Source: Amphibalanus amphitrite (Eukaryota; Arthropoda; Thecostraca; Balanomorpha; Balanidae). From it: a stretch of DNA of 64,000 nucleotides. The notes below the pieces were generated by a model. The model was not told where the DNA came from, made no database searches, and was given only the letters and a program-made list of their open reading frames with translations. The stretch is from NCBI RefSeq assembly GCF_019059575.1, contig NW_024882786.1, positions 1 to 64,000 of the forward strand. Reading direction: 5' to 3'. Each line of letters begins with the position of its first letter. Within the stretch, counting starts at the first letter, position 1. Positions 1-64,000 of the stretch are shown here, one piece after another. Both the position numbers and the translations under genes were made by a program.

Positions 1-1395
1 TCCCCCTCCCCTCCCAGCCCCTGTCCGTTGGCCTGCGCCGGTCGTCCATCATTGTTCACCGCTTCGTCGGCCGTGTCCACAGACCGTATCGGCCCATGGA
101 GGGTACATCGCCGCCTTTGCATCCTATATGGAAATGGGGCACCAATGTTGGCACCACCCTGGAGTTTAGGGAAACCTACGGGCTCCAGAATCCTAACAAT
201 CGGGAATGGCTGAAATGCTGATATTTTTATAAATGCCCCGGCTCCAGTATTTTAGCGGTTTGGTCTTTTCTGTGCTACTCTGTCTCAGACCCATACATAC
301 AGCACTTCGTAGCACTGTAATATCGTTGGCCTTACTCTGAATTCTGAATATTCTGGTTGCGCAGAGCCATACCATCACGTCCCCTGTTATCATACAGGAT
401 CCTCCCTCATCCGACACCCGTCTCCGCCGTCTATGCGTCGCCGACTCCGCCCTCTACGTCGTCTCTTCGTTAGTGTAATGGCGCTGAATCGTCGCTGCTT
501 TGCATGCCTCGTCGCCATCGACGGTGTCGCACCAAGGCGTCGATGTCTGGAACCGTGCCCGCGAAAAGGCATCGAAACACCCAGGAAACACCCTCAGGGT
601 CGGTCTTGAATTGCGATAACGTGTTTTCACAAACTAAGAGATAAGCACGATGCGTTGGAGGATTTGGTAGCGACTGGTGTTTCATGTTAGTGAAAGTGAA
701 AAAGAGGATAGGAATGTGTCAATTATATTCAATTAAGTGCAAGCTTGCGCGGTTATTCTTACGCAATGCTTCTCTTTTATGTGTAGCCAGTGTACGTGTC
801 AGTCACTGTACGGTCGATGTGACGAGAGGCGAGTCACCCTGTCCCGATGACTCATCGCGCTCTCTGCAGAATGACTAATGCCGCTGGTGAAACTGTCCAA
901 AGCGGGGCGCCAGAACAGATTGAACGGTCACCGCGGGATGTTGGCGAGACTGCTCTCAGTTCTGGCCGATGTCCGAATGTCAATCCAGAGATGCTCTGCC
1001 ATAATGCAATGGGTGGTGGGGGGGGGGGTCGCTGGACCCCCTTATACGTTCGCGGCTTGCAAAACACCAATCACCAGACACCATACGTATAGTCAGCATT
1101 TTTAGATCAATCAGAATGTAGTGTGAAATGAATCGATTTAAAACATGAATGATTGGATGACGAAATTATACGGAGTGCTCTTGCCAGGAATATTCTCAAG
1201 TAAATAGTCTGGTTTCGGATGACTTTCTCCCCGATAATTGTTAACAGAATCATCTTCTTTTACCTTCTATCTTTATCTTCTTATCTTTATCTTCTTATTA
1301 TTTAACAATAATAGATGAATATTATGTTTGACAAATTTTTCCATGCAGGGAGCCACTTGAAAAAATGGCAAAAGGAGTTAGACGAAGAGCTATTA
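1..1395. other. gene-free stretch
   Basis: No reading frame here resembles a protein I know, and none is flanked by convincing splice sites in a conserved context. A poly-G run lies near 1018-1027. Upstream exons of the FGF gene could lie here or beyond the window edge, but I could not find one. Confidence 0.5.
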
Positions 1396-2068
1396 TTACG
1401 GAGCGAGCGAAGCGAGCGGAGTCTTTCCTTAGATTAACGGAAATTTCTGAGTATGAGCGGCCGTGGTCACGCTTTTGCGACGCTTATATCTCAGCAACCA
1501 CTCGACCGATTTACACGCGGTAATTTTTGTAGGGTAGCTTCATTCCTTCTACCAAGTATTGGACTATTCCCGATGCATGCGGGTGACCCCTTATGCACGT
1601 GCCACGTGCAAAACGAAGAGGTGTCACTTTTGTAATTGTTGCAATATCTCGGTAAGTACTTGGTCGATTGCGCTGAAAGTTGGCATGTAGGTAGGCACCC
1701 ACTAGGCAATGCATATCCATGTGCCAGAGTTGGGGTGCTGCTGCACGTGCGCACGTGCAGGGGTCGATTCCAGATCTCGAGAACGGCTGGACCGATGGCG
1801 CTCAAATTTGGTACATGGTTTGGGACCGGTTAGTAGGGTGCCGTGCACAAGTCAGTTGGGACCCATTTTGCACGTGCGCACGTGCAGGGTGCCGCTTCCA
1901 GATCTCAAGAACGGCTGGGCCGATTGTGCTCAAATTTGGCATATCGCTAGAGACCGGTTAGTAGAGTGCCGTGCACAAGTCAGCTAGAGGTACCCCCTCG
2001 AAATTTCGCACGTGCAAGGCTCACCCTCTCGCTCGCTCCGTTAGTCGCCCCAAAAGGCGTTATACTGG
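1396..2068 (+). mobile_element. dispersed repeat element, copy A (full length)
   Basis: Copy of a 670-690 bp family also found at 16296, 18134 and 39431. It starts TTACGGAGCGAGCGA, has a GAGTATGAGCGGCCG block (pure GGCCGG runs in other copies), and then several degenerate modules of about 110-130 bp. These modules share an ACGGCTGG-CCGATT core and alternate with the palindrome GCACGTGCGCACGTGC (1743-1758 and 1870-1885). Near the end comes the inverted counterpart TCGCTCGCTCCGTTA, then GGCGTTATACTGG. No protein is encoded and no clear target duplication is seen. The class is unknown; a non-autonomous DNA or rolling-circle element is possible. Confidence 0.85.
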
Positions 2069-2117
2069 TTGCAATATACTGTCTTATGAGAATACTATAT
2101 ACTATATTCAAATAACG

Positions 2118-3227
<1,110 letters not shown>

Positions 3228-3371
3228 CGGGCCCTCGAGCGGGGGCCCGAGAGAGCGGGCCCCCGCTCGAGAGAGCGGGGGCCCGCTCTCTCGAGCGGGC
3301 CCCCGACAGAAATTTCGGGGGGGTCAACTGACCCTCTGACCCCCCCCCCCCCCCCCTGGCTGCGCCACTGA
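3228..3371 (-). repeat. nested GC palindromes and probable transposon end
   Basis: Directly after the CT tract come overlapping palindromes built from GAGAGAGCGGG and CCCGCTCTC units plus GGGCCC. They are followed by GGGGGGGTCAACTGACC, a run of about 18 C, and TGGCTGCGCCACTG. Read on the minus strand, it starts CAGTGGCGCAGCCAGG and runs into the poly-G. That is a familiar style of transposon terminus, but the other end was not found. Confidence 0.6.
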
Positions 3372-4928
3372 AATCGTGTCACATGCACGGCGCACACGAC
3401 ACTGCACTGCTAGGCCGTAGCCGGAACTGAAACGTGGCCTGTAGGTAGGCACCTACTGAAACCCACAGAGCCCAGAACTGAGAGGTGAAGATAGCGAGAG
3501 GAGAAAAAGCGGAAATTAAAGAAATTAATAAATCGTGCAAAACCAGCCGCTGACTTGCCCAGCGGCCGGACTTACCTGCTGTTGCAGTCATTTGTCGACG
3601 TCTTTGAGTGATGCTCCTGACAATCTCAAGCCGATTCACGTCAAGCAGTGAACTTTGCGCCTCATGTCCAAATCATAAGGATCGTAACGATGTGGAAAAT
3701 GTGACACCGATCACGATTGGGCTATATTGCCATCGACACGCTTCAGCGGCCTCGGAAATCCATTTGAAACCGGTCCCAGTGCACCGTCCCGTTCCGGGCT
3801 CCGACATTTGATATCAACAGCCTCCATCACCATGGCAGTCAACACTGGCTAGGAATTGTCCACGCGGTCCCACACTTCTCCAACTAATAAAGACCAGTTT
3901 TATCATTTTCTGTCACACTGATCACCAACACACCACAAGAGCACCAACACCGACACGCCTGCAATACAAACACGATCAAAATCAACACCATCCGGTCACG
4001 CGCCCGCACTGCACATCAGAAATAACGCTTACTGCGCAGACGCATGCAGCCGAACCCGTCTCGCGGCCGGACGTCTGTCTCATCATCATTGGTGATTGCT
4101 GATCACGTGACCATAGCCCGAGGCGGATTGGCGCGCAGACGACGCGACCGTGCGTGGGACGGGGAGTAGGAGGGGGGGGGGGGGGCACGGAAGACGGTCT
4201 GTGGGAGGGGGACGGACGGGACTGGGGGCGGGGTGACTATTGAGGCATCAGATTCGGAACGATGGCAGTAATCGACTTCGAGGCAGTGCCGATGACAATT
4301 TTGACGCCGATGGGATAGAAACGCATGACGTGGCTGATCTTGATCTGCCGCGATGTTGATCTGAGCTGTCCTTCAGCTTGATCTGAGGTGTCCCGAATCT
4401 GGACTGAATCTGGGCTGCGACGTATGGGGGGGGGGGGCGGGGGCGTCGTCCAATCGTACATTGTGTTCCGCGGAGGTCATACCTATGGTGTCACATATCG
4501 TCAGCAGTTTCAGGAGAAGTTACTATCGGCTTATGAGCCGCCCGATGATGTGCTCTGATTTGGAATTCGGCCGATCCTGATAAGTTATACTCGAGGGCCG
4601 CTGTGCAGTGTATTTTCGACATACTCCACAAATGTTCTTGGGTCATCGCATGACCTTGAGATGTTAAATTGCTAGTGGGAAATAAGATTAGGAACTGGCG
4701 AGTCGTTTGGTGTCGTTTTTATCGCTTTAGCTCTACTGGGTAGGCCACAATCCGCTGTGCAGATTTGGGCCACGTGACCTTTGCTGACCTCAGGTCAAAC
4801 GGCTGTGTGACCGTGGGAAACACCGAATAGCTCGCTCGGGCTGCGTATTGTGTATGTCTCGGCCTCTGTTGTGCGCAAGTTTCAGCTTGATCTGACGTGT
4901 TCCGAATCTTGGGAGAATTTAGATCATA
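3372..4928. other. gene-free stretch with poly-G/C runs
   Basis: No recognisable gene. G runs lie near 4172-4184 and 4427-4437. Several short open frames are unconserved and cross these runs. It may be FGF intron if upstream FGF exons lie to the left. Confidence 0.45.
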
Positions 4929-5074
4929 GGCGGCGGAACGGGGAGGGCACCGGGGCACCGTGCCCCCTTTGATTTGGGCATTTTAACATTAGCCCTATGG
5001 GCGTTGCATGGAAAGAATGGGACCAAAAGTCGTCAATGCCCCCCCCCCCCCCTAATTGAAAGTGTTCCGCCGCT
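4929..5074. mobile_element. short inverted-repeat element
   Basis: Starts GGCGGCGGAAC and ends GTTCCGCCGCT, inverted with one mismatch and about 125 bp between. It contains a run of about 14 C. The target duplication is unclear, so this is a tentative MITE in the intron before the FGF exon. Confidence 0.4.
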
Positions 5075-5170
5075 ACTGATCTAGATGCCAAAGTCTGGCT
5101 GACTTCTGACTTCAACTGGCTGCGGCTGCTCCCACCAACCGCAGACCATCTCCGCCAGGAGTCTCAAATA

Positions 5171-5244
5171 TCGAGCACCGGAGCGTCTCGAACCCGGGCT
5201 CTCACTACCGGGAGTCCGATCCTCTATCAACTGAGTTGCGACTT
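5171..5244 (-). other. tRNA-like sequence (degenerate tRNA or SINE head)
   Basis: On the minus strand an A-box-like CAACTCAGTTGATAGAG is followed about 30 nt later by a B-box-like GGTTCGAGACGCTCC, with a possible anticodon arm between. The acceptor stem does not pair convincingly and the T loop is off consensus. I read it as a tRNA-derived SINE or tRNA pseudogene, not a working tRNA. Confidence 0.35.
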
Positions 5245-5307
5245 GCGGGACAGGCATCAGGGCTGAATCCGGGCTTTACTGACATGTGACGTCCCTGTCT
5301 TTTGCAG

Positions 5308-5505
5308 CGTGATGCGGACGAAATGGGCTGCATCTTCATCGAGCAGCTGGACGGAGGATACCTGGTCTACCTCAGCAAGAAGAACGCTCACCTGGGCTGG
5401 TACCTGGGCTTCAAGCGGAACGGCCGGCCCAAGCTCGGACCCCACACGCGCTGGGGCCAGAAGGCGGTTCAGTTCCTGGCTAGGCGGGCCACACCGCCCT
5501 CCTGA
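5308..5505 (+). CDS. fibroblast growth factor, terminal coding exon
   Basis: This 198-nt exon encodes the C-terminal third of an FGF, a secreted beta-trefoil ligand that signals through FGF receptor tyrosine kinases with heparan sulfate. A TCTTTTGCAG acceptor precedes codon CGT and the stop is TGA at 5503-5505. The 65 residues carry the core of the last FGF exon: GCIFIEQLDGGY, YLSKKNAHLGWYLGFKRNG, then GPHTRWGQKAVQFL. The spacing and residues are close to the FGF1/FGF2 end (YISKKH...W-VGLKKNG...GPRTHYGQKA-LFLP), including the basic heparin-binding stretch. Upstream exons were not found in the window. The family is certain; the subfamily (FGF1-like) is inferred from residues alone. Confidence 0.88.
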   Translation, partial: RDADEMGCIFIEQLDGGYLVYLSKKNAHLGWYLGFKRNGRPKLGPHTRWGQKAVQFLARRATPPS

Positions 5506-7179
5506 GGCGGAATAGGCAGCCGAACGGTATCGAAGGGCAAGCACAGCCACGAAAAGAGATCAAGTGGGACCGCCTTTACCCTTCGCCAGGGCGGTGTTCA
5601 GGGATCAGGAACATCAGTGAGTGAGTGATGTCGGCCGATGCCTAGTGAAGTCATTGGGTGACTAGTGACGCCAGTTCAAAGTGACCAAAAACCTCACCCG
5701 TAGCGATGGTGTACTTTGGCGTTGGGTCGAGAGTGAGGATGCTGATAGTATCGTGCATATTGAATGTGCAGTGTTAACTGTGAAATGACGATTCACCCAG
5801 TAGCGATGTTGCCGTTGTTGCAAGATGAAGATGGCCCTCGGCAGCTACCCGATATTGGTGGAGCTCGTTGTGTCTACAAGCTGACCAATGAGTTTGCCGT
5901 CAAACCAATATCAAACTCTTACGCTGGTAATGGTTCGTGTGAGAGACGTGCCAGTACCTAAGCACATGCCTCTAAGTGCCTGCGCTACAGTAGCGCCGTC
6001 GGAGGGCTAGCGAGCATTGGCGAAAGCTGAGTTTTGCTAATGTCGCCGCCAGATGTCCGAAAAAAGCGGTGCAGGATGGTGTTCAGTTGGTGAACGCAGA
6101 GCGTTGCTTTTGTAACACTGCCAGTTCGCCATTAAGCAAGCGTTCCCGGCTGCTGTAACCGATATACCCTGGCTGTACCCTCAGCAAAGCATCAGCAACG
6201 CTGGAGTTGTCTTGTGGTATTGACAACGGCTGCCTCTCTGCCTGGTTTTTAATCGTATAGTTATGTATTTACTGTACGTACCTAATCTCCTAGTTAAATG
6301 TTTAAAAAGCAGCCGCGTGGTACGTTAAGTGGTAGGTTATGTTGCAAAGACACAAAGACAGCATTTCTAAAATTCAAGGTAGTCCTGGAGTAACCACGCG
6401 TTCAGTAGGTACGCAGGCGGTGGGTAATCTACATCCGTCTCTCAAGGCGCGTGCACAGCGCATGCTGGCCCCTGTGATTCATCTGACAGTGTTATCTCCA
6501 TCATCTATCGTTACACTTCAAGTATTATCTAACTGCCGACCTAATACATATGCTCGATATTGTGTTATATGGACCAAACAATGCTAACCCGAGATGTTTA
6601 CCTAGCGGCATGACTGGCGGGAAAAAATCGATGAGGATGAGCAAATGTATTGTTTCGTAGGCCCGGTAGAACAAAATACAGACAAGCTCTAGACACTGAG
6701 CTGAACGACATCAGATCTGACTAAGGTGAGGGCACTGGAACAGAAAAGGGTCGATAATGTACAACTGATCAAATTATCGCCCAACTGAGATGTGCACTGA
6801 TATGAAAATTATGTGGCTTACTGACGCAAACGCTTGAAGCTTTTCACACGTGCTACGTCAGCTGCATTTTGTATGTGCATACCCTGGCAGCTCTTTGCTT
6901 TCACATTGCTTTGTCAAATCATCTAATACAATTTTGACGAAACATGTACTGCCTTTTTATATCGAAAACGCCAATTCCACAAAGACTCCCGAGACAAGAC
7001 TATCGATTCAAACAAACAGTCACAAATAGCAATACTAACAAAACACAGCCCTGAATCCGCCTGTCGGGTCACAGGCAACCCGCCAGACCTCACATTTCAA
7101 TGAAGAGGCCGTCCTGACCTGCCCCGACCGTCTGACAGGATGCTTCTGGAAAATGTCAACCAGTTACCCCGACATGTTT
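5506..7179. other. 3' flank of the FGF exon and spacer to TAF1B
   Basis: The FGF 3' UTR should begin here, but I see no clear AATAAA close by. The two genes converge, FGF on plus and TAF1B on minus. No other coding signal was recognised. Confidence 0.5.
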
Positions 7180-9843
7180 TCAATCATCGAACGACTCCGG
7201 ACTGGCCGTCGCAGTGTGCTGTACGCTGTCGTCATCACGTCTTGACCTCGCCTTCTTCAAGGTGGCTTTCTTCTTCTTTTTGGGATAGCCGACGTCCTCT
7301 GCCACGGCCCCATGACTCGGCCGCACTTCCGTTAAGTACAGACCTGCTTCCTCGCGGTTCAGTACTACTTCGCAGCTCCGGACTAGTTCTTTCCAATACG
7401 GTACTGCTTCTTCCGAGCTTCCTTCTAGCTCTTCAGAGGCCATTTTTCCAACCACCCTTTTACTCTCCCTAGAGCGTCTAGCGCCAGGTGATCTTGGTTC
7501 AGAGCCTTGCCCCGCTCCCTCAAAGATTGGCTTTGCTTTATCAGAGCTCAAACCTACACTCTCATGAATCAGGCCACTTGCATCAGAGCTGCTTTTCCCC
7601 CTTTTTCTACTGGGATATCTGGCGTTACCAAGCCTTGCCTCAGAGCTTAGCACCGCCTCTTCTGAGCTTGGCCCCCCTTTCTCACAGCTCGATCCTCCTC
7701 TGTCGGAAGCGGTTTTCTTGGTCACCTCCTTCTTCTTCTTTTTCTTTGAAGGGCATCTGGCGCTATCCTGACCAGTGTCAGAGCCCAGCTCGACTGCCTC
7801 GGACCCCTGCCTTTGTTCTTCGCAACTCGGACCAGCTCCCTCTGAGTTTGGCTTTGCTCTCTTGGAGGTGCTTTTCTTCGTTCCTTTCTTCCTCTTTCTG
7901 GGGCGTTTGGGGTCACCTGGTCTCGACTCTGATGTCGGCGCTATCCCCTCTGAGTCAGGCTCAGCTTCTTTGGAGTCTGGCTCCGCTCCCTCAGAAGTGC
8001 GCTTCTTAGCCACCTTCCTCTTCCAGTGTTTGTAGTAGCCCTTGTTACGCTTCGCTCGAAACCTCAGAACCTTGGGATCCATACCCTCACGACGCGCGCG
8101 CGCATTGAACACGAGGAATTCCATGCCAACCACGGCTGCCTCGGCGCGAACTACGTCCCGTAGGAAGTGGAAGGGCACTACGTCGATGCTGGCGGCCAGC
8201 AGCTCCAGCAGGCAGCGGTAGTTGATCGGCAGCGCGCCCGCCTCCGTCATGTAGTCGGGCCGATAAGGAGGTACTCCCATCCACGCCTGCGGCAGTCGCC
8301 AGATCTCGTCGAACGGCCGGAACAGGCGCAGGTCGTCGAGCGGCGGCCGGCGCCACGGTGCTGGATGGCGTTCACGGATCCGCCGTTGCATGTCACCTGC
8401 TTCATCGGGGTCATCCACCAGCACTATGTCACGCGACCAGGCCCTGACGCCTTCTGTTTGACTGGGGCGTAAGATAGAAACCTCGGACGGAATGCGTTGT
8501 CGGGCGGCTGTGAGCGTCACCGCCACGGCAACGCCTTCGGCCTTGAGAGCACGCACGTGCGAATCGTCGAGAAGATAATCCACCCGTGACTGGCGAAATT
8601 CGTTGGCGCGGCGCAGCAGTTCACCTCCATGATGCTCGAGCCGCGAGGCGACCGGCCGCAGCAGATCATCGCTCTCGGACGGCGGCGGGGGCATTTGCGG
8701 GGTCAACACCCTGCCAAACAGCTTCATGAGCTGCAGCCGGTACTCGGCACTGTTGTAATTCTGGAAAGTGGAGACCTTCTCCAGTGCGCGGAAGGTGCCC
8801 TCGCGCCGAACATAGTCGAAGAGCAGTTGCCGGTGATGGTGCCGGCAGTAGTCCAGCCCAGGCATTGTCTCCAGCTCGCGGTCCGCCGTGTCCAGCTCCA
8901 CATAGTCCTGTTCGCTTGCCTCTGCGCGCAGCTCGCGCATGAACGCCAGCCACTCTGTGAAGACGAACCAGCGCGGTCCGTCCACGATGGCGTCGTTGCG
9001 CGCCTTCGCTACCTCTGAGTTGCGCACCTCGGTCGCGTCATCCAAGCCCAGCAGCATTTTCAGCGTAATGAGCAGCATGGCCAGCGCAGACGCTTCGGGC
9101 ATGTAGGTGTCGGGCGGCGAACCCAGGCGCGCCACGTTCGTCACAACATCGGCCAGCTGTGTCGGTAGCACCAGCTCGTCCAGAAGTCGCCGCAGCAGTC
9201 GGTGCAACGATGGCTGCGGCGGCGGAGGCAGGCCCAGCTTATTCACCATCGATGATAACTGCTCGCGTATTTTTGCCATATTCATCAACTTGCCAACTAC
9301 GAATGTATTGCACCTATCAGTGCTCACATCCTCCGGCATCTCGTTCCTGGCGGTGAGTACCGGCAGCACGCCCTGGCGTGACCAACGAAACACGTCCGAG
9401 AGGCGACAGAGCGGCTCGCAGTCGACCAGCGCCAGCCACAGCAGCATCACCGCCGCGGTGACGCCGCGGAACATCCTAGTGTTGGCACGGCCAGAGCGCA
9501 GCACTACCTCCCAAAGCTGCGCAGTGGCCTCCGTGAGCTGAGCCGGCGCACCGCGTGCCACCAGCGCCGCCGACCAACGGTGCAGCAGGAGGTTGAGCAC
9601 CTCTTTTGGAGTGATCTTGATCCGCGCTACCCGTTGCTTGGCCTTCCTCTCCTTCTGGCGCTGCCGCTTGGCCCGCGTCGCATCACTGATGACAAAGTTT
9701 CGAGAGGACATGCCTGTTTGCACGAAGTCATCATCTGTGGCCAGGTCTCTGATATCCTGTGACTGTGTGTGGCATTCATCACAGAAGTAGAAGCCATCAT
9801 GAGCAGAGAACTGGTCCCCGCCACACACATCACACACAGTCAT
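7180..9843 (-). CDS. TAF1B: TAF1B, RNA polymerase I TBP-associated factor subunit B
   Basis: A single open frame of 887 codons. The N-terminus is a zinc ribbon (C4-X2-C7-X13-C21-X2-C24) like that of human TAF1B and yeast Rrn7. TAF1B is the TFIIB-like subunit of SL1 that positions polymerase I at rDNA promoters in the nucleolus. Residues about 70-600 form helical, cyclin-fold-like sequence, ending in the family-type segment LPINYRCLLELLAASIDVVP. From about residue 613 to the stop is a 275-residue tail rich in Lys runs and Ser-Glu-Glu-Ala units, absent from the human protein (about 590 aa). The start is the Met just before the ribbon. The lack of introns is odd beside the intron-rich neighbours and could mean a retrocopy or intron loss. 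The function is inferred from family similarity. Confidence 0.85.
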   Translation of the reverse strand: MTVCDVCGGDQFSAHDGFYFCDECHTQSQDIRDLATDDDFVQTGMSSRNFVISDATRAKRQRQKERKAKQRVARIKITPKEVLNLLLHRWSAALVARGAPAQLTEATAQLWEVVLRSGRANTRMFRGVTAAVMLLWLALVDCEPLCRLSDVFRWSRQGVLPVLTARNEMPEDVSTDRCNTFVVGKLMNMAKIREQLSSMVNKLGLPPPPQPSLHRLLRRLLDELVLPTQLADVVTNVARLGSPPDTYMPEASALAMLLITLKMLLGLDDATEVRNSEVAKARNDAIVDGPRWFVFTEWLAFMRELRAEASEQDYVELDTADRELETMPGLDYCRHHHRQLLFDYVRREGTFRALEKVSTFQNYNSAEYRLQLMKLFGRVLTPQMPPPPSESDDLLRPVASRLEHHGGELLRRANEFRQSRVDYLLDDSHVRALKAEGVAVAVTLTAARQRIPSEVSILRPSQTEGVRAWSRDIVLVDDPDEAGDMQRRIRERHPAPWRRPPLDDLRLFRPFDEIWRLPQAWMGVPPYRPDYMTEAGALPINYRCLLELLAASIDVVPFHFLRDVVRAEAAVVGMEFLVFNARARREGMDPKVLRFRAKRNKGYYKHWKRKVAKKRTSEGAEPDSKEAEPDSEGIAPTSESRPGDPKRPRKRKKGTKKSTSKRAKPNSEGAGPSCEEQRQGSEAVELGSDTGQDSARCPSKKKKKKEVTKKTASDRGGSSCEKGGPSSEEAVLSSEARLGNARYPSRKRGKSSSDASGLIHESVGLSSDKAKPIFEGAGQGSEPRSPGARRSRESKRVVGKMASEELEGSSEEAVPYWKELVRSCEVVLNREEAGLYLTEVRPSHGAVAEDVGYPKKKKKATLKKARSRRDDDSVQHTATASPESFDD

Positions 9844-10916
9844 AGCTGCGACTCACGGCTGAGACTTCTAGGTGATATTCTGAGTGTTGTGCAAAGTTGT
9901 TCCAGTGACTACACCAAGGCAGAACCTGATGCTGAAAGATGATTGCTCATTTCTGACCCTGAAATAAAAAGGAAGAATGGCTTTAGGGCCTTCACCTAGC
10001 CTAGGATGGGCAGCACCTAGGTGGGGGTATATTGATATACATGAGTGACAGTAAGATGTTCAGCTAAACATAATAAAATAAATAATGGAGTAGCCGACAC
10101 CTTAAGGTTGCCCTACCACATTCCGGGCCCTGTTCGTTCACTGCTGCCAACAGCTTCCCCAACCTCTCGCTCCTAGTAAGCCACTAGGTGGCTTACTGTG
10201 TTGAAGGGATATGGCCGTGCTGTTGACCAATGAGAGGCTGAGAAACGCAGGCAGGCTGCTGATTATTTGTCAAGATAAGGTCCGAACTACAATTGTGACG
10301 CTGTTGATACGAATGTGTAACAGCAAAAAAAAAAAATATGTTTTAGCGTGAATAAAGTATTCCTGGATAGGACACTCCCTATTCCCCAACACTAGCGCCG
10401 GCGACCAAGCAGCTGCCCTGGTGGCGGAGCGCAGAAACATTGGCAGATAGTGCACCGGCGGTGGCCGCCGCCATATGGGGCCATGCTGTAGACGCGGTAT
10501 CACAGGGCAAAATGTTTTAGCTCGGAATTCTGATGACACGATTTTAAACACTTTCAACATATTTCTAGTCCTTTCTCAGTTTGTAACGTTCCGTTTAGTC
10601 ACTAGCACACACGGAACCATTATCAGGAGCCCATAAACTGGACCGACATTCTTGACTGGTCAATGCAAATTGTTGTCAAATAGCATCGTTCCTCAGCAAT
10701 CCCATAAGTCCTTGTTGATTAATTGTTGACAAAAGTATCCAAGAAGACACGCTCCACCCGTAGGACGCAATGCTAAAATGGCGCCGGTGCCCTATCTGTC
10801 GTTAAATTGGGTGGTCAGAAAATCGGCGGAGTGTCCAGCTATCCAGGAACACCCAATCCATGGTGTTAGGTTAGGTTAGTGATTGTTTTTCCCTTTTTTT
10901 GCGAGACATGTAAGTA
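9844..10916. other. TAF1B upstream region
   Basis: Gene-free. It holds the presumed TAF1B promoter and 5' UTR, with no TATA box I can defend. A short run of the arthropod-type telomere unit TTAGG lies at 10866-10879 (two full units plus TTAG), too short to be more than chance or an interstitial scrap. Confidence 0.5.
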
Positions 10917-12341
10917 GGGGAGACCCGGGAGGTATGGGCCGGTTTTTATGAAATTGCAATTTTCTTCCAGTGGGCAGTGGCTTGACCTGGTTTTTCACTC
11001 TGTGTACGTGAAATTGCCTTTCGCCTGTAAAGTGTGTCTGATATTAGGCATCTGGGATTATCAACTATTTTGTCTCGAGATAACTTTTCATAAATCATGC
11101 GCCTTTTAGATCCATCAAAATACCCAGGGAGGTATGGGCCATGGCCCGGGAGGTATGGGCCGGTGCTATCATATTCTATTCTCGACATTGAGCAAAATAC
11201 TCATAGCTGGGATCTACCTTGAGCTCTCTAGGAGCCTAAGAGTAAGTACCGCATAAGCGGCCAACAACCCACTCCATGGAGGTCGCTTGGCCACATATTT
11301 ATTTGGGTAAACTCAATCACGTTCCATGAAATAAGACAAATAATACTTTTTTCTGTTCGAATGCAATTGGTAGTTAAATTTTCGACCAATCGCGAAAAAA
11401 AGAAAACTTAATGAAGAGGACATTGAATGAAAGCATCATTTTATTGATTTAGGATCACCTGGGCGGGGGTGGGTGGCCAGCACTGGCGGATACAGGATTT
11501 CGGTGACCCCGAGGTCAATGAAAGCTGGGCTCCCTGAACAAATTTGACAGGGCTATCGAACGCCGTTTGAATTTCCCGGATCCGTCCAGTAGTTTCGGAG
11601 ATACGGGGGGTGCAAAAAATGCCCCCCCCCCCCCCCCACTGCGCGGAAGGTGGTCGGGTCGGCCCACCGCCTGCCGGGTTAACGACGTTTGGCGACGTTC
11701 AACAAGGTTTTCCATACGTATCTCTACGCCGAAAGTTGAGGCCTCACCTGGGCGGCCGTTCCTCCCAGGGTATATTGAGGTTCCTCCGGACTCCGCTGAG
11801 TACTCAGGGCGGCTCGCCGGTTCGAGTTGGACGCAAGAGCCAAGTTGCTACGCGCCCTAACCCACAACAACAACTCGCCGGTTCGAGCACGTGACGACCG
11901 GGGCGGGGACGTCTTGTCCCGCAACCTCTCCAGAGCCGCCCGTGGGGCGAATTGGAATCTGCTGCTATTGACCAGCGTACCGCATAAATTCGGTGACCGT
12001 CTTTCGCCAAAAAATTATGCGACCACCCTGCGCCGAAAAATTCGTCCGCCGCCATGCGCTGAATTCGCCGCATGTGAAGTTACGCCGGACGTGCGCTGAA
12101 ATTTTCGGCACAATCCCGCCAGTACACGCAGGACATATTCGGCATAACGGCTATTTTTTCCAGTCTGGCATGACGATACATTTGAAGTCAAAAGTGCTCC
12201 CAAATGAATAAAAAAATTGATTCCATGCCCATATTTTGTCATGGCTCCTCCCATCAGAATCAAATTATTGTTGCCTCCGTATTTTGATTCCAGAAGTTAA
12301 GTTTGCCCAACCTGATACGGCCATACCTGCCAGGTCTCCCC
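10917..12341. mobile_element. 1.4-kb inverted-repeat DNA transposon, non-autonomous
   Basis: The left end GGGGAGACCCGGGAGGTATG and the inverted right end (GGGGAGACCTGGCAGGTATG read on minus) match over about 25 bp with few changes. Each is flanked by TA (10915-10916 and 12342-12343), which suggests a TA target duplication. Internal copies of the GGGAGGTATGGGCC motif lie at about 11128-11161. No transposase frame is visible. Another insert is probably nested near 11480-11650, starting CACTGGCGGATACAGG and holding a long C run. Confidence 0.7.
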
Positions 12342-12445
12342 TATCATTCTTGGATTCACGATGTAAAATAATGTAAGAATATGACAAAAATATCCTTGAA
12401 ATCTTCTTAGGACCTTATCTTGACATTTCCCAGCTTTTTGATAGG

Positions 12446-12890
12446 GGCCCTGTTCAAGTGTCCGCGGCCGCCGCGGCTCCCGCGGCCAAAAAGGCGGAGC
12501 TTAGCTGGCGGCCAATCAGGCGAGAGCAGCATTCTGGGTAATGCGTAGCTCTTCCTGCGGCTCCCGCGGTCGCTCGGGAGCGACCGCAAGGAAACTTCGA
12601 CATAAACTGCGCGCGTGAGACAAAACACTGCGGATTTCGCTCTTTGTTTCGGTAGATTTTATTATGTTGTTAAGGTATAATTGCTTCAAAAAGGTACTAG
12701 TTGAAGTAACAAAGCCATTGTAAAGCAATAACCCACGAAATTTTGATCAGCATCTCCTTTCAAAACAACCGTGCCATTCTCGTCGCCGGCGGCAGCGGCC
12801 GCAGCCGCAAGGGTGTTCAACCTAACCGAAATTAGGCTCCGCCTCCCGGCCGCGGGAGCCGCGGCGGCCGCAGAGCACTTGAACAGGGCC
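12446..12890. mobile_element. 445-bp MITE with long GC-rich inverted repeats
   Basis: The termini GGCCCTGTTCAAGTG and their inverse continue into inverted repeats of about 60 bp containing CGGCCGCCGCGGCTCCCGCGG. The direct repeat AGG flanks both sides (12443-12445 and 12891-12893), an apparent 3-bp target duplication. Non-coding. The superfamily is unresolved; a Harbinger-like origin is possible from the 3-bp duplication. Confidence 0.78.
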
Positions 12891-12893
12891 AGG

Positions 12894-13519
12894 TATACCA
12901 AATACTCTTAATTACCTACGCTCGCATAAATATTCATTAAAACGCATTGATGCTTACCTTTTACAGGGGCTTCAGGGCTTAAGTTCTTTAGGTAAATATG
13001 CACGAATGAATCCCAAACTATGCGATCCGCGCGTGGTGGCCGGCAACGGCAACCAAGGTGACAACCGACAAATGACACGTGCACGTGCAAGACACGTGTT
13101 TCTATAGGCATGCAAATAAAAATGCACAAATACACCCGTGTTTATAATCTGCCGCAGGCCTATTAGTGAGCTGATGAGCTCAAGGTGATAAATATCGGTG
13201 ACCTCTCGAATTACGAAAATTTTATTATGTCATCGAATTTTATTGATATAAATTGCTGATATGCACCTTTGTTTTTGTGCCTAAAATTTTTATTGCCTTT
13301 TTCTACTTCGATGTATAAAATAAAAAGAATAATAGATTCAAAAAGAGCATTTAAATACCTATTATTCTAATATGATGTCATTTACAGCAAGAACGAACTG
13401 CGTTGATTTCCGTTTCCGACAGCAGATGCTATATTCCGAGCTGAGCTTTTCGAACACGATCGCTTATTTATTGCCGCGAAATTTTGAAGCAAAAGCGCCA
13501 ATCGGTAGAGATAATTGCA
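12894..13519. other. AT-rich spacer
   Basis: No gene or structured repeat was recognised. It lies between two DNA transposons. Confidence 0.5.
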
Positions 13520-13527
13520 TTATAGAG

Positions 13528-14144
13528 CAGTGCTGCCAGATTTGGAGGATTTCCGCAAATCTGGAGGATTTTGAACTCTATTTGCGGACAAATTTTGCTT
13601 TTGGAGGATTTTTGATTCTGGAGGAAAATCTGGAGGATTTGTCGTACGATTAGTATATTCAATTTCATGGAAAAATATAACACATTCAAGACTAAAAAGG
13701 CATTTTCCTGCCCAGCGTCACCCTACCCGTTATGATATATTACGTCCTTTATCACCGTGAGACTGCAAAATGTCTCAGTCTTTAGCTATATCTACGAGGG
13801 TACCAAACTACTGGCGGATCTAAGGGGGACATTTGGGGAATGGGGCAAATGCCCCCGGCCCTCTGCAGCGCCTGAAGTCGACGAAAATTTTCGTTTTTTT
13901 TTTTGGAGGATAAAACGAAAACTAAACAACTTTTATTAGAAAAAGTATCTTTTAAACTGCACAGCAGTGCGAAAGGATTCGAAATCCGATGAGTTTTTAG
14001 AATTTGGGGAAACTTTTTTTGGGGGTATAGCCCCCCGCAGCGTCCAAGACCGCCTTTCTATATCTACCAATAGGATTTGGAGGAATCTGGAGGATTTTTG
14101 TAACTGATCTGGAGGATTACAGCCTTCCCCATCTGGCAGCACTG
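13528..14144. mobile_element. non-autonomous hAT element
   Basis: Ends are CAGTGCTGCCAGAT and inverted ATCTGGCAGCACTG, flanked by a perfect 8-bp direct repeat TTATAGAG (13520-13527 and 14145-14152). An 8-bp duplication with CAGNG-type ends is the hAT signature. The subterminal motif CTGGAGGATTT recurs many times near both ends, as hAT transposase-binding repeats often do. The 617-bp body has no transposase and seems to hold a nested GC-rich insert around 13810-13900. Confidence 0.9.
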
Positions 14145-14152
14145 TTATAGAG

Positions 14153-15196
14153 TTCAGTCACTGAGTTCTCTATATACCGTGAGTCACTGGATGTATACGG
14201 CCTTGAGTGGATTGTATATTTGCAGGGTATATTGATTGGTTGGACGCAAGAGCTAAGCTGCTACGCGCCCTAACCCAAAACAATAGGTTATATTGAAATA
14301 GGGTTAAAATATCAATATCTTTGAGTCTGACGGGAAATCAGACAGGAAATCGAAGGGGTCAGGGTGGTAAGCGGCAATTATTCATTGTAAATGAGTTGTG
14401 GATGTCCTGCTGAATATTTCACTTTACATTATCGGTTTTTGCGCAATAAAAAGTGGAATCAGAATGCAGGCACTCAACGCGAGAAAGTCTTTTCTGTTGT
14501 CTCTTGACATCAACCCGCACCAGGCCAGTGCTCCGTGACTTCTGTGCCGGGCTGGGCGACCCTGACCCACTCCTTCGTAGTCTGTTTAATTCAGCTCCTG
14601 GGCCATGTAGCGACCCGCGGTAAGCAGCATTCAAAATAGGTTAAAAAATTGACAGAAACACTTCAGTAATTTTTTGGGTCAGGTCAAAGGTCAGGTCGCC
14701 AGACGGCCAGAGGTTCAGTTCAGTTCAGTTAAGTTGATTTTATTGAGTGATAAAAACAAAACAAAGTTCAATGGTGGATCGGCACAAAAGATAAACCTAA
14801 ATTAAAGCGCCTCTCCAAAATCAAAACAAAACTGACAATATTGGCACCGATATCAAAATACCAAGATATACATTTTGTACATGCTTCTACTCTTATCATT
14901 CGCTGAAAGTTTCAAGGCGATTGTTCAGTCGGTGTCGCTATGATGAGGATTTAATTTTTTCTGAGGTGAGGTCACTTGACGTGACCTGGTGACCTGATCT
15001 TGAGAGCCCTGGGTCTGAAATTTTTCACAACATGTGCGGAAAAGATGCATGAACAGGTGTGCCAAAAACGGCGCCGCGGAGCGCCGCCGTTTTTGAGATA
15101 TCTGTGAAAACCGCAGATCACCCCTCCCCCGGCCCGGCGCGGGTTAACGTGAGCAATATTTGTATTTTTGGTTGTTTCACTACCTATTAAACAAGA
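14153..15196. other. spacer with repeat fragments
   Basis: No gene. About 35 bp near 14238-14280 (GGACGCAAGAGC...CTACGCGCCCTAACCCA) repeat a segment near 11830-11870 inside the 1.4-kb transposon. A CAGTT pentamer run lies near 14705-14725. Confidence 0.5.
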
Positions 15197-15430
15197 GGAG
15201 CGCTCTGGTCTAGGGGTATATTCCTTACCTTTAGATTCAGCCATCCTGGTTTAATTCCTGCCCCGGGCAATGCACATGGCATTGCCGCTTGGAACAGCAT
15301 GAGAGATCCAGCTAGCACTTTGTCGACTGGGTACAGGGTATGGTGCTAAGTCCAAACAAACCCACACCAACCAACCAACCAACCAATTAACCAACCAACC
15401 AACCAACCAACCAACCAGCCAACCAACAAT
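15197..15430 (+). mobile_element. tRNA-derived SINE with (AACC)n tail
   Basis: An A-box-like TGGTCTAGGGGTATA (near 15206) and a B-box-like GGTTTAATTCC about 35 nt later mark a tRNA-like head. A body of about 100 bp follows and ends in a run of CCAA/AACC units (15358-15430). Head, body and simple-repeat tail is the usual SINE plan. No duplication was confirmed. Confidence 0.6.
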
Positions 15431-15598
15431 AAAACATTCCATGATTCTGGATTCCAGGACAAATCTGTTATATCTTCCTTTTTCTACAGGGTGCTGGCCA
15501 GTTGCCTAACTATTTGTCAATATCAATGCAAGCTAGGTACCTGCATATGCATCACTGTCTGATATTGATAATTAATTCAAGTTCAAGCTGAAACCGTG

Positions 15599-15767
15599 AT
15601 GGAACTGACAGAGGGTGCTATCAGGCTCCTTGACAGCCAGGACTGGTTTGACCAGCTGCGAGACACAGTCTCCGAACTAGCCTGGGAGGGTGCTGATCTG
15701 CCACAAAGTGGACTCATTCTTCCTGTCACAGTTTGTGCAGACATCACGCACATCCTCGACTACTGCT
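15599..15767 (+). CDS. MCMDC2: MCMDC2 exon 1
   Basis: Begins ATG GAA CTG ACA GAG, with an in-frame stop 30 nt upstream. It ends at a consensus donor GTAAGT in phase 1. It encodes the N-terminal helices (EGAIRLLDSQDWFDQL). A truncated dispersed repeat begins only 11 nt into the intron. Confidence 0.75.
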
Positions 15768-18700
15768 GTAAGTAAAAACCAGTAAAACGCCTTTTGGGCG
15801 AAGAACGAGCGAGCGAGAATGAGATAGTGAGCCCTGCACGTGCGCAAAAGCACCCTTCTAACCGGTCGCTAGCGGTGTGCCAAATTTGAACGCAATCGGC
15901 CCAGCCGTTCCTGAGATCTGGAAAAGGCATTCTGCACGTGCGCACGTGCAAGCGAGGTCCAAACTGACTTTTGCACGGCACCCTGTTGTGCCGCTTCATA
16001 AGGCTGGTTCCCGTGACAGCGCTGTTAATTTTAGACATATATCAATTTTACCAGTGTTATCGAAAGTATGTGAAAAGGTGGTTTGCAATCAGCTCGCTTC
16101 TTATCTTGATACGACCTCTATTTTATCACCATCTCAGTATGCGCACCGCCGATATCACTCAACGGAGGATGCTCTCACCCACAGTGTATCTCTCACCGAC
16201 GCTGTCGAGTGGGTGACGCGCCGCGTCGACAGGGGTCACATTGTTGCCATCACGTCAGTGGACCTCAGTCGCGCCTTTGATAGTGTTGACCATGGTTACG
16301 AGTGAGCGAGCGCAGCGGGCGAGCGAGTTCATACTGAATTAAGGGAAAATCCTGAGTATGAGCGGCCGGCCGGCCGTGGGGACGCTGTTCAAAAGCTAAT
16401 ATCTTAGGAACGGGATATCCGATTGACAAGCGGTCTTCTTTACTGAATGTCACTTGGACGTAAAAGTTCTGTGGTGTGATGGCCACCATGCGTTCTTGCC
16501 AACCACCGCACGTGGCGCGTGGTTAAGTTGGACATTTTTTAAGAACCCTCAAAATTGCAACCTCAATAGCGGCACAACGGTTGGGCCGATTGAATTGGAA
16601 CTCGGTACACAGTTAGGTCTCCATCAGATAATTCATCTGCATGTGTTAAGGTTGGGGTGCTACAGCACGTGCGCACGTGCAGGGGGCGCTCCCAGATCTC
16701 GAGAACGGCTGGGCCGATTGCGCTCAAATTTGGTACACGGCTGGGGACCAGTTAGTAGGGTGCCGTGCAAAAGTCAGTTTGGACCCCGCTTGCACGTGCG
16801 CACGTGCAGAATGCCGCTTCCAGATCTCAGGACCGGCTGGGCCGATTGCGTTCAAATTTGGCACACCGCTAGCGACCGGTTAGAAGGGTGCTTTGCACAA
16901 GCCCGTTGGAAATACCTTCTCGCCCTTACGCACGTGCAGGGCTCACTATCTCGCTCGCTCGTTCTTCGCTCAAAAGGCGTTTTACTGGTATTTTATTGTC
17001 CAAGTTGAGCTGGTACGGTGTTGACCCCGGGTGGTTCGCGAGTTACCTCGGTGGCCGGCGGCAGGTGGTGAGAGGCAGCTCCCTATCCCTTCCTATGTCC
17101 CATGGCGTTCCGCAGGGCTCCCTGGTCGGCCCAATCCTCTTTAGCATCTTCACAAATGACCTACTTTCCTCATGGACGGCTCATTTCCTATGCAGACGAT
17201 ACCCAACTCCTCGATTCCGCTCTTCCCACTGACTTACCTGTCCTTAAAAAACAACAGGAAGACACCTTGCTCGCTGTCCAGTCCTATTACAAATCCAATT
17301 CCTTGAAAATGAATCCTAGTAAGACCACCCTGCTTCTTGTGGGTACTGGCCAGAACCTCAAGAAAACCTCATCCTTTTCCCTTACCATATCCGGTCGCGG
17401 ACGCGGTCACACACTACAACCATCCCCTTTTGTGAAGATGCTGGGAGTGACGGTCGACTCAACCCTATCCTGGGAAAAGCACATTTCAAATGTTGTCAAA
17501 AAGTGCAATTCCATCCTTCTATGTTTGTATAAAATTCGTCATCATCTTACCCCCGAGACCCGTAAGCTCCTTATCCAGTGCCATGTTTTCCCCCACATCC
17601 TTTATTGCCTCTCCGTCTGGGGCGGGGCCGCTCGCTGTCATTTACATAAGGTGCAGAAGATCCTGAATTTTGGTGCTAGGGTCGTCTCCGGGGCGCGGGT
17701 TTCTGAACATATTTCACCGGTGTTGAGAGCCCTCGGCTGGCATGACATTGCTGATCTTGTCGTCCACCATGACTGCTCCACTGTGTTCATTGCGCTCCGG
17801 AGGCGATCCGCTCCCTATTCACTCGGCGAGCCGCTGTGTCGCAGCGCTCAACGCGGGCAACGTGTGCCGGTGTACTGGAGCTGCCGGCTTACCGGCTGTC
17901 TATGTCGCGCCGGGCCTTGTCGTACCGAGCGGCCTCGTCCTGGAATCGCCTGCCGCCTGCCACCACCGGCTCTCGAACTAGAGCGGAGTTTCTACGACTT
18001 TTAAACTCGACATGTGACTAGCGTTTTGGTATTTTAGTACAATGTGTATGCGTGTGTGTGCTTGTATTTTATGTTTTTACTATTGTCATTGACTAGAAGC
18101 TGACACTAATCCATCATTGGAATGCTTCGCTAATTACGGAGCGAGCGAAGCGAGCGAAGTCTTTCCTTAGATTAACGGAAATTTCTGAGTATGAGCGGCC
18201 GGCCGGCCGTGCGGACGCTTTTGCGAGGCTTATATCTCAGCAACCACTTGACCGATTTACATGCGGTAAATTTTGTAGGGTAGCTTCATTCCTTCTACCA
18301 ACTATTGGACTATTCCTGATGCATGTGGGTGACCGCTTATGCACGTGCCACGTGCAAAACGAAGAGGTGTCAGTTTTGTAATTGTTGCAATATCTCGGTA
18401 ACTACTAACTACTTGGCCGATTGCGCTGAAAGTTGGCATGTAGGTAGGCACCCACTAGGCACTGCATATCCATGTGCCAGAGTTGGGGTGCTGCTGCACG
18501 TGCGCACGTGCAGGGGTCGTTTCTAGATCTCGAGAACGGCTCGACCGATTGCGCTCAAATTTGGTACACAGTTAGGGACCGGTAAGTAGAGTGCCGTGCA
18601 CAAGTCAGTTGGGACCCATTTTGCACGTGCGCACGTGCAGGGTGCCGCTTCCAGATCTCGAGAACGGCTGGGCCGATTGTGCCGAAATTTGGCACATCGC

Positions 18701-21700
18701 TAGAGACCGGTTAGTAGGGTGCCGTGCACAAGTCAGTTGGAGGTACATACCCCCTCGCAATTTCGCACGTGCAAGGCCCACCCTCTCGCTCGCTCCGTTA
18801 GTCGCCCCGAAAGGCGTTATACTGGTACAATATACATACATACCCTACTAACTGGTCCCCAACCGTGTACCAAATTTGAGCGCAATCGGCCCAGCCGTAC
18901 TCGAGATCTGGAAACGGCCCCTGCACGTGCAGTAGCACCCCAACCTTAACACATGCAGATGAATTATCTGATGGAGACCTGACTGTGTACCGAGTTTCAA
19001 TTCAATCGGCCCAACCGTTGTGCCGTGCCCGTTATTGAGGTTGCACTTTTGGGGGTTGTTAAAAAATGTCCAACTTTACCACGCGCCACGTGTGGTGGTT
19101 GGCAAGAACGCATGGTTGCCATCACACCACAGAACTTTTACGTCCAAGTGACATTCAGTAAAGAAGACCGCTTGTCAATCGGATGTCCCGTTCCTAAGAT
19201 ATTAGCTTTTGAAGAGCGTCCCCACGGCCGGCCGGCCGGCCGCTCATACTCAGGATTTTCCCTTAATTCAGTATGAACTCGCTCGCTCGCTGCGCTCGCT
19301 CGCTCGTAAAAAGGAATCTTGATCCATTTCAACAGCAGAGTAAGATGTTGATATACAAAGTTACAAAAACCTAAGGTCAGGTGATATGATTGAAGCCAAG
19401 TGATGAAGAGATGATGAGAGATCTGCAAGTTTAAGATGATCAAACTTTAAGATTGAAAACACTGGTTTTGTTTTGGCCATAATTTGTTTGACTAGTTGAC
19501 CTACTTCTTTGCCATAGGTGTCTTAATCTCAATCAGCAAATGCCATGTTTTAACTTGAAGGGTAGTTACCTGGCATAATTGTTAACATCAGTTGGTTTGA
19601 CAGATGATCTGGCTGAACTGATTGTGAGGCAGCCTCGCCAGGCAGTGAGCATTTTCCAGCGGCTGACCTGTCAGTCAGTGGCTGCTCTGGAGCTCCTGCC
19701 CGGGGTCACGCTGAAACCAGAACAGGTTAGTGATTTGGGCGGCTGTGGCCATGCTGACCTTGTACCATATCCTCCGATGTTCGACCAGGTGTCGTATATT
19801 CTTGTTTATGCTCTTCTGTTACTCTATGAGACATATATGGCCATTGTGACATGAAGCCCAGCGACCTGATCCATACTTTCACCCTCATTAGGTGCTGGTG
19901 ACCCTTCGTCCATATAATCTGGTCTGCTCCGCCACCTCAGTGACAGAGGTCACTGGTCACATGATCGCCGTCAGCGGCATCCTTCTATCACGCACCCTGC
20001 CAGAGAAGTTTGTGTGAGTAGGTCCACTTCAGATCTTACATCCGACCATTTTTCCCATTCATTTTCTGCTCAGAGCTACGTTGCTCTGGCCTTATGTGAT
20101 TAAAGTAGAATGATTAGATTTTATCAGATCGATCAGATCAGATCAGATCAGAATCAGATTACCTACCATCAATCGTCAGATTTGTCATTTGTTAACTCGT
20201 CGTAGAACTCCGATAAACCTAAGTACTTACTTAGACCGGGCGGACATTCGTTGATCACCGTCGTCCCCCGTTTGTCGGCAGGGAATGTATGCGGCACGTG
20301 TGTGAGAACTCGTACTGCGCGGAGGAGCTCATCAGCGTGTTCGTGCCGGGCCGACCCCCGCCGGGCACCTTCACTGACTGCACCAACTGTGGCGCTAATC
20401 TGAGGTCAGTTGTGCCCGAACGGCGAACTCGGTGAGAAGGAGCATCTTGTCGCAAACGACCTAGTAGTTGATGGAAACCTCAAAGTTGAGGTGCACCCAC
20501 GATAAACTAACAGGAATTTTACGTCCAGGATACGGAGGTACTGCTCTAAGCGACGACGAAGCTCACTGGTAATGACTAGGTGTAGGACTGAAACATGCCC
20601 GTTTGTGGATCTTAGTGATTGATTGCGGCAAGGAATCAATTGTCAGTGGAGGCTATGACAGCATTTTCCGACCATTTTCGGATTTAGCCGACATCGACAT
20701 TAAATTCGTTAACTCCATGCAATGACGAGCAACCTCTTTCCATCCATCGCAGGGGGCAGTTAAACAGCATAATAAAAATCAATGAGCTATCCGGATTACT
20801 AGCTGTTATGTTATATAAACTATTACACCGTGCGATGACGTGTTTATGTTGGTGCTCGCAGAGAGGACGTGGGCTGCCGTCGGCTCTCGGAGGCGACTGA
20901 GGGATTTCTGGTGCCGCTGGAGGCGCTGGAGGCCCCCCTGAAGCCGTGCAAAGGGCGCTTTCAGTCGGTCCGCGTCGTCTTCCGAGGCGAGTCGCTGTTG
21001 CTGGAGGTCTAACCGTCGTCCCGTAATAAATCGTCGCCCCCGTAATGTTGGCCTTTACCCCACTAATCGAAGATCCTAGTGTTCAGACTTTCAGATTGCC
21101 TCTTTTCTGACCTCAGGTCACTACTCTGACCCCAGGTGACCTGTGCTGTGACCTCGGTCATTACTCTAACCAAAGGTCACTGCCTCTGACCCTAGGTCAC
21201 TGTCTCTGACCTCAGGTAACCGGTGACCTGTACTACTCTGACCTCAGGTCCCTGCTCCGACCCCAGGTGAGCTGTGCCGTGACCTGCACCTGGGCGGCCG
21301 GTACCGTGTCGTCGGTCAGCTGGTGAAGGTCTCGGAGGGCTCCAGCTGCCGCCTCACCCTGGAAGCTGCCAGCGTGCGGCCCATCCCGCTCTCCATCTAC
21401 GCGCAGCCGCTGGTCTGCGCCATATCGCCCGTGAGTGATGTACCCGCTGCTTCACTGTTGTCACTGATGTCTCCCGTGTTCAGCCGATAAACAACCTATT
21501 AACCGTGCAGCCCATAAACCGCCCCCTCTCGCTCCCCAGGTGATCGAGACGCTGTACCACGACCGTCGCTTCTCGCCGTGGAGTTTTGCGCTGAGCCTCG
21601 CGTACGTGTTCGCGAGCGGTCTGTCGCCGGCCGGCACCTACTTCCGACTCAAACTGGGCATGCTGCTGAGTCTGGTGGCCTGTGGCGCCATACGGGTAGG

Positions 21701-24700
21701 TGGGCTGACCTATACGGGTAGGTGGGTTGACCTATACGGGTAGGCGGGAGGAGCCTATACGGGTAGGCGGGCTTACCTATACGGGTAGGTGGGAGGAGCC
21801 TATACGGGTAGGCGGGTTTACCTATACGGGTAGGCGGGAGGAGCCTATACGGGTAGGCGGGAGGAGCCTATGCGGGTAGGCGGGAGGAGCCTATACGGGT
21901 AGGCGGGTGATTAGACGGGTAGATGGGCAGCGGGGGAATAAACGATAGGGTGGAGCGACTTGAGAGCACAGCTTGGGCTTGGAGTAATGATAGTTGGCTC
22001 GTGACCTCACGTTATGACTAAATCGGCATAGCGCTACTTTCTCGGTTGTATTTATTTTTATTTTAATGAATTACGGAGACTGACTGATGGTGGATTTCTT
22101 CCTTTTGACAGGGTTCGCCAGTGTGTCAGTGAACTTGATCTACATTCATCGATTCCAGCCTCCGACACATTCAATTTTACCTTCGTCGCCCCAGTGCATC
22201 AATCGCTCTTCTGCCCAGGAAAGCAGTAACGCACGGAAAAATACACCATGTCCCGCCACCAAACTGCCCACTCCCTCTCTCTGTCCCTCTCCCTCCCTCC
22301 TCACCCCTCCTCTCTCCCTCCCGCACCGCAGCACAGTCGCCTGCAGCCGCTGCTGGCGGTCGGGCCGGACGTGGGCTCCCTGGTGCGACTCCTGAGCCAC
22401 GGCGCCGGTCTGGCTCGCCGCTGCGTTCGACACACCTGCCCCGGACCGCTGGCGGGCCGGGCCGCGCGGCCGGCAGTCGGCGGGGCGGCCCGAGCTGAAC
22501 TGGAGGCTGGCTCACTGCTGCTGGCGAGGGGAGGAGTCTGCCTGCTGGGGGATCTGAGCAAGTACCGCAGGGAGGCGCTGCACACACTCCAGAAAGGTGA
22601 GAGGGGTGGTCGAAAACTGAGACTAGGGGTGGGGTCGTTAGTGATGGGCGAGGAGGAGCTGGGTAGATAGAATGGGAGCCCTGTCACTGAACAGGTTCAC
22701 AGCTATCGTGTTTGAGTTGTGGGAGAGTGATGAGGCAGTTAACCTCTTGAAGCTGCCTGTAATGGAAAGTCAGGGCATTTATGATATGTGCTCCACGTTT
22801 ACAACATCTTCTGTAACTCTGCCTTGCTTCTTTTGATGCAGGTCTTCGCCGATCGTCAGACATTGCATTGGTTGGTCTCGGAGTTGAATTCATGTCCATG
22901 TTCCAGGTCTGGAGGTGGGCTCAGTCAGCGTGGTCTGTCCCCAGGTCTGGAGGACCGGACTCAGTCAGCGTGGTCTGTCCCTGTCCCCAGGTCTGGAGGT
23001 GGGCTCAGTCAGCGTGGTCTGTCCCCAGGTCTGGAGGTGGGTCTGTCAGCGTGGTCTGTCCCTGTCCCCAGGTCTGGAGGTGGGTTCGGTCAGCGTGGTC
23101 TGCCCGGCCTCCCTGTCGGGTACCGGGCGGCCCGAGTCTGTGTCGATGCCGCTGCTCTGCCAGCCCTGGGCCGTGTACGACTGTAAGCCGACCGGCGGCA
23201 CGGACCTGAACTCCAGCCTGGTTAGCGACTCGGCCAGTCTGGTGGGCACGCAGACCAACGCCCTGCCGCGCACACTCACAGAGTGAGTACCTATGAATCC
23301 CCACACCCTCACGGCTCACACTGTACTTAGTACTTGCTGGGTCACAAACGGACGCACTGCCGCGCACCCTCACAGAGTGAGTACCAGTGGCATATCGCGC
23401 CTGGGAGATATTTTGTTATCGTTAGCAAAAAAGGTTAAATATGGCGCCGTGGGTGACCCGTCTATGAGTGAGTCCTTACAGGGTGTTTTGTTGTGATGTG
23501 TGGAGTTTGATCTAATGCACCTCCCGTTCTCAACTCTCTGGTATGGTGCTGTGACGTCCTATTTGATTACATCCATCTTCCTTCCCCGCAGGGCGTTCGG
23601 CGTGGTCTACTACACCGAGTCAGCCGACGACTGTGATGACCTGGCCTGTGACCTGGCCACCTGCCAGCTGCTGATGGCGGCCGGCGGCGGGCGGGTCGAC
23701 CAGCAGCTGGTGCCGGACAAAGACCTGACGGCGGTGGGTGAGAGGCGGATGGGGTAGGGTCTGTATGGCCGCCGGCGGCGGGCGGGTCGACCAGCAACTC
23801 GTACCGGACAAAGACCTGATGACGGTCGTGAGCGGATAGGGTAGATCGAGACATCGTGATTGGGTGGAGGTTAAAGGCAGGTGTCTTTTCTAAGTGAATG
23901 GATGAGCTGAGGATCGAGTGATGGCAGTTGAGAAGCAGGTTATTTTGTGTGAGTGGAAGGGATAGACCAAGACCCGATGTCAGTCATGTGGGTAGGGGAG
24001 CAGGATGTCTGGTATTGAGAGGTAGACTAGGAGCGTGCAATGAAAGCGGACTGTGTTGTCAGAGCTGGAACCAGACCGCAGATGAGTCATCCAGCATTTG
24101 TAGCGCAGCCTTTGTCCATCCTCCCCTGACCTCTCTCTCCTGCTGTGCACTCTGTCAGTTTCTGGCGGCGGCGTGCGAGCTCTCTCTGGACCTGGAGCCG
24201 GACGCCGAGCGGTTAGTGCGCCGCTACTTCGTGGCCAGTCGGCGGGTGCGCACCTCCAACGTGCCAGACGTGCCCGTGGCCGCCGTCAGCACCATGTGAG
24301 TTACTGGGGTGGAGGGTGTGCACCTCCAACGTGCCAGACGTGCCTGTGGCCGCCGTCAGCACCATGTGAGTTACTGGGGAGAAGGGTGCGCACCTCCAAC
24401 GTGCCAGACGTGCCCGTGGCCGCCGTCAGCACCATGTGAGTGACGGGACTCCGTAGGGGGTGGGCGCAGGTCGAGTTGGTTGTCACTGTCTGCCGTTGAT
24501 CGTCACTCTGCTGGTATCGACTTTATTGTGTTTAGTAAGCAGTTAAAACATTGGAGAATGCGAGCATATGATAGGGACCGCTGCCTATCCTGTGCATTCA
24601 TCCCGTTCCCTACTCATCCTGATTCGATACTTGGTGTCTGGACCTCAACTCTAGCCCCACTTCTTCTGTTTCTTCACCCTCCTCAGTGCGATAAAAACCA

Positions 24701-25392
24701 GACCAAAGAGACCTCCCAGTTTGGCTATCTCTAACCAACGACCTCTCCCCGCTGCGAGCCTGGTCGATAGAGTCAGACCGCGACTGATCCCTGACCTCCC
24801 CTCCTCCGCAGCTCCGGGCTGGCCCACGCGTTCGCCCAGCTGTCTCTGCGCGACTGTGTCACCGTGGATGACGTCACCATGGCCATTCTGCTGTATGAGG
24901 AGTCGCTGGCGGCGTGTTTCGGCTACTCGCCGCTAGATGTCTCTCATACGCCGCACATCAGGGAGGCCGACCTGGACGCCAACCTGGGCAGACAGGTGAG
25001 GGGCCGATTGGACGTGGCTGCTGATTAATTATGGCTGTGATTGTTTCCGGAATGTCTCATATGTAATGGTATCTTATGTTTTTTTTTTTCAGGAGCTATC
25101 GAATTGCGTAGATTATGATGAATCACTCGAGCGCATTGCAATTGTATTATGCGGTCGTTTATTGGTTTTACATTTTTGTTACATATATATTGACATTAAA
25201 ACAGCAGCAGGTTGATTGTATCATCTGTCTGTATTTGAGCGCGGGAAGTGCTACTTAAGAGTGTACTCCCCTTATGCTACTTTTTCTGTTTCAACATTTT
25301 TGAAGACGTTTTCCTCGTTTCAGAATGACGAGAGGATGCGCGACTTCCAGCGTCGACTGGAAGAGTTTATCAGCGAGTGGGCGCTGCTCTGA
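15599..25392 (+). CDS. MCMDC2: MCMDC2, MCM domain-containing protein 2 (13 exons, complete)
   Basis: Exons: 15599-15767, 19604-19725, 19892-20013, 20282-20404, 20862-21006, 21272-21430, 21540-21695, 22332-22596, 23072-23282, 23592-23733, 24159-24295, 24812-24995, 25324-25392. They sum to 2004 nt in one frame, 667 aa (human about 680). MCMDC2 is the atypical MCM of meiotic recombination; fly mei-217/mei-218 are the counterparts, acting with REC/MCM8 to promote crossovers. The order is N-terminal helices, a zinc-ribbon-like insert (exon 4, paired Cys), OB-fold, then an MCM/AAA region. Hallmarks are VFASGLSPAGTYFRLKL, LLARGGVCLLGDLS at the Walker B site, EAFGVVYY and YFVASRRVR. A canonical Walker A is missing, as is usual in this family. 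The start ATG follows an in-frame TAA at 15569-15571. Several exon borders carry tandem echoes of their splice sites. Confidence 0.9.
15779..15982 (-). mobile_element. dispersed repeat element, truncated copy E
   Basis: Starts CCAGTAAAACGCCTTTTGGG, the inverse of the family 3' end, includes one GCACGTGCGCACGTGC palindrome (about 15934), and stops abruptly at the LINE fragment. It sits 11 nt after the exon 1 donor of MCMDC2. Confidence 0.8.
15983..16295 (+). mobile_element. LINE reverse transcriptase relic, 5' part
   Basis: Frame coding VPLHKAGSRDSAVNFRHISI, HSTEDAL and SVDLSRAFDSVDHG, the first motifs of a non-LTR retrotransposon RT (Jockey/CR1-like style). The endonuclease and 5' half are missing. 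The frame is broken by the inserted element at 16296 and continues at 16989. Confidence 0.85.
16296..16988 (+). mobile_element. dispersed repeat element, copy B, nested in the LINE
   Basis: Full-length copy of the family in a diverged subtype (ends TTACGAGTGAGCG and TTTTACTGG). Palindromes lie at 16665-16680 and 16792-16807. Removing it rejoins the RT reading frame exactly (…CATGG / TATTTTATTG…), which shows the insertion point directly and leaves no extra duplicated bases. Confidence 0.88.
16989..18110 (+). mobile_element. LINE reverse transcriptase relic, 3' part
   Basis: Continues the RT with HGVPQGSLVGPILF and the catalytic SYADDTQLL, then the thumb and C-terminal region (PHILYCLSVWGGAA, ALSYRAASSWNRLP). 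At least two frameshifts break it, near 17170 and 17830. It is therefore a dead copy, in the same orientation as MCMDC2 within intron 1. Confidence 0.88.
18134..18825 (+). mobile_element. dispersed repeat element, copy C (full length)
   Basis: 692-bp copy of the A subtype, from TTACGGAGCGAGCG to GGCGTTATACTGG, with two GCACGTGCGCACGTGC palindromes. It lies just after the end of the LINE relic. Confidence 0.87.
18842..19309 (-). mobile_element. dispersed repeat element, truncated inverted copy C2
   Basis: B-subtype copy in inverse orientation, lacking its 3' third. It ends CGCTCGCTCGTAA. With copy C it forms a large inverted pair about 16 bp apart. One palindrome is deleted to half size (TGCACGTGCAG). 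Confidence 0.82.
19604..19725 (+). CDS. MCMDC2: MCMDC2 exon 2
   Basis: Acceptor TTTGACAG, donor GTTAGT, phase 1 in and 0 out. It encodes DLAELIVRQPRQAVSIFQRL, matching the human segment with HILHQPLKAAEVFQ. Confidence 0.85.
19892..20013 (+). CDS. MCMDC2: MCMDC2 exon 3
   Basis: Acceptor CTCATTAG, donor GTGAGTA, phase 0 in and 2 out. Encodes the N-terminal beta strands with VTGHMIAVSGILLSRT, the start of the OB-fold. Confidence 0.82.
20282..20404 (+). CDS. MCMDC2: MCMDC2 exon 4
   Basis: Acceptor TCGGCAG, donor GTCAGT, phase 2 in and 2 out. Carries the zinc-ribbon-like segment: Cys pairs in CENSYC and CTNC separated by about 28 residues (ISVFVPGRPPPG), as in the MCMDC2 family. Confidence 0.85.
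20862..21006 (+). CDS. MCMDC2: MCMDC2 exon 5
   Basis: Acceptor GCTCGCAG in phase 2; donor after GAG is GTCTAA, a weak site, so the 3' border is less sure. Encodes the OB-fold part with KGRFQSVRVVFRGES, matching human FRFQSLTIFLRDES. Confidence 0.75.
21100..21271 (+). repeat. MCMDC2: acceptor-like tandem array before MCMDC2 exon 6
   Basis: Six to seven degenerate copies of CTCTGACCYCAGGT, ending at the exon 6 border. The closest echo repeats the pattern CTGACCCCAGGTGACCTGTG of the junction CCGACCCCAGGTGAGCTGTG. Each copy offers a CAG/GT that could act as an acceptor. Confidence 0.75.
21272..21430 (+). CDS. MCMDC2: MCMDC2 exon 6
   Basis: Encodes LCRDLHLGGRYRVVGQLVK and the following strands; donor GTGAGTGATG, phase 0 out. 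Phase demands an acceptor at GTGAG/CTG, five nt after the prettier CCCCAG. The exact 5' border needs RNA data. The intron just upstream holds about six CTGACCYCAGGT acceptor-like copies. Confidence 0.7.
21540..21695 (+). CDS. MCMDC2: MCMDC2 exon 7
   Basis: Acceptor CTCCCCAG, donor CGG/GTAGGTGGG, phase 0 both sides. Encodes the strongly conserved FALSLAYVFASGLSPAGTY and KLGMLLSLV. The donor is the first unit of a 10-copy minisatellite. Confidence 0.88.
21687..21915 (+). repeat. MCMDC2: minisatellite of the MCMDC2 exon 7 splice donor
   Basis: Ten units of about 23-24 bp, each with CTATACGG/GTAGGYGGG, plus a degenerate eleventh. The first unit is the genuine exon end and donor (CCATACGG/GTAGGTGGG). 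The rest lie in the intron, so the array offers about ten equivalent GT sites. Confidence 0.93.
22332..22596 (+). CDS. MCMDC2: MCMDC2 exon 8
   Basis: Acceptor GCACCGCAG, donor GGTGAGAG, phase 0 in and 1 out. Covers the degenerate AAA core: LLAVGPDVGSLVRLL at the Walker A place, with no GKS/T, and GGVCLLGDLSKYRRE at Walker B. Confidence 0.87.
22902..23110 (+). repeat. MCMDC2: tandem array of the MCMDC2 exon 9 acceptor and exon start
   Basis: Five copies of CAG/GTCTGGAGG..., with junctions at 22907, 22945, 22991, 23029 and 23072; spacings are 38, 46, 38 and 43 nt. Each carries a TGTCCCCAG acceptor (the first TGTTCCAG) and about 30 nt of exon-like sequence (GGTCAGCGTGGTCTGYCC). The last is the real exon. 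Confidence 0.93.
23072..23282 (+). CDS. MCMDC2: MCMDC2 exon 9
   Basis: Acceptor GTCCCCAG, donor GTGAGTAC, phase 1 in and 2 out. Encodes VSMPLLCQPWAVYDC, which aligns with the human MTFPVQCSFWSFVDV segment. Four further copies of its acceptor and start lie upstream, and one copy of its end and donor lies downstream. Confidence 0.83.
23258..23385 (+). repeat. MCMDC2: duplicated exon 9 end and donor
   Basis: The 34 bp at 23258-23291, ending CTCACAGA/GTGAGTACC, recur at 23352-23385 with two mismatches, 94 bp downstream inside the intron. Both donors are intact. Confidence 0.92.
23592..23733 (+). CDS. MCMDC2: MCMDC2 exon 10
   Basis: Acceptor CCCCGCAG, donor GCG/GTGGGT, phase 2 in and 0 out. Encodes EAFGVVYYTES (human EAFGLLINCNES) and VDQQLVPDKDLTA. 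The intron holds a second diverged copy of about 85 bp around its 3' border. Confidence 0.83.
23674..23843 (+). repeat. MCMDC2: duplicated exon 10 end and donor region
   Basis: About 85 bp spanning the exon 10 3' border recur 91 bp downstream at 23765 with roughly 85-90 percent identity. The copy has lost the original GTGGGTGAG but keeps GTCGTGAG. Confidence 0.9.
24159..24295 (+). CDS. MCMDC2: MCMDC2 exon 11
   Basis: Acceptor TCTGTCAG, donor CCAT/GTGAGT, phase 0 in and 2 out. Encodes ELSLDLEPDAERLVRRYFVA and SRRVRTSNV (human YYLASRRIRTDSV). Its last part and donor are present three times in tandem. Confidence 0.87.
24247..24445 (+). repeat. MCMDC2: triplicated exon 11 end and donor
   Basis: Three 70-bp units with donors at 24296, 24366 and 24436 (each CACCAT/GTGAGT), nearly identical over about 55 bp of exon sequence. 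Use of donor 2 or 3 would read ATG TGA, an immediate stop. Confidence 0.95.
24812..24995 (+). CDS. MCMDC2: MCMDC2 exon 12
   Basis: Acceptor CTCCGCAG, donor CAG/GTGAGG, phase 2 in and 0 out. Encodes the C-terminal helices SGLAHAFAQLSLRDCVTVDD and AILLYEESLAACFGY. Confidence 0.87.
25324..25392 (+). CDS. MCMDC2: MCMDC2 exon 13 with stop
   Basis: Acceptor GTTTCAG, phase 0, stop TGA at 25390-25392. Encodes RMRDFQRRLEEFISEWALL, matching the family end QQQLEQFIATYGPG. Confidence 0.85.
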   Translation, partial: NDERMRDFQRRLEEFISEWALL

Positions 25393-26785
25393 GGGACGCA
25401 CGGTGAGAGGTGAGCGGCCGGGCGACCCGGGCGAGAGCTGGGGGCGGCCATGATCTGAGGGGCGCCTGGTGAGGCGAGCGGCCTGGGTGAGAGGCGAGGG
25501 GTCGTGCAGAGGGGTGAGCCTCGGCCCTGCTCTGGATGTTACCGGCTCAGGGTCCTGGCTGAGACAGGCTAGCTGCCGGACCGACTGTGTACGGCATCTC
25601 AATTATGGCAGGGCCCTGTACGAGAAGCGGCGATTGATAAGTATAGTGTATCACTTGTGACTTGATTATGTCGGTCTGTGTTCCATGTGGTCTGGACGTC
25701 GATTTCGCTGTTACGTTTGAAGATATTTATTATGGCGTGTTAGTCTGTTCCTCGCTGTTATGTGGAAGAGTTATGTTAGCACTCAGTCATTAATCATGTT
25801 ATGTACAATTTCTGCTCTAGTCTGTTAAACATTTTACCAGTGAATTGTTGTTGAATCATGATATGACGCTACAAATGCGAACAAGTTCCCAATTATCATC
25901 TTGCTTGAATTTTTACGACTTTGTCGGCTGTGCTGACAAACGATATCGTTGTCTGTTGTCTCCAATTGTTTGTTGAATCATTTCCAGTTGTCTTATTTAC
26001 TGTGGTATTGTCTCTTGGTTTGAATTTGACCTACTCATGTGAGATAATTACTTTTTTACACATCCTGAATCTGAGACAAGTGTTCGTCGGTGAATGTTTG
26101 AAGTTTAAATAGCTTCTTCGTTTTTAAGAGTTTCAGACTTTTTCATACTGGCGTGTCGCGCTCTCATAAAATGCGTGTCGACATCACATAAAATGACGCT
26201 TCTAAAAAGAACTCTGCACAACCCCGAGAACCACACCACCCATCTGCCAACCCGGGTTATGCAGTCGACAGTACGTCGTATATTCATGTTTATACAAACA
26301 CGTCATAGCTCGTCTCGAAGGGCCGGCCGGGATGCTCACTGTCAACAGGCGACTCCCGGCGACAAGCAGCGAAAGGAACAGGTAGCCACTGCGGGCCGCC
26401 TCTATGGGGCCGGGACACAGACGGGCCGCGAATCACAGGTGACGCCGGGGCGTCGGCACCGGGACCGGCTCGAGCGCCGGTAACGGTATTGGTGGCGGGG
26501 TCTAGTGGAGACCGAGGCAGGCGGGTAACATTGATAGGGCCCGGATCGCGCCAGACTAGCCGCCACGGTGAATCACTGGAATCGAATCACAACATAGCTG
26601 CGTGCGACTGAATAGTTTCGGATCCATGATCAAAGCGATCGGATGAATTAGGGAACAGCGGAGTGGTAGTTTCTTGTATACGCCCAGTCTCACGCGGTAT
26701 TTCATGTACAGGTATCGCCTTACATCCCTGCCACAGCCGCCACCGTCCTGTGACTGAACACAGGTTAAATAACACGCCGCTGCCC
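25393..26785. other. MCMDC2 3' flank
   Basis: Presumed 3' UTR and spacer. The first 100 bp hold an imperfect duplication of the stop-codon region (see findings). No clear AATAAA close to the stop. No further gene. Confidence 0.5.
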
Positions 26786-26789
26786 GCCG

Positions 26790-26880
26790 CGCCCTCTGAC
26801 GGAGACCTCAGCTCCGCTCTCTGACGGAGCTGTGCTCCGCTCTCTGACGGAGCTCTCAGCTCCGCTCTCACCGTAAATGC
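26790..26880. repeat. short tandem repeat with CTCTCTGACGGAGCT units
   Basis: Three or so units of about 27-30 bp containing CCGCTCTCTGACGG. The same core recurs in the coding repeat of the NELL tail at about 27480-27650, so the two arrays may share an origin. Confidence 0.7.
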
Positions 26881-27302
26881 CCTCCGGCGCAGCATAGGTG
26901 GCGACCCTGAGCTAAAACCACTCGCAACAACAATAGCCTCTGGCCCGGGCTCACACCTCGCCGCGCACCCTTTGTACGTCTCACTGACGTCACGCAATCA
27001 GCGACCAATCACACAACAGAGAGCTGCGCGCCGGGGGCGGGGCACAGCGACTAGAACACTTTGAACGGCAGTAGACAGGCGTGCCGGGTCGGTGATATGA
27101 CCGGGCGGCGGCACCGCCCGTCGCGCGCCGCTAAACAGAACACCGATTGGCCGCGCGGCGAAACGACTAGTGAACATCGCAGATTATGTTGGGAGTCCCG
27201 GCGCCGGTCGGCGCGGCGGGTACCACTTGATCTATTCCCGGATCGCATTGACTAGCACGAACTGTGGCGCGTCACTGCCGGCTGGGGGACCGCGGCCGCC
27301 GC

Positions 27303-27839
27303 CTACGTCCTAGAGGGGGCGTCGTGTGCCACGTCCACCGCACTGGGCGTCGCCGCGCCCTCCCCTCGCGCACTGGCGTCCCTCGCGGGCGCAGAGTCAC
27401 TGAGCTGGCCGGCGGTGGCCGGTGGCTCGATAGTGGTGCTGCCTGGCGTGGTGCCTGGCGGCGTGGTGCCGTCTGGGGGCACGGTGCCACTCTCTGGCGG
27501 CACGGCGCCGCTCTCTGACGGCACGGTGCCGCTCTCTGGCGGCGTGGTGCCGTCTGGCGGCACGGTGCCGCTCTCTGGCGGCACAGCGCCACTCTCTGAC
27601 GGCGTGGTGTCGCTCTCGGGCGGCGTGGTGCCGCTCTCTGGCGGTGCTCTGATGGTGCTGCCCTCTGCGGTGACTGTCGCCGGGGCGCGCTGCCGCGGCC
27701 GCTGGAGGCCGGCGGGCGGCTCCGTGATGTGCGTTCCGCCGGCGACTCGCCACTCTCCTCCAAACACGTGGAGACGAGCAGTCGCTGGGCCAGAAGCACA
27801 GACACGGTGGCCAGGGTAGCCGCACCAAAGCTGGCCGTC
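27303..27839 (-). CDS. NELL: NELL last exon: VWC5 end and Pro/Glu/Ser/Thr repeat tail
   Basis: Acceptor GCGACAG in phase 0, stop TAG at 27303-27305. It opens [14 protein letters not shown], corresponding to human NGHICCSVDPQC at the normal NELL end. It then continues about 160 residues with repeated PPESGT, PSESGA and PPDGTT units, a mucin-like tail absent from vertebrate NELL. All three antisense frames stay open through the repeat, so the chosen frame rests on splice phase and the Cys pattern. Confidence 0.72.
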   Translation of the reverse strand, partial: DGQLWCGYPGHRVCASGPATARLHVFGGEWRVAGGTHITEPPAGLQRPRQRAPATVTAEGSTIRAPPESGTTPPESDTTPSESGAVPPESGTVPPDGTTPPESGTVPSESGAVPPESGTVPPDGTTPPGTTPGSTTIEPPATAGQLSDSAPARDASARGEGAATPSAVDVAHDAPSRT

Positions 27840-30800
27840 CTGTCGCGAACACAAAAGGTCGTAAGATGACAGCAAACATCGGTAGCAGTTGTAATCTACA
27901 AACTAGGATTTCGTCATTCAGGAACTACTGAGTACAAAACAATTATCAAAAAAATACAGTGGGCCGTTCTATCATTCTACAAAAAGGGTACATTAAACGT
28001 TATGTACAAATTCAAGATGCTGAGATATGGCTAGAAAATACGCGAGAAAGATTATTTAGACCATAACATATATATATCGGGCGAAGAATCAGTTACCGAT
28101 GCGATTTATATCCCGGAAATTCGTTGAACCCCTGCTTAGTGCGAATACACGTGCAGACATTTGGCACGAGGTAGTGACAAGCGTGAAATCAGGCAGCAGA
28201 GAAGTGAGTAGGTGAGAAATTACCGAGGCACACACGCGGAATTTTTGCTCACCAACTTCTCACAAAACGGCACCTGCAATCAGAAAAGCGTTAGTAAATC
28301 CGCTAAGGAGTTAGCTCCCGAGCTTGCCGCCGCTCTCACACATACAAACACGAGCCGGCAAAACGATGTAAGATTATTGCCGTGGCGTTAGTTGTTAATA
28401 AGGGTCGTTAGATTCGAATACGCCACCGGTTACTAGGTGGGTTGGCCATGGTACTATTGGGACACTTAAAATATTATTAAACATTGGGTGTAAAATCACG
28501 CTAGTAGCACACATCGCTATCCTTCATAGCAAAACTGTCTCGCCAAAACACTACAAAGCGCAAACGTCGCACGGAACCCTGGGGCGAAGCATTGGACAAA
28601 TCACACCACTCTCGTCCTCACTGCCTCCCTCGTACAGTCTGTCTTAAAAGTACCGCGCAAAGTGACGGTGGATCCATCAAGCCTGACCGATGAAGGACTG
28701 CCAAATTTGAGTCACCGAAGCAATGGACATCCTCGTCCATTCCCCAGCTCCATTGGTTCGGTGACTTTCAAATTATAGCAGGCCCTTCCTCGGTCAGGCT
28801 TGATGGATCCACCGTCACTTTGCGCGGTACTTTTAAGACAGACTGTACACCCGTGTGGCGGCGCCTCTCACCATTCTCACCTTTCCCGCTCTGCGTCTCA
28901 CCTGTGAGCGGCCCGCTCTGGCTCTCACCTTGCACCGGCAGTCGGGGCAGTGGGCCTGCAGCGTGCGCCAGTGAGCGGCACTGGCCAGCGCCTGCGGCGG
29001 CGCCGCGATGTTGCAGGGCGCCGCCGTGGAGCGGTTGGCGGGTGCTGCGCACGGGTCGTCCTCGCAGCGCGGACAGCAGTCGCCCTCCGGCCACACGGGG
29101 TTGGAGCAGGCCACAGGGGGACACTGCTGCTGCCAGCAGTCGATCTCACCGGCCTGGGGGACGGGGGGGGGGGGAAGGGGCGTCAGTGGGGGAGCTGCAG
29201 GTTGAAATCTGCAGGTCAGACATTGAGGTCAACGGTCTAGAGAAAACATTTCTATTTTCGCTATCCTGAAAGATGTTGGTATGGGGAGGACGCTAGAAAT
29301 GGATCATAGTTTTACCAGTGGCAGTGCAGAACCGTACTGATTTATGACGGTGTTGTTTTTGGACGCTGTCCCAATGTCATCATTTTACAATGAAAAAGCT
29401 GAATGGGCGATAACCACCCAGGCGCCACCAATACCAGCCTCAGACACTCGGATTAGCAGAAGAAACATCAGTGTGATCGGATCTAGACCGCCTTCATTTT
29501 TCACCAATCTCCGAACCGACCTAACGATGGTCGCTATCTTTCCAATCCGTAAATCCTTCGCTGCCAAAGTGTCCCCAATGAACTCTTCCCAATCGCCCGT
29601 AACCATCTCTGGCCGCTCCACCCCATATCCCATCCCCACCCCTCCTTTCACTCTGGGGCGTCAGTATTCAGTAACGCTGGTCCCGGGTCAGCCTTCCGGC
29701 GGGCGGGGGCTCGCGCGGCGACTTTCTATCGATTCAGGGTTACTGGGAAGGACGCGGTGTGTGGGGCGACGGATCCACACACCCATGGTAGTAAACAGGG
29801 CGTTTGTTTTCGGTAGTGCATCGCCCATGTGTTGATGAGGAGTCAGAAATGGACAGGATTGCGATGGCTGCGATGATTAATGTGCCGTAAAACATGTGGG
29901 TGAAGAATGACTGCTGTCAAGACATTGACATGTGGCTACTGGCTAAGAAGCCTACTGCTTGTGTTATGAAATTTACGACAGCTTTGGTTGGGCCCTGCGT
30001 GTTGGGAGTCCTCGGCATTGTAGGAGTTGAGTCGAAACACGAGAAATTCTTGAAAAATGTGTGCGCAGCGGCTGCTGGTTGTTTCACGAAACACAAAAAA
30101 AGTGCTCACAAATTCTCCTCACTCATTTAATTGGTGGTCACTCACCAGACACTCGCAGAGCTGGCACTGGTGCAGCCAGCGGTCTCCGTTTCTAAACCGA
30201 ACATTGGGTCTCGTCTGGTGGAAACAACCCGAACTGGAGTCGCACCTGTCAGATACAGCGCTGCGTTAGAACAGGGGATACGAATACCAGCATATGCACT
30301 TCGATAAGTAATCTGGATAGAACCACCCGAGTCACATAGTCTTAGCAGCTTGGGCCGTAAGGCTGGATAGTGGGTGGGGCTTCTATAGATACAGTCTTAA
30401 ATAATAGGCATATGAATGAATAGGAGACGGTTCAAAGCATCGCGCGGATGGATTCTCAGTATAAAAATTCTGGCTCATGCTGAAAACATGAAGTAAGTTG
30501 TTACTTAAATGACCGTTATATAATGCTTGTTATGCAAGATGTGATAAATATTAAAATAGCCCTGATGAATAAATAATTACATTTAACTGTAAATGTACCA
30601 TTAATTCAGCACAGTAAGAATAAATACTATCGTCCATGTAAAGCGGTACTTATATAGCTACAGTAGCTGCCATAGAATTCTACTCTATGACCTTTCGTCG
30701 TCACTCACTTTGGGCAGCAAGTGACGTCCACGTCGGGGTCGGAGCAGTCGCACGGTCGTGGCTGGCACGTGGTCACGCCGTCCAGGCAGAGGCACGTGTG

Positions 30801-33800
30801 GCACGCGCGTTCCGAGTCGGGCCAGCTGGAGCCGTGCGGGTGCACCTCGTCCCCGACGGTACAATCTGAGGTCACAGGAGGTCAGATGGTCAGACAGGAC
30901 CTCGTCCCCGATGGTACACCCTGGGGTCACAGGGGAGGAGCAGGTCGTGCGGGGTGGGCTGGGGTGTACCATGAACGTAAGGTCAAGCGGGATGGATTGC
31001 TGGCGAAAAAGGCCATTAGCAGCAGTGTTCAAGGACGATTTAATATTTTATCGTCTTTGCTTGGATCTGACTTATCTTGATTTTAGGGCGTGCAGTTGTA
31101 AAACAGTTTGAGGTTCTAACAACGATGAATGGGGTTCTTTTCTTAGATTCTCTTTCTCGTTCACAATGAGAATTGTGTGGAGTCGGTATGCATGCAAGAC
31201 GAGGACAACTTATGTAATTACAGTTTCAGAATGTAGGTACGGAGAACCAATCATGTTTCTTTCGTCAGACTCTGTAGTCGACACGGTAACCTTTCAGGCG
31301 ACAGTTGTCTGCCTGTTATCTCGGCTCGGTGTGCCGACACAACAACACCGACCTCCTAACGAGAATGTTATCGCGCTGCAAAGAAACACAAGGACACCGC
31401 CTCGTGCCTCCAGAATATCAGAGCCGATAGACCGTGTACACGGCCGCCGCGCCGCGCCGCGCGACATTAGACCGCCAGGGCGATAACCTGAATTTCACAC
31501 TGTTCCCGCCCACCTGGTGGCGCCGTCACGCGACAGGGCACTTCTCCCCAGAGACCCCTCTGTCACCTCCCCGTCCCCCTCTCCGTCCCCTATCGGTAAC
31601 AACATTGCGCGGGGTTTCCGTAAAGAGCCGATCGGTGGCTCCCCACTGAGCCGTCCTTTTTTGCCGTCTCGATGGGCACTTGAAGGGTCGCCGTTTTATT
31701 GGCTGCGTGGACGATAGGGGAGCGTTAGCGGGCCGTGGGCCGGCCGCAAGGGGACTGATAGAATGGAGCCGCCGACAGCGCGAGGTGTATTTCAGGATTA
31801 TAGATAGAGAGCCGGGCGCAGAGGGAGATGTTTGAACAGAGGGAGCCTGCAGGGGAGAACCGGATGGTGTGAGGTCTTTATCACGGTCTCACAGCCGCGC
31901 GACGGCAGAAGACTGAGAGACTTTGTTTTCGCTGCCGAAAGACAAAACCAACGCATGCAAGATTGTCGCCAAGGGAGCGGTAGGGATTTATTGGAATACA
32001 ATTCAAGGTGCGTAAAAGGCACGGCAGGTGCTGGATATGCAAAATAAGAATAATAATTCAGTTGAAATTGCCCATTGCCTTCTCAATGATTTTCAACAAC
32101 CACATAAATTAGCACTGGCCCCAGAAGTCAATTACCTGAAAGGTCTCGCAAGTGGTAACAGAATACATTTCCTAAATATCAGAGACGGATTAAAAGCTCA
32201 TTTACATACTAACCCACACGTGTCTGTAGCACCCAAAGTCAAAAGTTCCCAATGGTCAGTAGAGCGTAACTCACTGTTGGTGCACTGTAGGCCGACACAC
32301 TCGCACGTGTAGCTGCCGTTAGTGTTCACGCACGTGGCCTGCGGGTCGCACGTGTGCAGATTCTCGCTACATTCGTCGACATCTGTGGGATGGAGTTTGG
32401 GTCAATGCGAGTGAGATCACAGGGCCGTAGTCAGGAAGCTTGTTTTTACCCGGGCGGCCGCCGACCGAGCCGTGAGGCCGTGCGGCACAGCATAACTTCA
32501 GGCGGCCGTTACTCCTGCCATCTAGCGACAAATTCACAAGTTTTGAATATTGATACGCCCGATGTCAAAGTTCTCGACGATAGGAGAAAACGACTTCCTG
32601 AAATTTGACGAAAAGTTATCTCATAGTAAAAACAAGGTACATTTATAGTTGAGGTTGGAAATATAGATGTTGCGGAATAGATAAAAAGCGAGACTGTGCT
32701 GAATAAACTGACTAGACCGTAACAAACTGAAGGCGGATAAATCGCTACCATTACATCAGCTGTGTTCTCGCTCGGTTACAGAGCTAACATGTTTGACTAT
32801 TGTCGTGATGACGTAGTCATGTAAACTTCACAGAAACCGTTGTTAAGCTCAGCTCGCCAACAATGACGCCAAGCGGTTGTTGCAAATGATTTGCTATTTC
32901 CGAGAACACCTAGAGTCCGTCGAGACGGTTGCTAAGGCAACTTCGTACGGAGGCTGATTTATTGTGACATCGTCCTATATCAGATGATTTGTGGTAGAGC
33001 ATATTGCATGGACAGATAATGTATAGTTACGAGTCGTACGTGAGATTTACAGTGCATTGTGCCTCAATAATTCGGCTTGAATTTCGAGTTACATTTATTT
33101 ATTTGAAATTGTTTTAACGGACTTTCACTGGGTAGTGAAACTGGGTTTTAAAACTGGTAGTAAAACTGGGTTCACTGGGTTTCACTGGGTAGTTTTTTTG
33201 TCTGTTTTAAACCTATGTGTGCCCCATCGAAGACTTTTCAATACAAGTCGGAGTACCGGGACCAATAATAACTTTTACCCACTACCCAGTGAAAGTCCGT
33301 TAAAACAATTTCAAATAAGCATTTACCTGGGTATTAACTATTAAGACATGACTCTTCAGTCTCATTTACATTTATTTCTATGCATTTGTTAAAGAAATTA
33401 AACATTGAACTGTCTTGTCTGTTGAAACAAACTCGACCAAAGTATCTACACCGGTGATGCCGTCTCGCTGTGCGGAGTCTCACCTATGCAGGTGGTGCCC
33501 AGGGTGCTGTAGTCGGGGTCGGCCCGGTACCCGTCCCGGCACTGGCAGTGGTACCAGCCGGGCATGTTCACACACTCCGAGTGCGGGTGGCACTGGTGCA
33601 GACCCACGCTGCACTCGTCGATATCAGCCTCGCAGCTGGGACCGCCGAAGCCGCGCCGACACGAACAGTTGTCGGGCGCCACGCACCGGCCGCCGTTCTC
33701 ACACGGCTGGCTGCAGATGGCTGTCGGGGCCGGAGGGATCGTCAGGATCACTGGTCACTGGTCACTGGACACTGGTCACTGGTTAGGACAGGGCAGTGTG

Positions 33801-36800
33801 GATACGGCTGGGTGACGTGTAAAATAATAAAAACTGACATTAACATGAGCAAACTCTGGCTTTGACTATGACTCAACTTCCGATTTTGACCAAGGTAGCA
33901 GCATTTTCGGCCAATCTCATTTATGGCTGCGAAATTTTCCCCCTTATACCTACTTTTAAACTAAGCAGCTATCTGCGGCCGATTTGATAAAAAAGTGACT
34001 AGTAATTCCTCAAAATTCACCCACACCACATAGAGCATCCCAGATAATACTCACGCGAGCAGTCGGTGCCATTCCCGCTGTAGCCCTCTGGGCAGTGGCA
34101 CTGAAAACTGCCCGGAGTGTTGACGCATGTGGCGGTCGGATGACAGTTGTGCGAGCCGTCCAGGCATTCGTTCCTCTCCACACACATGTAAGCGTCGTGC
34201 CGCTGGTAGCCTGCGGAGCGGGGTCCGGGGTCAGGAGGTCACGGGTCACAGGAGGTCAAATGGATGCAGTACGAGAGTGTGGTCATGGGTTGCATGAAGT
34301 GTTACATGAGTTACATCTTACGTGACACAAGGCCGCCAGTGATCTCCGGGATGTGTTCTTGAGGTCACAGGCATCGATGGGTCGCGTAGGTCACTTGAGG
34401 TCACATGTTTTTGTTGAGGTCGCTGAGAGCACTCTTAGATCGCGAGTGTTGGATCGTCTACATTTGCATTGCCGGCTCAAAGATCTGACAGCGCGCCCAG
34501 GACCCTCAGCGTGCATGAGAGCGGATATTTAAGACGTAAGCATCAGCGGCCGGCGCCCCTTTGAAGACGGCCGCGAGATATAGGTTGGCTAAAACGGACA
34601 TCACTTCGCTCCACGATTGCATGGTTACCGAGAACTTTTAGACCCTTAAGCCTGAGATTTTTATATTTTCTGGGCTTTGAAGGTTCTGTTCAGCATTGAT
34701 GATCTATTACCCCTTAATAATGAGATGCAATGTCCTCCCTGACCCTATGTTAGAAGATTACTCTTCATCATTCCTGATTTGTAATCATCACACATTTTGT
34801 CCACCATCTGGCATGTTGTCCCTCCCGTTTCTTCCTCAATCTCCTTGCCACGCTCAACTCCCTGTTACAATAATCCCTTGCCTTTCATCTCCTCTTCTTG
34901 TCTATCCAACTGACTCACCTGGCAAGCAGTCGCACTCGTAGGAGCCCACCGTGTTCCGACACACAGTGTTGGGACCGCACTGATGGCCGTGAAAACCTCC
35001 GCGGCTCTTGCACTCGTCCAAATCTGAAACCACACACAAACACGCCCCTCAGTCAACAATCACTTACACACACTCCTCGCCATACCAAGGCTCTCCCACA
35101 ATCAATACGCGTATTATGGTAGATCGTCTCCCATCACAATCCATCACATTTGGGATCAAAAGCACGCACATCTACATCGATCAGGATCTATCGTGACGAC
35201 CATACGCGCCACAGAGCTCTGGAAGATAGCACCACTCTGCCTTTCCTCCAACGAAGATGGATGAGAAACATCGAGCGTTATCGCTGTGGGAATTCCCCTC
35301 CAAGGACCGAAAACGACGCGCCGTATTTCTCACTCTGAATTAATCCACCCATAAATTCGCGCCCGGTCTGCCGCCGTCTTTCCGTCGTCGACGCAACGCA
35401 GCGACGTCGCAGACCCTGCAGTCGTGACTGGTTCGCGTTTCTCGGCTTGATTAAGCCATCAGAAGCTGACGTGTGATCAGGGGACGCGCCTTAGCAGACG
35501 CACGCCTCGCGCGCCGGCCTCAAATACGCCCCCGTCTGGCTGCCTCCGCTCGAAAAGGCCAGTCACGGGAGGCGGGTGGCATACATATACAGTCGACGCC
35601 GCACGACCCAGACAGAGGTGTGACTGTACAGACAGACCCATCACGAAACCTGCCCAGAATAGCCGCCGTCCGGTGCCCGGTTCATGACAGAGAATCCCCT
35701 GGCGGGCGGCGCTGCTTCGTGGAACATGTCGGCTCACGATGGCCTGACACCCGAGGGCCTGCTGACATTCCGACAGGCTAAGGGCTGAGGCTGAGAGGAA
35801 AATGCTGTTCTGAATACTGCTGATCAAAAAGTCGGGCGTATATGGCCGAAACCGGGGATGTTGGTAAATTACTTCAGACGGCCGAGCCGCGTCTGTGACT
35901 TGTAAAATAAACGATGGGGTCAAAGATGGATGGATTGCCGGGGAAGTGTCGGTAATTTTGTGGGAAGTTTGAACATTTTGAAGGGTGGGCTTGTTCACAA
36001 AAGGGCAGTCCATTCATGAAGTTATCTGCTTAGCGACACCCTACATATGTTTGAAGGCCAGACGACGCTTAAGTAAATTGATCCCATCCGCTATTGCAAC
36101 TTTTAGGCATCGTTATGAGTAAATGAGATCAGATCAGCGGCTCTCTCAAGATCTGAGCCGGGCTCTCTGGGCCCCAGGACCCTGTTCTGACCTGCCCGTC
36201 TCAGACGTGCTCCGACAGTCCGTCTGAAATCCCACCGCCCTCTCTGGACCTCCTGCAATCGATTGTCGGTCCGGCCAGGCCCCGATGTCGTAAACCGGCC
36301 CGCGTGGCGACGCTGTCGTCGCCGACGGCACATCGTCGTCGATAGTGGCGTCCGATTATGCAAATTCTCCGAACTCGGGTCGTCACAGATGGCCAGGGAG
36401 ACTGCCAATACCCCGATCTGGCGGCCGGGACCGGCGCCGGCCAAGGTCTGGGCCTGATTGCTCGTTTATAACGAAGCGGCGTGACGCATCTGCCGGCGGA
36501 CTCCAAAACAGCTCCGGCGGCGGAAAATGCCGAGATGGTCGGCACTTTGCAGCCGGAAGAGCGCGTTTTCCTCCGGCGATGGTCTGAAGTGCGGGAGGAA
36601 CTGCCCTAATTGGGCGGTTCCGACGCGGAAAGAGTTCTCAGCATTTTGAAGCGCCATGCCCAACATTATAAAAAGCGACACTCTTTCTTTCCTATAAATC
36701 AGCACCGATTTAACGGCCAAGACGGGTCACCACCACACCGCGTTGCACCACTGTTCCCTCCCCTCCCCATCCGCCTTGTCAGCGCGTGCCGATGTCTTGG

Positions 36801-39800
36801 CAGACGCGTATCTGATCCCTCCCCCACCGCAGCACGCATCATAACGCGCCGCTCTGGGACGGGGAGGCTGCCTCCGCCGCTGCCCGTCCGCTCTGCCTAT
36901 CCGCCCGACCGCTGATACCTCACCACTGGGAGGGGAGAGATCTCCGGTGGTAGCACAAGACCGCACAGATTAATACGATCACAGTATACCGCATATTCGC
37001 TCAGATTGATTGCGGGGAGGGGCGTGCTCGGAGCACGCATTGTGGGCGGGGTTTCTCGAGATAACTGTTGATTTTGGTATGCTGATAGGTTTTCTTCGTG
37101 GTTGACTTGAGAGTAGAGACAAACGTGAAATCTCAGTCAGAAGGGGCCAAGATGAATTGACTTTGATATGCGATGATGCCGAAGGATAAATGTTGCGTGT
37201 CATTACACAATACGGAAGAGGGTCCCACATGTATCTCTGACATGTTACCCGTCGGTCGCTCACCTTCGCAGGTTTTTCCATCACCCTTGTAGCCGTCGTT
37301 GCACTGGCACATGAAACTGGCCTGGAGGTTGACGCAGGTCGCGTGAGGGTCGCACTCGGGTCGCGCCTGTGCACAGTAGTCCGTATCTGCAAAAAGAAAA
37401 CGGGTCACAATGTGGGCTTGATGTTTTCTACACCACCTGATTATGATATTCGCAACGAGGTCGTCAACAAGTCGGCAAAGGCCCCACATGATTTATTCAA
37501 AATGTGTTCATTTCCTTTGGCAATTGTACATAAAATTGAAATGGCATTCACAAGTCACGTAACTAACGTTTACAAGCACGATTAGATAGCAGTAATTGAT
37601 AATGTAGTTTTCCGACCAGATACATCAGAGGTCATTATATACTGACCTCTGCAGAGCTGACATTCCTGCCCTATCACTGACCTCTGCGGAACTGTCACTG
37701 ACCTCTGCAGCCCGGGACTGTCACTGACCTCTGCAGGACACTGACCTCTGCAGCCCGGGACTGTCACTGACCTCTGCAGGACACTGACCTCTGCAGAACT
37801 GAAACTGACTTCTGCAGCCCAGGACTGTCACTGACCTGTGCAGAACTATCACTGACCTCTGCAGAACTGGCAGCATTCTCCAGACATGTTGAGTCGCTGC
37901 TCGGGCGGACACTGCAGAGGTGGACAGTGCTGCTCGGGAATGATGGTGCTGCACTGCATCACTGAGTCGTGACACTCGCAGGTCATACACCGGTCGATGG
38001 CCACCTTCTCACCGTGCTCGTACGAGCGCTGGTTCAGAAAACACTCGCCTGGGGGCACACAGGTCGTCAGAGGGGTCAGCGTCGGCGGCAGAGAGGTCAC
38101 GGGATCAGGCAGGACGGGCGCCAGGGTCGCAGTCTCAGTGGCTAGCGGCAGTTCAGAAGAAGAGGTCACAGAGGCGAAGTGCGGGATCAGAAAGAAAATG
38201 GTCGAGGCAGGTAGTGGTGGGAATGGCCGGAGTGAGCTTATTTGATGAAATTTGCTCGAAGGAGCAATGGAAAGTCGTAACCTATGAGTGGCGCTTAGAC
38301 TGGATCAAATATGAAATGCGTTGTGTGTGTCATGATAAAGTTAAATGTATCGTGAAAAGTGGAGACAATACAGGAGCCACCATTGATTTGACGATGAAGG
38401 TTTTCAGGTTTTAGACGAAATAGGTAGGCATGGAGGTGTTCTATACGGGTTTGCTTTATCATCTTCTCATTCATGTAAGTAAAATCAATCTGGTGGGGAG
38501 CTAAGTTTCGTAATCGCATTCTCCATACAAAAATGCACAGTTTCGGCCTCCTTAGTTCTGAAGAATGAATCGCATTGCTGGCTTGGCATTGTTGCCGGTT
38601 GACTGCCGGTTTCCATGACAACGTGCATACAGACTGTGTAAGGACGACACGGCTTTCAGCCCCTCGGGTCAGCGGATACGCCGTCCACCCACGCCGTCAT
38701 TCTTTCACGCCACGTTACGTGAATAAGGAAAGAAGGTATGAACCTTGCTTTCCACTTGCACCGTCTGCAGTGCAGAAACAATCAATGGCCTCCCTTGGGA
38801 GACGTGACGGCATTTGACGAAGGTATGTAATTGCCACTTTAATTGTACTTGTTGGCGTGAGACTTGTTATGAATTTCAAGCTCCATTACCTGAATAAATG
38901 ATGACTCGTTATTTAACGGTCGGTCGAGCCTTGGTGAAAGAAGCATCAACGGAGTCTAGGTCAAATATAACGTCCTTATAAACTGTGAAGGCAATGCAAA
39001 AGTTTTCTACCGCAAAGGTGTTGTTTACCCGTTTATGCATTCAAGCATCGACTTAATGAGTGACAACTTTGTTGGACTGTACAAATTCAACAGCAAGCTC
39101 TCCTTTGATCTGCCGTCTAGACAGTGTTTCGGCCAAGAGCAATATTGTTTGAGTTGATTTGCAGGCGTCACCGAGTTTGTTTGGCGGTGGCGGTATCCCT
39201 GACCTCTCCAATGACGCCAGGAGCGGGGGAGCGGGCCCCTGCCGATGGGGTGCCAGCAGCGCGCACTGACTGCCGAGACGTATCCACTCGTCATATAGGC
39301 ACTGAGAGCTCCTGGATTCTCTGGGGAATCTCGCCTTCTGCCCAAAGGGTTACAAAATATAGCAACCGTCTGTTTGGTCTGGATTTCTCAAAGATGCGCA
39401 TAGTAACTGGTCCTACCACTAATCTTAACACCAGTATAACGCCTTTTGGGGCGAGTAACGGAGCGAGCGAGAGGGTGAGCCTTGCACGTGCGAAATTTCG
39501 AGGGAGTACCTCCAACTGACTTGTGCGCGGCACCCTACTAACTGGTCTCTAGCGATGTGCCAAATTTGAGCACAATCGGCCCAGCCGTTCTCGAGATCTG
39601 GAAGCGGCACTCTGCACGTGCGCACGTGCAAAATGGGTCCCAACTGACTTGTGCACGGCACCCTACTAACTGGTCCCTAACCGTGTACCAAATTTGAGCG
39701 CCATCGGTCCAGCCGTTCTCGAGATCTGGAAACGACCCCTGCACGTGCGCACGTGCAGCAGCACCCCAACTCTGGCACATGGATATGCAGTGCCTAGTGG

Positions 39801-42800
39801 GTGCCTACCTACATGCCAACTTTCAGCGCAATCGGCCAAGTAGTTACCGAGATATTGCAACAATTACAAAAGTGACACCTCTTCGTTTTGCACGTGGCAC
39901 GTGCATAAGGGGTCACCCACATGCATCGGGAATAGTCCAATACTTGGTAGAAGGAATGAAGCTACCCTACAAAAATTACCGCATGTAAATCGGTCAAGTG
40001 GTTGCTGAGATATAAGCCTCGCAAAAGCGTCCGCACGGCCGGCCGGCCGGCCGGCCGGCCGCTCATACTCAGAAATTTCCGTTATTCTACGTAAGACTCC
40101 GCTCGCTTCGCTCGCTCCGTAACTAGTAACTGCATGGGCCACGATTGCATAAATCCGTTGCAGCGAAGGCTCCATGGATTTGGAATTAAATCAATATAAG
40201 CTTTGCATAAAGACCTGGCGCATTAGCCCACACAAGAAAACCTGTGTCGTACGTGTGTAGTACGTTAAATCTACGTCATGTGGAAAAGTGGCTTCACCGA
40301 CGTCCGTCCCGACAAATCACTAAACAAACAGCCTGGACAGGTGGGAACAATAGACCAGGCCGAGGTTAAATACGGCCTGACACGCGCCACTCGGCCACCG
40401 CAAAAGCCGGCGGCGGTTATTTTGGCGCCGCGTCCGTCTGGTGGCGGTGCGTCGGGGCCGACGATGGTAGTCGGTGCCGACGCCGTGGCGTGACGGTGGA
40501 ACAGCGCGTGAATCGGTGCGGGGACGGTGTCACCACGCAGATACGCCGCGCGGAACAACACATGCCAGCGGACGATACATACGCCTCACGCACGATCGCA
40601 ACTATAGCGACTATAATCGTATGTATAGATGGTGGGTGTGATAAGGAATAGACTCTTACACGACGCCCACATCGCAATGGATATCGACGATTGAAACTTG
40701 AAGCGGCACTTGGTCACGTGAGTGGCAAAAGTCATGAATTCGTCCGTAAGTCGACGATATATGGTTTGATTTACATTGCTTATGCTTTAAACAAAAAAAA
40801 AAAAATCCCACTTGATAAGCCGGGTATATTCGAGGAAGCAAATCAACGATAAGATTCCACTAACGGGGTTCAATACAGGTGCCATGCCATCTCCCGAGTT
40901 AATCAAAAGAAGTTTCTGTTAACGCTTAAAAGCAAAGTACCATAGCAGTTTCACTCAAGGCATTATCAAAAACAGAGATTTTCTGGAAAAAAAAACGTTC
41001 AAAGAGAGCGGACGGCCGCCACCTAATCAGCTAACTGGTCTCTCTGGTCGGCCGGTGCTGTGCGGATCTGGGCGGGGTCACCAGTCGACTGCAGCCCCAA
41101 TCTGCGCGGCCCGGCTCCGTCCGTGGCAACGAGCCTGTCTCGCGCCGCCGTCCAAAGGTCAGCGTGAATGTCAGCGCGGCGTGGCGCGCGTCTGGACTGA
41201 CCGGAATCTGCACTCGGACGGCGCGACCCTCGGCCGTGTCAGCAGCGGCGCCGCTTTGAGACTGAGCCGGACAAGTGGGGTCACAGAGCCGTGCCCCCGG
41301 GGGACGACTCTGAGCAGAGGGCGACCTGGGCTGAGGGAGAGTGGAGGTAGAGGTGGAAGGTAAAATGTGCGCAGGTCAGTGATGAATGTTGTGCTGTGAG
41401 CATTTCTTATCACCAAGCTGTCAGCTGGCATGATGACGGATTGGATCCAACTAATTTATGTAGCTCTTGGTTCATACAATAGCTGAATCGCCATATTTAT
41501 CGTGGATCTGCATATGTAAGATCCATAAGAATCAAACAAACGGTACCTTTCTGGCTCGGTGCATATTTCAAATCAGATCGTCCTCCATTATTTAACTCGG
41601 TCGTGAATTTGCCTTTCAACCATCTCCCATCGATCAAATCGTGAAGCACCGTGCGTGCGGAGGGGACGTTACGTCCAGTCGACGGCGGGCGGCGGTTACA
41701 TACAGCTAACCGCGCCGCCGTGTCCTGGGCTACCTGCTCCACGTGCCACTGACGCGCCGTCGTGGCGCCCAAGGCCCTTTATACCGCTCCTCTCCTCTCT
41801 GGCGCGTGGAGTGGCGCCTCTCTGACGCCTTATCATACCTCTCTGACGTCCTATCGCGCCCCTACAACGCACTACCGCGCCTCTGCAACGCACTACCGCG
41901 CCCCCGCCGCGCCCCTGCGCACGCCCAGCCAAGCCCCGCTCTCCAAATGGCAGCGCCCTCGGTCACGCGCCTCCACTGCACGCCTGCCAGCAATGGGCAG
42001 CTGCAGTGATGCCACACATCATCCCAGATCACACCACCGCCGGCCGGACTCGGTGACATCGGCACATAGCCGGCATACTGGCGCCGCAGCGCTGTCGTCT
42101 GAGCGCGGCACCATTCGGCGCTCTCAGAGGGTGTTTGCAGGGTGTGAAGTAAGCCGTCCGGCACACAGACAGAGAGTGGGAGAGGGATGGTATTGGGAGA
42201 CAGAGACTGAGACAGTGTGGAAAGAACGAAAAGGACAATGGCGATGGCCCAGTAAAAATACAGCCATGCCCACAGGCCACAATGCCACTCTGCAGACCGA
42301 CAGCCAGACGTGGGAATTGGGCCGTAAGAATTCACTTCGGTGTGATGCCATCTTTGTGGTATGAGAGTATACAACAAGAATCAGGACGCTGAACACCCTC
42401 TGATAGAAGAACGAAATGCCTTGACAAACTTTCAATAAAGATGCCAATAAGTTAATGATGGCTGTCCGTTGTAGAAGGGAGTTTCAATAAAATGGCATTT
42501 ACACCTTTGTGAGTTGATTTAAACAGAATGATCGGGACCGACAGAATGAAGTGGTTGGTAGTTAAACCATTCGCAAAATAACACAAAAATTAGTCGGAGA
42601 GTTTCATTGGAACGATGGTGGACTTACCTTTACATTTCGGGCAGCACTCTCCATTTTCAATAATTGGGTTTGAGCAGTTCAATGTCGGGCATTTCATTGG
42701 CCGACATTTAACTTCTCCTTTCTGCGAACAGAAGGAAACACTGTCAGCGATTATAACGTATTTTGTTACAAACCCCTTTAACGAGAGTTCCGGTGCTCAT

Positions 42801-45800
42801 ACAGCCCAGCTATCGACATCAAATACAGACCCATTAATTAAAACTCAAATCAGTTTTCGCAGAACCCGAACGGTAAATCACCTCCACGCCGTCACTACCA
42901 GATCGCGTTGCCACAGCATACATCATTCTGAGTTAAACTCACATCACTCCAAAGAGGCCAGTAAGTGGCACAAACCCACCCACTCAGTGGGGTTAGCTGA
43001 GCGCCGGTCACGCAAGGCCAAAGACTGACTCGACGCACTCACGCAGTGGCTGGAATGTCGCCCATGGCCGCATAGCTGCTGCATGGACCTAAGTAGTGTA
43101 GTCAGACCTAGTGCCACTGTCGCCCACCACCCACCACCACATCACTCCCCCCCTCCATGACAGCCCCCCCCCCACCTCCCTACTACTGTACTGCCCCACC
43201 CGGCCAACCACCGTTCCGTTTCCTGCCCCCACACCGCCCCGAAATGTTGCTGGCTCGTGCGGTAGCGACGGGCGGCCACGGCACCCTCCACGGGGTTCCG
43301 CTGGTGGTAAAGGCCCGGTCGATTCCTATCCAGTCACTGTGAGGCTGGCGCCGTAGCGGAACAAATGCGCGTGGAGGGGAGGTGTCTGCATTCATCGGGT
43401 GATACTAATTTCTGTGATGGCTTCGAGAAGGGCATGTGCAAAATGCAGAGCCTGACAATGTACATTATTTACAACAAACAAAACATAGAAAAAGATGCAA
43501 AATGTTTGTGATGTACACCAAAAGTGCATTGTGACAATAACGTAAAGTTATTAATTGTCGGACACAGTTCATCGCTATGGAACTCTCCACGTCTTTAGGG
43601 CCTTGTCTCCATCCTTCTACATTTGGGCGGCGTGGCGCACACGGTGATTCTTACCGCTATATCTCACTCCCGAGTGATATGCCATCGACCCCCTCCCAGC
43701 GAGCGGTGGTGAGCACCCTGTGTCAGAATGATGATGAACGATACCATTACACTTGTGTGGACGAGAAGGGTGGCCATCCTCAGTGACATAATGTCGTGAG
43801 AAGTGCATTTATCCCGACAGGCAGAATGAGCGTGTTGATGGGATGAGACCATCGTGTCAGTATTGATAGCAAACAGCTGTTATGGCGTGTAAACAAAACA
43901 TAGCGCGTAACGCGTCCGTGCGGTATATGAGAGCCATTTGTTGTCAGAATTAGCATGGTACTTAACACAAGCCAGGCTATTACTCGGGTGAAACATTAAG
44001 GATAAAAAATTACTTAATAACAGCTTGCTTTAAAAAAAGACAGGAAACGAAATATTTCAGCAGTTTGCAAGACATTGATATGCCACCTCGTCCATCGCGT
44101 CATTGTTCTCCAAATATAGATGCCTTTCGCGCGTGACGTGCCAGAAACGATTTGCGTGAAACAGTCGGCACTTTTGGTGAAACGCAACCGTATTTAAATG
44201 GACTAATGGTCAATGATGCACACATAGGGTGAGAGACAAAGGCAATTAAGCTAAATTGTAGCTTCACTGGTCACCAGAGCAGATGAAAATTGTTGTAATT
44301 GTAACAGATGGATACCTGTGCAAAATGCAAATGAGTATTTACGTCATCTATCGTGAAATACGACTGGAACGTGTCGCCGATCTAGTTTCAATGATCAATG
44401 AGCTGGCCGTGACTCAGGAGTTTGTCGAGGAAGTGGTTTGGGCGTGATACTATTTACCTGTGAGCTGGGGTATCGTTTGCTGTAAATCTGCCGCCAGCCC
44501 GACATGATTCAGAGCAGCATTAGTGACGCCGTGTGACTCACTCGCCGTGATACGTGATCCAAGCGGCTCTCGACTGGCAGCATGTGATCCAGCCCAGGTG
44601 GATACATTAGCCGCTGGATGCGATTCTCGACACAGTCCTGGTGTACGGCTCTGCATATGCGCGTTAATCCGCTCTGTGAGACACAGTCTCCAAAACGAGC
44701 TCTGCTGCTATACGTGGAACTAGTTACAATGTGTTGCGATGGTCCAGCCTACTAACTTTCGACTAATTTTATCATAGATTTAGGGTGATAGCCATTTTGA
44801 CCCCCAGAACACCAGAGCAATAAATAGCGCCCAGCTACGGAAAGAAGCGACACCATTAAAGGGAGATTATGACCTTTTTCCACAAAATCTGAGTTATGAC
44901 CATTCTCTGACAAAACACAACAAGTTATAATGTAAATTAAAACCATTTTGCTCAATTCGGTACCTTGCCGCAAATATCTCAACTTGAAGTCACGTTAGCG
45001 GGGAGCGCTGAAAATGACCGTTGAATAAGTACTTACATCACTTTTTGGTACTTGCATGTAATTTTGTAAAATGAGCGTATTCATTACATTTGATCTTCAT
45101 CACATCTAGTTAGTTAATGGTCGTCTATAGTGCCTTCAAAAGATATTCATGGTTGGGGGGTGGTTTATGTCTAAATTTACGCAACTATTTTTCCTGTTCA
45201 TCATCTGTCGCCATATGCTGCTATTTTAGTAGCAACGACTCAATTTTGAATCGGTCCCGCCGACTGCACAATAAAAGAAGATAGATACAACACTTTTGCG
45301 GCATCACTGAAAAACTTATGCAGTACTGTTATCAAAATTCTCATAACACCGTTCGACAAACCTGGTCTTTTTGAAATAAATATGCTTGTATTTTTCGCTT
45401 CAGGCTCTGAGGCCAAAATAATGAATTCCGTAGTCGCAATCGCAAGATTTGGCTGCGTTTCTGGCGCATGCCATTCATTTGTGGCGCAAAATAATACTTG
45501 GAAACAAAGAAGAGTAGGCACTATGTACCCCCGAATTAGAATCTAATTAATTCTAAACCGAATTAACTCTAATTCAAATTAGAATCCTTACAACCAAGCA
45601 ACGACAAGGCGATAACATAAACAAAAACCCAAGCGTCGCTGTTTGAAACAAAAGCGCCATATACTGCGACTTTTTTATAGAGAAGGACAACGCATTTCGG
45701 TGGGTGTTACAAGTACTGCAAGTACTGCTTCTTTTTTGCAAAAATAAAAACCTTTTTCACATACGAAAATGTGCTAGAAAATTTTCATATTTTATAGAAA

Positions 45801-48800
45801 CTACAGTAGAAATAGTATAGATGTCGAGTAATTTTTATTTAAGAAAAAAGAAAGCTCATTATCTCCCTTTAAGTAACACGGAACAAAAATGGTAGACGAA
45901 CGCGTTTCGGCTAAATCACCGTCATCAGCGTCTAAAAGGAGAGCAAGAGGCACACATCGAGCAAATATCACAGTTCAATCGTTCGTCTACCATTTTTGTT
46001 CCGTGTTATTATACTTGTCTCAACTGAAATACCATTAAGTAATTTGAAAGTCTATTTTACTTTAAAATTGCCAGCGACCAGCCAAGTAGCAAGAAATGCT
46101 GCCAATAACTTCTCACTTCGTCGCACACAATTCAGTTTCCACGAACAAATCGAAAACGGCCCAGCCACCATCTGCTAGATCGAAATAAAACACCCATCAG
46201 ATCTGACCTTCAGCAGCAGAGCGGGAGGTCGAGGCAGACTGTTTTGCCTGAAAACTATCTTCAGAAACATATCCGGCCAATTCGCCATCGCTGGAGCCGG
46301 CTTTTGTCGACCGAAGGTCTCAGGAAGCTGGATCGCGCAGAGGCCGGAAATCAACCGAGTCGGGAGCAGCACCCGAACTGCTCAGGCGCTCTCCATTTTA
46401 GGGCGTTTCCGCCAGCAGCAAAAACTCCAAAAAGAGTTACGTCTTATCTCTGTTAAAACTCCAATCCGATCAGTTTCATTTTTAGGATACTTGGTAGCAG
46501 AGGGCTTGTGAATAAAACTCGGGTCAGGCTCGGTCGTCTCTGTCATTGCCTATAAGTCAGCTTCCCTCCCTCCCCATCTGCTGTACGCTCAGTCTTGTCG
46601 ACCACCGGAAGCGTTCCGACTGACGACAAACTCGGCGCAGACGGTAAACTGGTCGCAGACGGCGGCGGCGGCGGCGGCGGCGCGGTGCGCGCCACTTTCG
46701 CCGTCGGGTCAACACGCGCTATCAGCCGGGCTGCCCTGCCGGCGCCGTTGTTCAGACAATGACCGTGTTTGAGCCCGGGTGGAAACGGGCTGCCAGGGTG
46801 TGCCTAATGTCGGGTGCCAAGGACAGCGGTCAACAAACAGCCGCGCCGCCACGCAGCAGGCATTGGCGTTTGTGGTTGACGAGCGAATACCTGGTTCTAG
46901 CATTTATTTTTGACCATGGTAGCCACTAGCTACAGCTAGCGCGAAACAAGACTTGGATTTACTACCGACAAAAATGTTTACAAATGCATAACGTACTTAT
47001 AGATGTGTATTGATTAATGAGTATGTTCCAAATTAGCGATTCAATAACTTGAATAGACGGGTGTTTATAAAAAGCACAAGCGACCAACGCTCTCATCCTC
47101 TTCAATGCATGGTTCGCCGCCCTCCCTCCTGCCCCGTCCTCCCTCCGGACATGAGTCTCTCTCTCCACCCCTGTAATGACTTACCATGCAGGCGCAGATG
47201 CGGCATCCGTCCATCCAGCTGGTGCCGTCTGCTCGGAAGGTGTTGTTGAAGTGACACGATCGCTGGCACTCACACGTCTCTAGCTGCTTCAGCGACTCCT
47301 CCGCCATACGGAGCTGAAAGGAAAGACCAGCTTCAGCATCGGGACTCGGCAAAACTTGAGTCAAGCTAAATAGGGTGTGCTGTTTTGTCTGACGCACACA
47401 TCGAAGACGCATCGCGGTTTCACGATTACCTAACATCTCCCGTTTCAGTAGTGTGTATGTGTCCGACATTCATCATTTTATTCCCTTTGAATGCATGTTT
47501 TATTACATCCTAACTAGTCAATGTGATTTGCGATCACGATCATTGTATTGAATCTGAACGTAAGCCCCTGGCTACTCGCCCTGAAATTTGGTAGGTGATG
47601 TTTGCCAGTCACGCACGTCTGGAAGACTGACTGGCCGACTTCACCCGCGATCGTTGATCACCAAATGTCGTGAGCCCCACCATAGTCGGTGCAATTCGTA
47701 GACTTTTAGCACACAATGTAGTGTCAGTGGTCAAATGTGGGACAGGTAGTGGCATTGCGACTGGCTTGGGGAGAAAATACACACCTCGTACGTAATTATA
47801 TAAACGCAACTATATCAAACGATAGGAAGATATTAGATTAGCAATTACGCAGCCCCATGACACTTAAACTAAAGCGCTGGCTCATATACGACCGCATTTT
47901 CTAGCCCATTTTGATATTTTCCCCCATACATTCAGTATGAATATTCAAGCAGTGCCACTTAAAATGAAATGTTCCCTTTATGTGTCAACCAAGCTTTAAC
48001 ATCTCGGCATAAGCTTTGTCTTGAGCAGCACCTGGACCCCGGCATAATCTTTAGCTTTTATGAATATGGCAGGGAAGTCATAAATTACCCACCCTGTCAC
48101 TTAACGGGCACATTTATTGGTAAATGGTACAATTTATGCCCGGAAGGCTTTTAGTGCGTCACCAGCGCTACAGTGTTTCGGCTCACCCTCCACCTGAGCC
48201 CAGCCATCAATACCGGCCCCCGTTTCCAACACGTCGCTGGAAAGGCCGTCGAAGGCACAACCCTTTCTCTAATCACCCCGCAACGGGTCCACGGGCATCC
48301 TCTCCCACTCTTCACACGACGAGCACCATTAAATTTGTTGCGCGTGGTAGGGGCGCGAGAGTCACGCCTTTCAACCACCGTCCGTCCGTTTCGACGCGCG
48401 TCCTTTGTGTCGCACTGCAGTCGTCACGGGACGACTGAGTGCTAGTTGGATCGATTTCGGTGCCGCGTGCCGAATTCGGTATCGAAAGGCACGCGCATCG
48501 GGATGGGGTGCAAAACGCCGGCGAATAGCGTCGTGCGCTGAGTTTCCGAATTCAATCGATGGGTGAAAGGGTGGGATTAAAAAACCGAAGAGCGACGTTC
48601 CATGCAGACGTGACACTGCTGTGAAAAAGAGGACCCACCGAACATGCATATTGCATAACCGATGACGATAATTTAAGCTAGCGGTAGTGACGTATGAAAA
48701 GGTGCAGCCCATCTACATGCATAATACTATTTGCATTTTAAGTATTTGAAGGATCACAATAGCCGAATCGGTATCTTCACAAACTGATAGAAAAGCAACG

Positions 48801-51108
48801 GTGGATCCATGTCCTCCTCCGGCGCAGCGCTAAAAATCGATGAAAATCTGTCGTCATTTATTTCTGGAAAAGGCGACCATGCCTGTAATGTAACCCGTGC
48901 GCTCCGGGATACGGTCTCCTTTTTCCGATAATGTCGTCTCTCCCAGCCCATTATTCTGGGCCGCTCGGTCGCATCTGGTTAGCAAATAAGCGTTCCGACC
49001 GCCACTCAGGAATAAGGCCACGTTGATTACACCCCGGAGAGCAGGTTACGCCGACCGCCGGGATCGGATCGGCGTCTCAGCCTGCCGCAGGCGGGTAGCG
49101 ACGGAGCACTTATGTTGTATTTGTGGCTCTAATGACGAGGAGTTCGAGCAAAAAAAGCTTCATTCAATGAAAGAGATGGGTATTTTATTCAATATTTGAC
49201 CCAAATGCATTTGGAGAAGAGATGAGGCTAAAACAAAGACTGAACTATTCATTCAGCATACCATTTCGCGCCATCATTTGAAGGCGCTGTTCTTTGAAAT
49301 GTGACCGACATTGAATGGGAATGACCCGTAAGCAGCATCTACCCGGACGCTTATATCAAAGTAATGGCTTTAATGAACTCGGCTAACAGATTCTGGATGG
49401 ACGGTTGAATGATATTTGCGTCTGAACTGAAATGACGGAGATATGAGGCTGATGAAGCCGCTCATAGTCTTATTTACACACGAGCGTTTGTTACGAAAAA
49501 TAAATGCATTTAGAATGTCATGTTTCAAAATGAAATGAGTGTATCCTTCACGCCTTAAGATCATAAAAAGGAAAGAACGTGATAAGCACAGACAAGCGGA
49601 AGCGCGATTCACCGCGACGTGGAACTGTGGGGCTCGGCGCCTGGCGGCCAGCCGCCGCCGCTCCGGGTAGGCTGTGCCGCAACACACCGGGTTCGGCGGT
49701 ACAGCCTACGTCTCCAGGCGCCAGCGACTCGGCGGCGGAGACCGGCCTACGTGGCTGACGGAACTGAATGAATCTCAAGCTTGGTCTTGGAAACGGCTGG
49801 TTATGCTGTGCATATATCTTCACGGAGCTGGTAATGAAAGTATTGTGCTCGTAACGTGATGTAAGATAAGCAAACTCATGGCGAAATAAAATCTAGCATC
49901 GAGTGAGTAGTAGAATGAATTCAACCACCACGCCATGGAAATTTGCTTGATAAGCACCAGCCGCTAATTATTCCGATACATGATAAAGGTTGTACCACTA
50001 CCAATGAATCGACACATGGCTACGATTACTCGACACTCCAGTCCCACCAGGTGCAGTCCCGATTTTGTTCGATCAACAGTCCCACGAGTGAAAGTGCACC
50101 GAGGCAAACATTCTGCAACAACTACACGCTGTTTCTGACCAAAAGCGTGCCACAATCGCCGCGACCCCGCCAAATGCACGCCACAATTGCGGCACTGGGC
50201 GTCCGCTATTGCATTACATTTGTTCACGTCGCACCACATTCACGTACAAATTGCAGTCGTCTATGCGGCCCATCAGCGTTAGGAAAACCTGCAGCAATGA
50301 CTCGCAATGGCAGCTATCACTGGTGCAGCCAAATGGGTCAACTGCCGACAATGAACACTGAACAGACAGGCTCACTCACACCTGCAATTATGCAAAATGG
50401 GACATATAAAGAACGCCGCTCCTAGCATCGGCATTTAATTGCAGATAACAAAACGCTTTACATTGCGTGCCATTGCGTAAAAAAATATGAAACGCTGTCA
50501 TATTTTCGACCTACTTTCAACACATATTTTATAAAATACATTTGTTTAAGCGTTTTATAACAAATATTGTTGAAACAATGTGTCGCGAAGGAAAAGACGA
50601 TCTTTATGAGAAACCGTGTCGGAATTCAAAGGGCAAAACTGAAGTTAATGTGTTCCGTTTATTGCAGAGCTATCCCACTTACTGTCTCATTTCGAAGACC
50701 CAGAAAGTTATTGTCTTGCGACATGTGAAAAGTTCGCGCTATTTGAATTTAAATGTGGCAGTAAATATCACAACCATTACCATTGAGATTACCTCTTGAG
50801 ATGCATTTAATCACAAGCCATAAACCATAACTCTTCTCTCTCGGTCATAGCACTCGTACAAAGTTTTCCTCATGTCTCAACTCTGGGTCGCTCTAAACTT
50901 CCCCTGCGTCCATCACAAGGAAAACCGCCACTCAAGAGCGGCCACAACTCACCCTTTGCGTCAGCTCTTCCACAGTTTTCTCCAGGTGCACCACGGCCGC
51001 CTGAAGGCTGCGAAACTGGCCACAGGACGGACACGTGGCGTCCAGGTCGGGACACTGCGCCAGGTAGCCGTGAGGTCCAAACACCAACTTCACGTCCTGT
51101 ACCGCTCC
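27303..51108 (-). CDS. NELL: NELL1/NELL2-like secreted EGF-VWC protein, 3' 13 exons
   Basis: Exons, 5' to 3' on minus: 51108-50953, 47313-47185, 42721-42628, 38048-37857, 37386-37264, 35023-34919, 34210-34055, 33720-33484, 32382-32275, 30865-30709, 30245-30146, 29153-28929, 27839-27303. They sum to 2319 nt in one frame. The order matches vertebrate NELL proteins, which are secreted, trimeric, calcium-binding glycoproteins that bind Robo3 and other receptors. It runs: end of the laminin-G/TSPN domain ([20 protein letters not shown]), coiled coil, VWC pair, six EGF modules (several with the calcium-binding D-x-D-E-C), then the later VWC repeats. The N-terminal signal peptide and most of TSPN are not in the window or not recognisable. 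The tail is lineage-specific. Two borders carry tandem splice-site echoes. Confidence 0.9.
27470..27655. repeat. coding minisatellite in the NELL tail
   Basis: Units of 18-24 bp built on GTGCCGCTCTCTGGCGGC, encoding the PPESGT/PPDGTT repeats on the minus strand. Units are multiples of 3, so copy-number change keeps the frame. Confidence 0.85.
28635..28845. mobile_element. foldback MITE, Tc1/mariner-like
   Basis: The 211-bp element is nearly all inverted repeat: about 68 bp arms begin CAGTCTGTCTTAAAAGTACC and end in its inverse. TA flanks both ends (28633-28634 and 28846-28847), the target-site habit of Tc1/mariner. It lies in the last NELL intron. Confidence 0.88.
28929..29153 (-). CDS. NELL: NELL exon: VWC4 end and VWC5 start
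   Basis: Acceptor CCCCCAG, donor AAG/GTGAGA, phase 0 both sides. Encodes [33 protein letters not shown] and HCPDCRCK (human QGEVDCWPLPCPDVEC, CCPRCVTDPC). Confidence 0.92.
30146..30245 (-). CDS. NELL: NELL exon: VWC4 first part
   Basis: Acceptor TCTGACAG, donor CTG/GTGAGT, phase 2 in and 0 out. Encodes [10 protein letters not shown] and [15 protein letters not shown], matching human SSQCLHQNGE and SGDTWVQNCQQCRCL. Confidence 0.88.
30709..30865 (-). CDS. NELL: NELL exon: VWC3
   Basis: Acceptor GTGACCTCAG, donor GTGAGT, phase 1 in and 2 out. Encodes [34 protein letters not shown] and [15 protein letters not shown] (human CDCENPTVDLFCCPEC). A diverged copy of its acceptor and start lies 55 bp upstream. 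Confidence 0.9.
30843..30935 (-). repeat. NELL: duplicated acceptor and start of NELL VWC3 exon
   Basis: About 37 bp, CTGTGACCYCAG followed by TGTACCRTCGGGGACGAGGT, occur twice 55 bp apart. The downstream copy (minus sense) is the exon, the upstream copy is intronic. Confidence 0.9.
32275..32382 (-). CDS. NELL: NELL exon: EGF 6
   Basis: Acceptor TCCCACAG, donor ACA/GTGAGT, phase 1-1. Encodes [20 protein letters not shown] and [12 protein letters not shown]. Confidence 0.9.
33099..33319. mobile_element. 221-bp MITE with perfect inverted ends
   Basis: About 42 bp at each end are exact inverse copies (TTATTTGAAATTGTTTTAAC... inward). Flanks are consistent with a TA or TTA target. Inner sequence repeats CACTGGGTAGT and AAACTGGG. 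It sits in the NELL intron between the EGF 5 and EGF 6 exons. Confidence 0.88.
33484..33720 (-). CDS. NELL: NELL exon: EGF 4 and EGF 5
   Basis: Acceptor CCCGACAG, donor ATAG/GTGAGA, phase 1-1. Contains [20 protein letters not shown] and [14 protein letters not shown], then the calcium-type module with [14 protein letters not shown], nearly identical in pattern to NELL1 NLPGWYHCECRDGY. Confidence 0.93.
33748..33785. repeat. (GGTCACT)n microsatellite
   Basis: About five units of CACTGGT next to the EGF 4 exon acceptor in the NELL intron. Confidence 0.8.
34055..34210 (-). CDS. NELL: NELL exon: EGF 2 end and EGF 3
   Basis: Acceptor CTCCGCAG, donor CGC/GTGAGT, phase 1-1. Encodes [20 protein letters not shown] and the six-Cys module ending [15 protein letters not shown]. 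Confidence 0.9.
34919..35023 (-). CDS. NELL: NELL exon: EGF module 2, first part
   Basis: Acceptor GTTTCAG, donor GTGAGT, phase 1-1. Calcium-binding type start DLDEC, then [20 protein letters not shown]; the last Cys is in the next exon. Confidence 0.9.
37264..37386 (-). CDS. NELL: NELL exon: EGF module 1
   Basis: Acceptor TTTGCAG, donor GTGAGC, phase 1-1 as is typical of EGF exons. Encodes a six-Cys [23 protein letters not shown], then [16 protein letters not shown]. Confidence 0.9.
37641..37864 (-). repeat. NELL: minisatellite of the NELL VWC2 exon donor
   Basis: Ten copies of CTGCAGAGGTCAGTG (minus strand), spaced about 17-25 bp. The one at about 37851-37864 is the genuine exon end and donor; nine lie downstream in the intron. 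The copies include the variants TTCTGCAG, CCGGGCTGCAG and TCCTGCAG. Confidence 0.92.
37857..38048 (-). CDS. NELL: NELL exon: VWC2
   Basis: Acceptor GCCCCCAG, donor AGAG/GTCAGT, phase 1 both sides. Encodes [34 protein letters not shown] and [11 protein letters not shown]. Nine intronic echoes of the 3' border follow. Confidence 0.88.
39431..40122 (-). mobile_element. dispersed repeat element, copy D (full length)
   Basis: 692-bp inverse copy, A subtype, from TTACGGAGCGAGCG (right side) to GGCGTTATACTGG (left side), with two palindromes and an expanded GGCCGG run near 40038-40062. It lies in a NELL intron. Confidence 0.88.
41836..41915. repeat. short minisatellite
   Basis: About three units of 24 bp, CGCACTACCGCGCCYCTGCAA, in a NELL intron. 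Non-coding. Confidence 0.75.
42628..42721 (-). CDS. NELL: NELL exon: VWC1 end
   Basis: Acceptor GTTCGCAG, donor GTAAGT, phase 0 in and 1 out. Encodes [16 protein letters not shown] and [10 protein letters not shown], the CCxxC end of a VWC module. Confidence 0.88.
45876..46006. mobile_element. 131-bp MITE
   Basis: Inverted ends of about 27 bp (ACACGGAACAAAAATGGTAG...) flanked by TA on each side. The inside carries CGCGTTTCGGCT and GTCATCAGCG. Confidence 0.85.
46661..46684. repeat. (GGC)n microsatellite
   Basis: Eight or so GGC units in a GC-rich patch of a NELL intron. Confidence 0.9.
47185..47313 (-). CDS. NELL: NELL exon: coiled-coil end and VWC1 start
   Basis: Acceptor CTTTCAG, donor ATG/GTAAGT, 43 codons, phase 0. 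Encodes [20 protein letters not shown] and [14 protein letters not shown], the NELL coiled-coil exit and first VWC module (human RMNRLDQCYCERTC...WIDGCKNCTC). Confidence 0.9.
49636..49728. repeat. interrupted GC-rich inverted repeat
   Basis: GGCGCCTGG and GTAGGCTGTGCCGC on the left face GGCGGTACAGCCTAC and CCAGGCGCC on the right. It may be a small foldback element or hairpin in the large NELL intron between the coiled-coil exons. Confidence 0.6.
50953..51108 (-). CDS. NELL: NELL exon: end of TSPN domain and coiled coil
   Basis: Acceptor CCGCCCCCAG, donor AGG/GTGAGT, phase 0 out. Encodes [20 protein letters not shown], then a coiled coil ([20 protein letters not shown]). Matches human NELL1 QDVQLLVMPQGFIAQCPDLN and the oligomerisation helix. 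Confidence 0.9.
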
Positions 51109-54100
51109 CTGGGGGCGGAAGGCATACGCAGGGTTAATGGGGGACGTTGGGTGGGAGGTGTTAATACTTACATAGCTTGTTTGATAGTTTGTTGGATGCT
51201 GAGAATAAAACAGCTGTAAGTACAATTACGGGGTGAATTGGATACAGCTTTATCTTAAATCAAATCATGGATGACATAACAGTCAGATCTAACTTCGTTC
51301 AGTGGGCATGTTCGTGTCTTTTAAATCATAACGACATGGGGGCTTGGACAATAAACTTTGGTGTTTTAAAGAAACCCTCAAGTTCATCGATGGCTTTCAG
51401 AGCTTCAACATAGATCACAAAAATAACGAGTTGTTAATTGCTCACGCATTAGAGACCCAAGTTTGATATAGCTCAAGTTCGGTCCAGTTTCACGTTTCCA
51501 AGAATACGTCACTCCTGGGTCTCGTGTGGCGGGAAGTTGGCAGCGGTTCGGCAGATAAGGTTTTGGGGACACTGCCGTCACCACCGCCGGGGAGCAGGAT
51601 AATGAGGTCTGACGCAGAGAGAGGCGACACGGCACCGGACGGCTGAGTGCGGTGATGGCGGCGGAAGGGGAGGCGGGGAGGAGGCGGAGGAGAGGGGAGG
51701 AGGGAGGGAGAGAGGGTGGTAGATGGAGGATGAGGTGGTGGATAGAGCCGTGAATGGTGGAGGCGGCAGTGGCAGCGGAGCGGGCCGGTGGCAGTTGGCA
51801 GGGGAGGAGATGATTACGGGGCCATTCTCCACGCTCCATTACCGGCGGCCTATCTGAGACACTCCCGTCCTGCCGGTAGTGGGTCGAGACTGCGCGGCGC
51901 GACCACGGACGCCTCCCCCGGAGGGAGCCCTCGTCACGCCTTTTTTGGACAGTTTTTCTATCCTCAGCCCCACTATCATCATCACGCGCCTCACACCGCC
52001 CGGCGGATAAACATTGCCTCATGGTCTTCTACCACCCCGAAACGTTAATTGGGTTCGGGGGATCGATGATGAGGTTCTTTGCAGAGGCGTGCTGTTCTAT
52101 CCACAACTGTTGTTGTTTGGCCTGGTGTTTGGTAATTGGTGCTACCCGGCGATATCATTCAGTAAATATGTCCTAGTTCTTGAAACCCTACGACGGCATC
52201 CGTCGAATGCTAAAGAATCGTCAAAGTGTCTCGCTTATTGCAAGCACAGTGAAAATAATTCACTTATCAAAATATCGTTATCAGCAATCCATAGAAATGT
52301 CAAATAAGCCACAATGAAGCAGGCGCTACAGTGTCGACTGTCGATGTTAATGAAACGATCTATGGCAAAAGAAGGAATGTCACTATGACGCAATATTTCC
52401 TTCGGTAGCAGCGATAGCATGAATAACCCGGTAGCCAAAGAAGCAGCTGACCTTTCCACTACGAAGTACGAATTAAGAATTTAACTGAGGTTCATGGGAG
52501 ACGCTGCAGTTAGAAGAATGCTGGAAAACTTCACAGTGACATTCGCATCCATTCACTTTCGTAGTCGGAAAGGACTGGGATGCATTTTTGCTTCAAATTA
52601 AATTTAATGCTTTCGATAAGGGCATAAAAGCGCCGCTTACGTAATTTCACAGTGGTGTCAATTACATTTCAAATCAACTTTTCAAACAGCAAACAGCTAG
52701 CATCTTATCTAACCATCGCAATCAGGGTCTTTGAAGATACGTTGAGACTAACTGTATTAATTCATTCCCAGTGCAGTTATAGCCACAGCACAGTTACTGG
52801 ACCCACATGGAGCCCCTTCAGAGCGCTGTCTGAACGGAACTATCCCAGACACTTTGTCTGGGTCCGGCTCGGTGCGCCATGACACACAGGCACCCAGACC
52901 TCCTGTCTGGACAGCAGTTTCCGAGAAGGCGTCGTTTTCTGCGAGATGAGTCACAGTCGACGGCTGGCCGGTCGGCCCGTCGGCCTCCAATAGGCCGGTC
53001 ATCGATTCATTGATCGTCTGAATCGGTCCGGAGCGGATGGTGCTTCGAGCCGACCCGACCCGGGCCAACGCCGGTGAATTGTCCGACCGATAACACACTG
53101 CTCGTCGCCCGCCCATGGCGCGATTTTAATGCACCGTTATGGTTGTGTCAAGTTAGGCTAAAGACAGGTTTTAATTTCATAATGGTGTGATTAGGTGATG
53201 GTGGAGCGACTGGCCTGCGATACGATAACGACAGGCAGACAGACATACAGACGGGCTGGAAAATGTCACCCTGGCTCAGCACGCCTGAAATGGCCACATT
53301 TCACCGAGCGATGACCATAAATCTAGCTGCCTGGCCAACTCGAAGCTATGGTGCTGGTTTTTGGCCAGGCAAACAGGGCGGCGGCCGTGGGCGTGGACTT
53401 TGCTGTATGCGGCGGGTCACCCGGCGTTTGCATATTGTCATTGAGTAGTTCGCTGAGTTACCAAGTTCGCCAGTACAGTTACTGGCTTTTGTGTAGTTTC
53501 GGTGATTTGGCACACGCATGCACCTTTACCAGCATTGATGCCTGCAACGTAATTAATCGCTCAGTTCATTAAATAGAGCAATATCATGAGCGGAGTAATA
53601 TTAACACTTACTTTTGGCTGTTTTATAATTTAGTGCAATCAGTGAGATACTTTTTGTTTGGTGTAAAAACATAAGCCTCTCCTTTTCACACAATAAATGC
53701 GGAACGTTCCATGCTGCGCCGTTTCGGCCGAGGAAGCCAAACGTCGTTCTAGTAGCCTAGTTCTTATCCACCCTTCGCACCCATCCCCGTTCTCCCCAAT
53801 GCCCTCAGACACGTCTGGACCCAGAAATCGTCGAGAAAAGGCGTGGTCTGACGGCCCTTGGCCTGACCTTCGACTGCAGAGAAGTTATTGGTTATGACTT
53901 ACCAATATCTGTCTGAAGGGAGAATTTCATCAGAGCTGACCTTCGAGAAACTTGGTCGCGCCGTATCTCATAGAATATGGACGGAACGATGGCGGAGAAA
54001 TAAGCAAATGCATAGGAAATAAGGATTCAAGACTTATGGAAGAGATAATGTCATGAATGTCAGACATGCTCTGATTCAAATGCTCATAAAAATAACAAAA

Positions 54101-57100
54101 ATAAAAACAAGTGAATAGAACAAAATAGTAAACAACCATTTCATGTTTTAGTTCGGCCTATAACATACGAGAAAATTGGATGCAGAGCTACGTAATCTAT
54201 GTATAACAGCTTGATGGACAGGTCTTCTCGAAAAGACGGCATAACCTCGAGTCGTCACTGGAATTGCGAGTGACCGCACGAAGTGGGTACTGGGTAGTCC
54301 GCGACTGCCCGAATTCCGACCACGTCTCAGGACCATCCAGCTCACTGGATTCAGTTCTCGTGTCACATCAGCAGCCGCTCTTCGTGACGGGGTTCTGAAT
54401 CGCCGCTGGGACACCTAACCAGTCTCTGACGTGCGCAGTCTACATTTGTTGATGACGCTCATGCATAGGAACAGCCCAGCATCAAGTGGCAAAAGCAAGG
54501 ATCAGAGTGAAGAAGATACGCTGTTATAATGATGCAATCGGTCGATGACTGGCTGGCGATTTGATGAGCGTTTTTTGTTGGTATTGTAATAAAATTGCGC
54601 GCATTCAGTAGTTGCCGTCGAGCAATTACTTGTTTGGAAATGAAATGCAAATGACTTCTGGTCAACTTCTCAGCTTCTGGGTCACGACCTCAATGACTAC
54701 TTCATTTTTCCACTTATGTTAATTGCAGCACTCGCTCATGCTGACCATAAAACATATACCAAATAATTGAATATGTGCGTAATAAGTCATGCACGTAACA
54801 AATAGCCTAATCTGCATGACTGCATGTTAGTGTTACGTGACAGATTGGCTGGAATTAATAATCAATAATCCATAAATTATCTAATTGAATCAGGTTTCGG
54901 ACATCCGACACCTCTATTATGTGCGCCATCCATCTCTACGATCACCTCCACTCGGTGCGGCGGCCGCTGGCGAGCCCCTGCACACCTGCTCGGCTCCACA
55001 CCAGCCAGCGCGTCCATCGATATCGCTGTCATCGCCGGCGCTCCCCATCGCCGGCGCTTCGGCAGACACCGGGGCGATGTATCGATACTCGGCCGGGACT
55101 CACCCCGCGGCGTGTCGTCCGCGGCGGCTACGTGAGCCACGAGTTGGTAGGTACCACGGTGGTGAGTGGTGGCGGCAGGGAGGGCCGGCCATTCACCCCG
55201 GGCCCGTGTGAGAATCCCGACATGCCACCGCCCACCGTCCCCCTTGCCCCAACATCAACCGCATTCTAGCACAGACAGGGAGTTATAGTTGCATGCCAAG
55301 GCATTGTCGAAGGCCCGGTAAGACGGTTGTTGGAGCTTTGCGCATACCGCGCCGCTGTAACGGAAAGGTGTAATGGTGCGTCGTCACCCCACGACAGTGT
55401 CATATTCCAGTTGGTTTTATGGAGTTCGAGTCAAAGTATAGACCCCTAGATCGATTAAAACTCAAAACTCGTGTGGTTGGTAAAGTGGGATACACGCGCG
55501 ATTTACCACCTAAAACGGTCCCAGCTGCCCCATCGTTAGCGGTTGTGATTATGGCTATTAACTAGCAAATTTAGTGCATGCTGATGTCCGCGTGATATAA
55601 GACTGCAGCATCATTTTACGTTCCACGCTGAAGGTTGCAGTTCGAAATTGCATAAAATGTAGAGACCGACACCCAGACAGCACCCATAACTAGTGACTTG
55701 ACATTACCCTGCATTGCCCCTATCATCGCATTTATTCTTCCACGAAAAGCCGCCCGGTAACGGCGTCGCGATTTCTGTAAACACTGCCCGATACACGGCC
55801 GATTTGGCAACAAACGGTGCCTGCCCATGCAACTGGGCCGGGCCATTGCAGAATGCAGGGCGGCGGCCCGGCCGGCCGGTCGCTCGATTACTTCCTTTCA
55901 CGGCCGGCGCGTGCCGTGCCGACGGCCGTCCGTCATTCCGGCAGACCCCCGTCGGTGACGACAGTCCGGAGCAGTTCCACTTGACCGGCCCGTCGAGCCG
56001 CCCACCTGGAGGGCTCATTACCACCCTTGTTTACCCCTCGACTGACCCTCGCCGCCGCCGCCGCCGGACCCCTTCTGCGCCCCTGAGCGTGACGTCAGGT
56101 GGGTGCACTCTCACCTGTCCGGCTTCGGCTTTGAACACGGCTGGGCGCGTTCCCAAAGCCGGCGCTCGCCCAGTTGTGCCGCCATCGGAAGCGCAGCGTT
56201 AATTGCTTTGAGGGAGTGAGGCCCCACACAATGGGAAAACGAAAATAGATATTATTGATGAAGCGGACGCTGAATGACGGGATTGTGGCGGCTCGGGCGG
56301 CAGTGGCCACTGGCCAGCGACGGCGCACTTCCGCGGCATTACAAGCCCGCGGCCGGACCACAAACAGTCCACTGTCGCATTGTCTGGCACTGTCGCAGTG
56401 CAGCGGCTCAGCGGCCCGGCCGAGCCCTTAACAGCCCAGCCGAACCCTCTCCAGGGCAACGCGGACGAGTTAGCACCACCCCCGGACGGAGATCGGGGCG
56501 ACCCATCAGCCGGCGACCGGCAGGCGCCACTCTCTTCCGTAATTACATTGGCCCAGAGTTGGCGACGACGGGCTCCGGGTCGTTTTGGGGCCTGGATGCG
56601 GCGACTGGGGCGATAAAAGCCGCCACCGGTCGGCCGACACCGGAGCCCAGTCGCACTCTGCAGGTCGATAATGGGACGGCAACAGCTCGGCCGCGACCCG
56701 GGCTCGACACTCTGCGGAACAGTCCTGAGCTGTCTCTGGCTTTAGGTGTGACCCAGGAGAGGTGAGATAGCTTAAAATAGTAGCAATTGTTTATTTGGTT
56801 CTACAAATGAGATGAAATTAGCGAAACAGAATACCGGAATCCAGGATACTTCAGCTGATCTTTACTTCAGCAACTTTCCGGCCTGCCACCGGTCTCAGAC
56901 TCTCGCAGATCTACTAATAATATCGCATCTCAGGGTCGACTTTATACTGTAAAAACTGCAGCGCTCACGTTGGGTAAGTGGGTCAATTTTCGTCCAGGAA
57001 GCTATCGTAATAACGTCGTTCCGATATCGGATTACGTCGTTTAATCCAAACTGACTCACTTGGGACAAGCTCGCCCGATCAATTTGGATTCTGGCTGCCC

Positions 57101-58836
57101 GAGTTCCGCCACGAGTGCGGCAAAATGAAGCAGCAGATGCGGTCAACGCTGGAAATTTGAGGCTGATGACTTTATTTTGGCGGTCTTTTTTACACGAACG
57201 GGTCTGCTCATCCTTCAGTTCCTAGTTTAATGAAGCCTTACATTTGAGGTGAGGGTTGTTGTGCCTTGTTAGCTTAAGCCTCAACTTTTTAGTTCCATCA
57301 TCCATGATAAAAATAATTCCTGCAACTACCCTTTCATTATCCAGGCCCACGTTGTCACCTTATCCAGGAAGCCCAGTCAGACCAGAACCCAACCAGACTG
57401 CCTTCTCCGTGCCTGACGCGCGGACAGTGTTCGCAGAAGCCGTGTCTGTTCGTGGCCAGTGTTCACGGACAGAGCGGCGGCCAATGGGACGTCTGGGTCC
57501 GGCCAGCCACGCCGGCGGCACGTATTGATTCTCCTCCGCCGAAACAGTGCTGACGAAATCCGCCACGCACGTGCCTCAGGGCTCCAGCCAAATTCTTGCA
57601 ACGCGGTTTGGAAGAATTATATTAGGCTGGAAGAATTCATGCGCAACACATCTCTCTTTTTATATAATATCCACGCATGTTGAAATCGATGCTGACCTTT
57701 GCGGAATCTGGGGAATGATAATGGTAGCTATTTTGTTGATGAATTTGCGAAACCGTATCTCATTCGCGGCAATTAATCGTGCTATCACGGTGGAAGCATG
57801 TAATCTCCTGAAATCCCGCCGCCCTGCTGACGCGGAAGCAGCGCTCTCCATTTAAGCCGTCTCTCGCCATTGGCGTCGTATCTGGCAGTCGTTCCAGACG
57901 ATCTGCCCGGCAGCCTCATCAGCCGGGTCACCTCTGGCCGGGCCCGGTCCCGGAAATTTCCCATGACCCTGACGAGCCCGGCCGAGCAGCGCCGGGGCCG
58001 ACACCGGCCTGGTAACAGTTCGAGCGCCGCCGGCGGTCTGTCGGTACCGACGGGACCACCGCCGACGCCGGGGCTGCTGCCAACTGGCCGACGCCGCGCC
58101 ACACTCGCCTCGCCGCGCTACATTTGCCGCGCCGCGTCGTCGATGTTCTTCTTCGCCGCCGTCGCCGCTATGGCGGCCCCGCGCTGTTAGGCCCTCGCTG
58201 ACCGGTCTCGAAGACGACAGTAGCGACAGGAGCGGTGTCGGTGGCGGCGACGGCGGCGACAGCGGCGTTGACAGCTCTCCATGGTCGACAGGACCTCCCA
58301 CGGCGCCTCCCTTCCCCTCCTCGGTCCATCTGTCTTCTCGCCTCGGTGGAGCCGTGTCCGACAGTTGGAGTGGCGTGTTTTTACGGTGTCTGTAGCATGT
58401 GCCAAAACCACATGACTTAATGGCTCCGTGAGAGATAACGGCGCCAGTGGCGCCCGAAATAGGGACGGAGGAGAGGGAACGGACCGCCTGCCCAGACGGT
58501 GGCGAAACAACCACCGCCACTGATTGATAGAGTGTTGGCTTTTTAAAGTCTGGCTTTGGCGTGTTACTGAAGAGATGAACTGGTTACGAATTACTGCATT
58601 ATGAATGACTAAACAGTAGGTAAACACTGCGAGGCGGAGGAAAAAAGGAACTGAAAAAAGGAAATGAAGTCAGGCCAGGTCCACAAGAAGAGACCATAAT
58701 TGGTCTGGCCTGGCAGTCATGACCAGCCACTGGCTGTCAATTTATCTGGGCTTCCGTCTGTATAGCAGCCGCTCTGCAAAACGGCCGTTAAAGAAATCCC
58801 CAGTTCCAGCCAATTTTGACCGCTCCTGTACCAGAC
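51109..58836. other. NELL upstream intron or flank; no exon recognised
   Basis: The preceding NELL exons (rest of TSPN, signal peptide) should lie further up the minus strand. I found no segment here with the TSPN pattern. GC- and CpG-rich blocks at about 51570-51950, 55000-55230, 55840-56760 and 57860-58330 have long open frames on both strands, but these look compositional. Confidence 0.45.
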
Positions 58837-60630
58837 GGGGCATTCCACGTCAAATCGAACAAAAATCGGCTGTTTTGCACCTTACCATCAGCGATTTCAT
58901 TATAAATTTGTGAGCGAGTTCCTGTGTGGCCCCGGACATTACATTGATGTTTTTTGCACATTCTGACCACAGGTCTTCTAAATATAGGGCATCAAATTTT
59001 TACAAAATGTTGCATCTCTATATTTTTGAACGACCATAACTTTGGTTGTACTTGTTTGATTTGAATGAAATAAACCTTACTGTTTAGGTAATATCTTAAG
59101 CATTTGTTTAGAATTGCACCTACTTAAATATATGACCTTGAAATTTGCTTAACTCTGTTCTTAAGCACAAATATTGAAATAGCAAAAAACACGTCACCTT
59201 CGATTTGGCTCATTTTCATATATTTTATTGCCTACCATATTCTTAACAACCTGTGAAAAAATTAGAGTGGGCCATTCATAAGTTTTGAAGAAAATTGCAC
59301 ATATGCAAACGTATGTTAGCACGCGCAGTGGAGGGGGAAGAACGAATTTCGCCCACCCCTCCTGTTTTTCGCCAATATCTCATAAGACTAATGCGAAATT
59401 AATTATGGCTACCTGTCAAGAATTGAATTGGACATCTCATCGTGCAAGCAATAAGAAAATCGGTTCACAACTGTTCTAGTAATAGCGGTGTTAAGTGAAC
59501 ATCCTGTCGCCGCAGCAACGCGGCGACTCGGCAGCCGGCGCCGACCGCTACGCGCCGCCTGAATTGTAGACTGTGCCGGGACGGAACGGAACTGTTCCGT
59601 CTTTACATCGCGCTCTCTACCGCTGATTACGTTCGATTCGCGTTAAATTTTGTGAGAAGACTAAAAAATGTACAGGCAATCTTATGGTGAAAGAATTTTG
59701 AAAATCAGTTGGTAAACAATTGAAATATGAACGTGTAAACACAAAATTGTGATTGCTGCGTTTCCCGCATCTGCCGAGCCCGCCTCAGCCGGCGACATGT
59801 TACTCTTAGCAGGCCTCTAACTGCCATATTTATTATTGGATTTACTAGAAATTCCCCATACATACTAAAAAATGTATGTTCTTTCGTATAGTGAAGATCA
59901 AAAGACGTGAAGATATCGTTGCGTGATAATGTTTTCGTTGAATTTACTTCATGATATTTCCACATGGCTCAAAATTCACCGCAAAATACCGTTTGCCTGA
60001 GACACTTTTACTATGGAACGTGAATGCTTGACTACGATGACTATGCATTTCCATTCTCGCAGAGTTTGGGATATCACTAATCAGCAATCATTCATTTCAG
60101 AAAGTGTACACAAGCAAGCATGTCTTGACTCTGTCTTTCAAGGTCACGCGCGGTTGCGCGATGTTGATGCATGAAAACGGCGTTTGCCGCGAAAGCTATG
60201 AATGGCCCACTCCAATTTTTTCACAGATGGTTAGGAACATTGTGACGGACATAATATGTAAAAATTACCCAAATCGAAGGTGACGTGTTTTTTGCTATTT
60301 AAATTTTTCTGTTTTAATTCAAGGTCGAATGCATTTCAAGGTCACTTCAATTTAATTTTATAATTAAAAATCAAAGCCTTATCAATTGCCTATAAGACCC
60401 TGTTAATATCATTTTGATACCAGAAAAGGAACCAGAGTTATAGCCATTTAAAAAATTAATGTGTGGCATTTTTCGCTATATTCGATGACCTATATCTCAG
60501 CGATACGTTATCAAATTTCGAAAATATTATACGTAACTCAGTTTTGAACCATGCCCAGTCTGCCTACAAATTTTCAGAAAAATCGAAGGGGATGACGGAT
60601 TTCGGTGTTTGATTTGACGTGGAATGCCCC
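58837..60630. mobile_element. 1.8-kb DNA transposon with long inverted repeats
   Basis: Ends are GGGGCATTCCACGTCAAATC and its exact inverse, flanked by AGAC on both sides (58833-58836 and 60631-60634). Inverted similarity extends imperfectly inward about 450 bp: AACACGTCACCTTCGATTTG and GTGGGCCATTCATA near 59190-59280 recur inverted near 60195-60290. No transposase frame is visible. The central part (59300-60160) is not repeated and includes a GC-rich patch near 59510-59640. Confidence 0.85.
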
Positions 60631-60893
60631 AGACGTTTCTGATGGATGTCCGCCTGGCACCGTCGTCTCGGCAGCCATGTTGGCGCAGCAGGGACGGTCA
60701 TGGCGCGCTGGAGGCGCCCGCGGCGCAGCGGGGACTACCTCGGTGCTGTGGTAACGTCTGAAATCGGCTCTGAGGCCGTCTGCCGCCGACTGCTGGGGAG
60801 TTAGGGCCACTCAGACGTCGGAGGTTGGCCGAAATACCCGACCCGAGCTGGACCGCGGGCGGTTTATAGGTGGCTCGTAATCGGCAGACGGAA

Positions 60894-60975
60894 ACGGACG
60901 GAGACAGAGACGGAGACGGAGACGGAGACGGAGACGGAGACGGAGAGGGGGACAGAGACGGAGACGGAGACGGGC
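60894..60975. repeat. (GGAGAC)n tandem repeat
   Basis: About 12 hexamer units with a few variants (GACAGA, GAGGGG). Confidence 0.92.
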
Positions 60976-63900
60976 ACTAGAACAGGTCGTTATTTGTGCA
61001 ACATATAAGTATGCCAGCTCTCTTTATGTAGCTTTGTACATTTTGCACTCCTGATGCCGAGCCAAAGTTTTCGTCATTCATGCTGTTTTCTAGTCAAATT
61101 TTGTTACATTTTTTTCTGGCCCCATATAATCTCGAATTTCCGTCGGAATTCTATCGCCATGAAGGGATCGCGCTCAGGGTCATCACGCTAATGCTAGGCT
61201 CTGGTGTCGATGGCGCGACTGCTTATGGCGGCTTTGGGGGATCTCCCTCCCAAAAGCCCCAGCCTAAACTAATCTTCTGACAGCCGATGGGTGCTTCTCT
61301 CGCCACTCATCTCGCTCCATTGGCTCTACATGACACTATGACATTTAGTTCGGCGAACTGGAGCGATGTCTCAGAGCTCTTCGCCGAACTCAGATCACGG
61401 AGCGACCTCCTTTCCGAATATCAAACATCCAGCGGCAACAGGAGGTCTATCGGAGGCTATTTGCCATGATCCATTGCTATCGTCATTGCTATCGTCATCG
61501 CCATCACTTTCCGTACCGCTGGAAAATAAGAGCGGTGCACTGTTTTTCCGTCCTTGGCGAGGCAGACGCGTGCCTCGCACGGCCATATGTAGCATGGTTT
61601 TTGCCGGTGAGATCAGCGAGAAAAGCCCTCATCGTGTCATCCCAGAGCCGAGTAATCAATTCGACCAGCGAAAAAGCGACGGAAAAACGGTGCTGTGTTG
61701 ATCGTTTTGCAGACACGCTGATGGGAGGAAATTGGGATGGTAACGCTACTGGTAAGGTGAATTATGGTTAGCGTTTCTGGCACTCGTATATGCTGTCTAA
61801 TGAATGTGTAATGATAGCAATAGATGAAAATAGATGTCCGAACAATTGAGTTTTTACCTGTTTTTGACATATTTGTTTGCTGACACTATAAAGAAAAACT
61901 GTCAAGTCATCAATCTCACCTGCCATTGTCACCTAAGCAAATATATTGCTTCAATACAGTTGATACTCGCCTGTTTCCCTCCGGACACATTTTCCCTCCC
62001 CATACAGTTTTGGTCACAACAATCTCCGGCTAGGGGGGCCGGGGCAGAGAGACAGACAGCCGGTCAGCTCGGGTGGGGCCGCGACTGCCGTCACCCATCA
62101 AATGATAGACAGATCCGGTGGCCAGGCACTCATGGCCGGCACTTACTGACGGCGGTAAAAAAGACAGCTGCAAGTGCATTTGCGCTACGTGATATGTCAC
62201 TGGAGTATGCCGGCTGTATTACTGTGGTCACCAGCGCGCATTCTGATTGGAACGGGAGGAGATGCTAATAAATATTTACTCGGGGTGAGTTACTATTGCC
62301 CTGTTATTTTAAAGGTACACGGAAGTCGGAAGATGCACGCATTTTTCAACAAAGGCCTATTGCACTGAGACCTTGCTATCACAGCGTTTATTTCTTAGTG
62401 AAATGTGCCTCACCGGATAACTTAGTTAGTTTGGATCGAGCCACGGACCCCTGTCTTATCTTTTTGGTGGGCACTATGTCTAAAATATACCAGAAATCAG
62501 TCGAATAATACAAGACAACAGTATGCCATGAACATGACTCAATTTGAGACGAATAAACAAGACACACATATCACACCACAGTAGCATCATTTCATACGCA
62601 TGGACCCAAGATACCTATAAGAAACAGGTAGATCCGATGTTTGAAAGTAAAGCCCCAGTCACAAATTTGACGCACCTGTGACATTTCCTGACACCCACGT
62701 GACTATTGTATTAACTTTTGTGTTTTGCGATGTTTTGACCTTATTTAAAGTACTAAAAGCTCAAAATGTATGATTAATGTTGTTTAAAGCAGCATATTAA
62801 TAATTATGTTTGTAAATTATCGATAAGCTGCTTATAGCAGGTCACGTGATTGCTACCAGATTATGTGCTCAGAAAGCATCTTTTCAACTTCGATTTTGAA
62901 CAATTTTTACCTCCTTTGAGGCCAAATGATGGACGGTTTGAGGCACACGATGAAATGCTGAATCTATTGATGCCAAAATTTGTTCGTTTTTTGCATTTTT
63001 AGACTAGTATATCCTGGCTCAAACTTTGACCAGTTTGTGTGTAAACCCTATGGTGAAGGGAAAACTTCACGCCCAGCAGGCGTCCTTACAGTGCTGCCAA
63101 ATCGTGTTTGGTGGGGGTCGCATGGACCACTGATTCCGGAATTCCGCAAATTGTTTCTAACGACATCCATAATGGAGAAATGCGTCTCCGCGCCACTCCC
63201 CTCCGTCTTTGATAAGCACCTATCACATATGTGCGGGGGCGGAAGCGCGAGAGAACGCATAACACATAACTCCAATTCCGTATTGTACGGGACACGTATA
63301 AGATAGATAGGTCTCCAGGCACAGAAAATTGGGGTCTGATCTTGTGATTTTATCTAATAACTACGAACTCCAATGAACCGGTAATTATCACTTATACCCC
63401 AATAGTTCTGCCAAGTTATGGTAATGAATTGCCGCTATCGGTTGCTGGTAGCGTTGAAAGCAGCGTAGCGAGTTCCGAATTAAAATTACTTGAATTTCAA
63501 ATTACAACGGATTAATGTTCTGAACAGCAATGGTAGATAAATTGTATTAGAAGGGCCGACAAAATGAGAGTGAAAATGATGGGGCTCGTTAGGTTGAAAT
63601 GGCTGTGTAAAGAGAGCTGGAAGAGCAAACCCAACGTTTTACTGGGCCTGGTGAGAAGTAACGATAGGTAAGCTGGAGCGCCGAACGAGCTGAAGTGACA
63701 TCGTGGTCCGAGTTGATCGGGTCCGCAGTCCAGTGCTGGGCCCCCGCCAGGCCCGTCTGCCCCTCGGCGGCGGTCGCGGCGGTCCGATCTCGTCTGGGCT
63801 CGCAGCCGTCTCAGGCTCCCGAAATAGCCGGCGAAGATGGATCGCATCTGTCCAAAACTGAATCCCCAATAGTCGCGCCTCATCGCAGAAGCTGAGATAG

Positions 63901-64000
63901 CTTTATGAAAAATACTCCAAACTTGGGCTGGTGCATTTAAACTGTCAATATAATTCCGGCGTCCGCTGTTGCTTCGAAATCTGACAACAAATTCGAAATC
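60976..64000. other. gene-free right end
   Basis: No recognisable exon, RNA gene or structured repeat. Short open frames on both strands show no family pattern. Confidence 0.45.

Follow-up and report, generated by a model that had tools for sequence, protein, structure and literature searches.

Exon–intron borders recur in tandem within the adjoining introns of two genes, MCMDC2 and NELL, in a 64-kb stretch of the genome of the barnacle Amphibalanus amphitrite (hereafter the window), which raises the question of whether splice sites themselves seed duplications or whether duplicated junctions are a by-product of more general sequence turnover.

Exon models of MCMDC2 and NELL

The borders under study derive from the following exon models.

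15599..25392, + strand: MCMDC2 gene, 13 exons
15599–15767, 19604–19725, 19892–20013, 20282–20404, 20862–20986, + strand: MCMDC2 exons 1–5
21267–21430, 21540–21695, 22332–22596, 23072–23282, + strand: MCMDC2 exons 6–9
23592–23733, 24159–24295, 24812–24995, 25324–25392, + strand: MCMDC2 exons 10–13
27303..51108, − strand: NELL gene, 13 exons inside the window
51108–50953, 47313–47185, 42721–42628, 38048–37857, 37386–37264, 35023–34919, 34210–34055, − strand: first seven NELL exons in transcript order
33720–33484, 32382–32275, 30865–30709, 30245–30146, 29153–28929, 27839–27303, − strand: last six NELL exons in transcript order

For both genes the models agree 100% with NCBI proteins over all parts that those proteins cover: MCMDC2 residues 121–662 are identical to record P0001, and 772/772 residues of the NELL window model are identical to P0003, both records being annotation of the same A. 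amphitrite assembly as the window. MCMDC2 residues 1–120, which take in exons 1 and 2 and the beginning of exon 3, come from the model of this analysis alone, and none of the eight duplicated borders described below falls in this part. An alternative in which the exon 6 acceptor lies 5 bp deeper and exon 5 stops ahead of GTCTAA was dropped, as the NCBI protein fits a GC–AG intron.

Splice junctions are duplicated into adjoining introns

The first-pass annotation had named eight exon borders whose junctions recur nearby. All eight proved to be duplicated into the adjoining intron, in 2–11 copies each, and at 8/8 the copies lie on the intron side, as it had claimed. GT and AG sides are both affected (five donors and three acceptors in the window), as are both genes and both strands (six borders in MCMDC2, +; two in NELL, −). 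Its unit range of 23–94 bp was right at the top and slightly off at the low end, where 17 bp was seen. Including the exon copy, arrays span 90–233 bp, and the adjoining introns measure 280–1409 bp.

21106..21285, + strand: MCMDC2 exon 6 acceptor array of CTGACCTCAGGTCACTG units (~20 bp) that extends into acceptor 21266/21267
21690..21927, + strand: exon 7 donor array, 11 copies of ATACGG/GTAGGYGGG in 20–23 bp units, spanning donor 21695
22901..23105, + strand: exon 9 acceptor array, 5 copies of CCCCAG/GTCTGGAGG..., 38–46 bp apart, in 81-bp pairs
23258..23385, + strand: exon 9 donor, 2 copies 94 bp apart (23258–23291, 23352–23385), echo 20.0
23674..23826, + strand: exon 10 donor, 2 copies at 91 bp, ~60 exon bases copied, echo 45.0
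24241..24447, + strand: exon 11 donor, 3 copies at 70 bp, echo 52.0
25387..25480, + strand: weak copy of the sequence around the MCMDC2 stop codon (lag 66; no splice junction involved)
37641..37872, − strand: NELL VWC exon donor array (exon 38048–37857), 10 copies of TTCTGCAGAG/GTCAGTGA, 17–35 bp apart
30844..30933, − strand: NELL VWC exon acceptor (exon 30865–30709), 2 copies at 55 bp
28873..28937, − strand: weak further NELL donor echo (exon 29153–28929), AGGTGAGA recurring 21–27 bp apart
27433..27644, − strand: coding minisatellite of the last NELL exon with chief periods of 21, 60 and 81 bp

Echoes of exon edges were scored by comparing 60 bp of exon edge with the adjacent 400 bp of intron, with 1016 non-adjacent comparisons as controls. 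TE-like or simple stretches (1380–2075, 2110–3320, 15780–19310 and 39430–40110) were masked by eye before the backgrounds of the ungapped self-similarity scan and of the placement test below were established, and low-complexity matches were removed by an entropy cut. Six of 48 exon edges outscored all 1016 non-adjacent comparisons, with the NELL donor tying at their maximum of 13.0; the highest adjacent echo in the two genes reached 52. This comparison of adjacent with non-adjacent edges rules out chance similarity as the source of the echoes. The junction duplications in MCMDC2 and NELL are confirmed, and the claim that existing borders, donors and acceptors alike, were duplicated repeatedly in both genes is supported.

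The arrays differ in structure. At the exon 6 acceptor, six anchored copies lie 19–40 bp apart and a second-order copy lies at 131 bp; the ungapped score at that lag is 36.5 and spans the junction, and the exon echo is 14.0 (control maximum 13.0). The exon 7 donor unit holds just six exon bases and was picked up by the ungapped self-similarity scan (score 32.0). Throughout the exon 9 acceptor array the exon's reading frame stays open (ORF 22888–23286), and the two exon 9 donor copies, having 60 bp of unlike DNA between them, are not strictly head to tail. Indels fray the exon 10 match at the junction, with an ungapped reach of just 2 bases beyond it; this donor scored 0 in the ungapped junction scan, yet was tallied as on-junction in the placement test below. 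The third copy at the exon 11 donor is identical to the exon over 16 codons. For NELL, donor 37857 has an ungapped score of 30.0 and an exon echo of 13.0, equal to the control maximum, and acceptor 30865 has 25.0 and 17.5, respectively. The 28929 donor echo scored 14.0 against 12.5 for the best of 2000 shuffles and was left out of the ten events of the placement test. The copy reported at the MCMDC2 stop region is present but weak (17.0, a score that 1/2000 shuffles reach). In the last NELL exon, the main periods of the minisatellite are all multiples of 3, and a short 15-bp row lies at its edge.

Introner elements would fill introns with repeated sequence that carries splice sites. By contrast, exon-edge sequence in these two genes reappears in the intron beside it, not in the others; introner-like spread between the introns of MCMDC2 and NELL was not seen in the 1016 non-adjacent comparisons (best 13.0).

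The same structure occurs in other genes and varies between haplotypes

Border duplications were also found at a donor of MCM3, a donor of an MCM8/9-like gene, a myosin acceptor (contig C52, L049) and an acceptor of a Cpn60/CCT-family gene (L059). Beyond the window, NELL donor 76737 and acceptor 72960 are duplicated, and donor 68610 more weakly. For the MCM, myosin and Cpn60/CCT-family genes, exon edges were positioned with a splice matrix applied near Pfam matches instead of being read from annotation, with some sites scoring low; the myosin sample comprised 34 exons in 20 regions, from at least 100 matches listed, and the Cpn60 sample 7 exons of one gene, from at least 101 matches listed. 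Between haplotype contigs, the MCM3 array has 4 versus 9 copies and the MCM8/9-like array 2 versus 3. No second copy of MCMDC2 or NELL for such a comparison was found among the best candidates in the matches listed.

Relation to known systems

The first-pass annotation knew of no described system with this density. That claim is not supported: these arrays are of a kind already known from amphioxus, where tandem repeats termed mirages are described in Adh, TnC, the globins BflGb6 and BflGb9, and PGBD5 (PMC3087553, PMC3902484). According to those papers, mirages cross exon–intron boundaries at 5′ and 3′ borders and carry AG or GT in many copies, as in the barnacle. The unit contains the exon–intron boundary at 8/8 of the named borders, donor and acceptor borders both occur, and copy number varies between haplotypes in both animals (6 versus 3 in amphioxus BflGb6; 4/9 and 2/3 at barnacle MCM3 and the MCM8/9-like gene). 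The barnacle differs from what is described there in being a crustacean host and in having six borders of one gene affected; its copies are spaced 17–94 bp apart, compared with units of 150–160 bp in amphioxus globins and 10–72 bp in Adh3. The same papers report undisturbed splicing, and somatic instability at Adh3. A barnacle or arthropod mirage was not found in the literature searched by titles and abstract openings, in which the name is applied to amphioxus repeats only; with many such repeats in a crustacean, two of them differing in copy number between haplotypes, the trait extends to at least two lineages that are far apart. The barnacle also provides a tractable system in which to study spliceosomal choice among near-identical competing sites, and the frequency with which duplicated junctions feed intron or exon change.

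Other systems are similar in part. Human internal tandem repeats in segmental duplications, according to PMC2812944, are minisatellites that in some cases lie at exon–intron boundaries, but they are variable in recent paralogues and change gene structure, whereas in the barnacle genes no change of structure was seen. In intron gain by AGGT duplication (ATP2A1, potato RdRp, fission yeast), as outlined in PMC4974935, duplication likewise supplies GT/AG beside an exon; in the barnacle, existing introns are lengthened at their ends and new introns are not in evidence.

Neutral turnover as the preferred account

We favour, with a probability of about 0.72, the reading that these are mirage-type minisatellites (~17–94 bp units straddling borders) produced by neutral turnover, splice-site duplication being a by-product that calls for no dedicated machinery. 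Local tandem duplications would arise through slippage, template switching or break repair, and may be commoner in GC-rich, exon-dense DNA. A selective sieve would then act: exon-interior copies would persist only in frame, as in the last NELL exon, and copies straddling a border would not alter the message so long as splicing keeps to the exon-proximal site, the remainder leaving with the intron. Junction-array spacings are mostly not multiples of 3 (exceptions are 21 bp at the NELL donor and the 81-bp super-unit at exon 9), in contrast to the exon-internal NELL array (21/60/81 bp). We propose that junction copies are tolerated because the exon-proximal site is used; the annotated proteins are the basis for this step. 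Copy number would subsequently change between alleles, as seen at MCM3 and the MCM8/9-like gene, perhaps most simply by unequal exchange; the related barnacle Balanus improvisus is hyperdiverse (PMC8270832). Since coding sequence holds one copy in place, the echo should remain recognisable for longer than two free intron copies would. If neutral turnover is all that operates, gene annotators still learn that a barnacle gene with repeated splice junctions is not necessarily in error.

Do duplications favour splice borders?

The chief rival is that the border itself, through R-loops, pausing at splice sites or repair via splicing intermediates, seeds duplications, so that introns grow outward. 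Under GC-matched non-exonic placement, 8/10 events in the two window genes fall on junctions against 4.3 expected (P 0.014–0.018), and only one of the ten is intron-interior in the gene spans outside the masked TE-like stretches. For the whole unmasked window, 8 of 11–16 events fall on junctions against 2.1–2.8 expected with GC matching (P 0.0002–0.0023), an excess that looks stronger because the attraction of events to genes is counted too. The window was chosen for its pattern, and its junction excess carries that selection. NELL beyond the window points the same way (2/2 on junctions, 0.29 expected, P 0.019). The excess in the two window genes and these two NELL events run against the neutral account.

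In independent sets scored at the same cut, targeting fares worse. One MCM haplotype has 2/9 events on edges versus 2.4 expected and the other 2/3 versus 1.4; myosin has 1/4 versus 0.65, and its 68 exon edges yielded no clear exon echo (the best, 13.0 at p 0.002, stays under the 14.5 that shuffles reach). Taking other genes and the rest of NELL together, with one haplotype per MCM gene, 6/16 events are on junctions against 3.5 expected under GC-matched placement (P 0.10) and 3.2 under uniform placement (P 0.07). Here and in the two window genes the junction excess over GC-matched placement is about 2-fold. Targeting of duplications to splice sites is only partly supported; strong genome-wide targeting was down-weighted, as the sets outside the window did not show it, though upstream NELL alone points to it, and we regard a seeding role of the border itself as unlikely.

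MCMDC2 is an outlier, with 6/24 edges duplicated against 5/~130 elsewhere, in a provisional tally that precedes the Cpn60/CCT and upstream NELL edges and includes a rough 37 for MCM (half of 74). This density of arrays is unexplained by the neutral account.

A broader possibility, tentative and on balance doubtful, is that borders are a preferred birthplace of duplications in this barnacle, with introns growing from their ends and alleles differing in the number of near-equal splice sites. Given the parallel in amphioxus, a standing pool of duplicated junctions may be continually renewed in hyperdiverse marine animals and serve as a source of new exons, introns and splice sites.

Strength and frame of the copied splice sites

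As the first-pass annotation had supposed, the arrays supply competing sites, several copies scoring at least as high as the used site on a matrix built from the window's other junctions. The exon 9 donor copies score 9.7 and 9.7, and the exon 11 donor 10.9 three times; the exon 9 acceptor copy at −81 equals the used site at 12.4; exon 6 acceptor copies reach 13.1 and 12.9 versus 10.5 for the used site, and a NELL acceptor copy 11.6 versus 9.9. That some intronic copies outscore the used site counts against the neutral account.

Such strong sites (donors of exons 9 and 11; acceptors of exons 6, 9 and NELL) would suit a history in which selection keeps the copies as competing or decoy sites, tuning splicing or contributing short in-frame inserts, as would the −81 and −165 copies of the exon 9 acceptor, whose use would add 27 and 55 in-frame, stop-free residues. 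We nevertheless judge this quite improbable. The exon 10 donor copy (4.2 versus 5.0) and three exon 6 copies are weaker than the used site, and most exon 7 copies fall under the reporting cut of 2; each of the inner copies tested in the five donor arrays runs into a stop or leaves the frame (those at +22 and +44 of exon 7 are open but out of frame); and haplotypes differ in copy number at MCM3 and the MCM8/9-like gene. Moreover, the exon-proximal copy is the site used in the annotated proteins, MCMDC2 isoform X2 and NELL isoforms X4 and X1, whose numbering implies further isoforms. Junction-array spacings are mostly not multiples of 3 (exceptions are 21 bp at the NELL donor and the 81-bp super-unit at exon 9), in contrast to the exon-internal NELL array (21/60/81 bp).

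Collapsed or mis-expanded repeats are a very remote explanation: short-unit arrays are assembly-prone, and the amphioxus paper reports one aberrantly assembled mirage (PMC3087553), but the units here are imperfect and mutually different, some borders have a plain pair of copies, and the MCM3 and MCM8/9-like arrays recur at different lengths on separate contigs. Exact copy numbers, read from the assembly only, may be off. It is just as improbable that the echoes are birth remains of introns born by tandem duplication of AGGT-bearing exon segments (the Rogers model, accepted for single cases; PMC4974935): some units carry CAG/GT (exon 6 and exon 9 acceptors) and the exon 10 edge faintly resembles the far intron end (11.5, shuffle p 0.001, maximum 12.5, GGC-rich), but in 7/8 array introns the exon edge is unlike the opposite intron end or next exon edge (p 0.17–0.87), and in introns >800 bp 18 opposite-end comparisons reach ≤10.0.

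Between exons and their copies (seven arrays, one copy each, the exon 11 copy at +70 being used and the identical +140 copy left out), 12 differences are synonymous and 8 non-synonymous, two of the latter from one edge codon of NELL. With synonymous expectations that we set ourselves, this departs from 27%, as if the free intron copy alone had changed (P 0.002), and less so from 42.5%, the figure for a freely changing copy beside an exon limited to synonymous change (P 0.09). The synonymous differences were accordingly rejected as a sign of translated intron copies, 12 versus 8 lying within the model of a constrained exon and a free copy.

Exon borders copied into adjoining introns

Gene models for the window (C1289:1-64000, from an 807.6-Mb assembly of 2644 contigs) were compared with NCBI proteins of Amphibalanus amphitrite. 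The joined MCMDC2 exons (+ strand) encode a protein of 662 residues. Its residues 121-662 match MCMDC2 isoform X2 (P0001) without a difference, and residues 1-120 follow our own exon model alone, a part in which none of the eight array borders lies. The joined NELL exons (- strand) are identical to NELL1-like isoform X4 (P0003; 772 residues). Both protein records derive from a contig exactly as long as C1289 (190,417 bases), so that they annotate the same assembly as the window and are not independent sequence. Pfam matches were consistent with the gene names (MCM_lid at its cut-off; VWC, EGF and Laminin G domains). MCMDC2 intron 5 (20987-21266, +) is an apparent GC-AG intron (GAG|GCGAGT ... 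CCCCAG|GTGAG), and this join reproduces the NCBI protein.

The first-pass annotation had described eight exon borders duplicated into the adjoining intron, and all eight (five donors and three acceptors) were confirmed. Two copies are present at the MCMDC2 exon 9 and exon 10 donors and at the NELL acceptor at 30865, three at the MCMDC2 exon 11 donor, and 5 to 11 in the arrays at the MCMDC2 exon 6 acceptor, exon 7 donor and exon 9 acceptor and at the NELL donor at 37857. When 60 bases of exon edge were aligned to the neighbouring 400 intron bases, the echo exceeded all 1016 non-adjacent comparisons at 6 of 48 edges and equalled their maximum at a seventh; the eighth, the MCMDC2 exon 7 donor, has a unit with only six exon bases and was detected by ungapped scans. 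The echo also proposed at the MCMDC2 stop codon is present but weak (score reached by 1 of 2000 shuffles), as is an additional one at the NELL donor at 28929 (0 of 2000).

Duplications and junctions within the window

With TE-like masked stretches left out, the two gene spans hold 10 local tandem duplication events, 8 of them on junctions. The off-junction events are:

41817-41902, intron-interior repeat
last NELL exon, coding repeat

Uniform placement in the gene spans gave 2.3-2.4 expected junction events (P 0.00005-0.0003), placement matched for GC only gave 3.7 (P 0.006-0.007), and GC-matched placement that was not wholly exonic gave 4.3 (P 0.014-0.018). Over the whole unmasked window, 8 of 11 to 16 events, depending on the cut-off, fell on junctions against a GC-matched expectation of 2.1-2.8 (P 0.0002-0.0023). 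The argument that chance minisatellites should not centre on splice sites therefore holds only in part: much of the apparent centring arises because short exons are packed in GC-rich DNA, and what remains within the two genes is an excess of about two-fold. A real preference for junctions is possible.

Other genes

Because the window had been chosen for the pattern, other genes were tested. This outside set comprised 141 exon edges from MCM genes (one haplotype), 34 myosin exons, one Cpn60/CCT-family gene and the NELL exons at 64-91 kb of C1289. Six of its 16 events fell on edges, against 3.5 expected with GC matching (P 0.10) and 3.2 with uniform placement (P 0.07). No clear edge excess was seen for MCM alone (2 of 9 events versus 2.4 expected; 2 of 3 versus 1.4 in the other haplotype) or for myosin alone (1 of 4 versus 0.65); MCM, myosin and Cpn60 edges were set by a splice matrix around Pfam matches, so that single assignments are approximate. 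Upstream NELL alone did show an excess (2 of 2 versus 0.29, P 0.019), and its donor at 68610 carries a weaker, three-copy echo below the event cut. MCMDC2 is an outlier: arrays occur at 6 of its 24 edges, whereas a provisional count over MCM, myosin and the part of NELL inside the window gave 5 in about 130. The myosin and Cpn60/CCT-family acceptors add two more unrelated genes with junction arrays. Arrays outside the window whose units straddle a border (mirages, in the amphioxus term) are as follows (L numbers label loci):

L049 1217-1350, myosin acceptor
L059 1153-1249, Cpn60/CCT-family acceptor
L028 5511-5961, MCM3 donor
C1289 76414-76754 and 72938-73043, two NELL borders

Copy number between haplotypes and likeness to amphioxus mirages

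Seven MCM contig pairs, taken as haplotypes, have mean block identities of 83.5-94.0%. The MCM3 donor (GACCAACGAGCGCAG|GTCAGT) has 4 copies on one contig and 9 on the other, and the MCM8/9-like donor (CCGTCAAG|GTTAG) has 2 and 3. The names MCM3 and MCM8/9 are suggested by the peptides TTDQETNERR and SAGLTCAAVK, the analysis itself giving a Pfam MCM match only. No second MCMDC2 or NELL copy was found among the matches listed.

The first-pass annotation knew of no described system with such a density. However, the excerpted text of two papers documents this kind of array in amphioxus: border-spanning tandem repeats were named mirages in Adh3 and occur also in globin genes, where 5' as well as 3' borders are affected and the gene BflGb6 has one haplotype with 6 units and another with 3 (PMC3087553), and PGBD5 and TnC are additional cases (PMC3902484). 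The barnacle arrays match these on three features, namely units spanning the border, involvement of donors as well as acceptors, and haplotype differences in copy number (at MCM3 and the MCM8/9-like gene). The amphioxus description also includes undisturbed splicing and somatic instability. The haplotype differences in the barnacle fit the extreme nucleotide diversity given for another barnacle, Balanus improvisus, in the part of PMC8270832 consulted. Searches of openly licensed papers turned up no barnacle or arthropod mirage among the titles and abstract openings listed. Taken together, the observation is true; it extends a known kind to a new lineage, and at two other genes the copy number differs between haplotypes.

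Origin of the arrays

Exon edges were compared with the opposite intron end and with the next exon's edge, and no likeness was found in 7 of 8 array introns, the same comparison giving a faint GGC-rich match at MCMDC2 exon 10 (11.5, p 0.001). The echoes therefore do not look like remains of intron creation.

Ordinary minisatellite turnover combined with a selective sieve best explains the arrays. Across seven arrays (one copy each), 12 exon-to-copy changes are synonymous and 8 are non-synonymous. The synonymous share is higher than a freely changing copy alone would give (P 0.002), but a model in which the exon is constrained and the copy free can accommodate it (P 0.09). In a codon-by-codon comparison, the MCMDC2 exon 9 acceptor copies at -81 and -165 have in common three synonymous states unlike the exon, so that here it seems that either the exon itself changed or the copies were homogenised. 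Most spacings in the junction arrays are not divisible by three, the exceptions being a 21-bp spacing at the NELL donor and, at exon 9, the super-unit of 81 bp; the only exon-internal array, in the last NELL exon, has periods of 21, 60 and 81 bp. Such a pattern would be expected if frame changes are selected against in exon interiors and duplications are tolerated at borders.

Splice sites and reading frame within the copies

Scored with a matrix built from the remaining junctions of the window, many copies have sites that look usable, in line with the earlier suggestion that duplication supplies competing ones. Intronic copies score as high as the used, exon-proximal site at the donors of MCMDC2 exons 9 and 11 and, for the copy at -81, at the acceptor of exon 9. 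Two copies at the exon 6 acceptor and the one at the NELL acceptor score higher than the used site. Within the NELL donor array the score of the used site (8.6) is shared by most copies and surpassed by one (10.0); the MCMDC2 exon 10 donor copy is lower (4.2 versus 5.0), and most exon 7 donor copies fall under the matrix printing cut.

Read-through to an inner donor copy would give a stop or frame shift in all five donor arrays. Among acceptors, the MCMDC2 exon 6 copies would bring a stop (4 of 5) or frame shift (1 of 5), the NELL copy a frame shift, and two of four exon 9 copies (-81 and -165) an insertion of 27 and 55 in-frame residues. The exon-proximal copy is used every time in the NCBI proteins seen (MCMDC2 X2, NELL X4 and X1); occasional use of duplicated sites in RNA is possible. 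The exon 9 acceptor array is entirely open in the exon's frame (22888-23286, +). NELL isoform X1 (P0004) has a small alternative exon near 28273-28226 (-), followed by the last exon (27839-27303) in a different reading frame; neither frame meets a stop within the 21/60/81-bp coding repeat, making the tail potentially dual-coding.

Other features of the window

An intronless 890-codon ORF (7183-9852, -) matches the Rrn7 zinc ribbon and Rrn7/TAF1B cyclin domains. By eye, a coding exon at 5308-5505 (+) looks like a fibroblast growth factor C-terminus; the stretch 5309-5503 had no Pfam match. Inverted repeats lie in the last NELL intron (28632-28848; 65 nt, 98% complementary, arms 87 nt apart) and in another NELL intron (33099-33318; 39 nt, 100% complementary), and both are possibly foldback elements. 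A dispersed element occurs at 1659-1983, 16687-16907, 18412-18740 and 39512-40013; its tandem units are 128 bp long and include TGCACGTGCGCACGTGCA, and a repeat with a 128-bp lag on another contig (C44, locus L021) resembles it.
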